In this document: one piece after another, positions 1 through 31,654 of the stretch
Layout of the letters: the number at the start of each line of letters is the position of its first letter
How positions within the stretch are numbered: position 1 is the first letter of the stretch
Program-made: the position numbers and the translations under genes
Virus record (IMG/VR): IMGVR_UViG_3300025697_000094
Span: 1-31,654 of that record
Origin: a virus
Direction: 5' to 3' (one strand)
Length of the DNA: 31,654 nt
Notes under the pieces: generated by a model
What the model was told of the DNA's origin: nothing
The model's input: only the letters and a program-made list of their open reading frames with translations
The model's database searches: none

Positions 1-2
1 TT

Positions 3-1559
3 TATTATGAGGACATTGACGTGGCTGCAGGAGATATGGTAAAGTTAGCGGCATCAGACGGTGACATTGACACGTCTGATCAGTTGTCTGTAGCATCGGC
101 CTACGGCAAAGTATTTGTCGCCAATGGCACGAGCTTGAAGGTGGCCGATTTTCAGAACTCGAAGATCGCCACGGCGGATGTCGGTGCTAACCCACCCGAC
201 CGGGGCAACATATTGACTGGTGGCACCAGTGGTGCCAAAATGATCGTAGACTATATCACGGCGCTTACGGGTGCCTGTGTCCTGTACGGGTACCGCACCA
301 CCACCGCCACATTCACCACCGGCGAGACTGTCACTGGTACTGATGACGATGGTAACGCCATCAGCTTCGCCATGACCGCCGCCGCAGAGGTGGCCGCTCC
401 GCATTGGTACGACTGGACCGTGTACGGCGGGGACACGACGTTGTTCGGGGATATGCCAGATCAGGCATACCTTGTTGGCGTATCGGGCGGGCGACTGATC
501 CTATCCGGTGATAGAGAGTACCCACACCAGGCGCGAGCGTCGGGCTCCGGTAATCCGTGGGACTTCAACCTCAACCGTACCACCGCTGATAGACCGACAG
601 CCATAGGCACTGGAAATGCAGGGGCTATCGGTGACGTAGTGCGGGCCATCATCCCGATCCGTGACGGGCAGCTGTTGTTCGGCTGTGCTACCTCGATGCA
701 CATGATGATTGATAACCCGGGGATGGGTGGTAGGCTGGTGGCAATTGATACCACTGTTGGCATATTTGATAGCACTAGTTGGTGTTTCGACGGCGATGGT
801 AACACATGGTTCTGGGGCAGCGGCGGGCTACATATGATAGACCGTGGCGGTCTTACTGTCAGCACGGTGAACAAAGAGTCGCTTCCTGATCTCGTTGGCG
901 ATGTAGCTGCGGACCCATCAACGCACCGCATAACAATGGGATATGACCCAGCGCGTGTTGGTATCAAGATCTGTATCACCCTGCTGTCTGACGGCAGCAG
1001 CCAGGTATACTGGTACGACCTGCGGGCCCAAGGCTTCTTCTATGACACCGATGCCTCATCGGACCATGGCGTGTATAGCCAGTTCTACTATGCTGCAAAC
1101 GATACCACGCTGTCTGGGCTCATCGGCGGGTGTAAAGATGGGTACCTACGTGTAGATGATAGCTCTGTGACCAATGACGACGCAGTGGCTATTGACAGCT
1201 TCGTAGATTATGGCCCCCTCCCTCTGGGCCCCGATGGCCGGAACGGCTCGCTATCGTCTATTGATGTGGTGCTGTCCGGCGGCATATCAGGTGGCTCAGA
1301 GGATAATTCTGATGACGCCTATATGTATGTGTGGGCAGAGGACACAGCAGGAGAGCTATTTGAGAAGCTGATAGCCGGTACCGCGTACAAGCTGTCACTG
1401 ACATTCAGCGGCCCCGGCCGGAGCCGTGGTAGCAAGCGTAGACGCGGTGTGCGTGGTGCCTATGCCGGTGTTAGGGTTGGCAACAGCACAGTAAGCGAAA
1501 CATGGGGCTTCGAGAAGATGCTCCTCGAACAAGGGGCACCGGGTAGGAGATTAAGATAA
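3..1559 (+). CDS. Probable tail hub / head-closure (stabilisation) protein, 5' partial
   Basis: The frame is open to the left edge; a GTG at 21 is available but has no ribosome binding site, so the gene probably begins outside the window. At least 512 residues are visible. They are rich in Gly, Asp and short beta-type stretches with aromatic turns (for example the WDFNLNRTTADRPTAIG and FWGSGGLHMIDRGG segments), as in the beta-propeller tail-hub proteins of podoviruses (P22 gp10 / T7 gp12 types). In those phages such proteins close the portal and attach tail fibres or spikes. It heads a translationally coupled run of virion genes and its stop TAA overlaps the next ATG by one base. The family assignment is inferred from composition, motif style and position, not from an alignment; a different tail structural protein is possible. 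Confidence 0.55.
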   Translation, partial: YYEDIDVAAGDMVKLAASDGDIDTSDQLSVASAYGKVFVANGTSLKVADFQNSKIATADVGANPPDRGNILTGGTSGAKMIVDYITALTGACVLYGYRTTTATFTTGETVTGTDDDGNAISFAMTAAAEVAAPHWYDWTVYGGDTTLFGDMPDQAYLVGVSGGRLILSGDREYPHQARASGSGNPWDFNLNRTTADRPTAIGTGNAGAIGDVVRAIIPIRDGQLLFGCATSMHMMIDNPGMGGRLVAIDTTVGIFDSTSWCFDGDGNTWFWGSGGLHMIDRGGLTVSTVNKESLPDLVGDVAADPSTHRITMGYDPARVGIKICITLLSDGSSQVYWYDLRAQGFFYDTDASSDHGVYSQFYYAANDTTLSGLIGGCKDGYLRVDDSSVTNDDAVAIDSFVDYGPLPLGPDGRNGSLSSIDVVLSGGISGGSEDNSDDAYMYVWAEDTAGELFEKLIAGTAYKLSLTFSGPGRSRGSKRRRGVRGAYAGVRVGNSTVSETWGFEKMLLEQGAPGRRLR

Positions 1560-2173
1560 TGGCCGGAATACATGACACACCAGCTGCTGCACTCAGTCTA
1601 TACCATGGTGGCGATCGATCAACACGTAAAAGAGGCCCTGGGCGGAACACGGCACCGAGTGGTACGCCCGCCAGTGTCGCGGACCCGTTCAAGCAGGCCC
1701 TTGACACCCTCTCAGGTGCAGGCAGCGACGTTGAGAAAATGTACCAGACTGGTAAGCGTAGAACCATGAGCAACATTGCAATGCAGTCTGTCAACGCTGG
1801 CATGGCGAACACGCTCAACATGCCCGCCGCCGAACTCGCATATGAGAATGAAGTACGGCCCGGTACGAATGTAGGCATTGCACAGGCCAAGGCAGGCGTG
1901 CTACAGAATCTTGGGCAGACGGCCGCAGGTATTTATGGTACCCAGGTTGGTGCATCCACGGCAAGGCACGGTATTGACGTCGGCAGTCAGACCTCGCTAC
2001 AGACAGCACAGATGGGCGCTGATACGGCTGTCCATGGCCAGGCACTGCAGTTTGCGTCCAACCAGGCAAACCAATCGTTGCAGCGGTACATTGCTGAGCT
2101 TAGCAACCGCCCGCAAATTGGTGGCTCCACCAACACGCAGCCGGTGCCGATAATGGGGACGCCCCGCACATGA
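1559..2173 (+). CDS. Hypothetical virion protein, Ala/Gln-rich (possible ejection protein)
   Basis: This 204-residue protein is joined to the preceding gene by a TAATG overlap. The first 60 residues are basic and Gly/Pro-rich and look disordered. From about residue 65 it becomes helical, with many Ala, Gln, Thr and Asn and a repeated pattern of small residues (GASTARHGIDVGSQTSLQTA style). Such composition is common in podovirus internal (DNA ejection) proteins, which lie next to the tail-hub gene in P22-like phages. No catalytic motif is visible. The role is inferred from composition and neighbours only; it could also be a tail assembly factor. Confidence 0.7.
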   Translation: MAGIHDTPAAALSLYHGGDRSTRKRGPGRNTAPSGTPASVADPFKQALDTLSGAGSDVEKMYQTGKRRTMSNIAMQSVNAGMANTLNMPAAELAYENEVRPGTNVGIAQAKAGVLQNLGQTAAGIYGTQVGASTARHGIDVGSQTSLQTAQMGADTAVHGQALQFASNQANQSLQRYIAELSNRPQIGGSTNTQPVPIMGTPRT

Positions 2174-3612
2174 GCGATCTGAACAATACATTCAATATCC
2201 CGGCACCTGGTTCACCCAGGTTCGAGAGTGACACAATACGCGCGTTGGGCAAGATACGCGACTCGTTGGGGGTGGGGTCTGACCCATCGTTCGGCAGTAT
2301 AGAATTGCAGGACGCCACGGCCAGTCGCCTCGTTGCTACCGATGCTGATAAGAAGCTGTCTAGCTCAGACCTATTCGCGTGGGTAGCAGGAACAGCTAAT
2401 GAAATCAATGTAGCCGATGACGGTGACGGGACTGTTACTATTGGTATCGTTGACCCCCTTGTAGTTGGTAAAGGGGGGACCGGGGTTGCAACGCTGACGG
2501 ACCACGGTATTCTGCTAGGTTCCGGCACCGGGGCCGTGACACCGTTGGGTGCCGCTACAAATGGGCAAATCCCCATTGGTAGTACTGGGGCTGATCCGGT
2601 TCTTGCTACACTCACTGGAACTGCTAATCAAATTGCTGTAGCTAATGCTGCGGGTAGCATAACACTGTCAGTGGGTGCAGGCCTAAGCGATATTGCGGCA
2701 TTGACACCGAGTGACAGTGTGTTCATAGCCGGCGACGGTTCCAACTGGGTAGCCGAGTCAGGGAATACAGCCCGAACTTCTCTTGGACTAGGGACGGGGG
2801 ATGCTCCTACTTTTGCCGATCTTATTGTTACGAACCGACTACTCATTGATTCTTCCAGTTTCATAGTTAACTTGGGATACCTCGCCGGGGGCAATACTAC
2901 TGGTATCAGGAATGTTAATCTCGGGGCTTATGCCGGAGTCGATTTAACTACTGGGGCGAAGAACACCAATATCGGCTACTATGCTGGTTACGGGCTTACG
3001 GGCGGCATCGCGAACACTGGCAGCTACAACGTGTACCTAGGCCACAGCACCGGGCCTTACAACACTACAGGGTCGTACAACGTAGCCGTCGGCGGGAATA
3101 CTTTCAACATGAATACCGAGGGTTCTTACAATACAGTTATCGGGGGATCAGCAGGATTTTTCAGTACGACTGGGGCTCGTAATATCTTTATCGGCAACCA
3201 AGCTGGAAGCCGACAAACAACGGCCAGCAATATCCTTTTAATCGACAACCGAGACCGCTCTAGTGCTGCCAACGAACTAACTAGGGCTCTGCTCTACGGG
3301 GTGTTCGATGCTGATCCAGCAAATCAGTCTCTTCGGATCAATGGAGAAATACTCGGATCAGTGGGGGCAAAGATTGGGGACGGTGGTACGACTAATTACA
3401 CTACTATCTCCGGTACCGGGGATTTGTCCTTTGCTGGTTCGGCCGGTTTTTACCCCCGGCGTATTACTCAGAGTGCAGAGCCAGCCAATGGAACCGGGGC
3501 CACACAGATAGACGTAGGTGAGCTTAGTGTGTGGCGTGACCCTGATGACAATAAAACATATTTGATGTATAACGACACGGATGAAGGCGTACGCAAAGTG
3601 GAGATGACATAA
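2170..3612 (+). CDS. Tail fibre protein with YadA-head-like repeats
   Basis: The 480-residue product starts at an ATG overlapping the previous stop (ATGA). Residues 1-45 would be the virion-attachment end. Residues 74-93 and 150-168 are two copies of a GTAN(E/Q)I-V-G-(V/I)T(I/L) motif, separated by a GKGGTG segment; both are typical of phage fibre shafts. Residues 245-345 carry about six repeats of 17-21 residues of the form N-x-x-(I/L/V)-G-x-x-(A/T)-G, the pattern of YadA-head/Hep_Hag beta-rolls in trimeric adhesins. The C-terminal part (430-480) is a compact domain with WRDPDDNKTYLMYND. I infer a trimeric receptor-binding fibre or spike. No endosialidase or depolymerase active site and no C-terminal chaperone domain is recognised. 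The C-terminal region is the likely host-range determinant. Confidence 0.8.
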   Translation: MSDLNNTFNIPAPGSPRFESDTIRALGKIRDSLGVGSDPSFGSIELQDATASRLVATDADKKLSSSDLFAWVAGTANEINVADDGDGTVTIGIVDPLVVGKGGTGVATLTDHGILLGSGTGAVTPLGAATNGQIPIGSTGADPVLATLTGTANQIAVANAAGSITLSVGAGLSDIAALTPSDSVFIAGDGSNWVAESGNTARTSLGLGTGDAPTFADLIVTNRLLIDSSSFIVNLGYLAGGNTTGIRNVNLGAYAGVDLTTGAKNTNIGYYAGYGLTGGIANTGSYNVYLGHSTGPYNTTGSYNVAVGGNTFNMNTEGSYNTVIGGSAGFFSTTGARNIFIGNQAGSRQTTASNILLIDNRDRSSAANELTRALLYGVFDADPANQSLRINGEILGSVGAKIGDGGTTNYTTISGTGDLSFAGSAGFYPRRITQSAEPANGTGATQIDVGELSVWRDPDDNKTYLMYNDTDEGVRKVEMT

Positions 3613-4736
3613 TGCCGCAAGGACTACCTTTCACGTCACTACCTGCATTCGGAGAAGTTGGCGGGCCCGCGTTTCAAAGAACTGATGCACAGGGTAATAT
3701 ACTCGAACAAGCCGGAGTAATGATACGTGACCCTGAAACGGGCATGGCCGAGCCCTTCCATGGGGCCATCGGCAAGAGCACAAGTACTGCTCAGAGTGCT
3801 TCACCGGGCACACCCACTGCCAACCCCGTAGAACTCGCTGACTGGCAGGGTGAACAGGCCCTTGGCCAGCTGTCCGCGTTCGATAAGCAGCTGGAGGCAG
3901 TCAAGGTCCCAGTACAGCATGCACTCGATACATCGTACAAGCAGTATCAGGTCGACATCGAGACTATCCGCAACTCTGGCATGGAGCAAGACCAGCAGCG
4001 ACAGCGGCTTGGGCAGCTGAACGCCAACTACAAAAAGAAGTGGATCACAATCCAGAGCAAGGTCGAGCCACAGGTACAGGCCATCACGCAGCAGAAGGCA
4101 GCTGCCAGGCAGCAGATCGTGCTCCAGCAGGCCCTGCGTATGAAGGAGATCCAGACGTACGCGAAGATGGCTGAGGATGGCCTCATCAACGCAGATGCCG
4201 CAAAGTCACTGCAGTACAAGACACTCGGATACGAGGTGCCAGTGACGGCGTTCAGACCGCCCAAGTCACAGAGTCCATACCAGGTGGTTCAACGTAATCG
4301 GCAGGTGATATCCTCCCTTGATAGTATGCTCGGACAGTACAAAGTCAAGCCCGCGAAAGACCACCCGTGGTCAAGGTGGGACAGACCATCTGAACTCCTG
4401 ATCCTCAAGCCACGAGCCGAGTGGGCAGGGTCAAAGCCCACCGATAAGGACTACCGTACTGCTACCCCGGACGAGGCTGCACAGTATGACTGGGCCACCA
4501 GTACGCAGGACAGAGTTCGTGCCGAATCGCGTGCTGCTACCGATCAACTTGTGGGTAGGAGAGTGGCAGACCTATCCGGTACTGCAAGCTCTATGGTGCG
4601 TGATATCAACATGGCCCGTCCGCGCGGGGGTGATCGTAAGTTGACGGACACCGAAGTCGATGGCATGCTGGCCGAGGCAGGTGGTGACCCCAAGAGGGCC
4701 GAGGCTATCGCTCGTGCTAGGGGGTATGACTTCTGA
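3612..4736 (+). CDS. Hypothetical virion protein, Gln-rich helical
   Basis: This 374-residue protein begins at ATG 3612 (TAATG overlap) with GGAG eight bases upstream. Residues 1-65 are Gly/Pro-rich. About 75-210 are strongly helical, with many Gln, Lys and Ala, and probably form a coiled coil. The rest is charged and ends with a short helical motif (TDTEVDGMLAEAGGDPKRAEA) that resembles a small helix-loop-helix binding element. It lies between the tail fibre and the giant virion protein, so an internal or ejection role is likely, but no family is recognised. There is no signal peptide or membrane segment. Confidence 0.7.
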   Translation: MPQGLPFTSLPAFGEVGGPAFQRTDAQGNILEQAGVMIRDPETGMAEPFHGAIGKSTSTAQSASPGTPTANPVELADWQGEQALGQLSAFDKQLEAVKVPVQHALDTSYKQYQVDIETIRNSGMEQDQQRQRLGQLNANYKKKWITIQSKVEPQVQAITQQKAAARQQIVLQQALRMKEIQTYAKMAEDGLINADAAKSLQYKTLGYEVPVTAFRPPKSQSPYQVVQRNRQVISSLDSMLGQYKVKPAKDHPWSRWDRPSELLILKPRAEWAGSKPTDKDYRTATPDEAAQYDWATSTQDRVRAESRAATDQLVGRRVADLSGTASSMVRDINMARPRGGDRKLTDTEVDGMLAEAGGDPKRAEAIARARGYDF

Positions 4737-4834
4737 TGCGTACACAACTTGGTATCATCGAATCGGGGCTGGCAGTTATAATGCTGATCACGGCCCTCGC
4801 AATCTACATCCTTGCCGCCGCGAGTATCATCTAG
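4736..4834 (+). CDS. 32-residue single-span membrane peptide
   Basis: A short open frame starts at an ATG overlapping the TGA of the previous gene by one base (TGATG) and ends at TAG, ten bases before the next start. The product begins MRTQLGIIESG and then runs almost uninterrupted in Leu, Ile, Ala and Val to its end, so it is one transmembrane helix with a very short N-terminal tail. A GGGGG run upstream could act as the ribosome binding site. Gene coupling on both sides favours a real gene over chance. It could assist DNA ejection or lysis; no family can be assigned. Confidence 0.6.
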   Translation: MRTQLGIIESGLAVIMLITALAIYILAAASII

Positions 4835-4844
4835 GGGGACTGAC

Positions 4845-7800
4845 ATGGCAAGCATATTTGAGCAGCGTGCAAAACAGGTCCAGGGCAGCGGCAGTGTATT
4901 CGAGAAGCGGGCCAAGCTGGCGTCCGCCATCAGCGGTGCACTTGCTGATCAGGCCGCAGGCACCCCTGCACCGCAGGGGCCTACTGCCGACTTCGCGGTA
5001 CCCGACAGCATGACCCCACCAGAACAGCGGGCTATGCCGTCGATACGTAAGGCCCTCGCTGCCATTGATCCGCAGAAGCCTGAGCCACAGGGTACGTTAC
5101 GCGGTGACCTATACCATGCCATTGGTCGCGGTGGTATCAGGGCCATGGCTGCTGCCCCTGGAGCCCTGGCCTCGCTGATGGAGGCTGGCGAGAAAGCCCC
5201 TGGCGGCTGGGGGGACTGGGGCATCCCTGGTACATCTGGTGAGCGGGCCAAAACAATAATGAGCCTACGTGCCAAGGCCCGCGACATCTACAAGCTGTCT
5301 GATGCTGAGTCATTGCGCGCAAAGCGTGGCGGGGCCACTGGTATGCTCGTCAACCTGGTCGGTGAGACCATCCCGCAGTTTGGTGTATCCGCTGTAGCGG
5401 CTCTGCTCGGTGGACCCGCCGGTGTCGTGGCGGTATCCGCTGCCATGGGCGGTGAGGAAGTGTACCAGAACCTTATCGACCTTGGTGTGGACCCCGATAA
5501 GGCTAATGCCGCCCGATGGGTAACTGGCCCGATCATCGGTCTGGTGGAGAAGTTGCAGATCGACGGCGTGCTCCGCATCGGGAATAAGGCGGCCGTTAAG
5601 CGACTGGTTCAGGCCGCCCGGGAGCGTGCCTTCAAGAAGATGGCAGCGGCCGGTGTCGACATCACATTCGACCATGCCATGAAGGCCGCTGGTGAGGGCC
5701 TGCAGGAAGTGCTACAAGAGGGCATCGGTATTGGGGCTGAGGTTGCACTGGCGCGGGACTTCGACCCCAAGGCTGATCTGATCCGCCTTGGCTCCGCGTT
5801 TATCGGCGGTGCCATTGTCAGTGAAGGCCTCGGTGCGGGTATGTCCATGGCCCGTGGTGGTTCTTCGGTCCTGTCTGAGGTCCAGAACCAGGACGATGTT
5901 GCTACAATGGATGAAACCATCTCCAGGCGCGGCGAGCTTGAACCCCCAAGTGTAGACGAGCCAGTCCAGCCTGCGACCCCCGAGATGGGTTCCTATACCC
6001 CAACAGTTCAGACAAGATCCGGTGGTATACCTGTGGATGAGGGCCCCGCAGCCCCAGGAGCGGCACCGGAGGCCCCCGGGCCAGAGATCGTCGCTCCAGC
6101 GGCGGCTGAGGAGCCGCTCGTACAGCCAGAGCCTGCCAATGAAGCAGCACAGGAGGACCCGGCGGGTAGGCCATATATGTCCCCCCGGAACGCGGACATG
6201 GAAACCCGCGCCGGGTGGATGGGCAATCCCCCGGTACCCGAGCAGATCCCCGCTGGCACCCTGGCACAGCGTCGACAGGCAGCCATCGACGGCGGGTACG
6301 ACAAGCGAGCCGGTCGCATAGCGAAGGATATCCTTGAGAACCCAAGACCGGCCAAGGCTGAGGAGACCCATGGCCTGGATATACGGGCTGAGCAGGTAGA
6401 GAGCGAGCACGCCGCCCTTGCAGAGCAATTGGACGCGATGCAAGACGGTAGCCCCGAACAGGCGGATGCCCTTGAGCTTATGGGTAAGCTGGAGGAGGAA
6501 CACGCCGTAATCGCAAAGGTATTGCGGTGGGCGGGCACCGAGTGGAGCGCAGCGGGCTTTGCCAGGCAGCATCGGCTGGGCGATAACTCGAACACACCGA
6601 ACGTGCTGGGCCGTGCAGCCAAGGCGGCGGGCAAAGCAATCACGCCCAAGGCAAAGGCCAGCCTCACAGAGGGGGCCAGGAAGGTGCGGAAAAAACGCAA
6701 GCAGGCTGGTAGGTCGTTGACCCGCGACACGGACAACGCGGCGAAGCGGGCCGTGAAGCGTGCGTCTAAACTAGGCCGGTACGCCAAGATGACTACTGAG
6801 GAACTTGACGCTGAGCTTGCTGATCTGCTGTCCCGCGAGCGTACACCGCTGATCATCCATGATATTGTGTTGAATATTGCAGCCCGCACACCGGATGCTG
6901 ATCTTGAGACTGTGACCCATGCCGCGTTGCAGCATCTGCCCGGCCTGGAGCGTAGTGATATCACTGAGGCAATTGTACAGACCTCGCAGCGTAAGGCACA
7001 GAACTCCGATGCAATGACTGAGTATCTGCGAGCGCTTCGACGCAAGTATCGGAAAGTGAAACAGCTGCGTACTGATATTGCTGACGTTCTATACTGGATG
7101 GAACAGGGGCGGATGCCTGATGGGGTTGAACCCACTGTTGGGTTGACGGACAACGTGATTCAGAAACTGGAAGCCGTGCTCGATCAGTTGAAGAAACTAC
7201 AGCAGAACAGTGAGCCTGCTGAGCAGCAAAGACTTGAACGTAGGATCGCTTTTTTGAAAGGTCGCCTGGCAGCCAAAGACTTCGATACAAAAAAGGCCGT
7301 CAACAACTACAAGCCCAGCCGTCGAACATTACAGCTGCAGTATGAAGCTGCCCAGCTGGACGCGGCTGTCGCCAGGGAGATCTACAAACAGAAGGAGATC
7401 CCGTGGTGGAAGACTGTTTGGGGTGAGTCGCTGCGTACAGTGATGGCCCTCAAGTCATCGTTCGACCTCAGTGCTCTTGGTAATCAGGGCGGCTGGGTAT
7501 TGCTGAGTCACCCGGTGCGTGCCCTCAAGACCATGCCTAGAGTGCTGCGTGCAGCTGCATCAGACAAGACTGCCTATGAGATCAATGAGGGGATTAAGGG
7601 CAGACCCAACGCCCCATACTATTTTCGTGATGGCCTTGAGCTTACGGAGACGGCTGATGCTGGCAACTTCACGGAGCGTGAAGAGATGTTCCGATCGGAG
7701 TGGGTCACCCGCATACCAGTCATCGGCCGGGGTGTGGCTGCATCCAACCGTGCGTTTGCCACGACGCTGAATCTATTACGCGCCGACTCATACGATTCGA

Positions 7801-8612
7801 TGGCTAGTGCTTTCGCGGATGAGGGCGGGCCCACTGAGGTGGAGGGTCGGGCCATAGCTGAGTTCGTCAACATGGCGACGGGGCGTGGTAACGTGCGGGG
7901 TGCTGGAGCCAAGAGGATCATGCACAGTATGAACGGCATCTTCTGGGCACCGCGCCGGGCGCTGAGCCGGTTCCAGATGCTGGCCACGCTGGGTGGACAG
8001 TTGGAGTTAGGGTCTGCCCGGCAGGAGGGGCAGTGGAAACGCAGCCCGATCCACTTGCGGGGATCACGCCGTGTTCGCAGGATGTTCGCAAAAGAATTGG
8101 CCCGGTATCTTGCAGGTTTGGCTACGGTATACTTCCTTGGAGAGTTGGCTGGCGGTGAGGTAACATTTGACACTAGGTCGTCTGACTGCGGTAAAATCCG
8201 TTTCGGCAACACCAGGCTTGATCCGCTATCCGGCATGTCACAGACATTGACTTTTGTTGGTCGCAACATAACGCATGAGCGAAAAGACCAGGCCGGGAAC
8301 ATCACGCCGCTATCCGGCTATGACATGGAGCGCACATGGGCCAGGTTCCTCAAGAACAAGGTGTCCCCCGGGTTTACTGTTGCATGGGCGGGGTTCACTG
8401 GCGATACGCCGTTTGATGGGCCTACCACACCATGGTGGTTGATGAAGGAAGCAGTGACACCCATATCAGTTGATGACATCTATGAGGTCATGCAGGATCA
8501 GGGAGTGCCGCGTGGTACTATACTGTCTATGCTGGGGGTTCTTGGGATCGGAGTACAGGTGTACGGTGAGAGCACGTCATCGGCATCCGTGCCGAGGAGA
8601 GGTGCATTATGA
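4845..8612 (+). CDS. Giant virion protein, ejection / large-polyvalent-protein type
   Basis: I place the start at ATG 4845, preceded by AGGGGG, rather than the in-frame TTG 11 codons upstream; this gives 1255 residues. The N-terminus has two copies of a FE(Q/K)RAK element (residues 5-10 and 19-24), a feature I associate with large polyvalent and internal virion proteins. Residues 166-201 and about 310-345 are Gly/Ala-rich hydrophobic stretches that could insert in membranes. About 390-475 is a Pro/Ala/Glu-rich linker, and 520-840 is a long charged helical region. The last 400 residues hold the WWKTVWGESLR and SSFDLSALGNQGGW motifs and a membrane-like segment, which resemble the C-terminal domains of podovirus DNA-ejection proteins. 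I infer a protein packaged in the head and injected with the DNA. No peptidoglycan hydrolase motif was recognised. Confidence 0.75.
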   Translation: MASIFEQRAKQVQGSGSVFEKRAKLASAISGALADQAAGTPAPQGPTADFAVPDSMTPPEQRAMPSIRKALAAIDPQKPEPQGTLRGDLYHAIGRGGIRAMAAAPGALASLMEAGEKAPGGWGDWGIPGTSGERAKTIMSLRAKARDIYKLSDAESLRAKRGGATGMLVNLVGETIPQFGVSAVAALLGGPAGVVAVSAAMGGEEVYQNLIDLGVDPDKANAARWVTGPIIGLVEKLQIDGVLRIGNKAAVKRLVQAARERAFKKMAAAGVDITFDHAMKAAGEGLQEVLQEGIGIGAEVALARDFDPKADLIRLGSAFIGGAIVSEGLGAGMSMARGGSSVLSEVQNQDDVATMDETISRRGELEPPSVDEPVQPATPEMGSYTPTVQTRSGGIPVDEGPAAPGAAPEAPGPEIVAPAAAEEPLVQPEPANEAAQEDPAGRPYMSPRNADMETRAGWMGNPPVPEQIPAGTLAQRRQAAIDGGYDKRAGRIAKDILENPRPAKAEETHGLDIRAEQVESEHAALAEQLDAMQDGSPEQADALELMGKLEEEHAVIAKVLRWAGTEWSAAGFARQHRLGDNSNTPNVLGRAAKAAGKAITPKAKASLTEGARKVRKKRKQAGRSLTRDTDNAAKRAVKRASKLGRYAKMTTEELDAELADLLSRERTPLIIHDIVLNIAARTPDADLETVTHAALQHLPGLERSDITEAIVQTSQRKAQNSDAMTEYLRALRRKYRKVKQLRTDIADVLYWMEQGRMPDGVEPTVGLTDNVIQKLEAVLDQLKKLQQNSEPAEQQRLERRIAFLKGRLAAKDFDTKKAVNNYKPSRRTLQLQYEAAQLDAAVAREIYKQKEIPWWKTVWGESLRTVMALKSSFDLSALGNQGGWVLLSHPVRALKTMPRVLRAAASDKTAYEINEGIKGRPNAPYYFRDGLELTETADAGNFTEREEMFRSEWVTRIPVIGRGVAASNRAFATTLNLLRADSYDSMASAFADEGGPTEVEGRAIAEFVNMATGRGNVRGAGAKRIMHSMNGIFWAPRRALSRFQMLATLGGQLELGSARQEGQWKRSPIHLRGSRRVRRMFAKELARYLAGLATVYFLGELAGGEVTFDTRSSDCGKIRFGNTRLDPLSGMSQTLTFVGRNITHERKDQAGNITPLSGYDMERTWARFLKNKVSPGFTVAWAGFTGDTPFDGPTTPWWLMKEAVTPISVDDIYEVMQDQGVPRGTILSMLGVLGIGVQVYGESTSSASVPRRGAL

Positions 8613-8791
8613 GCGAGAAACCGGAGCTACTTATCAGGGTGGATGAACGCACGGAGCGATTGGAGAAGTGGGTGGAGATGCACACATCACACCACAGCCG
8701 GTTATCCATGGCCTTTGTGTCAACGGCTATCTCCATCATCCTGGCCCAAGCGGGGATGATATTTGCACTCATCAAGCTGGCGGGTGCTTAG
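8609..8791 (+). CDS. Small XhlA/holin-like membrane protein
   Basis: This 60-residue protein starts at an ATG overlapping the previous stop (ATGA). Residues 1-30 form a charged helix (RVDERTERLEKWVEMH) and residues 34-58 form one transmembrane span, ending in the short tail KLAGA. This order, a coiled coil followed by a C-terminal membrane anchor, is that of XhlA-type lysis proteins and related holin accessory proteins. It is the last gene of the rightward block, where lysis genes are often found, but no endolysin is next to it. It overlaps the convergent gene by four bases. Confidence 0.7.
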   Translation: MSEKPELLIRVDERTERLEKWVEMHTSHHSRLSMAFVSTAISIILAQAGMIFALIKLAGA

Positions 8792-9012
8792 GAGTTCTCC
8801 CGAATAAAGTCATCCAACCAGGCCCGCCGCGTGAAGGTTCCCCCGCCGTACAAGCGTGGCCTGGTTATTGTCCTTATAGCCCCGGACCGGACATAGCGTC
8901 TGATCCGGGGCTTCTTCAATAGTGTCCCTGTCACCCGGTACAGGTAATCCTGTATACCGTCGATGGTGACAACGTCGTCATACGGTAGTGATCGTTTAGG
9001 CATCCTCTTCAC
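8788..9012 (-). CDS. Excisionase/MerR-like helix-turn-helix protein
   Basis: This 74-residue basic protein has a GTLLKKPRIRRYVRSGAI segment followed by a tyrosine/glycine wing and TRRAWLDDFI. That matches the general plan of excisionase-type winged helix-turn-helix domains: a recognition helix, a wing, then a residue-anchoring helix ending in (L/F)xxFI. A DNA-binding regulatory or architectural role is likely. The start is uncertain: GTG at 9012 or ATG at 9003 (MPKRSLPYDD), both overlapping the upstream gene and neither with a well-spaced ribosome binding site. It is the last gene of the leftward block and overlaps the end of the rightward block. Confidence 0.65.
   Translation of the reverse strand: MKRMPKRSLPYDDVVTIDGIQDYLYRVTGTLLKKPRIRRYVRSGAIRTITRPRLYGGGTFTRRAWLDDFIRENS
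8879..8911 (+). terminator. Candidate hairpin terminator for the rightward block
   Basis: GCCCCGGA (8879-8886) and TCCGGGGC (8904-8911) form a perfect 8-pair stem with a 17-base loop. On the + strand it is followed by TTCTTC, a weak pyrimidine tract. It lies about 90 bases past the last rightward stop codon, inside the converging helix-turn-helix gene. The long loop and poor T-tract make it only a candidate; it may just be GC-rich coding sequence. Confidence 0.25.
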
Positions 9013-9238
9013 CCACCCGATAGAACTGGTGCGGGTCGCCAGTAACGGGATCTAATGTCACTGCAACCTGGTACACCTTACCACCGCGCGATGTAGCGGT
9101 GATAAACCACCTATTCCCCGCCCGATCATACCGGGACCTGGGCCCACTGCTGTGGTTGTTCAAGGCGTCGTGGAGCACACGGTCATGCTGGCAGTGCTCT
9201 CGCAGCCAGTCCAGTACCTGGTAGTCGGCGTGGATCAT
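8996..9238 (-). CDS. Hypothetical protein, 80 residues
   Basis: The ATG overlaps the stop of the HD-domain gene (ATGA), with GGAG eight bases upstream, so translation is probably coupled. Residues 1-30 are helical (YQVLDWLREHCQHDRVLHDAL). The second half is beta-rich (NRWFITATSRGGKVYQVAVTL), which suggests a small alpha-beta fold. No cysteine pairs, membrane segment or catalytic motif is seen. No family is recognised; it is certainly expressed with its neighbours, given the spacing. Confidence 0.7.
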   Translation of the reverse strand: MIHADYQVLDWLREHCQHDRVLHDALNNHSSGPRSRYDRAGNRWFITATSRGGKVYQVAVTLDPVTGDPHQFYRVGEEDA

Positions 9239-9828
9239 CTTTGCAACTCCATAGTCTTGACATCCACGCGGCGGCTGGCGCAGTAGTCGGCGAGGTGTAC
9301 AGTTTCACGCACCTGGTTGGCACGCCACTCACCTGACTCCGGCGGCGACGATTTCCAGTTCGGACACGTCCACCTGCCCATATGATATGCGATGCCGTCG
9401 AGCACCATGCCTAGTAGCTCCGGTACGTCCGCGCCAGGCGGGAACTTCCGCATCAGGATCTCCGAGGCCAACACTGTACCGTGGATATTGACGCAGTTCT
9501 TCACAGTGGCCTGGCCATTCACCAATTTGCCCCCGTTCTTCTTGAGGTCATGCAGAATCAACGCCGCGATCACGACGTCATGCTCGTCCTGACGCCAGTC
9601 CTCGGTGCGCATCAGTTCAATGCCCCACCACACAGCCAGCTTAGTGTGGCGGATAAGACCGCCGTCACCGAGTGACACCTGTGGGTGGTAGCGGCCTGAC
9701 GTGGAGGCCGCGCACGTCCAGAAATAGTCTGGAGCCATGGTGTTGATGACGTCGATCACGAAGTCACGGATGGTGCTATTCTTGATCAGGCTTAACTCTT
9801 CTCTGAATACTACTGTTGCCTCTGGCAT
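9235..9828 (-). CDS. HD-domain phosphohydrolase
   Basis: I choose ATG 9828 (MPEATVVF, 197 residues) because GGGAGGA lies about six bases upstream; a longer reading from 9855 has no such site. HD-superfamily signatures are visible: RH at 60-61 (GGLIRHTK), HD at 93-94 (ALILHDLKK), H116 (NIHGTVLASE), H149 (AYHMGRW) and D181 (VHLADYCAS). These form the usual metal-binding set. HD enzymes cleave phosphate esters such as dNTPs, cyclic nucleotides or 3' RNA ends. The order resembles YhaM-like or dNTPase-like HD proteins, and the substrate cannot be read from sequence. The HNH gene upstream supplies its ribosome binding site and overlaps it by 19 bases. A nucleotide-pool role fits the MazG-like gene at 25954. 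Confidence 0.85.
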   Translation of the reverse strand: MPEATVVFREELSLIKNSTIRDFVIDVINTMAPDYFWTCAASTSGRYHPQVSLGDGGLIRHTKLAVWWGIELMRTEDWRQDEHDVVIAALILHDLKKNGGKLVNGQATVKNCVNIHGTVLASEILMRKFPPGADVPELLGMVLDGIAYHMGRWTCPNWKSSPPESGEWRANQVRETVHLADYCASRRVDVKTMELQR

Positions 9829-10343
9829 TCTACGTCCTCCCATAAATGTTTCCAAGTCCGATGCTGTACAATATCGGTAGCACAGCTGCGGGATACGTTG
9901 TATGCTTTCGCAAGGTGTGTAATGGTTAAATGGCGCGTATGGCCCACTTGTTCAATTTCTCTAGCCTCACCATCTGTTAACTTGGCGAGTGGGTGATTTT
10001 CGCCTTTACGGCGCAATCCCGGGTGTGTCCCGTGCCCCACAGCGTCTAAGTGGTTGTTAGACCTTGTATCCCACCGTAGATTGTCAACCCTGTTATCTAG
10101 CCGGTCACCGTTGTTGTGACAACACTCCGTACCCTCGGGACAGGGTCCGACGAAGGCTTCCAAGACTAGGCGGTGTATAAGACGCCAGTTGTGCTTACCT
10201 GCACAGCATAAATCCACTCGCAAATATCCGGCATGCGCTTGCGGGGACAACCACCTACCCCTGCGAGCATTCCTCCTAGGCTCACTCCACACTCTACCAT
10301 CGCGGGTGATGGAGTATCCAGGGTACCCTGGTATTGGTCTCAT
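9810..10343 (-). CDS. NUMOD4/HNH homing endonuclease (copy 1)
   Basis: This 177-residue free-standing homing endonuclease has three parts. NUMOD4 covers residues 2-45 (IPGYPGYSITRDGRVWS). The HNH nuclease core lies at 55-91, with H57, H76, N77 and N84 in the IHRLVLEAFVG and ECCHNNGDRLDN motifs. A helix-turn-helix DNA-recognition part lies at 113-165 and ends TWKHLWED. The ATG overlaps the RecG stop by four bases (ATGA). The last codons (TGG GAG GAC) provide the ribosome binding site of the HD gene, whose ATG lies 19 bases before this gene's stop. It belongs to a paralogous set with the genes at 12283, 25313, 27156 and 30740. It looks intact. Confidence 0.92.
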   Translation of the reverse strand: MRPIPGYPGYSITRDGRVWSEPRRNARRGRWLSPQAHAGYLRVDLCCAGKHNWRLIHRLVLEAFVGPCPEGTECCHNNGDRLDNRVDNLRWDTRSNNHLDAVGHGTHPGLRRKGENHPLAKLTDGEAREIEQVGHTRHLTITHLAKAYNVSRSCATDIVQHRTWKHLWEDVECQRQQ

Positions 10344-12304
10344 CCGACATCCCCCAAGTGTAGCACGCCGCCATATCGCGACTTGAGCTCGGATAGGTTC
10401 GCCACACGTACGGGGTCATCCGCATCTAGGCACAGCACTGTAGCAGCCGCTGATCGGGCCTCAATCATTAGGTCAAAATCTTCAACCATGTTTGCTATCC
10501 TGAAATTCGGGAGACCGTGCTGCTCCGTGCTTATTAGGCTCCCCGGGCCACGCATCTTGAGGTCTTGTTCAGCTAGTAAAAACCCATCGTTGGTCTGCTC
10601 CATTGCCTTGAGCCGGGCCCGCCCCTCACCGTTCTCGGTATCAGAGAGGAGGAAGCAGTACGATTGCTTGTCACTGCGCCCCACGCGGCCACGCAACTGA
10701 TGGAGGGTGGCGAGGCCAAAGCGCTCTGCCCCCTCCACGACCATCACCGTAGCGTTGGGGTTGTCGACGCCTACCTCGATAACCGTGGTGGCTACCAGTA
10801 TCTGGAACGTCTCGGCCTTGAAGTCGTCAGCGACCCGCTTCTTATCTGCCGGGTGCATCTGGCCATGTAGCATGCCGACACCCGCACTAGGGTATCTACT
10901 TCGATACTCCTCGACAACTTCCTCAACTGCCCGCATCTCGTCATCAAGGGCCTCGATACGTGGGCAGACGACGTAGACTTGGTTGTCGTGCTCAAGTTCG
11001 TATTCAACACGGGCGTGGATATCCACCACGTCGCTTACCCACTCTGTATATACGGGCAACCGTCCCGGCGGCATTGTCTTGATCACGCTCACATCCAGGT
11101 CACCGAACGCGGTCATTGCAATGGTGCGGGGGATCGGCGTAGCCGACATAAGGAGTACGTGAGGGTTGCCGTGCTTACGCAGGGCCGCACGTTGCTCGAC
11201 GCCGAATTTATGTTGCTCATCAATGATGGCTAAGCCAAGGTTGCAAAGCTGTAACCCGTCACTGAGTATCGCAGTGGTCCCTATAACAACATCAGGGTCA
11301 CCCGCTACCCGTTTATCCGGGCCTACCGAAACCTTGGTGAGCCCGCCCTGAACCAGGCGGCACCTCATCCCCGCCGCATCAAAGAACCCCTTGATCGACC
11401 GATAGTGTTGCTCCGCGAGCACCTGTGTGGGGCACAGGATGGCAGTCTGCCCGCTGTTGCAAGCCATCAGCATGGCAGCGTAGGCGGCAACAGCTGTCTT
11501 GCCTGATCCGACGTCCCCTTGCAGTAGGCGGTTCATGGAGCCACGCTGGCACATATCAATTAGTACCTGTCTGGTGGCCCCCAGTTGATCTGGTGTAAAA
11601 TCAAACGGGAAATACCGTTCCGGGTCCTGCATCATCGGCACACACTTCACGTTCGTCGGCTCCAACTCTCGCCGCTGCTTCCGCACGGCCAGGGCCAGCT
11701 GCATGTAGAACAACTCGCAGTACTTCTCGTGCTGCACTGCCCTGTCATACTCTGCCTGATCAGCCGGATTGTGTAGGGCCCGTACAGTGTCGTCAGCTAG
11801 GTGCAGCGTCAACTTAACAAACCGGCTGATCTCCCTGCTCGTGATACCGCTGGTCACCGGGTATGTCACCATGCGTAGGTCAGACAGGTTGGGCTCGCCT
11901 TTCATCGGCAGCGTGCGGAACTCTGGGTTGACGAGCCCCCCAGGGGCTACGGTACCCGTGGCCATGATGCGGATGTTCTTATGGAGTTTAGCGTGCAGGT
12001 AGGCTGCATTGTACCATGTGATAGAGATGATGCCGCCCAGGTCGCTGTTGAGTATGCCATCAAACTTACCACTATACTGCCCCTGCACATAGCTAAGTGT
12101 ACCCACCACAGTCACCTGGTCACCATACCCTATGGTAGCCAGCGGGACAGGCTCCGGCGCAAACTCCACCCGCGTGGGGTAGTGACTCTGCAGGTCCTTC
12201 ACGGTTTCTATTCCGAGCCGCTTGAGGGCTTTGGCTTTTCTAGGGCCAACACCAGTAAGGCCAGCCACGGGTGATTTAAGAGTTAATTGTGTAGATGTCC
12301 CCAT
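10340..12304 (-). CDS. recG: RecG-type ATP-dependent DNA helicase
   Basis: The 654-residue product is nearly the size of bacterial RecG (E. coli, 693). It has a helix-hairpin-helix-like GVGPRKAKALKRLGI at 18-32, an OB/wedge region at about 50-150, Walker A GDVGSGKT (263-270), DEQH box (362-365), SATPIPRT motif III (387-394), motif V (TTVIEVGVDNPNAT, 506-519) and motif VI QLRGRVGRS (536-544). The C-terminal RGPGSLISTEQHGLP matches the RecG translocation (TRG) motif. RecG reverses stalled forks and branch-migrates Holliday junctions. All helicase motifs look intact. The start ATG 12304 has GGGGAG four bases upstream, inside the overlapping HNH gene. It is flanked on both sides by HNH genes. A full-size RecG is uncommon in phages. 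Confidence 0.93.
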   Translation of the reverse strand: MGTSTQLTLKSPVAGLTGVGPRKAKALKRLGIETVKDLQSHYPTRVEFAPEPVPLATIGYGDQVTVVGTLSYVQGQYSGKFDGILNSDLGGIISITWYNAAYLHAKLHKNIRIMATGTVAPGGLVNPEFRTLPMKGEPNLSDLRMVTYPVTSGITSREISRFVKLTLHLADDTVRALHNPADQAEYDRAVQHEKYCELFYMQLALAVRKQRRELEPTNVKCVPMMQDPERYFPFDFTPDQLGATRQVLIDMCQRGSMNRLLQGDVGSGKTAVAAYAAMLMACNSGQTAILCPTQVLAEQHYRSIKGFFDAAGMRCRLVQGGLTKVSVGPDKRVAGDPDVVIGTTAILSDGLQLCNLGLAIIDEQHKFGVEQRAALRKHGNPHVLLMSATPIPRTIAMTAFGDLDVSVIKTMPPGRLPVYTEWVSDVVDIHARVEYELEHDNQVYVVCPRIEALDDEMRAVEEVVEEYRSRYPSAGVGMLHGQMHPADKKRVADDFKAETFQILVATTVIEVGVDNPNATVMVVEGAERFGLATLHQLRGRVGRSDKQSYCFLLSDTENGEGRARLKAMEQTNDGFLLAEQDLKMRGPGSLISTEQHGLPNFRIANMVEDFDLMIEARSAAATVLCLDADDPVRVANLSELKSRYGGVLHLGDVG

Positions 12305-12810
12305 CGTTCTCCCCGTAGTATCTTCCCGATTGTCTCCCGGCGTACTCCGGTTAGTCTAGCCAGGACATATTGTGATACTCTGTATTTTTCCCTAGCGTCA
12401 CGCACTGCACGTACCTGTACGGCAGTGAGAGTAGCCCGCCCATTCTGCTCACCTTGTGCTCGTTGGATCCTGCTACCTGCCAATGGGCACGTCCCATGCT
12501 TAACAGCATCTTTCATATTATTAGAGTGAGTATCCCACCTCAAATTCTCAATTCTGTTATCAGCAGGATTACCATTGTTGTGGCAACACTCCATACCATC
12601 AGGGCGGGGACCTACGAATGCTTCAAGAACTAGACGGTGGATATACCGATTACACCTTACACCATAGCGGCGGAGGCATACGAACAGGTGCCCGCTATCT
12701 ATACGCTTGGGTTTAAGGTATCGGTTCGACAGGGCGGACCACACGCGACCATCCGTGGTCACGTAGTAATCCTTAAAACCTGGTGCTCGGCAGTCATCTG
12801 GTGTAACCAT
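12283..12810 (-). CDS. NUMOD4/HNH homing endonuclease (copy 2)
   Basis: This 175-residue protein has NUMOD4 (PGFKDYYVTTDGRVWSAL) near its N-terminus and an HNH core with IHRLVLEAFVG and ECCHNNGNPADNRIENLRWD. The C-terminal helix-turn-helix begins near ATLTAVQVRAVRDAREKY and ends ERWGHLHN. The ATG lies 11 bases past the stop of the lipoprotein gene, with GAGGT upstream. Its last 22 bases overlap recG: the GGA GAA codons give the recG ribosome binding site, and the CGA TGG codons contain the recG ATG. Nothing suggests inactivation. Confidence 0.92.
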   Translation of the reverse strand: MVTPDDCRAPGFKDYYVTTDGRVWSALSNRYLKPKRIDSGHLFVCLRRYGVRCNRYIHRLVLEAFVGPRPDGMECCHNNGNPADNRIENLRWDTHSNNMKDAVKHGTCPLAGSRIQRAQGEQNGRATLTAVQVRAVRDAREKYRVSQYVLARLTGVRRETIGKILRGERWGHLHN

Positions 12811-12821
12811 CTAGCAGTACC

Positions 12822-13484
12822 TCACGCATTCTTGGCCGCAGTAACAGCGGCGGCTGTGTCCTTGGACTGTGACTGCAGGAAGGACTTTAGGAACTCCACG
12901 GCCTCCAGTCTACTGGGTTCACCAGACTTCTTACAGGCTGTCTTGAACTGCTGAACGCCTTTGACAACCTCGACAAACTGCTTCTCCTTCTCACCAAGCT
13001 CGACGCCGACCTCAGCCAGTGCAGTATCCACTTCACCCTGCTCCCAGTCACCCGGTCGCTTACGCAGCAGGCCAATCACACCACCAGCTGACAGGCCGAA
13101 CACGCCTAAGCCCGCAGCGAGCAGACCAGAGGTTGGGTCGAAGATGGCTGCTTCCATAGCGACCGCCTCATTGACGCTGCGCTCCATGATGCCTTGTAAG
13201 ATGCTGGCATCAAGCTGCTCTGTCTGCATCATGTGGTCGATGACAAGCATGTTGACCTCGTGGGCCGCGAGCACCTGTACCTTGAGCTTTCTGACCTTGT
13301 AGAGGTTGGCATAGCCGCCGTAGTCATTGGGCTCAGCAAGCCCGGCTTCCACGACGTAGTCGACGGCCTGTTGATCAATGGACGCGGGTGTCACGTATTC
13401 AGACAGGGCGGCACACCCGACGCCCAGGGCCATGGCAGCCACGATGACTACCAACAATAGTGTCGTTACGATCTTGCGTATCAT
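12822..13484 (-). CDS. Predicted lipoprotein / membrane protein
   Basis: This 220-residue protein has a classic signal sequence: MIRK, then a hydrophobic core at residues 5-22, then GVGC with Cys24. The tripeptide before Cys is GVG rather than the usual L-A/S-G/A lipobox, so lipidation is possible but not assured. A second hydrophobic stretch at 118-141 (Gly-rich) could be a transmembrane segment followed by RKRPGDWEQG. The remainder is helical and charged. GAGGAG lies just upstream of the start. It is odd between replication genes; possible roles are superinfection exclusion or a membrane anchor for replication or lysis. No family is recognised. Confidence 0.72.
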   Translation of the reverse strand: MIRKIVTTLLLVVIVAAMALGVGCAALSEYVTPASIDQQAVDYVVEAGLAEPNDYGGYANLYKVRKLKVQVLAAHEVNMLVIDHMMQTEQLDASILQGIMERSVNEAVAMEAAIFDPTSGLLAAGLGVFGLSAGGVIGLLRKRPGDWEQGEVDTALAEVGVELGEKEKQFVEVVKGVQQFKTACKKSGEPSRLEAVEFLKSFLQSQSKDTAAAVTAAKNA

Positions 13485-13502
13485 GCGATCTCCTCACTTG
13501 AA

Positions 13503-13610
13503 CTACATTTCAATAAAACAATCACTGCCACAGTTGGGGCACACCTTGTAGCCTTCGTCATCCACATCGGGGTACGCAAACTCTTGTGAACAATCAAGGC
13601 ACTCATACAT
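13503..13610 (-). CDS. 35-residue zinc-ribbon mini-protein
   Basis: The frame starts at ATG 13610 with GGGGAG five bases upstream and ends at TAG 13503. The product starts MYECLDCSQEF and ends VCPNCGSDCFIEM, giving C-x2-C (residues 4, 7) and C-x2-C (27, 30), spaced as in a rubredoxin-like zinc ribbon, plus a further Cys34. It sits between the primase-helicase and the lipoprotein genes with the same tight spacing. A structural zinc site is likely. Its partner (nucleic acid or protein) cannot be determined. Confidence 0.75.
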   Translation of the reverse strand: MYECLDCSQEFAYPDVDDEGYKVCPNCGSDCFIEM

Positions 13611-13619
13611 AACGCTCCC

Positions 13620-15887
13620 CTAACAAAGGTACTGTTCCATAGCACTAGGCAGGATCTGCAAGCCCTCGTATATATACTCACGCTTACCCACATTCATAAC
13701 CCGCTTACGTGCCAACGGGTGCGGCAGACCCTGCAGCTTCATACCAAACGCGATGCGGCTGAGGTTGCTGCGGGTGCCCGTCGCAGTACACCAAGCCAGC
13801 CACACCTCGTACAGGGTGTTGCAGTTGGTCTGGTGTTGGAAGAACTCGGCGCCAGCGTATCGCTTACAGCACTCACTGATCATCAGGCCGATGGGGTTGG
13901 TGAGTTCAGCTATGCCGTCGAGGTGTCTGCGTGACGCGTCGGGCAGTGTGAACTCATCGTTCTCCAGTAGACGCCGCAGGCCTTCTATGGCCCACAACGC
14001 TATACCCGGCAACTCTGTCATCAGCTTGCTGTCCAGCGTGCGATCAGGCCTGTTGAGCCTGTAGTTGTTCGAGAAGTACAATAGGTTGGTACGGCCAGCC
14101 ATCGCCTGGCTGGCATCGTCAAATGGCAGCACCTCGTTGGCGATATACATCAAGCGGCAGAACAACCTGGCGTCAACAGCCGCCTTATATAGCCGCCGCA
14201 CACTCATTGTGTCACCACCTGTGATCGCCTTCCACGTCTGCAACAGCTTATCAATGTCGCCCCGGTTGGTATCGCGGCTCTCTGACATGATGGCCACGTA
14301 CTTGTTGAGCAACGCAGCGGGGCCAAACACATCCTTGAAACTGTTGGTGTTGGCACCAGTGGTGCGGGCTTTGCCGAGTAAGGCTTCGATAACCCGGCCC
14401 ACTGTTGACTTGCCTGATCCCGGGACACCGAAGAAAAACATCATCGACTGCATGTGGTTGGAGGCGATCATACAGTAGCCCATCCACTCTTGCAGTAGGT
14501 CAATGCACTCCTGATCCCCGTTGAATATGTCAGCGACGAACCACTCCCACAATTTGCACACCGCATGCGGGTCATAGTTGTATGGCAGTGTTGTGGTCAA
14601 GAAAATGTCCGGCGTCATGGGGACAAGTTGTCGCTCCTTGACATAGTAGATACCATTGTTGAACACGACAGCACGGGCCAAGTCCATGCTCTTACCCGTC
14701 TTTAGGATCAGTGGCTCGTGTGCAGCTTCGTCCGCGACGATGTTACAATAGGCCTTGGCCGCGTCTGTGATGTTGCCCATGAACTTGACATCGGGCTTGA
14801 TCTCCACGATCTTCGTACCATCCTTAGCAGGCGTTGCAATTTGTCGGGAGCCGTACCACTCATACCACCAGCCGCGTAGCTCTGCCTTGCTGATCATGCG
14901 GTACTTGTTGACGTCCCACTGGTAGAAGTCATCGTGCAGACACTGGATGATACGCTGTCCCCGATAGACCTGGCAGTCCTGAACCCATGCCCGCACCATG
15001 TCATACGGGGCGTCACTGTCCAGCACCAGCGTGTCTTTGCGGGAGTCGCCTACCCCCGTGACGTGCTGCTCGAATATCTCTGCAGTGGGTGCCCAAGACC
15101 GCAGGTCCTTAAACGGCTCGGGTGGTAGTACCTTCACTACCGTTTTACAAACTGGCAGCAGCGTTTGAAACAGGCCTTCAAGGCTCGCCTGACCGACGCC
15201 ATGGGCGTCACGGTCTCCGACGATGATAACTTCACGGCCCGACACCAGCCCGGTGAGGGACGATGCTCCCGCACCCGCTTGCGGTATACTGACCGCAACG
15301 TAACCCAGCGAGATCGCAACCAGCGCATCAGACGCACCCTCAGTAATAACAGTAGGCCTATCCGATGCAGGTAGTACCTGTACTCTCCGTCCTGTACCGC
15401 CAGTACCGGTGTGCCTGTGATGTAGGTACCCAGAACCCGGAATCTGCTTCGCTGCGCCAGTGGGCGTTCGTACGCATATGACCCCAGCAGGGTTCTCGGG
15501 GTTTTCGTTAGAAACCAGGCACCCATCATTTTCCCGCCCGCAAATTGGACATGGCACCTCTGCAGCACTGACCCGGAGAAAGCTACGGGCTTCCACTGAT
15601 CCATCCTTCTGTCGTACTCCCAGACATTCATAAGACAGCCCTCTCTTTGAACCCTTCCACGCCAACTTCCTGCCATTCTCATACCGTTTAGTAAGCCCGG
15701 TCACCTTACCCGTTTCATCTCGCTCAGGGAAAATCCACGCATCCTCATCAGGGTAGAACCCCACACCGAGTTTGTCTATAGCTTCCACTGTCACCGCCGG
15801 GCCAAGCTGCTCAGCCAAGACTTCTGCCATGGCTGGTCGCATGTTGGCCCGCAATGATATGAATAAGTTGTCGAAGTCCACGGGCAT
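13620..15887 (-). CDS. Toprim primase / SF3-type helicase (D5-like)
   Basis: This 755-residue replication protein has its start at ATG 15887, with GGAG six bases upstream. Its parts in order are: a zinc motif, CPIC (113-116) with C123 and C138; a Toprim primase core, with E183 in TEGASDALVA and DRD at 225-227; a D5-type linker region; then an SF3-like AAA+ helicase with Walker A GVPGSGKST (487-495), an acidic IMSESRD motif (533-539) and a downstream sensor Asn in MYIANEV (580-586). Such fusions both prime and unwind DNA at phage forks, partnering here with the family A polymerase encoded upstream in the same transcript. All key residues are present. It is immediately followed by the zinc mini-protein gene. 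Confidence 0.93.
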   Translation of the reverse strand: MPVDFDNLFISLRANMRPAMAEVLAEQLGPAVTVEAIDKLGVGFYPDEDAWIFPERDETGKVTGLTKRYENGRKLAWKGSKRGLSYECLGVRQKDGSVEARSFLRVSAAEVPCPICGRENDGCLVSNENPENPAGVICVRTPTGAAKQIPGSGYLHHRHTGTGGTGRRVQVLPASDRPTVITEGASDALVAISLGYVAVSIPQAGAGASSLTGLVSGREVIIVGDRDAHGVGQASLEGLFQTLLPVCKTVVKVLPPEPFKDLRSWAPTAEIFEQHVTGVGDSRKDTLVLDSDAPYDMVRAWVQDCQVYRGQRIIQCLHDDFYQWDVNKYRMISKAELRGWWYEWYGSRQIATPAKDGTKIVEIKPDVKFMGNITDAAKAYCNIVADEAAHEPLILKTGKSMDLARAVVFNNGIYYVKERQLVPMTPDIFLTTTLPYNYDPHAVCKLWEWFVADIFNGDQECIDLLQEWMGYCMIASNHMQSMMFFFGVPGSGKSTVGRVIEALLGKARTTGANTNSFKDVFGPAALLNKYVAIMSESRDTNRGDIDKLLQTWKAITGGDTMSVRRLYKAAVDARLFCRLMYIANEVLPFDDASQAMAGRTNLLYFSNNYRLNRPDRTLDSKLMTELPGIALWAIEGLRRLLENDEFTLPDASRRHLDGIAELTNPIGLMISECCKRYAGAEFFQHQTNCNTLYEVWLAWCTATGTRSNLSRIAFGMKLQGLPHPLARKRVMNVGKREYIYEGLQILPSAMEQYLC

Positions 15888-15903
15888 ATGTCACTCCACG
15901 ATC

Positions 15904-15925
15904 AGGGGAGACTCCATTCTCCCCT
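15904..15925 (-). other. Intergenic perfect hairpin
   Basis: AGGGGAGA and TCTCCCCT form a perfect 8-pair stem with a 6-base loop in the 51-base gap before the primase gene. No T-tract follows on the leftward strand, so it is not a standard terminator. It may protect or punctuate the mRNA between the abundant DNA-binding-type gene upstream and the primase, or be an RNase processing site. Confidence 0.45.
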
Positions 15926-15938
15926 AGTAATGCACTTG

Positions 15939-16796
15939 TTAGAGGGCGGCGTCGAACGCAGTCTTGATACCAGACCAATCGTCACCGACGGCCTCATCGC
16001 CCCCGGCAGCCTTAATCAGAGTCGTCCAGATCTGCGTGGTTTCAACATCGGTCTTGCCCGCCTTGTTTCCGGCAGTGAAGCACTGCTCCCATGCTGTCCG
16101 CATGTCAATGGGCTTGGCAGCCTTGGCTCTCCTGGGTTTGGCAGGCTTCGGCGCTGCAGGCGAGGCAGCGGGGGGCGGAACGAGGGCGGCTGCAACCTGG
16201 TCATCTGTCGGCGGGGCAGCAGCTGTCGGGGGACCAGCCGGTGCCGCAGGTTCCTGCGTGGGGGCAGGCGTGGCCGGCGGGGTGGGGTCCGTCTTCGGCG
16301 TAGCCTTGGGGACCGACTTGGGCTTGGGCCCGCCGCTCAGAGCCTGCAGGCCCGTCGCAAACTTCGCCTGTAGCCGCTGAACATCCGCCTTCCCAAGTTT
16401 CTGTACCCGCTTCCCGGGTACGGCATCATAGTGGTCAATCCACTGACACCGGATGGTAGTGTTCTCCTCGTATGTGTTTTCCTCCATACGCCACTGGATC
16501 TTCTCGCTGAGTTTCTCGTTCTCCTGAATGTCCAGGAAGGCCACACCGTCCCAGCCTAGGGCTTTCATCAACTGACGGGCACTCAGCGTGGACTTACCGC
16601 TCTTGCCGAAGAGGATCAGATACGCAATGGCCTCGATCTCTTCATAGGCCCACTCAACCCACACGCCGTTCTCTGCATCCCACATCTCAGCTGCTTCCAG
16701 CTGTAGGATTGCTTGCGGGAAACCACCGGATGATTCACCGACGCCCCGGTCCACGATCTTGCCTCTGAAACTACCAATCCTGTCGATCTGCGCCAT
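15939..16796 (-). CDS. Probable DNA metabolism protein with Pro/Ala linker (SSB-like partner of the Sak4 ATPase)
   Basis: This 285-residue protein has a folded N-terminal domain (1-150) starting MAQIDRIGSFRGKIVDRGVGESSGGFP, with alternating beta segments and EENTYEENTTIRCQWIDHYD. A long Pro/Ala/Lys-rich linker (155-235) follows, then an acidic C-terminal helical domain (240-285). The plan of an OB-like domain, a flexible linker and an acidic tail resembles single-strand-binding or recombination mediator proteins. It lies directly downstream of the Sak4-like ATPase, where phage SSB-type proteins are common. I do not recognise a named family, so the SSB idea is inference. GGAG precedes the ATG. 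Confidence 0.65.
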   Translation of the reverse strand: MAQIDRIGSFRGKIVDRGVGESSGGFPQAILQLEAAEMWDAENGVWVEWAYEEIEAIAYLILFGKSGKSTLSARQLMKALGWDGVAFLDIQENEKLSEKIQWRMEENTYEENTTIRCQWIDHYDAVPGKRVQKLGKADVQRLQAKFATGLQALSGGPKPKSVPKATPKTDPTPPATPAPTQEPAAPAGPPTAAAPPTDDQVAAALVPPPAASPAAPKPAKPRRAKAAKPIDMRTAWEQCFTAGNKAGKTDVETTQIWTTLIKAAGGDEAVGDDWSGIKTAFDAAL

Positions 16797-16806
16797 GTGT
16801 GTTCTC

Positions 16807-17046
16807 CTACTTGGTTTCAGTACTGGTGTCCGTGTCCGCAGCCATTGCCACTAGCTGGTTCATCGTTTTTACATAAGCGTCTTTGGCCACCTTCATGGCT
16901 TGAGTGTGCCATGCGGAACTTCCGTGGCACCGTTTCCATTTGCGGCCGGACCCACACGGGCACGGCGCATTGCGGTTTGGCTTCTGGCCACCCACGGTGG
17001 GCTCAACTCTGGTGACTACTACGTCTTCCGGCGGTTGCTCAGTCAT
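16807..17046 (-). CDS. SEC-C zinc-motif small protein
   Basis: The start is ATG 17046, with AGGAGG four bases upstream and a one-base overlap with the Sak4-like stop (TGATG); a GTG three bases earlier is too close to the site. The 79-residue product contains [19 protein letters not shown] at about residues 25-43. This is the SEC-C motif (C-x-C-x8-C-H), a zinc-binding element best known from the SecA C-terminus and used for protein contacts in many small proteins. An N-terminal acidic arm and a C-terminal helix surround it. The likely role is an adaptor within the recombination module. Confidence 0.85.
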
Positions 17047-17906
17047 CACACCTCCTCGCTAAACAATGCTCGCCAAAGTGAATCATCAGCCTCGTCCGCG
17101 AACGCCACGGCCGGGTACTCTTTGAGCTTGCCACCCCTGCTCTTGGCAAAGAACGACGCATCGGGGCAGGTGTTGATCATGCGGCCGACAACCGGTGCAA
17201 CCTTACGATCCGTGACAATAGCATTCTGCCATGTGATACGGAGTACGTGGTCGACCCACGCAATGTAGTCATTCCGCACAGAGTTCTTGTCCGTGTGGAA
17301 CAGATCGGGCGCGTCCTTGAAGTAGTTCTCCCCGCTTGTATTTGTTTCCTGCATCGGGGCAGACTGGCACACCAGGATGACGTTGATGCCCTTACGTACC
17401 AACTGATCCAGGTCGGCCAAGACACCGTGCATCGTGTCATACAAGTGTCTATACCCCTTGCCGTACCCATACCCCTCGATGCTTTTGACCGTGGTACTGC
17501 TGTCTTTGCCCGCCTTGATGGTCGAGAACATATAGGGCAGGGCCCAGTGCTGCATCTCTGTAGCCGTGTCAATGACCACAGACTTGTGATCGGAGAACAG
17601 ACCAGACCGCAGTGCCCCGCGAACATCAGCGAATGTCTCGACGCCAGGCACGTGTAACACAGGCTCCCCGGTCAACGGGTTACGGATTTGCCTACCGCCG
17701 TCGTCGCAGCCGATGAACACGGGATCGGGTGCCATCGCGGCAAGGGTCGTCTTACCCATGCCGCTGGGTCCATAGATGATGATCTTCTCGCCCTCACCCT
17801 CGCCAGTCCAAGGGGCGATGCTGAACTGCTTGTTGGACACTGGCAACGCCGCACTGAGCGGTGGTGCAGGTGGTGGGGCCTTTGGAACTCCTGGTGCTTT
17901 TGCCAT
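17046..17906 (-). CDS. Sak4-like RecA-fold ATPase (single-strand annealing/recombination)
   Basis: The 286-residue protein has a Pro/Ala-rich N-terminus, then a RecA-like ATPase core: Walker [10 protein letters not shown] (46-54), the conserved FIGCDDGG segment, Walker B SVVIDT (109-114), and a Gln-bearing strand VILVCQSAP. This is the layout of the AAA_24/Sak4 family, phage recombinases that work with an SSB-type partner to anneal single strands. Downstream are the SEC-C protein and the SSB-like candidate; upstream is a PD-(D/E)XK nuclease that could supply single strands. GGAG precedes the ATG. Catalytic residues are intact. Confidence 0.88.
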
Positions 17907-17915
17907 TATGGTCTC

Positions 17916-19157
17916 CTAACCAAGTTCAATTTCTTCGATTATCGGAATCTGCGGTACTGACCCCCACCCCAGCTTGTATCCGGGCGGGGCCTTGTCCCCA
18001 GGGCGGTACTTGATGCCCGACCGGCACAGGTCACAGAACTCGCACCGATACGTGGCGGTGCATGCACTCCTGTTCTCTGACCATAGGTCGTTCTTCTCTA
18101 CGTAGCGAATCTGCTGCGAGATACGGGGTAGCTTGTACCCGAAGTCACGCAACTCCTGATCCGTCCTGGCAACGACCCGCTGCTCGTAGTAGAAATCGGG
18201 CCGCTCTGTGATGTCTACCAAGAGCCGGGCACCGTACATCGCCGGTGTCTCGCGGATGGCAATGGCTGTCTTGCCTGGTACTAGGATCGCCCGGTCACCG
18301 TTGATAGTATACCCGGGCTGACCCTCGTGCGCGTCAGCACTCACCTCAAACTCCTCATTGCAATACGTACCCTCCTCAATCAGCGTCTTCGTGTCCTTCT
18401 GGCTCAATGCCTTTGGCCTGATCGTGGGCTTGTGCCACACATCACAGAACGCACCAGCTATCGGTGTGTCGCTGGCCTTGACACCATACGGCTCAAGCAG
18501 CCCCTTCGCCTGTGCCAGGCGGGCCCCGTAGATATACCCGGTGACCTGATCCCCATCCGTCAGCGCATCCCAGTAGTCAGCATTGAGCGACCGTGCCGTG
18601 GACTTACGCTCCCAAACGTACACCAGTCCCGTAGCGATCTCACGAACCAGCCGGTCGACCTTGCACACGAACACGACCTTTGGCATGCGCCGCTTGCTGC
18701 CCTGTTTCATCACTGGGATCTCAAACTTGATCTCGCTACCGATCACCTCGAACCTATTCTCCGTGCTGGCATAGTACCACTGGTGCCCGATCAGGGAGTA
18801 GAGTAGGTTGGTACGCTCGATTGCCCAGTCCTCAGATGTCACGTTGTCGGGCGTCTTGGCGTACTGGTCGTTCAGATACCGCGTTGCTATTGCCATGCGG
18901 TCCTCGCCCACACGGCCAGTGCCGTCGCAGATGAAGCAGACGGGGTCAACTTCTTCTCGTCGCTGGCATCGGGGACACAGCGACCCGGGCTTTAGTTCGA
19001 GGTGCTCATGGCAGGCGTGCCATCGGCCCCCGACCCGTAAGCTCTCCTTGTCTTTGTCCGCTTCCAGGCCATACACGTACCCTAGTTGGTACCGGCGCTG
19101 GCAGCCGAGGAAGCTGTTGTTGGAGCTTGCTGAAAGTCTGAGTTCACGTAGTGCCAT
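17916..19157 (-). CDS. PD-(D/E)XK nuclease, Cas4/AddB-like, with Fe-S-type cysteines
   Basis: This 413-residue protein has Cys19 in a FLGCQRRYQLGYV motif, then an inserted zinc-ribbon-like unit with CPRC (61-64) and CFIC (74-77). The nuclease core follows: D168 (VCKVDRL), E183-R-K185 (VYVWERKS) and Q204 (GDQVTGYIYGARL). A C-terminal cysteine cluster is C366, C372, C375 and C378 (RCEFCDLC). Cys19 plus the C-terminal cluster match the split 4Fe-4S ligands of Cas4 and AddB nucleases. It is probably an exonuclease that makes 3' single-strand tails for the Sak4-like protein. The ATG overlaps the methyltransferase stop by one base (TAATG), with GGAGG upstream. The zinc insert is unusual. Confidence 0.87.
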   Translation of the reverse strand: MALRELRLSASSNNSFLGCQRRYQLGYVYGLEADKDKESLRVGGRWHACHEHLELKPGSLCPRCQRREEVDPVCFICDGTGRVGEDRMAIATRYLNDQYAKTPDNVTSEDWAIERTNLLYSLIGHQWYYASTENRFEVIGSEIKFEIPVMKQGSKRRMPKVVFVCKVDRLVREIATGLVYVWERKSTARSLNADYWDALTDGDQVTGYIYGARLAQAKGLLEPYGVKASDTPIAGAFCDVWHKPTIRPKALSQKDTKTLIEEGTYCNEEFEVSADAHEGQPGYTINGDRAILVPGKTAIAIRETPAMYGARLLVDITERPDFYYEQRVVARTDQELRDFGYKLPRISQQIRYVEKNDLWSENRSACTATYRCEFCDLCRSGIKYRPGDKAPPGYKLGWGSVPQIPIIEEIELG

Positions 19158-20029
19158 TACTTTACCTCCGGTACTGGTGGTGCCGTCTCAGCGAGACGAC
19201 GGCCCATAAGTTCTATTTGACTTTCACGTATATCAATGCTGATCGCGTCACGCCCGTGCTTCTTGGCAACCGCCGCCGTTGTACCGCTTCCACCAAAGGG
19301 ATCAAGTACCGTGCCCCCGGGTGGGCAGAAGGACCGGATCATAAACTCAGCAAGATACTCGGGGAACGGGGCCTCGTTCTCGTGAGCTAGCTTGGAGCCC
19401 ATCAAACCACCACCAGCCTTACATCGGATCACAACACCAGGATTGGCTTTAGCGTAGGCTTTCTGTTCACAATGATCTCGACTGCCATCTTGTTTCCTAT
19501 TCGAGAACGGTCCGCCTGCTCGCCTGGTTTTCTCGTGTTTAACGTCACCATTGACATACCCGTGCGGAGTATGTCCACTAAAGCAGCCATATTTTGGTGT
19601 GTGGCCCATCGCCGTGTTGTCTGACCAGGGCAATCGTCCACCGTTCGTAGCACACACGATGAACTCCAGGTCATGTCGCAGCCAGTCGGGACCACCGCTA
19701 CCGGGGATGCCCACGCGATAGTAGTAGGGGCCTTCTCGTACAGTGATGCCCGCCCGGTGGAGATCCGCGATCAGCAGGGCTGGGGTGCAGGACCATGCGA
19801 ACTTGCGAGTGCGACCAGCTACGACAAAGGCCACGAGGCCCTTACTCACCCGAAGCGATTGCTTGTAGACCCCGACCATCCAGTCCACCCAGTCCTGGCC
19901 CTTGAGTTTGAAGTCGATACCATAAGTACGAGCATCCTCGTAGGGTGGGCTGCCGAACACTAGGTCCACTGATTGCTCGGGTAGTGTGGGCAGCACCTCA
20001 AGGCAGTCACCCTGTATGGTCTCTATCAT
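19157..20029 (-). CDS. DNA methyltransferase, N4-cytosine/N6-adenine type
   Basis: This 290-residue protein begins MIETIQGDCLEVLPTLP. The catalytic motif IV is SPPY (27-30), and the S-adenosylmethionine motif I is DPFGGSGTT (243-251), near the C-terminus, so it is a beta-class (motif IV first) enzyme. SPPY is most often seen in N4-cytosine methylases, while DPPY marks most N6-adenine enzymes, so N4-cytosine modification is favoured but not proven. No specificity subunit or classic restriction enzyme lies beside it; the VRR-NUC nuclease gene overlaps its start. Likely uses are protection from host restriction or marking of phage DNA. Confidence 0.92.
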   Translation of the reverse strand: MIETIQGDCLEVLPTLPEQSVDLVFGSPPYEDARTYGIDFKLKGQDWVDWMVGVYKQSLRVSKGLVAFVVAGRTRKFAWSCTPALLIADLHRAGITVREGPYYYRVGIPGSGGPDWLRHDLEFIVCATNGGRLPWSDNTAMGHTPKYGCFSGHTPHGYVNGDVKHEKTRRAGGPFSNRKQDGSRDHCEQKAYAKANPGVVIRCKAGGGLMGSKLAHENEAPFPEYLAEFMIRSFCPPGGTVLDPFGGSGTTAAVAKKHGRDAISIDIRESQIELMGRRLAETAPPVPEVK

Positions 20030-20508
20030 AGCAATCCCATCTCCAGGTCCTCAACGTTACGGGCCAGTATATACAACCCCCCGTTAGCCTCAATATTTGC
20101 CTGGAACTTTATTTGTTTGGCAGACTGCCGTCCGGTCGCGCTCTTGCACTCGACGGCTAGGAATCGCCCACCGGATAGCAGGCCAATTATGTCCGCTGAC
20201 CCCGGATACCCGAAGCTCACGGGCTGTCCGCCCGACCAAAGTGTCCCACTGTTGTTCCGCCATGAGTATATCCCCTTCTTATGCAGCAGTTTAAGACAGT
20301 CATGTAGGACCGTGGACTCTCTGTCTTCCTTCGCGGCTCGCTTACGTTTGCGTGTTCGTGGGGTGGGCGCTGACACCGTTGGCACAGGAGGTACCGACAC
20401 GCCGGTACGTCGTGCCCGTGCGGTGGCTGCGATGAGAGACCCAAGCGGCTTCGCAGCCTTCGCAAGTTTTGATCTGTCGACGGCATGTTGCTTGTTACCC
20501 CTAACCAT
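20026..20508 (-). CDS. VRR-NUC domain nuclease
   Basis: The 160-residue product has a basic N-terminal tail (1-60, including TRKRKRAAKE) and a VRR-NUC fold at 65-150. Visible active-site residues are D106 (YPGSADIIGLL), E120-x-K122 (FLAVECKSA) and Q132 (KQIKFQ). VRR-NUC proteins are PD-(D/E)XK-type structure-specific nucleases; stand-alone phage copies act as Holliday junction or flap nucleases. Its stop overlaps the methyltransferase start (ATGA). A resolvase role fits the neighbouring Sak4-like and RecG-type proteins. Confidence 0.9.
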   Translation of the reverse strand: MVRGNKQHAVDRSKLAKAAKPLGSLIAATARARRTGVSVPPVPTVSAPTPRTRKRKRAAKEDRESTVLHDCLKLLHKKGIYSWRNNSGTLWSGGQPVSFGYPGSADIIGLLSGGRFLAVECKSATGRQSAKQIKFQANIEANGGLYILARNVEDLEMGLL

Positions 20509-20743
20509 TACCTTCTATCTCCGCGATATGCACTGTCAACCCGCACGCATCACAATACAGATAGTGACTCCAGTTTTTACGCTCGTAGTCGCGGCCCGGG
20601 GTACATGCAGACGACAGTACTTCATCCAGCAGGTGAATACCGCGCGGGCACATAAGTCGCTTCCATATCCGGCGGACCCAAGACAGTGACGGCGGGTATG
20701 TTATACCGTGGTACTTCTGCTTTACTTCTCGAATCGGTCGCAT
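20501..20743 (-). CDS. Hypothetical small protein with C-terminal cysteines
   Basis: This 80-residue protein starts at ATG 20743 with GGAGG eight bases upstream; its first 22 bases overlap the end of the polymerase gene. It is basic (11 Arg/Lys in the first 40 residues). Cys32, Cys47, and Cys64-x2-Cys67 in LYCDACGLTVHI suggest a zinc site formed with a nearby His. It overlaps the VRR-NUC gene by eight bases. No family is recognised; DNA binding is plausible from charge and the metal motif. Confidence 0.7.
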   Translation of the reverse strand: MRPIREVKQKYHGITYPPSLSWVRRIWKRLMCPRGIHLLDEVLSSACTPGRDYERKNWSHYLYCDACGLTVHIAEIEGNG

Positions 20744-22782
20744 AGTCGGCCCTCCGTCGCAACAGGCAACCCTGTCGCCCAGTCCGGTACCACCAGCTGC
20801 AGCCTGTGCATCTCCGCCAGCCGTTCCTCTGCCTGGCCATCGTTTTTGATCAGCGTGATCGCGGCGTCATGGATACTAAACAGTACAGGGAACCCGGCAT
20901 CCTCTAGCCGCAGCAGGCCCTCACCGAACACGTCGCGGGCTGATGCCTGGACTACGTTCTCCGCCAGCTTGCCCCCGTAGAGGTAGTACTTGGTCTTGCC
21001 ACTCGTGTAGGACAGGTCACCGTTAGCTGCTACACGTGCCATCGGGTAGAAAATGCACCGACCGGACGGCAGCATGATGACAGTGGTATCATCCTGATTG
21101 AGGAACACAAGATCATGCCCGTTGTGGCTGACCGTAGTGGTCTGGTCCTTGTACTTGGTGACGAACCGGAACGCCCGTTCGAGTTCACCCCAGAACGCTA
21201 CGACCATCTTGTACCTGTTGCGATACAACTTGATCAGTTTTATGCAGAACGACACGTCATAGGTGCCCGCGTCGAACAGGGGGCGTAGGCTTTTGACCTG
21301 TCGGCACCGGATGTAGAACGTATTACCCCACATTGAAAATCCTGCACCCAGGACGACCTCCTTACCAAAGTCACGCCTGATGGTCAACTGCTTGGCGAGC
21401 TCAGGGTTACTTTCCCACTCCTCCTTGGTGGGCTTCCGTGTCTCTTCATGGAAGATGTTGTTCTGTGCAAACTCAGAATAGATATCAATACCCGCAGCGA
21501 ACGCATCAACCAGATCAGTCTGCCCTGATAGCCATGCAATATCGCGGGCCTCTATCTGCCTGAGGTCACCAGTCCCCATCAGGTGCCCCGGGGGTGCGAG
21601 CAGCATCTTGCCGACGTCTTTGATCAGGTCATGGACGTCACGGGCTCCGAAATTTTGGGCGTTGATCCCACCCGCCCCGCTCCACCGCCCAGTGTGCCCC
21701 CCGTAGTAATTCAGTGGGATGCCGAGCAGTCCGCCCCGGCACTGCGCCTGGGCCATGATGCGTTGCACCCGCTTGATGTGACTGGGCCAGGACTTAACAG
21801 CCAGCCGGGCCTCAGCCAGGGCCCGCACTGCTGGCGATGGGTGCTCCAGTAGCCACTTGAACCCGTCATCGTCCTTCTTGAACGCCGGGATCATCTCCTT
21901 CTTGCCCTGCTTCATCGGCACGGCCTCGCCCTCGGGCAGGACCTGCTTAAACAGGTTGATGAGTAATGCGTTCTTGGATATGTCCTCGGCTTCAATCTGC
22001 CTGATCACCGGCGGTCGTGTCACCCGTTTACCGATGAACGGGGGCTGGCAGGACAGGATGCCGTGCTCGTGTGTTGCCTCAATCACGTTGCCGATCTCTG
22101 TGCTCATATCTGTGATCAGCCGTTCGCCAAGCTCAGCGTCGACAACGATGTTCGGCACCAGGAACATACGCAGCGTCTGGGCTGCCAGCCGTAGCTCGAT
22201 CTCGGGCCGGGTGATCATCGGCAAAAGTTTCTTGAGTAAGAACGCTGTGATGTCAATGTCGTTGCGGCAGTACTCTGACAGATCGGCCCATTGCTGGTCT
22301 GTCATGTCCGCTGCGTGCAGGCCCTTGAATTGGTTGGTGTCACCCTTCGGCGTAGGTGCTCCGTACTTCTTAGCTAGGTGGTCCAGATCGTGGCGGTCCC
22401 TGGCATCCAGATGCCGGGACAGATCCCGGATGTCAACGGTGTACTTTGGCGTGATGCCATACTTCTCGCGTAGGATCAGGAGATCGAAGTACAGGTTGTG
22501 ACCGACTACTGTGCAGCGTTCGAGGTTCTCACCAAAGGCATCCTGCAAGTATAGTAGGTAGCTCTTAACGCTGCCGGGCCGCTCGAACCCTACCCGCGCC
22601 GGCTCATGTGTGGCGTGGCCAAGCCCAGTGATCTCAAATCGCGCGTCGCCAACGAACTGGACATTATCCATCTCCTTCTGTCGGAGGGAATAATCCTGAG
22701 CAAAGTAGGTCTCCCAGTCCAACACGAGCACGTCGGTCGGGAACCCGGCTCTGGCTAAGATGTCTTGGTATGGCTCAAGCAT
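20722..22782 (-). CDS. polA-like: Family A DNA polymerase with 3'-5' exonuclease
   Basis: The 686-residue polymerase lacks a 5'-3' exonuclease domain, as usual in phages. The proofreading domain is complete: D22 and E24 (LDWETY), HNLYFD (95-100) and Y171-x3-D175. Polymerase motifs are motif A D406 to E411 (GDLRQIEAR), motif B R470-x3-K474-x3-L478-x3-F482, and motif C H638-D639-A640. Aligned to E. coli Pol I, L478 takes the place of Phe762 and F482 that of Tyr766, and motif C reads HDA instead of HDE. The two catalytic Asp residues remain, so it should be active. It is the replicative polymerase of this phage. Its stop overlaps the next gene and its start overlaps the previous one by eight bases. 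Confidence 0.95.
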   Translation of the reverse strand: MLEPYQDILARAGFPTDVLVLDWETYFAQDYSLRQKEMDNVQFVGDARFEITGLGHATHEPARVGFERPGSVKSYLLYLQDAFGENLERCTVVGHNLYFDLLILREKYGITPKYTVDIRDLSRHLDARDRHDLDHLAKKYGAPTPKGDTNQFKGLHAADMTDQQWADLSEYCRNDIDITAFLLKKLLPMITRPEIELRLAAQTLRMFLVPNIVVDAELGERLITDMSTEIGNVIEATHEHGILSCQPPFIGKRVTRPPVIRQIEAEDISKNALLINLFKQVLPEGEAVPMKQGKKEMIPAFKKDDDGFKWLLEHPSPAVRALAEARLAVKSWPSHIKRVQRIMAQAQCRGGLLGIPLNYYGGHTGRWSGAGGINAQNFGARDVHDLIKDVGKMLLAPPGHLMGTGDLRQIEARDIAWLSGQTDLVDAFAAGIDIYSEFAQNNIFHEETRKPTKEEWESNPELAKQLTIRRDFGKEVVLGAGFSMWGNTFYIRCRQVKSLRPLFDAGTYDVSFCIKLIKLYRNRYKMVVAFWGELERAFRFVTKYKDQTTTVSHNGHDLVFLNQDDTTVIMLPSGRCIFYPMARVAANGDLSYTSGKTKYYLYGGKLAENVVQASARDVFGEGLLRLEDAGFPVLFSIHDAAITLIKNDGQAEERLAEMHRLQLVVPDWATGLPVATEGRLCDRFEK

Positions 22783-22945
22783 CGTACATCGGCCCGCTCA
22801 TAAAATCGAATAACGCATCTTTTGCTTGGTAGAGTTCATCCATGTTCGCAGGGTTCATATCAACGGCACATTCAATCTTCGCGTCCATTACCTGCTCTAT
22901 GCTCTTTATGAACTCGCGTATTTTTGGTGCATCTCTATCTGCCAT
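22775..22945 (-). CDS. Hypothetical small acidic helical protein
   Basis: I choose ATG 22945 (MADRDAPK, 56 residues), nine bases after GGAGG; a longer reading from 22963 would place that site inside the gene. The protein is all-helical by composition (IREFIKSIEQVMDAKIE and MDELYQAKDALFDFMSG), acidic, with no cysteine pairs. Its last codons overlap the polymerase start. A polymerase-accessory role is possible from coupling alone; no family is recognised. Confidence 0.65.
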   Translation of the reverse strand: MADRDAPKIREFIKSIEQVMDAKIECAVDMNPANMDELYQAKDALFDFMSGPMYDA

Positions 22946-23141
22946 TGCCAGTTGCCTCCACATATTCCGTTGCTGTTATTTCCTTAGCCCAAAGTATGAG
23001 GATGCCACCGTCCCTCACACTATCAGTCGCATTCTTCCACCATGTGACAAGGGTACCGCACGTACGTATACAGGTCGTCTTGGTGTACTCATCTCGGCTG
23101 ATCATCCCAAAGGACCTGTAAGTGACTATGTAGTAGTGCAT
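22935..23141 (-). CDS. Hypothetical protein, 68 residues
   Basis: ATG 23141 follows GAGGT at about seven bases and overlaps the upstream gene's end by 16 bases. The product starts MHYYIVTYRSFGMISRDEY and then shows TCGTLVTWWKNATDSVRDGGILILWAKE, a beta-helix-beta pattern that suggests a compact alpha-beta fold. Two cysteines occur at 24 and 28. No motif identifies a function. Confidence 0.6.
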   Translation of the reverse strand: MHYYIVTYRSFGMISRDEYTKTTCIRTCGTLVTWWKNATDSVRDGGILILWAKEITATEYVEATGNGR

Positions 23142-23629
23142 GCAGGCACCTCGATCCAGAAACCATGCCGCAGGTCACCCTCAACGCTACACTGCGTCAA
23201 GACCTGTGACAGCTTCAACTTGTTGCCGCGAGCATCAGTCATGGCAAGCATGCTCTCGATGTCCTTCATGTACTGTCTGATGTGGTGTTCGTTCTCGTTG
23301 CCAGTCAAGACCAGCTTCCAGTACAACTGTATGATCCACGACAGCCGGGTGTAGAGACAGGCGAGCGCCGCTCCCTTGTCCCCCACTAGGTTAGGACCTA
23401 TAGTCTGGTACGGCAGCCTGCTCGGGTCACACGTACCGCCCGGCTTGACCACGCTTTTGAACTTGACTAGCATCTCCCGCCACCCCGGGGTGTCGGTGAC
23501 CCGCAGCAGGTTATCCAGCATGGTGCGGATATCAGTACCCAGCCTGTCGTTGCGTATCTTCTCCTGGGCCCCGGCAAATAGAGGTGCCTTGGGCACTGGT
23601 GGTACGGTGGGTGGGGGTGGGATTTTCAC
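23126..23629 (-). CDS. Hypothetical protein, GTG start
   Basis: The frame extends to an ATG-like start at 23671, but a GTG at 23629 lies six bases after AGGAGG and directly follows the previous stop, so I take GTG 23629 (167 residues, VKIPPPPTVPPVP). After the Pro-rich start, residues 20-165 are mostly helical (GTDIRTMLDNLLRVT, YTRLSWIIQLYWKLVL, RQYMKDIESMLAMTDARG). No signal peptide, metal site or catalytic motif is recognised. It may contact replication proteins, given its position upstream of the polymerase. Confidence 0.7.
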   Translation of the reverse strand: MKIPPPPTVPPVPKAPLFAGAQEKIRNDRLGTDIRTMLDNLLRVTDTPGWREMLVKFKSVVKPGGTCDPSRLPYQTIGPNLVGDKGAALACLYTRLSWIIQLYWKLVLTGNENEHHIRQYMKDIESMLAMTDARGNKLKLSQVLTQCSVEGDLRHGFWIEVPACTTT

Positions 23630-23630
23630 G

Positions 23631-23840
23631 TCATACCTCCTGGTAGTATTCAACATCAGCCATACTAGCACCGTTTTTTAACAGCCAGTCCGTGAATGAC
23701 TTCCACTTGGGGCCCACGCGTAGCCACTCAAGGTATTTACTGTGCATTTCATCCAGTGACATTGCGTCCGGTACTTTCACGTGGTCCACACTGGCATCAG
23801 CCCAGTCACCGCCACCCAGTATTGCTATTGTTCTGCTCAT
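23631..23840 (-). CDS. Hypothetical protein, 69 residues
   Basis: The start ATG 23840 (MSRTIAILGGGDWADA) directly follows AGGAGGGAGAG, a very strong ribosome binding site, so longer readings are rejected. The second half (MHSKYLEWLRVGPKWKSFTDWLLKNGA) is helical and rich in Trp and Lys. Its end (CAG GAG GTA TGA) supplies the ribosome binding site of the following GTG-start gene. The glycine-rich N-terminus is too short for a nucleotide-binding fold. Function unknown. Confidence 0.72.
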   Translation of the reverse strand: MSRTIAILGGGDWADASVDHVKVPDAMSLDEMHSKYLEWLRVGPKWKSFTDWLLKNGASMADVEYYQEV

Positions 23841-23854
23841 CTCTCCCTCCTGTA

Positions 23855-24037
23855 TTACAACTGCACCACAGTAGGGTGGATTACGGTTACTTTCCCGCAG
23901 GCCGGGCACACATGACGGAACCTCCGGGTTATCACCATATGGTGCGGGGGTTCGTGCCCGGGGTGGCGACAGTACGATTCAGTGGCGTCGGGCTGTGCCC
24001 ATTCAGTTGGCTCCCTACCATACTCGGACGCATTCAT
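23855..24037 (-). CDS. Small zinc-binding protein
   Basis: This 60-residue protein starts at ATG 24037 after AAGGGAT. It carries a Cys/His set: CRHPGHEPPHH near residues 23-33, then VCPACGKVTVIHP near 43-55. The C-x2-C pair with the preceding Cys/His residues suggests a zinc ribbon. It sits 14 bases upstream of the next gene. The composition and tight spacing support a real gene; the target is unknown. Confidence 0.65.
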   Translation of the reverse strand: MNASEYGREPTEWAQPDATESYCRHPGHEPPHHMVITRRFRHVCPACGKVTVIHPTVVQL

Positions 24038-24040
24038 CTT

Positions 24041-24742
24041 TTATCCCTTAACAAAACGACTCTTGTGGTATTTTTCGCCAACGCCGCAAGGCATGATGTG
24101 GTGGTGTGGCATCCCGTCGATCACCACTGCGGCAGACAGGATTGGGCGTGACCTCATGTGTTTTCCGTACGCAAATTGAAAGGCATCTACATCGATTCCG
24201 CAGCCGACATCCATACCGAACGTACGTTGTCTCGGGTTCGCCCGCCACTTGACGCCGCTCTGACTATGGCAGTGGCCCATACAAACTGACATCAGAAGAT
24301 CCTTCATCGCATTGAATGCCGGGTACATACCCGAGCGGCCGGTGCCGTGGAAGTAGTACACGTCATCAATGATGACATCATCCACCCACTTCCACGTCTT
24401 TGTCTTCCACACCTCGTTGTAGTCGCGGATGTATTTGGCCGGGATATTCACAGACTCTGCGAGTCTGATTACGCGGGCGTCATGGTTACCCACCGTGACA
24501 GTGGCGTTTGGGAATGCCTTGTACCACTGCTTGATCTGTTGCTTGGCCAGGAGATACTCATCGTCCGGGCCCGGGCACATAGGGTTGGCCGCGTGAAAGC
24601 TGACCGCCTGATGATCCACAACATCACCGATCAGTACTGTAGCATCTGTCTTGTACTTTCGCCGCAGGTCCTTACAGAAGGCCATGTATCCTGGATGCAC
24701 AGGTGGTAGGTGCAGGTCTCCGATCGCGAGTACTTTAGCCAT
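24041..24742 (-). CDS. Calcineurin-like metallophosphoesterase
   Basis: The 233-residue product has the five metal-binding blocks of the family in order: GDLH (8-11), GDVVDH (39-44), GNHD (85-88), FHG (131-133) and GHCHS (156-160). These bind two metal ions and hydrolyse phosphomonoesters or diesters. Phage members range from protein phosphatases to nucleases and the substrate is not visible here. GGAG lies eight bases before the ATG, and the start overlaps the HAD gene's end by eight bases, so both phosphate enzymes are co-translated. It looks intact. Confidence 0.92.
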   Translation of the reverse strand: MAKVLAIGDLHLPPVHPGYMAFCKDLRRKYKTDATVLIGDVVDHQAVSFHAANPMCPGPDDEYLLAKQQIKQWYKAFPNATVTVGNHDARVIRLAESVNIPAKYIRDYNEVWKTKTWKWVDDVIIDDVYYFHGTGRSGMYPAFNAMKDLLMSVCMGHCHSQSGVKWRANPRQRTFGMDVGCGIDVDAFQFAYGKHMRSRPILSAAVVIDGMPHHHIMPCGVGEKYHKSRFVKG

Positions 24743-25316
24743 CAGTGCGTCTCCGAGTATTGAATGCCTTGTGTACCACGATCCGGGCAGCCACCCACTC
24801 CTCCGTTTCTAGGGCCCGCCTGTAGTCATCATTCCACCACCTCGGAACGAGTATCGCATTGCCCCCCGCGTCACGCCACCGATCCACGTTCTTGGACGAG
24901 TCATCAATCAGCACCGAGCCCGGTGTCCTGGCCAGCGTTTCCTTGGGTGCCGTCATTATGATAAGTTGCTTTTCCAACCCCGGTATGTTTTTCCGCACCC
25001 AGGCAACCTTACCGCTGGCCGACATGCAGTTTGGCATCGGCGTTGTCAATAGCCGGACGTTCTCCATGCCGAAGGCGGCTACCACGTGAGCGAGGATTGC
25101 TTTGCCATCGTGCATCCACGGGAGGTCATACCACAGGTCGAAGTCACATAGGGCGTCAATATCCTCAAATGACTTGCCGATCTCGTTGTGCCAGTGCCAC
25201 CCGCGACGGCCCAGTTTATATGGCCACGTCTTGTAGTCATGTTCTATGCCGAGCCGTGCGTGTACGCCCGCGTTCCAGGAGGCTAGAACACCGTCAATAT
25301 CGAGCCATGCAATCAT
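24735..25316 (-). CDS. HAD-superfamily nucleotidase-like phosphatase
   Basis: I choose ATG 25316 (MIAWLDIDGVLASWN, 193 residues), five bases after GGAGG; the ATG-like start at 25328 lies upstream of that site. HAD motif I is D6-x-D8 (LDIDGV), motif II is T91/T92 (LLTTPMPN), motif III Lys is K125 (APKETLA), and motif IV is D138-D139 (VLIDDSSKNVDRW). The plan matches 5'(3')-deoxyribonucleotidases, which turn dNMPs into deoxynucleosides. Together with the MazG-like and HD enzymes it suggests active control of the nucleotide pool. Its ribosome binding site lies inside the HNH gene upstream. Confidence 0.85.
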   Translation of the reverse strand: MIAWLDIDGVLASWNAGVHARLGIEHDYKTWPYKLGRRGWHWHNEIGKSFEDIDALCDFDLWYDLPWMHDGKAILAHVVAAFGMENVRLLTTPMPNCMSASGKVAWVRKNIPGLEKQLIIMTAPKETLARTPGSVLIDDSSKNVDRWRDAGGNAILVPRWWNDDYRRALETEEWVAARIVVHKAFNTRRRTDG

Positions 25317-25810
25317 ATACTCCTCCATATAGAAGCGTGTCGCTCCCTATTTATAATCTGTGATACTTTCTGCTGATGTACCCCGTACTGCTCCCCAACT
25401 TCTTTCTGGGTGAACAGCCCGGTCTTATAGGTGTAAATCATCTGTCGAATTTGCTGCTCAGTTAATTTGCAGTTAGTATGACCCGGCCCTTGCGGCCACG
25501 TCCCGTGCTTCTGTGAGTCTGCTCTGTTTGCCTTTCTTGTATCCCACCTCAGGTTCTCAAGTCGGTTGTCGTCGCGGTCCCCATTGTTGTGGCAACACTC
25601 CATACCGTCTGGGCATGGGCCAACATAGGTTTCCAGGACCAGGCGGTGGATCATACGGGGGCGTGACCTACCATCCCTGCGGAGCACAACAAATAGATAC
25701 CCGGCACCGCATCTACCGGCTTTCAATACCTTACTGGATCTGTCAGAGTATACAGACCCGTCCTCGCCTATGTGGTACCCCATAAAATCTGGTATAGGTG
25801 TCCGAGTCAT
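25313..25810 (-). CDS. NUMOD4/HNH homing endonuclease (copy 3)
   Basis: This 165-residue protein has NUMOD4 (IPDFMGYHIGEDGSVYSDRS), an HNH core (IHRLVLETYVG, ECCHNNGDRDDNRLENLRWD) and a C-terminal helix-turn-helix (LTEQQIRQMIYTYKTG to YGVHQQKVSQIINR) ending ASIWRSI. The ATG lies about 12 bases after the stop of the 44-residue membrane peptide gene, with GGGAG upstream. The final codons TGG AGG AGT ATA TGA contain the ribosome binding site and, by a four-base overlap, the ATG of the HAD gene. It appears intact. Confidence 0.92.
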   Translation of the reverse strand: MTRTPIPDFMGYHIGEDGSVYSDRSSKVLKAGRCGAGYLFVVLRRDGRSRPRMIHRLVLETYVGPCPDGMECCHNNGDRDDNRLENLRWDTRKANRADSQKHGTWPQGPGHTNCKLTEQQIRQMIYTYKTGLFTQKEVGEQYGVHQQKVSQIINRERHASIWRSI

Positions 25811-25822
25811 GTCGCGCTCCCA

Positions 25823-25957
25823 TCACATAAACAGTAGTGCTTGAACTGTAGCCAGCAACAGACTCGCGGCACCTGTCCGTACCTTGCCCTCCCATAGGTC
25901 AATCACCCCAAGTAGGACGAAGGACGCCACCATGGTGCAAAGGGCTAGGCGTCTCAT
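25823..25957 (-). CDS. 44-residue membrane peptide
   Basis: The ATG overlaps the MazG-like gene's stop (ATGA) and the frame ends TGA at 25823. The product begins MRRLALCTMVASFVLLGV, continues through a short polar stretch (IDLWEGKVRTGA), and has a second hydrophobic run (SLLLATVQALLFM). This gives two short membrane spans or a hairpin with positive charge inside. It lies just before HNH copy 3. No family is known to me. Confidence 0.6.
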   Translation of the reverse strand: MRRLALCTMVASFVLLGVIDLWEGKVRTGAASLLLATVQALLFM

Positions 25958-26448
25958 GGGCGTGCGTCCTCACCCACCTGCGTGAAGTCATCGGCCTTGG
26001 CTGCACCCGCAAGCCGCTCAATGATCTCCTTGGCCTTAGCGTTGAGCCGCCCTGTGTCCAGCCCGCTCGGTAGCCGGGGCGGTCTATCATCGACCCAGTT
26101 CTCCATCAGCTGACCGTCGCGTAGCACCACCAGGCAGGCTATAGCCTTGATGATGTGGGGCAGCCCGCTGGCGGGGTCAGTGCTTTCGCCCTCCCAGAAG
26201 GCGTCGATATGTCGCCGGGCCGCGTCATAGTAGACCGATGCACGTACCCCAGCCACCCGATAGTTGTGTCCACCATACTTAGTGGCACCCTCCAGCATGG
26301 CCAGGCCAAGCTCGAAGACCACAGGGGCGGACACATAGTGAACCGGCGATTTCAGCACGCCGATGGAATCCTTGGGGTTGGTTTCCTTGCGGTCTAGCGT
26401 CTCAGTAAGCCCCGCTGCATATGTTGCCGCGTCTATCGAACTATCCAT
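25954..26448 (-). CDS. MazG-like dATP/dGTP diphosphohydrolase family protein
   Basis: I choose ATG 26448 (MDSSIDAATY, 164 residues) because GAGGAG lies about eight bases before it and no such site precedes the ATG at 26463. The key motifs are NPKDS (24-28), KYGGHNYR (57-64), VYYDAARRHIDAFWEGE (72-88) and DPASGLPHIIKAIACLVVL (91-109). I recognise these as the family annotated dATP/dGTP diphosphohydrolase, N-terminal (formerly DUF5664), an all-helical relative of MazG. Related MazZ proteins remove dGTP in phages with 2-aminoadenine DNA. Here it may bias dNTP pools; the substrate is inferred from the family. Confidence 0.82.
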   Translation of the reverse strand: MDSSIDAATYAAGLTETLDRKETNPKDSIGVLKSPVHYVSAPVVFELGLAMLEGATKYGGHNYRVAGVRASVYYDAARRHIDAFWEGESTDPASGLPHIIKAIACLVVLRDGQLMENWVDDRPPRLPSGLDTGRLNAKAKEIIERLAGAAKADDFTQVGEDARP

Positions 26449-26463
26449 CTCCACACTCCTCAT

Positions 26464-26892
26464 TCAGAAAATAATGTCGTTGTCTCCAAGCGACGGCTCG
26501 GGCATACCAGGTTTGTCAAGTGATACCATGTGCGCCAGGTTAGGCAGCCCCTGCCTATTACGCGGATCACGCTGCAGTGACGGCAGCAGTCTGCGCGTGC
26601 GGTCCAGGGATATACGTATTTCACCCACCGTGAGGCCTAGCTGCTCTGCAATCTCACCCATAGTCCACGCTGGGTAGTTGATGTAGATCTCGCAGTCCTG
26701 GAGGGTCAACTCCACTGGCGGGTTCGTCCATAGGCGCGGTCTGATCCCACACCACCCCTTCCACTCCGGCTTACAGCACCCGCTGCTCTCACGCCCCACT
26801 GCGACCGCGTCACACTCCTCCTGAGTGATGCGGCCGCTGGCCACACACTTGTCGAGGAACTCCTGTGATAATTTGTCCTCTTCCGCTGACAT
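26464..26892 (-). CDS. Helix-turn-helix protein (sigma-region-4-like)
   Basis: The 142-residue product has AGGAGG just before its ATG. Residues 70-105 (YPAWTMGEIAEQLGLTVGEI then RISLDRTRRLLPSL) form a clear helix-turn-helix of the sigma70-region-4/phage-packaging regulator style. Upstream is a cysteine-bearing segment (SGCCKPEWKGWCG), which could bind metal. The C-terminus is Pro/Gly-rich. It might regulate transcription or package DNA (small terminases use similar folds). Position among early genes favours regulation; no specific family is recognised. Confidence 0.68.
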   Translation of the reverse strand: MSAEEDKLSQEFLDKCVASGRITQEECDAVAVGRESSGCCKPEWKGWCGIRPRLWTNPPVELTLQDCEIYINYPAWTMGEIAEQLGLTVGEIRISLDRTRRLLPSLQRDPRNRQGLPNLAHMVSLDKPGMPEPSLGDNDIIF

Positions 26893-26928
26893 TGGTCCTC
26901 CTACATACAGTCACGTTTGTAGCGTTCC

Positions 26929-27171
26929 CTAAAGTGTGGGGATCGCAGGGATTTCTACTTCCGATTGCCCGGATATCTCACGTTTGATCTTGTCGGACCA
27001 CTCACTGGGGTGCCGGGTAATCTGCCTTTTTACATGGCTCAGTATCTGCTCTTGTATACGCTTGCTAATTTCGTATGCCCTGGACAGCCCGTGCGTAGCA
27101 ATTAGAGCTGTACTTGTTGTGGTTGCTATTCTGTGAATTGGTATATCTGTAGCGGCTAGTTTCTTGCCCAT
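26929..27171 (-). CDS. Hypothetical protein, paralogue of the gene at 27741
   Basis: The start is ATG 27171 (MGKKLAATDIPIHRIATT), five bases after GGAGG; that site lies inside the upstream HNH gene's last codons. The 80-residue protein shares its first 39 residues with the gene at 27741: both read (L/V)A-x-(T/A)D-(I/L)PIHR(I/V)ATT-x-ST-x-LIATHGL-x-RAY. The second half differs, here ending basic and polar (HVKRQITRHPSEWSDKIKREI). The pair looks like a tandem duplication split by HNH copy 4. Function unknown. Confidence 0.72.
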   Translation of the reverse strand: MGKKLAATDIPIHRIATTTSTALIATHGLSRAYEISKRIQEQILSHVKRQITRHPSEWSDKIKREISGQSEVEIPAIPTL

Positions 27172-27725
27172 AGGTGCCTCCAAGTTTGGTGTAGGGCAAT
27201 GTTAGAGATAGTCGATTTGCTGGTGTGGTAAACTTCCGCCAGGTCTTTACGGGGTATCCCGGCGCGTCGAAGGTACTCAATCCAACGCACTTCCGTTTCG
27301 GTGAGGGTGGTGTTACCGTGTTGTTCGCCTGTAGGTCGCACTAAATTTGGACTAAGGAGACTACAGGTCCCGTGTTTCACGGCATCCCGGGCGTTCCCTT
27401 TTCGCATGTCCCACCTAAGATTTTCGGCTCGGTTGTCTGTCTTGATCCCGTTGTTATGACAGGCCTCCATACCGGGTGGGCAGGGGCCAACGAAAGTCTC
27501 TAAGACTAGGCGGTGGACGTTTTTATTGGTGTGTTTTCCATCTGTGCATAGCGTAACCCTAGGGTAGCCACACCTATCATTACCCGCTCTTAGCCACCTG
27601 CCATGGATACTGCACCCTGTGCCCCGACGCGGCTTAGACCACACGCGCCCGTCATTGGTGATCTCATAATCAGGAAAGCCCCCGATAGGTACAGCTACCT
27701 GCATATGCCGCTTTCCCCAGATCAT
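27156..27725 (-). CDS. NUMOD4/HNH homing endonuclease (copy 4)
   Basis: This 189-residue protein is read from ATG 27725, seven bases after GGAGG. NUMOD4 (GGFPDYEITNDGRVWSKPRR) is followed by the HNH core (VHRLVLETFVG, EACHNNGIKTDNRAENLRWD) and a C-terminal helix-turn-helix (LTETEVRWIEYLRRAG to YHTSKSTISNIAL) ending TWRHLWARN. Here the second core residue is Ala-Cys-His rather than Cys-Cys-His. The codons TGG AGG CAC CTA TGG hold the ribosome binding site and ATG of the next gene; the overlap is 16 bases. It lies between two paralogous small genes. Intact. Confidence 0.92.
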   Translation of the reverse strand: MIWGKRHMQVAVPIGGFPDYEITNDGRVWSKPRRGTGCSIHGRWLRAGNDRCGYPRVTLCTDGKHTNKNVHRLVLETFVGPCPPGMEACHNNGIKTDNRAENLRWDMRKGNARDAVKHGTCSLLSPNLVRPTGEQHGNTTLTETEVRWIEYLRRAGIPRKDLAEVYHTSKSTISNIALHQTWRHLWARN

Positions 27726-27740
27726 TTCCCTGCCTCCACC

Positions 27741-27926
27741 CTAAACAACCATTTCAAGTATGCTACCGTAGCAGCCCCACGTCACTAGCCAGCCTGAGCC
27801 TGGCTCATGCACCCTGGTACAGATCTGGTATGCTCGCTCTAGTCCATGCGTGGCGATCAGCACAGTACTCAGCGTCGTCGCTACCCGGTGGATCGGTAGG
27901 TCTGCGTCAGCTACTCGCTTGGTCAT
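27741..27926 (-). CDS. Hypothetical protein, paralogue of the gene at 26929
   Basis: I choose ATG 27926 (MTKRVADADLPIHRVATT, 61 residues) because the alignment with its paralogue begins there; the upstream site is only moderate (AGAGA). The N-terminal 39 residues match the paralogue closely, but the C-terminal part is shorter and different (HEPGSGWLVTWGCYGSILEMVV), with a hydrophobic end. That end may be eroded or replaced, as expected for a duplicate with an HNH gene inserted beside it. Function unknown. Confidence 0.68.
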   Translation of the reverse strand: MTKRVADADLPIHRVATTLSTVLIATHGLERAYQICTRVHEPGSGWLVTWGCYGSILEMVV

Positions 27927-28041
27927 ACCAGTTCTCTTTTCTCGCACGTATAGCCTGGGCAATATCCTGCAAAGCGTGTGCAATATTGGTACACCCATAG
28001 TCTAGTATCAAGGCTGCAATGATTACGCTTAACCAGGTCAT
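27907..28041 (-). CDS. 44-residue membrane peptide
   Basis: ATG 28041 overlaps the stop of the upstream gene (ATGA), with AAAGGAGAGG just before it, and the frame ends TGA at 27907. The product starts MTWLSVIIAALILDYGC, one membrane span, then has an amphipathic helix with Ala, Gln and Arg (IAHALQDIAQAIRARKE). It overlaps the next gene by 20 bases. No family is recognised. Confidence 0.62.
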   Translation of the reverse strand: MTWLSVIIAALILDYGCTNIAHALQDIAQAIRARKENWYDQASS

Positions 28042-28328
28042 ACCTCTCCTTTGGTCTCTTCAAGTAGGGTATCGACATCTCGCTTCAGGGCCGACGCTGT
28101 GTTGTAGTCATACATACCCATCGTTGCGGAAGCGTAGCACCCACATCTCTCCAATATCGCCACCAGCCGATAGTAGAGGTTGCAGGCTATTAATATCTCT
28201 GCAATCCTACTTAATTCGCAGTCCCCAAGGTCATGCTCAGCATACACCTGAAAGACCTCACAGCCATCGGTATCGTATACAATGAGACTATTTGCAGCGT
28301 CCTGGTCTGCTTTGTACGGTGTGTTCAT
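28038..28328 (-). CDS. Hypothetical phage protein, 96 residues
   Basis: ATG 28328 lies seven bases after GGAGG. The product starts with a beta-rich part (NSLIVYDTDGCEVFQVYAEHD) and continues with a helical part (AEILIACNLYYRLVAILERC). This order recalls a widespread small phage protein that reads along the lines of ...DADG-x-x-(V/I)-A...A-x-LIAAAPELLEAL, known in many phages without function. It is a probable divergent member. Four cysteines (30, 44, 56, 69 region) are scattered, not paired. Confidence 0.68.
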   Translation of the reverse strand: MNTPYKADQDAANSLIVYDTDGCEVFQVYAEHDLGDCELSRIAEILIACNLYYRLVAILERCGCYASATMGMYDYNTASALKRDVDTLLEETKGEV

Positions 28329-28540
28329 CTCTGCGCCTCCAAAAGCAAATCCATACCCAAGTTCAGTATCTGGTCCCGCGTGAACTGTATCCTCACCGGG
28401 GAGGGGTTAGCGTGCGTTGCCTTAAGCCGTTTACTCCCGCATGTTGGGCATGTCATGTGAGCAGCTAACGATGTTATGCTGCTCCGCACCCGCGACTCCC
28501 CACAGTCCAAACATTTCCATGTAGTCGTTCCATTAAACAT
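28325..28540 (-). CDS. Zinc-ribbon protein, 71 residues
   Basis: ATG 28540 follows GGAGT at about nine bases. The motifs WKCLDCGES (8-16) and MTCPTCGSKR (29-38) give two C-x2-C pairs about 20 residues apart, a classical zinc ribbon, followed by a helix (RDQILNLGMDLLLEAQR). It is the first gene behind a near-consensus promoter at 28554-28582. A DNA- or RNA-polymerase-binding early protein would fit, but that is inference. Confidence 0.75.
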   Translation of the reverse strand: MFNGTTTWKCLDCGESRVRSSITSLAAHMTCPTCGSKRLKATHANPSPVRIQFTRDQILNLGMDLLLEAQR

Positions 28541-28553
28541 AGCAGCTTACTCC

Positions 28554-28582
28554 ACTATACCACAATTTGGTCTCGGTGTCAA
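28554..28582 (-). promoter_or_regulatory. Sigma70-type promoter (leftward)
   Basis: Read on the - strand: -35 TTGACA (28577-28582), a 17-base spacer, and -10 TATAGT (28554-28559). The -35 is perfect and the -10 matches five of six. Transcription should start about seven bases further left, upstream of the zinc-ribbon gene at 28325, and it would serve the genes below it. Confidence 0.8.
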
Positions 28583-28597
28583 GGACTTTCTTGAAAA

Positions 28598-28651
28598 TAG
28601 CGTAGTTATGGGTAGGCGGCTGGAGGCGTCCGCCCACCAATGAGTACGCTA
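28598..28651 (-). terminator. Candidate terminator or structured RNA before the 28554 promoter
   Basis: TAGCGTA (28598-28604) and TACGCTA (28645-28651) form a perfect 7-pair outer stem. An inner stem pairs GGTAGGCGG with CCGCCCACC, with one mismatch. On the leftward strand it is followed by TTTTC. It begins at the stop codon of the upstream gene and sits directly before a promoter, an arrangement typical of a terminator-promoter junction. The T-tract is short, so termination may be partial. Confidence 0.4.
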
Positions 28652-28996
28652 CGAGCGTTTACGTTTCCGATCCAGCTTGCGCAGGTAGTGATAGAACGCT
28701 ATGGGCTCGTTGTTCCAACTCCGCCCGGGTGCCTCACAGTTGAAGTCCGGGTCCACCGCGCGGCCGGGACAATGTTCGCAGCATCCATGCTCACCAGGAT
28801 CAGCGATACCACCCTTTCGTTCATTTACCTCACAGAAGAAGCAGGTACAAGATAGCCTCATCCTAGGGTGGTGTCGCTGCATCCACGCTCGTTTCAGTGT
28901 GCCACTGTTGACCAAAGTAGACCCGGCCCGCACTGTTGCAACAAAGTCCCACGCTGCCAAACACTCTTTCCACACGTTATCGGTTGTCCATTTCAT
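28649..28996 (-). CDS. Hypothetical cysteine-rich protein
   Basis: The start is ATG 28996 (MKWTTDNVWKECLAAW, 115 residues), about seven bases after GGGAG; a TTG five codons upstream would include that site. Residues 50-85 carry a cysteine set: SCTCFFCEVNE, then CCEHCPGR, then a further Cys in DFNCEAPG. This resembles phage proteins with a (C-x2-C)2 knuckle and suggests one or two zinc sites. The C-terminus is basic (RKLDRKRKRS). A nucleic-acid contact is plausible; function unknown. Confidence 0.72.
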   Translation of the reverse strand: MKWTTDNVWKECLAAWDFVATVRAGSTLVNSGTLKRAWMQRHHPRMRLSCTCFFCEVNERKGGIADPGEHGCCEHCPGRAVDPDFNCEAPGRSWNNEPIAFYHYLRKLDRKRKRS

Positions 28997-29045
28997 GTCG
29001 TGCTCTCCCAATTAAGCCTGTGTGAGGCGGCACTGGCGCGTCGTG

Positions 29046-29276
29046 CTAGTCTTTAACCCGCCCGTCTCCGTCCAGCTGGAACCCTAGGCCCGGGTCGACA
29101 GAGCCACGCTTGACCATCCTGCCAGATTCGTAGATAGTGGCAATATAGCCCCGGTCCACTCGGTTGCCGTCCTCGTCCACCGCGACAAGATCGACGCAAC
29201 CATCGCCCTGCCCCAACTTCAACCTTACCACTGGCCCTTCCGGTTCAGTCTTTTGATACACTTTGATCCTTGGCAT
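29046..29276 (-). CDS. Hypothetical beta-rich protein, 76 residues
   Basis: ATG 29276 lies after AAAGGAG and is the first gene below the strong promoter at 29309-29337. The sequence (MPRIKVYQKTEPEGPVVRLK, then DLVAVDEDGNRVDRGYIATI) is a run of short beta strands with Asp/Gly turns, ending in LDGDGRVKD. A small beta-barrel or sheet protein is likely. No family is recognised. Confidence 0.72.
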   Translation of the reverse strand: MPRIKVYQKTEPEGPVVRLKLGQGDGCVDLVAVDEDGNRVDRGYIATIYESGRMVKRGSVDPGLGFQLDGDGRVKD

Positions 29277-29308
29277 GTTTTCTCCTTTTCTAAGTTAGTG
29301 TTGACTAC

Positions 29309-29337
29309 ATTATACACTATATCGGCGATGAGTGCAA
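29309..29337 (-). promoter_or_regulatory. Strong sigma70-type promoter (leftward)
   Basis: Read on the - strand: -35 TTGCAC (29332-29337), spacer 17 bases, -10 TATAAT (29309-29314), preceded by TG as in extended -10 promoters. It is a near-perfect match. The start point should be near 29302, giving a leader of about 25 bases before the gene at 29046. Confidence 0.85.
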
Positions 29338-29353
29338 GGGAAATCTTGGTTAT

Positions 29354-29752
29354 TTATCTAGTTTCCCTCTTATCAATGTGCTGGCAGTTATTCGCGTAGT
29401 ACGACTGCCCCCATTCACGATAGCACGTCTCGCAGACATTCAACGCCCGGCACGCGGCTCCGTAATAGGGACTACCGCCATCGTCCAGCAGGCGGAACCA
29501 ACCGTAACTCCAGGGCGTGTATTGTGTCTTGCCAACCATAGCAACTATGGCCTCTTTGTACAGGGCCAGCCAGGCCACGTCCCGCTGCTCGTTCCATCCT
29601 CCGTTTGCGAACTTGCATCCGTCGTCCAACACTTTCGGGAAATCCATGTCGAGTTGCGCTAGTTTCTTGTGCGTCTCTGCGTGGTCGGAGTACCTTTGCG
29701 GATCTTCAAATAGGGCTCCACACTGCTCGCATTTATCTACGGTCTGTTTCAT
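29354..29752 (-). CDS. Protein with N-terminal C2H2-like zinc finger
   Basis: This 132-residue protein begins MKQTVDKCEQCGALFEDP and then has RYSDHAETH, giving C8-x2-C11-x12-H24-x3-H28, the spacing of a classical C2H2 finger. The middle is Trp-rich (DVAWLALYKEA, PWSYGWFRLL). Near the end, CETCYREW and NNCQH could form a second metal site. GGAG lies about ten bases before the ATG. Such phage fingers may bind DNA or host proteins; no specific function is assignable. Confidence 0.75.
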   Translation of the reverse strand: MKQTVDKCEQCGALFEDPQRYSDHAETHKKLAQLDMDFPKVLDDGCKFANGGWNEQRDVAWLALYKEAIVAMVGKTQYTPWSYGWFRLLDDGGSPYYGAACRALNVCETCYREWGQSYYANNCQHIDKRETR

Positions 29753-29838
29753 GGCCTTATGCTCCTTTCAGATACTCATGTGTGAGCCCCATCGGCCCAG
29801 GCCCGGGGGCGGGATCAGCCGCCGCCCGGCGCGGGTCG

Positions 29839-30126
29839 TTAGAATGTGAACCCCAATGATTCAACGTCGGCCTGGAATGCCTCCAGCAAAGCAGGCAACC
29901 GGGCTTCGAGTCGCTCTTTCAATCCAGGGGCGGTAAGGTCCTCGTCGGTGGCATCGGGCCAGTACTTTCTATTTCCCAACAGCGTTATTGCGAGTGTGCT
30001 ACCAGTATCCCGTAGCCACTTCAGTGCCTGTTGGTCATATTCACTGTTGTGCTTCTCCGGCTTGATTGTCTTGTGTCCAGTATACATAATATTGCCGTCA
30101 ACCCGTGTCGTCGCGTTAGTTTTCAT
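29839..30126 (-). CDS. Hypothetical protein, 95 residues
   Basis: ATG 30126 follows GGGGGTAGAG. The N-terminus is polar and basic (TGHKTIKPEKHNSEY) and residues 30-95 are helical (QQALKWLRDTGSTLAITLLG, then GLKERLEARLPALLEAFQADV). No metal site or membrane span is present. The 86 bases after its stop (29753-29838) are very GC-rich, with no recognisable gene or convincing terminator. Confidence 0.68.
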   Translation of the reverse strand: MKTNATTRVDGNIMYTGHKTIKPEKHNSEYDQQALKWLRDTGSTLAITLLGNRKYWPDATDEDLTAPGLKERLEARLPALLEAFQADVESLGFTF

Positions 30127-30143
30127 CGTCTCTACCCCCTAGG

Positions 30144-30407
30144 CTATTCCGAATACTTCCCTACATAGGTGTATTTGTAATACTGTTCAGGATGAATCTC
30201 TCCATCCTTGCAGAGCCCATCCGTCCAGTTGTTGAATTGCTCATCGATCATAGCCTGATCATCCCGGTGGTCGTGGAGCCAATCCGCATGCTCAGCGTCG
30301 AATCGGTCTGACAACTCCTTTTCACAAGTGATGATTGACGGGTGTATGCATCGCTCTGATATGGCGTACAGTTCTACCATTTCCACTAATTCTACGTTGT
30401 TCCACAT
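30144..30407 (-). CDS. Hypothetical acidic protein, 87 residues
   Basis: ATG 30407 lies close after GAGGGGGAT. The product is acidic, with helical segments (VELVEMVELYAISERC, CEKELSDRFDAEHADWLHD) and an aromatic tail (YYKYTYVGKYSE). Acidic small early proteins of phages often mimic DNA or bind host enzymes; here that is only a possibility. No family is recognised. Confidence 0.66.
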   Translation of the reverse strand: MWNNVELVEMVELYAISERCIHPSIITCEKELSDRFDAEHADWLHDHRDDQAMIDEQFNNWTDGLCKDGEIHPEQYYKYTYVGKYSE

Positions 30408-30424
30408 TTCTCTATCCCCCTCAC

Positions 30425-30592
30425 TTAGGTTAAATCAACTCGCAGGCCGCACTTGTGGCAATCATCCCACTCGCCCCGTTTCAGGCCATGCACCTCGTTA
30501 CTGTGATCGCAGTCCGTGCGTACAATCTTGCGGAGTCGGGCTTTTCCTCTTGTGGGCTCAAATTGTCTTATCCCCCTCCTTGTAGGGCACAA
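30425..30592 (-). CDS. Possible small zinc-ribbon protein (start uncertain)
   Basis: An open frame ends at TAA 30425 with a protein-like end: TDCDHSNEVHGLKRGEW then DDCHKCGLRVDLT. Cys, His and C-x2-C spacing suggest a zinc site like those of other small proteins here. The only canonical start is TTG 30592, without a clear ribbon of purines before it; GGAGG lies inside the frame a few bases after it. A non-standard start nearer that GGAGG is possible. The frame or start may be affected by a mutation. Confidence 0.4.
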   Translation of the reverse strand: MCPTRRGIRQFEPTRGKARLRKIVRTDCDHSNEVHGLKRGEWDDCHKCGLRVDLT

Positions 30593-30647
30593 TCGCCAGT
30601 GTTGCGCCGTGGGGACGGCGCTGGGCTGGGGATAGTGTCAGTCAAGA

Positions 30648-30761
30648 TTACCGTTTGCGTCGACTGGCCTTGAGTGATTCCGCAATCTGTTCATCGGCCG
30701 ACTGATTACAGTATACACTATGATCGGGTGGAAACTTGACTATATGCGTTCTATCAGCCGT
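30648..30761 (-). CDS. Possible 37-residue protein with ACG start, overlapping HNH copy 5
   Basis: An open frame ends at TAA 30648. It has no ATG, GTG or TTG, but ACG at 30759-30761 lies five bases after GGAG. Read from there, the product is MADRTHIVKFPPDHSVY followed by CNQSADEQIAESLKASRRKR, a convincing protein sequence. The GGAG and ACG lie inside the HNH frame (GTG GAG AAT CTA CGG), exactly as the other HNH genes overlap the starts of their neighbours. Either a rare ACG start is used, or an ATG was changed to ACG and the gene is now poorly expressed. Confidence 0.42.
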   Translation of the reverse strand, partial: TADRTHIVKFPPDHSVYCNQSADEQIAESLKASRRKR

Positions 30762-31054
30762 AGATTCTCCACTTGGTTGTCCGTGCGGATACCGTTGATA
30801 TGCTTCACAACGTTGTATGGGTTAAAACGGCCCACATGGGCCTCGTAGACCAGCCGATGAACCAGACAGGTCTTTGGCTTACCAAACCGGCTTAGCGTCA
30901 CCCCCCGATAGCCGCCCGGGGTGATAAAACCATGCAGCGGGCGATTGCGGGCAAAGCTCCACACCATACCGGTATCCGTCACTCCGTAGTTCGGGTAGCC
31001 GTGGATACTGACGGGTGATATCAGGCGGTCCTTGTAGAGTATGAACTGTTCCAT
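30740..31054 (-). CDS. Short NUMOD4/HNH endonuclease (copy 5), lacks C-terminal helix-turn-helix
   Basis: I choose ATG 31054 (MEQFILYKDRLI, 104 residues), eight bases after GGAG; the longer reading from 31105 would run through the promoter. NUMOD4 (IHGYPNYGVTDTGMVWSFAR) is followed by the HNH core (VHRLVYEAHVG, VVKHINGIRTDNQVENLRL). Unlike copies 1-4 it stops right after the core (LIERI) and has no recognition helix-turn-helix. That may be natural or a truncation; a shorter specificity or loss of homing ability is possible. Its end overlaps the possible ACG-start gene by 22 bases. Confidence 0.85.
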   Translation of the reverse strand: MEQFILYKDRLISPVSIHGYPNYGVTDTGMVWSFARNRPLHGFITPGGYRGVTLSRFGKPKTCLVHRLVYEAHVGRFNPYNVVKHINGIRTDNQVENLRLIERI

Positions 31055-31076
31055 GCGCTGTTTCTCCTTTCTTTTT

Positions 31077-31105
31077 AGTTTAGCATATTCGGGGAGGAAA
31101 GTCAA
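31077..31105 (-). promoter_or_regulatory. Sigma70-type promoter (leftward)
   Basis: Read on the - strand: -35 TTGACT (31100-31105), spacer 17 bases, -10 TAAACT (31077-31082). The -35 matches five of six and the -10 four of six. It sits 23-50 bases upstream of HNH copy 5 and next to the tandem 19-base repeats, so a protein bound to those repeats could control it. Confidence 0.65.
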
Positions 31106-31108
31106 GGT

Positions 31109-31146
31109 AAATCGTTAGGAGGTTCGGAAATCGTTAGGAGGTTCGG
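31109..31146. repeat. Two perfect tandem 19-base repeats
   Basis: AAATCGTTAGGAGGTTCGG occurs at 31109-31127 and again, with no spacer, at 31128-31146. A 15-base inverted copy, CGACCTCCTAACGAT, follows at 31164-31178, so one direct copy and the inverted copy can form a dyad. The repeats begin four bases from the leftward promoter's -35. They look like binding sites (iterons or operators). Confidence 0.85.
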
Positions 31147-31178
31147 GGCTTTTGGGGGGTGTTCGACCTCCTAACGAT
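31129..31178. repeat. Inverted repeat partner of the 19-base element
   Basis: ATCGTTAGGAGG of the second direct copy pairs with CCTCCTAACGAT at 31167-31178. The arms are separated by a G/T-rich loop that includes CTTTTGGGGGG. It could form a cruciform or an RNA hairpin. Confidence 0.7.
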
Positions 31179-31186
31179 CGGGCAAT

Positions 31187-31258
31187 TACCCTAACCTTGT
31201 TTTTCAAAAGCAGGTTTTTGGGGGTGTAAAGGCTGAACTACCCTACCCTAACCTTGTT
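31187..31258. repeat. 15-base direct repeats
   Basis: TACCCTAACCTTGTT occurs at 31187-31201 and 31244-31258, 57 bases apart (start to start). The sequence CCTAAC is shared with the 19-base repeat (reverse strand CGTTAGG), so both may carry the same core recognition word. Confidence 0.7.
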
Positions 31259-31298
31259 CTGAAAACTATTTTCACTTTGGAGAATTGATACCTCCTAA

Positions 31299-31312
31299 TC
31301 CTAACGTTAGGA
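31299..31312. repeat. 14-base perfect palindrome with the shared core
   Basis: TCCTAACGTTAGGA is a perfect palindrome. Its half site CGTTAGGA is the core of the 19-base repeats at 31109-31146. A dimeric DNA-binding protein is the simple explanation. Confidence 0.75.
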
Positions 31313-31439
31313 GATATACTGTTTGAACTGCGGTGTTATACTCTATCTATTTCTTCCTTTAGTCGGGGTAAAGGGGGTAAAAGAGAGTTTATGGTATCTT
31401 CCGGGCTGATTCTTTACCTTGACCTTGTGGTTATCGGTC

Positions 31440-31480
31440 GGGGTAATGGGGTGGTAAATGGGGTGTGGGTTGGGGTAGGG
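31440..31480 (+). other. G-quadruplex-forming motif
   Basis: Four GGGG tracts at 31440-31443, 31448-31451, 31460-31463 and 31472-31475, with loops of 4, 8 and 8 bases, then one more GGG at 31478-31480. All G is on the + strand. It is upstream of the leftward genes and 18 bases inside the noncoding region relative to other repeats. Confidence 0.6.
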
Positions 31481-31556
31481 TGTTAGTTCAAATGACTTTT
31501 TGAGTTATGGCGGGTTCGTGTTACTTTTGGACCCATTCGTATGCGCCACCCCCACT

Positions 31557-31580
31557 AAAAAAGGCCCCTTCCTGGGGCCT
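31557..31580 (-). terminator. Rho-independent terminator (leftward)
   Basis: On the - strand AGGCCCC and GGGGCCT form a perfect 7-pair GC-rich stem with a 5-base loop. A run of six T follows (31557-31562 as A on +). It ends transcripts coming from beyond the right edge and isolates the regulatory region. The reverse direction has no T-tract. Confidence 0.85.
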
Positions 31581-31602
31581 AGCACGCCGCTCAGTGGACG
31601 AT

Positions 31603-31654
31603 CTACCCCAGGTGGTATGCGGGGTGCCTGTATATCTCGCAGCCACCCTTTGTG
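31603..31654 (-). CDS. C-terminal end of a leftward gene (partial)
   Basis: From the right edge a - strand frame reads TKGGCEIYRHPAYHLG then TAG at 31603-31605. The terminator at 31557-31580 follows 22 bases later, which supports this as the end of an operon. Only about 16 residues are visible and other frames are also open, so the call is tentative. Confidence 0.3.
   Translation of the reverse strand, partial: TKGGCEIYRHPAYHLG

Follow-up and report, generated by a model that had tools for sequence, protein, structure and literature searches.

HNH genes of the window and their borders

The window analysed here is the whole 31,654-nt stretch of the virus record IMGVR_UViG_3300025697_000094, and it holds five genes with an HNH_3 domain above the curated cut-off, two of which (copies 1 and 4) also have NUMOD4 above cut-off. 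The HNH genes, the genes that follow them and the leaders and ribosome sites given below all lie on the minus strand. The HNH genes stand between separate reading frames and not within an intron or intein, and a search for introns gave no Rfam match of any kind in the window at gathering scores. Four of them, copies 1-4, run into the start of the next gene.

Copy 1 (9810..10343; 177 aa, HNH_3 + NUMOD4), the start of which overlaps the recG stop by 4 nt, ends in the tail TWKHLWEDVECQRQQ; the next gene (9235..9828; phrog_5889), named HD in the first-pass annotation and without a Pfam match, begins 19 nt inside copy 1, and its predicted Shine-Dalgarno (SD) region, ATGGGAGGACGTAGA at 9829..9843, lies within that tail. 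Copy 2 (12283..12810; 175 aa) is preceded by a leader (GCGTGAGGTACTGCTAG, 12811..12827) that is found before recG in relatives A and B, GCGTGAGG being common to it and to the recG leader of both. The recG-like helicase gene itself (10340..12304) has an N-terminus unlike that of relatives A and B, its first seven codons being the DNA of the copy 2 tail read in another frame, and its new SD, ACGGGGAGAACG at 12305..12316, is within the copy 2 tail. The ATG of copy 3 (25313..25810; 165 aa) takes the position of the ATG of the HAD gene in relative B; the ancestral HAD leader, GATGGGAGCGCGAC at 25811..25824, now stands before copy 3, and the HAD-family 5'-nucleotidase gene (NT5C, 24735..25316) downstream has a new SD, TATGGAGGAGTAT at 25317..25329, in the copy 3 tail. 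Copy 4 (27156..27725; 189 aa, HNH_3 + NUMOD4) ends in TWRHLWARN; within this tail lies the SD, TTGGAGGCACCT at 27172..27183, of a small gene starting MGKK (26929..27171), which resembles the gene at 27741-27998 across copy 4. Copy 5 (30740..31105; 121 aa), with a TTG start and no tail domain, is separated from the next gene by 332 nt and lacks the feature, and therefore the count in the window is four of five HNH genes.

The recomputed coordinates bear out the overlaps claimed in the first-pass annotation: the stops of copies 1-4 end at 9810, 12283, 25313 and 27156 and the next ATG codons are at 9828, 12304, 25316 and 27171, which gives 19, 22, 4 and 16 nt, respectively. The SDs claimed in the final codons are also there, and all four are good by anti-SD pairing: TGGGAGG-ACGTAGA-ATG at copy 1 (computed pairing -10.2), CGGGGAG-AACG-ATG at copy 2 (-8.1), TGGAGG-AGTAT-ATG at copy 3 (-9.3) and TGGAGG-CACCT-ATG at copy 4 (-9.3). 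It had been further proposed that one conserved Trp supplies the SD in copies 1, 3 and 4, but the residue is a different one in each: the last W of TWKHLW in copy 1, the W of ASIW in copy 3 and the first W of TWRHLW in copy 4. The copy 2 SD uses no Trp and is encoded by R-G-E just ahead of RW.

An SD inside the upstream gene is ordinary for this genome and not above chance, since by our own gene calls it is present in 15 of the 32 non-HNH gene pairs of the window (Fisher P = 0.34 with the HNH genes counted as 4/5, or 0.11 as 4/4).

Embedded ribosome-binding sites in the HNH family

The survey of the family was based on our own gene caller, which has an SD term in its choice of starts, and HNH genes were taken from their first start codon, so that overlap at their own 5' end is overestimated. 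The loci were those closest to chosen HNH proteins (the best 80 per scan) and not a random sample; at least 284 HNH reading frames were reduced to 180 by dropping near-duplicates (up to 18 mismatches in 90 around the stop), and 123 of these had a usable downstream gene. An SD lies inside the upstream gene in 48 of the 123 HNH pairs vs 441 of 1054 other phage gene pairs, which rules out a family-wide excess of embedded SDs; a special rule for homing genes, as had been suggested from the window, is not supported. Unusual strength of the SDs in HNH tails was likewise ruled out by comparison with synonymous shuffles, in which HNH tails (percentile 0.335) ranked slightly below ordinary overlaps in strength (0.271; P = 0.028, the ordinary pairs being the stronger). 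Beside HNH genes the next start is overlapped modestly more often (71/123 vs 485/1054; pooled 114/206 vs 614/1370, P = 0.0055), also when only overlaps longer than 4 nt are pooled (46/206 vs 181/1370, P = 0.0009); the new NUMOD set alone (16/37) is near its control (129/316).

Much of this would be expected from generic packing, an explanation to which we give slightly less than an even chance. Where there is no intergenic space, an insert fits only at a stop/start junction, and so whichever gene lies upstream will contain the SD of the next one, with nothing specific to HNH genes. The frequencies of embedded SDs in ordinary pairs and in the rest of the window agree with it, as does the selection on synonymous codons, which is at least equal in ordinary pairs. 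Moreover, at border 1 in relative A and at the pol border in relative B the same start codon is used by other reading frames, which means that junctions of this type also occur without HNH genes. The excess of overlaps among HNH genes speaks against generic packing, however, and so does a codon bias.

Codon choice in the HNH tail motif

The proteins of the family share a motif, W-x-H, close to their C-terminus, present in 84 of the 180 non-redundant genes. Where Arg follows Trp, its codon is AGG in 18 of 33 HNH tails vs 21 of 128 HNH bodies in the first and new loci together (P = 2e-5), a count that includes related loci such as L254 and L261. The first sample gave 10/17 for tails and 9/75 for bodies, with 14/257 in other genes and 4/54 in the tails of other genes, in which the bias is thus absent, a point against generic packing. 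Out of sample, with seeds picked among W-R tails and already counted genes excluded, the figures were 8/16 and 12/53 (P = 0.057), and in the new NUMOD set alone 2/6 and 6/26. A start opening at least 30 codons is found 4-10 nt past the Arg codon in 20 of 27 tails with AGR vs one of five with CGN. The preference for TGG-AGG in HNH tails is what a dual-coded SD predicts. As a side observation, the Lys codons after Trp in tails are AAG in 14 cases and AAA in 15, with 830 and 1402 elsewhere (counts only). We also considered whether the two W residues of TW(R/K)HLW form a fixed cassette of SD plus ATG and rejected this as a general motif, the second W being there in only five of the 84 WxH tails.

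Occupied and empty sites

In seven of nine compared sites the HNH gene sits in the old leader of its neighbour, and the neighbour restarts at the HNH 3' end; because the nine sites were picked for having relatives, this proportion is not a rate. The swap is clear at window copy 3, Rexella, JWAlpha, RHph_N3_13 and T7 gene 7.7, good at window copy 2 and weak at a site of relative B, and the remaining two sites are one partial case and one contrary case, Greg. The leader (30 nt) of the HNH gene is identical to that of the gene of the empty allele at 25/30 positions for window copy 3 vs relative B, 29/30 for Rexella vs Gutmeister, 30/30 both for JWAlpha vs Axy04 and for RHph_N3_13 vs I3_11, and 28/30 for HZ2R8 vs CICC 80001. 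T7 vs CICC 80001 reaches 25/31 with one gap and only 9/30 ungapped, window copy 2 vs relative A 23/32 gapped and only 9/30 ungapped, and at the relative B site (L015; 21/38 gapped, 9/30 ungapped) only AAGTA(A/G)G(A/G)GAACAC is common. With gaps, the new leaders align at 14-19 of 33-38 positions. The shared leader is largely the end of the retained upstream gene and is conserved anyway. Some of the SDs are weak, namely the old and new ones of Rexella (-2.1 and -3.3) and the old one of Axy04 (-1.7).

It is also conceivable, but unlikely in our estimate, that the SD is an ancestral one of the downstream gene into which the HNH frame has run, in which case the last HNH codons are the neighbour's leader. 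Such an arrangement is suggested by two loci (L049 and L064) where the HNH tail runs into an ancestral-looking start of a ref-like gene, a gene for which named phages yielded four records and no usable comparison. Comparison of Greg with Hermia shows the HNH gene of Greg at the stop codon of the polymerase gene, and behind its own stop the next gene still has the ancestral SD. In copy 1 of the window the final codons consist of HD-gene DNA, and the MGKK homologue of relatives A and B is preceded by TTGGAGG/CTGGAGG at a distance similar to that at window border 4. On the other hand, the old leader is on the 5' side of the HNH gene at borders 2 and 3, T7, JWAlpha and RHph_N3_13, where the new leaders match the ancestral ones poorly (4 to 9 of 30 ungapped; 15-19 of 33-38 with gaps), and the W-x-H ending belongs to the HNH family as a protein motif.

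The claim that the endonuclease brings the SD along is thus supported for a part of the window. At borders 2 and 3, which are empty or decayed in close relatives, the alignments place the ancestral leader 5' of the HNH gene and point to the endonuclease gene as the source of the present SD; at border 4 its origin is ambiguous because TGGAGGG also precedes the MGKK homologue in relatives A and B, where it ends a different upstream frame, and border 1 has no empty relative. True domestication would mean that the phage keeps the HNH gene for the ratio of neighbouring proteins that coupling through it establishes; despite the strong SDs at all four window borders we consider this very improbable, given the patchy presence of the genes between close relatives (relative B has none at border 3) and internally deleted copies in Chanagan and at border 3 of relative A, where only both ends of the HNH gene are left (a 68-codon open frame) and the HAD start is still within the decayed tail.

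Among four of six records of the nickie/hairong ruvC site (ZY21 was left out) no empty relative was found: hairong, one of two nickie records, phiK7B1 and Nican01 all have an HNH gene before ruvC. The relatives of a further locus (L263) are two weak records, and at seven of the other HNH loci for which HNH-free homologues of the downstream gene were found, these homologues (displayed for six) are too diverged to judge.

A probable start-codon takeover

We consider it probable, at the level of sequence, that the HNH gene takes over the start codon of its neighbour and provides a replacement ribosome site in its tail. Free-standing HNH_3/NUMOD4 genes would insert at, or a few bases from, a start codon within a packed phage operon and would occupy the place behind the old leader, often the exact position of the start codon, while the neighbour would start anew at a codon overlapping or abutting the HNH stop. 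The new SD would usually be found among the final HNH codons or immediately behind them. In proteins ending W-R-H-(I/V/L), the Arg codon is preferentially AGG or AGA, and TGG-AGR then supplies a GGAGR that is typically some 5-8 nt upstream of the next start. The alignments and codon counts show leader takeover at the listed sites, a predicted replacement signal and the codon bias as features of the sequence. We infer that ribosomes initiate at the new starts, that stop and start are coupled, that the arrangement affects retention of the gene and that the HNH proteins are active in homing; careless loss of the HNH gene would likely cost the neighbour its translation start.

An embedded downstream signal within the endonuclease coding region is predicted at the four window borders and in T7 gene 7.7, and displacement of the ancestral signal in the window is seen at borders 2 and 3 only. 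In T7, gene 8 appears to start inside the HNH gene 7.7: its ATG overlaps the stop of 7.7 behind the putative tail SD TGGAGA. A more specific version, which we offer tentatively and hold to be somewhat less probable than its negation, is that the HNH cassette is a translation relay with no ribosome site at its front and one at its back that is dual-coded in the C-terminal W-R-H motif. The dual-coded SD would make insertion at a start codon nearly neutral, and imprecise loss would destroy the neighbour's start. If so, the relay would do in translation what the embedded promoters of T4 endonucleases do in transcription, and T7 gene 8 (portal) and similar genes would depend on an HNH reading frame.

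Although overlapping genes as such are frequent where phage genomes are packed, the leader swap offers a simple and testable account of how an HNH gene can be inserted without killing its neighbour. As a rule it states concretely at which places free-standing homing genes can enter gene-packed phages and how the invaded gene stays expressed. It predicts that in a deletion the HNH tail must stay or the old leader be restored. Starts and N-termini annotated beside HNH genes may be recent, endonuclease-derived sequence.

Comparison with known systems

Only one solved structure is related at E up to 0.01, namely the HNH homing endonuclease of PDB 1u3e (profile E 5e-18), which we take to be I-HmuI. 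I-HmuI is intron-encoded, whereas the HNH genes of the window are free-standing, and the match covers the first 111 of 169 profile positions (the NUMOD/HNH part) and leaves out the tail. In translational coupling at ATGA or TAATG junctions, stop and start overlap as well; the difference is that here a mobile gene makes the junction at a start codon with its own leader. In the open-access titles and abstract openings searched, a set outside which most subscription papers lie, we found no account of start-codon takeover by a free-standing endonuclease gene.

The hidden HNH gene in a methylase gene of phage ShiLan also overlaps its host gene in another frame, but, according to the available part of the source, it is inside one host gene and has no detectable ribosome site and no replaced downstream start (PMC11855218). 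T4 mobA and gene 60 likewise combine an HNH insertion in a phage gene with a translational device, which in the accessible part of the report is a bypass of a coding gap and not a replaced start (PMC3014915). The closest parallel is provided by the free-standing seg and mob endonucleases of T4, whose coding regions, as far as the available text of a review describes them, contain promoters for the genes downstream, an arrangement argued there to favour retention of the endonuclease (PMC2988022). In both systems, to the extent that this text covers T4, a cassette without its own signal uses the one upstream of it and in turn contains a signal required by the host gene downstream. In T4, on the same partial account, it is a promoter that is embedded and the upstream gene that is overlapped (PMC2988022), whereas here the embedded signal would be the ribosome site and start codon of the downstream gene, the old ones having been displaced as judged from the empty sites. 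We therefore read the start-codon takeover as a variant of the T4 endonuclease genes that embed promoters and not as a domestication rule.

HNH genes of the window and their borders

The window (31,654 bases, GC 56%) contains five HNH_3 reading frames, all on the minus strand. Copies 1, 2, 3 and 4 overlap the start of the next gene by 19, 22, 4 and 16 nt, respectively, and their last codons hold a Shine-Dalgarno (SD) sequence with a computed pairing (dG with the anti-SD) of -8.1 to -10.2. The first-pass annotation described these overlaps and SDs correctly, but the tryptophan to which it tied the SD is not one residue: its position varies by copy and copy 2 has none. Copy 5 lacks the tail domain and lies 332 nt from the next gene. 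Among the 37 same-strand neighbouring pairs of our own gene list for the window, the SD is inside the upstream gene in 4/5 HNH-led pairs versus 15/32 others (P = 0.34), and the four embedded HNH SDs are strong, yet not significantly stronger than the 15 other embedded SDs (P = 0.11). Because gene overlaps are common in this genome and the HNH SDs are not significantly stronger than others, the presence of SDs inside HNH genes is not outstanding by itself.

Copy 4 is flanked by two similar small genes (26929-27171 and 27741-27998, sharing PIHR.ATT.ST.LIATHGL.RAY); a tandem duplication may be linked to the insertion. The protein encoded at 25954-26463 has a dGTP_diPhyd_N domain (PF18909); its best PHROG is labelled as an endolysin that inhibits RNA polymerase, and this label looks misplaced.

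Relatives with and without the HNH genes

The window was compared with A (IMGVR 3300025669_000138) and B (3300031227_000244), relatives retrieved by searching with recG, the HD-like gene and the HAD gene. At border 2, the junction with recG, the upstream gene in A and B ends in GCG TGA, and the recG ATG is preceded by TGAGGAGTTTGAC(A/C)T. The window shares GCGTGAGG, which there introduces HNH copy 2; recG begins within the tail of copy 2, seven of its codons being HNH-tail DNA read in a different frame; the 30-nt leaders are identical at 9/30 positions ungapped and 23/32 gapped. At border 3, TAAGGGGAACGAGAC is the leader of the HAD ATG in B, while in the window TGATGGGAGCGCGAC precedes the ATG of copy 3, the two leaders agreeing at 25/30 positions; the start of the HAD gene there comes from TGGAGGAGTATATG within the copy 3 tail. 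In A, this border carries a 68-codon open frame made of the first ~22 and last ~42 codons of an HNH gene; the nuclease core is gone and the HAD start is still within the tail.

At border 1 no empty site was found in these relatives: B has an HNH gene there, whose end overlaps the HD-like gene in ATGA, and A has a different reading frame without an HNH match. At border 4 the SD may be ancestral or endonuclease-derived, since in both relatives a different upstream frame ends in TGGAGGG before the MGKK homologue. A and B also have two further HNH genes at places that are empty in the window. The leader of the one in B shares AAGTA(A/G)G(A/G)GAACAC with window gene 15939-16796, a weak likeness (21/38 gapped), and the new SD, GAGGAG, overlaps and then follows the HNH stop. 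The one in A has its start codon and seven codons in common with window gene 20501-20743; we graded this site as partial, since that gene was not found beside the HNH gene of A, and in B a third frame begins at the same codon.

Other inserts were seen in these and other genomes. In 3300013133_002208 (locus L008), a methyltransferase-like frame (3438-4007; ADPPW motif, by eye) lies between recG and its upstream gene; this place is empty in A, B and locus L007 and is occupied by HNH copy 2 in the window. The recG gene of L008 has an intein-like insert within Walker A (4780-5720; GDVG|C...TGN|CGKT, by eye; best PHROG phrog_32482, E 8e-48). The A homologue of window gene 24041-24742, a phosphoesterase-like protein, has an in-frame insert following its GNHD motif (L011:4414-5294), with Cys first and TGN last, which by eye looks like a further intein, and for which a family search gave no convincing match. 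The DNA polymerase gene contains intein-like inserts in B (L012:7509-8393 and, on the minus strand of L334, reverse-complement positions 334-1194) and in A (L013:1-706, starting beyond the fetched stretch). They keep the host frame open, begin with Cys (CLAAGSPVLTD.., CVAWDTRVLTD..) and end in VIVAN|C or LVHN|C; their intein blocks were identified by eye, and TIGR01445 gave no better than E = 0.047 for one and no hit for the other. Each B insert has an HNH frame on the same strand in another frame (7631-8392 and 497-1123; PHROG HNH matches with E 3.8e-29 and 2.8e-55), and therefore the endonuclease would be overprinted on the intein. For comparison, the hidden HNH of ShiLan is without splicing motifs (PMC11855218).

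Comparable sites in named phages

In Gutmeister, TAACGG ATG CTC ATT CCA GTA GCA GGT opens the resolvase gene; in Rexella, TAACGG ATG CTC ATT CCA GTT GTT opens an HNH gene, and the far side of the insert reads CACCTATGAAGATAAGTGTTGCAGGT, with the resolvase restarting in the HNH stop. The 30-nt leader of the JWAlpha HNH ATG is identical to that of the RuvC-like ATG of Axy04. Since these old leaders have no good SD (computed -2.1 for Rexella/Gutmeister and -1.7 for JWAlpha/Axy04), it would be the start position and the coupling that were taken over. In RHph_N3_13 and I3_11 the 30-nt leaders of the HNH gene and of the DUF3310 gene, respectively, are likewise identical; the DUF3310 start of RHph_N3_13 comes from AAGGAGATTTGGAAACATG, part of the HNH tail, and gives a different N-terminus, and I3_11 has other inserts further upstream.

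The T7 group offers a further case. The gene 8 leader is AACAGGAGGTGACAC in CICC 80001 and GAGGAGGACTGA in T3, while in T7 TCAGGAGGTTATC leads to the HNH gene 7.7 and gene 8 starts at ACATGGAGACACATTTAATGGCT, which includes the final codons of 7.7 (TGG AGA CAC ATT TAA; protein end K-T-W-R-H-I). HZ2R8 has TGG AGG in place of TGG AGA. The 7.7 leader matches the CICC 80001 gene 8 leader at 28/30 positions in HZ2R8 and at 25/31, with one gap, in T7; the computed SD of gene 8 drops from -11.6 in CICC 80001 to -6.4 in T7. Gene 8 is annotated as a head-tail adaptor or connector, for which we use the word portal. The T7 stretch comes from an engineered T7 record (1141 bases, 100% identity with AY264774).

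The comparison of Greg and Hermia is contrary: the HNH gene is placed at the stop of the polymerase gene; the next gene's SD, GGAAGGAACAAC, is ancestral and 3' of the HNH stop. The annotated TTG of gene 45 in this Mycobacterium phage (L310:1483) overlaps the HNH stop and relatives favour an ATG/GTG ~20 nt downstream; because the ancestral SD sits after the HNH stop, the TTG is probably misannotated. In Chanagan only both ends of a Greg-type HNH gene are left. Overall, seven of nine sites show the HNH gene behind the old leader with the neighbour restarting at its 3' end (five clear, one good, one weak), one is partial and one contrary; the sites were selected for having relatives, and 7/9 is not a rate.

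Certain genes are recurrent targets. An HNH gene ends at the start of a ref-like gene, whose homologues are named recombination enhancement nuclease, in 17/21 distinct contexts, a share biased upward as the loci were fetched via HNH genes. In L056 and L122-L124, a possible ref-like extension (MAKRGSTYKT, MGKRGSTYKT) is the HNH tail in another frame. A RuvC-like gene follows an HNH gene in Rexella, JWAlpha, nickie, phiK7B1, Nican01 and hairong, the last with two consecutive HNH genes.

Overlaps and codon choice across the family

Four scans gave 284 HNH reading frames among the matches listed, 180 without near-duplicates, of which 123 had a usable same-strand downstream gene within 300 nt. In these pairs, 71 overlap (P = 0.017) and 29 overlap by >4 nt (P = 0.0066), against 485 and 144 of 1054 other pairs from the same loci; with the HNH gene as downstream partner, 47/124 overlap. 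SDs before the stop codon are not enriched (48/123 versus 441/1054). Measured against reshuffled synonymous codons, the SDs of HNH tails exceed expectation in strength (mean percentile 0.335, n = 78), and those of ordinary pairs do so to a greater degree (0.271, n = 300 sampled; P = 0.028). Two further scans added 57 and 76 unique HNH genes, with overlaps in 16/37 and 27/46 pairs, respectively (control 129/316); pooled, overlap occurs in 114/206 HNH versus 614/1370 other pairs (P = 0.0055) and overlap >4 nt in 46/206 versus 181/1370 (P = 0.0009).

A test independent of gene calling is the choice of Arg codon following Trp within the 20 C-terminal residues of HNH proteins; its counts leave out T7 and window copies 3 and 4 (both TGGAGG). 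AGG is used in 10/17 such tails, versus 9/75 Trp-Arg elsewhere in HNH proteins (P = 1.2e-4), 14/257 in other genes (P = 4.8e-8) and 4/54 in tails of other genes (P = 2.7e-5). New loci gave AGG in 2/6 tails of the NUMOD kind and 6/10 of a different HNH subfamily, that of L263. Out of sample, AGG is found in 8/16 versus 12/53 (P = 0.057) and AGG or AGA in 14/16 versus 22/53 (P = 0.0014); pooled AGG counts are 18/33 versus 21/128 (P = 2e-5). A start codon with an open frame of 30 codons or more is located 4-10 nt 3' of the Arg codon in 20/27 tails with AGG or AGA versus 1/5 with CGN (P = 0.037).

Interpretation and precedent

Part of the pattern is plain packing, as seen from the control pairs and from other frames that begin at the same codons. 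What is particular to HNH genes is the choice of AGG or AGA within a family protein motif and the modest excess of overlaps. The HNH cassette seems to have a front without its own ribosome site and a back with one. Where the genes of an operon leave no space between them, entry would be harmless at the start codon of the next gene; an insert there would inherit the old leader and would have to supply a new one to its neighbour. Start-codon entry with a replaced leader fits the window, T7 and the other sites.

A known precedent is provided by the seg and mob genes of T4, which rely on promoters upstream of them and contain promoters for the genes that follow (PMC2988022). We found no report of a translational version of such an embedded signal in the open-access literature searched. 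The signal embedded in the T4 genes is a promoter, whereas the HNH genes described here would represent its translational version.

Follow-up and report, generated by a model that had tools for sequence, protein, structure and literature searches.

The origin of satellite phage P4 requires a second element, crr, kilobases away, and in the origins of Lambda and Stx phages the iterons are located within a replication gene, to just one side of the AT-rich stretch, with an initiator of a different family. The crr site is mentioned in PMC6092414, according to which PICI/SaPI origins lie directly 3′ of the rep gene, the iteron sequence varies between elements, and the element-encoded primase-helicase or Rep is the presumed initiator. 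SaPI Rep helicases recognize the origin iterons through their C-terminal domain (PMC7581432).

Here, we analyzed a window of 31,654 bases, which is an entire IMG/VR record (linear, a genome fragment), and found that the repeats flagged in its initial annotation are part of an element of about 300 bp (about 31187-31477). Given the computed sites, their orientation, the instability minimum, the conservation and the fold of the candidate binder, we consider it highly likely that this element is the DNA replication origin of the phage, opened by its own P4-family primase-helicase. The origin binder beside a promoter that the annotation had proposed is thus well supported, but the conserved parts differ from those it stressed. 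Like PICI origins (PMC6092414), the element has iterons in opposite orientation around an easily melted stretch; unlike them, it is situated at the head of an early operon of a tailed phage, and the presumed initiator gene (13620-15887), instead of having the origin immediately at its 3′ side, is about 15 kb away. Because of this distance we do not class it as a PICI origin, although it would work like a PICI or P4 origin. Similar to P4 alpha, the phage enzyme is a TIGR01613 primase-helicase with a C-terminal winged-helix model matching 1ka8; in comparison with the two-part P4 origin (ori plus crr), one iteron cluster was found in the 31.6 kb of this incomplete record, about 17 kb of the genome being outside it. 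With the O-protein origins of Lambda and Stx phages, it shares iterons beside an AT-rich region. SaPI5 Rep and SCCmec Cch2 (PMC7581432) are likewise D5_N-type helicases, but belong to satellite or cassette elements and, unlike here, have the origin directly downstream of the gene.

Layout of the element and its surroundings

All repeats of the initial annotation were recovered at their positions within 31109-31312 (Table 1). They are real and far above chance expectation, as the longest perfect direct repeat was 19 bases compared with 8.8 on average and at most 12 across 300 dinucleotide shuffles, and the longest inverted match was 14 bases compared with 12 or fewer in 30 shuffles. The core CGTTAGGA occurs five times in the record, with every copy inside 31113-31312, and CCTAAC ranked top of 2,069 window hexamers for local clustering (7 in 300 bp). 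That no gene explains the repeats also holds, since the stretch is intergenic and the overlapping open reading frames are only short and spurious. An exact search of viral contigs for the 19-mer core yielded only five isolated single matches, without surrounding repeats; no end repeats were found in the record, and window 28000-31654 showed no DNA similarity to annotated phages.

The element contains five 9-bp iterons, GTYRGGGTA, arranged in opposite orientation on either side of the record's least stable 120 bp (coordinates converted from positions 292-411 of the reverse strand), and this presumed unwinding element is bounded by the innermost iterons of both arms. The three right-arm iterons fall outside the region that had been annotated. 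The iteron was derived from an alignment on the conserved A-rich core, and its consensus was refined after several sequences had been seen; it matched five times in the region and once elsewhere in the window (at 5996). The window lacked an exact DnaA box (TTATNCACA) and was not enriched in near matches, i.e., not the clustered boxes of a DnaA-dependent origin.

Table 1. Coordinates of features in the window
Feature	Position	Strand	Remark
HNH endonuclease genes, phrog_59-like family	9810-10343, 12283-12810, 25313-25810, 27156-27725, 30740-31054		
P4-family primase-helicase (TIGR01613; D5_N, DUF5906), presumed initiator	13620-15887	-	
C-terminal winged-helix domain of the same, about residues 665-755, candidate iteron-binding domain	13620-13895	-	Predicted structure
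HNH endonuclease, first leftward gene past the element	30740-31054	-	ATG; AAGGAG upstream
Sigma-70-like promoter, TTGACT-17-TAAACT, leftward	31077-31105	-	TG before -10 hexamer; two found versus 1.2 expected by chance, weak alone
19-base repeat, copy 1, AAATCGTTAGGAGGTTCGG	31109-31127	+	Ends 3 bases from promoter -35 hexamer; none in relatives
19-base repeat, copy 2, AAATCGTTAGGAGGTTCGG	31128-31146	+	Tandem with copy 1; none in relatives
Inverted partial copy of 19-base repeat, ATCGTTAGGAGGT	31166-31178	-	Perfect over 13 bases
15-base repeat TACCCTAACCTTGTT, two copies	31187-31201, 31244-31258		
Left-arm iteron GTTAGGGTA	31187-31195	-	In first 15-base repeat; motif also in G016
Left-arm iteron GTTAGGGTA	31244-31252	-	In second 15-base repeat; motif also in G016
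Least stable 120 bp, presumed DNA unwinding element	31244-31363		Nearest-neighbour energies
Palindrome TCCTAACGTTAGGA	31299-31312		Within presumed unwinding element
Conserved A-rich core ACTAAAGGAAGAAATAG	31347-31363	-	Beside innermost right-arm iteron
Right-arm iteron GTCGGGGTA	31362-31370	+	Adjoins A-rich core; copy or variant at identical place in 5 of 5 aligned genomes
Right-arm iteron GTCGGGGTA	31437-31445	+	82 bp from core, likewise in G016; 81 bp in G002
G-rich run, four G3+ tracts (G-quadruplex-like)	31440-31469	+	Overlaps right arm; pattern only
Right-arm iteron GTTGGGGTA	31469-31477	+	114 bp from core; relatives without counterpart at that distance
Terminator-like hairpin AGGCCCCAGGAAGGGGCCT plus T run	31562-31580	-	Ends leftward unit right of window

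The map missing from the window is filled in by a related contig, G016 (84% identity, shared rightward protein), in which a long rightward gene series begins about 2 kb right of the window end. The first leftward gene past the element starts at the ATG at 31054, not at the mechanically assigned TTG at 31105; further leftward genes lie to the right. G016 carries an identical terminator-like hairpin in the identical place (2.1 such sites were expected by chance in the scan), and because this hairpin and G016 show leftward genes further rightward, the element is not at the very first leftward unit. The leftward genes examined encode a DNA polymerase, a metallophosphoesterase, a PD-(D/E)XK nuclease, an AAA ATPase, the P4-family primase-helicase, a RecG-like helicase and several HNH endonucleases, and the rightward genes (21-8612) gave weak matches only, to virion structural proteins. 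Five HNH genes of one family are present in the 31.6 kb, with related copies elsewhere in relatives, which points to homing endonucleases that are actively spreading. Separately, the product of a DNA-methyltransferase-like gene at 19157-20029 shares 70% identity with its counterpart in the distant G001, but only 28-41% with those in the closer relatives G002 and G004; judged from these identities, this suggests exchange by recombination.

Conservation in related phages

Searches with the DNA polymerase, the phosphoesterase and sequence patterns identified relatives, and the homologous region is present in six contigs (the window, G016, G002, G001, G003 and G005). In all six, the 120 bp of lowest stability in the contig fall in this same intergenic region. 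The A-rich core (ACTAA... AGAAATA) lies beside C-rich repeats in five of the six, and weakly so in G005. GTTAGG, picked from the window alone, occurs 7-, 8- and 5-fold in the region of the window, G016 and G001, respectively, against expectations of 0.04-0.11 (0.08 for G016 and 0.04 for G001), and CCTAAC/GTTAGG is the most enriched hexamer across five genomes.

The iterons are likewise shared. G016 has five in the region and none elsewhere, whereas G002, the closest region-holding relative by DNA polymerase (77% identity), has two, both on one side, on a contig that stops 294 bp away from the core. Over the window, G016 and G002, the orientation is 7:0 on one side and 0:5 on the other (Fisher P 0.0013), and in three genomes a second copy or variant occurs 74-75 bp beyond the one that touches the core. 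G003 uses GTTAGAGTA and G001 uses GTTAGGGAG, and therefore the iteron word drifts; G005 contains no clear GTYRGGGTA site.

In terms of the annotation, these data show that conservation extends to the TACCCTAAC sites, to sites on the right that it had not listed and to the easily melted segment between them, but not to the 19-base CGTTAGGA repeats, which had no copy at up to three mismatches in six relatives, in searches that may miss records very near the window. At the place of these 19-mers, G016 (L154:1-230) has private repeats, ATCCCATAATGGAA, with an inverted copy.

GC skew was weakly favourable to an origin in two related genome-length contigs, with minima about 3.4 kb (G001) and 1.7 kb (G005) from the element, a measure that is shaped by both replication and gene direction. 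G001 alone also carries two perfect DnaA boxes, TTATCCACA, spaced by 11 bp and next to its presumed origin (L009:4842-4861). The DNA polymerase genes of close relatives have in-frame intein-like insertions (CLAAGSPVLTDSGY...; L019:7700-8700, L020:8940-9920 and 10280-11180), and each overlaps a long open reading frame (253 and 208 codons) in a different frame, which, from the sequence, may encode a homing endonuclease.

Candidate initiator, proposed mode of action and alternatives

The primase-helicase scored 162 bits against TIGR01613 (curated cut-off 108.7; E 1.4e-47), placing it in this family, and looks from its sequence as if it has a TOPRIM-type primase part. Its top PDB sequence match was 7ola (E 1.2e-7), which we take to be the SaPI5 primase-helicase. 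The full-length model was unusable, with the ATPase part too weak. The C-terminal 116 residues were modeled with a pLDDT of 86, and this model aligned with the DNA-binding domain of RFX at Z 9.8 and, over 84 residues with an rmsd of 2.9, with the P4 origin-binding domain (1ka8) at Z 9.0; both rank above most other winged helices listed, the fold itself being common. By fold likeness, the C-terminal winged helix is thus a candidate iteron binder. The helix-turn-helix proteins at 8788 and 26464, which had been put forward as binders, gave no match in the libraries run (PHROGs, Pfam and NCBIfam), and on the model the primase-helicase is the better candidate.

From these features we infer binding, melting, a bidirectional start and a regulatory role. 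The winged-helix domain would bind the GTYRGGGTA sites at 31187, 31244, 31362, 31437 and 31469, and since the iterons face each other across the ~120-bp least stable stretch, a head-to-head pair of helicase assemblies would arise on the two arms, melt 31244-31363 and then load outward both ways, followed by the action of the phage primase and DNA polymerase. The adjacent leftward promoter would start the early operon that carries the replication genes. Together with the palindrome that matches them, the 19-base CGTTAGGA repeats would constitute a lineage-specific layer, most likely of regulator sites (or for extra initiator molecules), which would couple promoter firing to origin use; the 19-mers may be operators or extra initiator sites.

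A split of function, in which GTYRGGGTA constitutes the origin and the CGTTAGGA repeats and palindrome serve a different protein, a lineage-specific regulator, would refine the origin reading without contradicting it, and we are evenly divided on it. It agrees with the presence of the 19-mer in no relative while the iterons are shared, and with the 8-base core common to palindrome and 19-mers, which is seen nowhere else in the record. On the other hand, GTTAGG is common to 19-mers and iterons, CGTTAGGA is common to 19-mers and the palindrome of the melting stretch, and the iterons of G001 (GTTAGGGAG) resemble the 19-mer core (GTTAGGAGG); one protein could therefore bind both site types.

AT-rich stretches accompany promoters too, and the element might serve transcriptional control only, its repeats being repressor or activator operators of the leftward early promoter and its AT-rich stretch promoter DNA. 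The 19-mers abut the promoter, stopping 3 bases short of the -35-like hexamer, a palindrome and tandem half-sites are typical of operators, and related phages carry promoter-proximal repeats of their own (ATCCCATAATGG in G016, GTGCGTA in G005). We nevertheless hold this to be improbable: the instability minimum and the shared iterons are found 80-370 bp upstream of the promoter, partly at fixed spacing, iterons surround the contig's least stable DNA in six phages, the layout recurs in distant phages with other words, and no repressor was identified among the window genes run against a library.

Assemblies tend to break at this locus, four of the six contigs terminating 180-295 bp away from the core, and a packaging site (cos or pac) or a genome end could therefore be suspected. 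However, these ends fall on both sides (window 291 and G002 294 bp on one, G016 294 and G003 180 bp on the other), G016 reads through rightward and G001 and G005 entirely, end repeats were lacking, and packaging sites need no inverted iterons flanking a melting minimum, making this very unlikely. Hardly credible is a structured RNA leader or attenuator formed by the inverted repeats in the leftward transcript, for although the leftward strand of 31109-31345 out-folds shuffles (z -3.9), the inverted repeats alone account for this, the single leftward promoter-like site that was detected lies downstream of the region, Rfam gave no family at gathering score (the single match, E 0.23, was a fungal snoRNA), and conservation of the repeats does not extend to G016 or G002.

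Distant phages and wider occurrence

Scanning whole genomes for direct and inverted 6-mers was noisy, and the instability minimum was therefore used to focus the tests. In Pseudomonas phage KPP25, Vibrio phage 1.032.O and Artemius, the least stable 120 bp are also intergenic. In KPP25, 1.032.O, L028 and L048, inverted copies of a word particular to each phage lie on both sides of this stretch, and L053, L071 and L108 show the same less strikingly; the inverted-word score of these loci was reached by 0 of 100 shuffles. The distant relatives with inverted iterons have homologous replication proteins but other iteron words. Most distant loci did not pass this test, the origin perhaps being absent from many of the loci, and the pattern was not found in phage 9NA, which has a homologous primase.

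The loci L042 and L045 contain GTCTGGGTA 8 and 4 times, each within one intergenic stretch, and the GTCTGGGTA/GTCTAT sites surround an AT-rich stretch; three control patterns formed no cluster in this comparison, and the recognition helices resemble those of L028 and L048. Since the widened pattern GTYNGGGTA was set after L042 had been seen, these sites are supporting and not independent. GTTAGG clusters are not common to all relatives (only 5 of 134 loci had at least 3 in 300 bp, 3 of the 5 on the same contig). The layout differs in L102 and L099, which have C-rich or GTTAGG stretches, and a tandem array in L081 (period 18) was set aside because its sequence reads like a coding hexapeptide repeat.

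The paired-iteron layout, best known from phage satellites, is thus present in several free-living phages. The chances appear about even that the two-armed iteron origin, described as unique to PICIs, is a general class in tailed phages with P4-family primase-helicases, in which the initiator gene can be many kilobases distant and the word changes with the C-terminal winged helix, and that satellites may have taken it from such phages; satellite origins would thereby be linked to those of free-living phages. The origins of most lytic phages are unmapped, and the combination of a genome's least stable DNA, oppositely oriented flanking iterons and a P4-family primase-helicase provides a transferable rule that predicts origins in cultured phages, e.g., KPP25 and 1.032.O. 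Finally, two short, unrelated viral contigs without a recognized primase have an array of GTTAGGGTA beside an AT-rich stretch (L185:2189-2243 and L186:183-237), and from their sequence these are possible origins of other phages.
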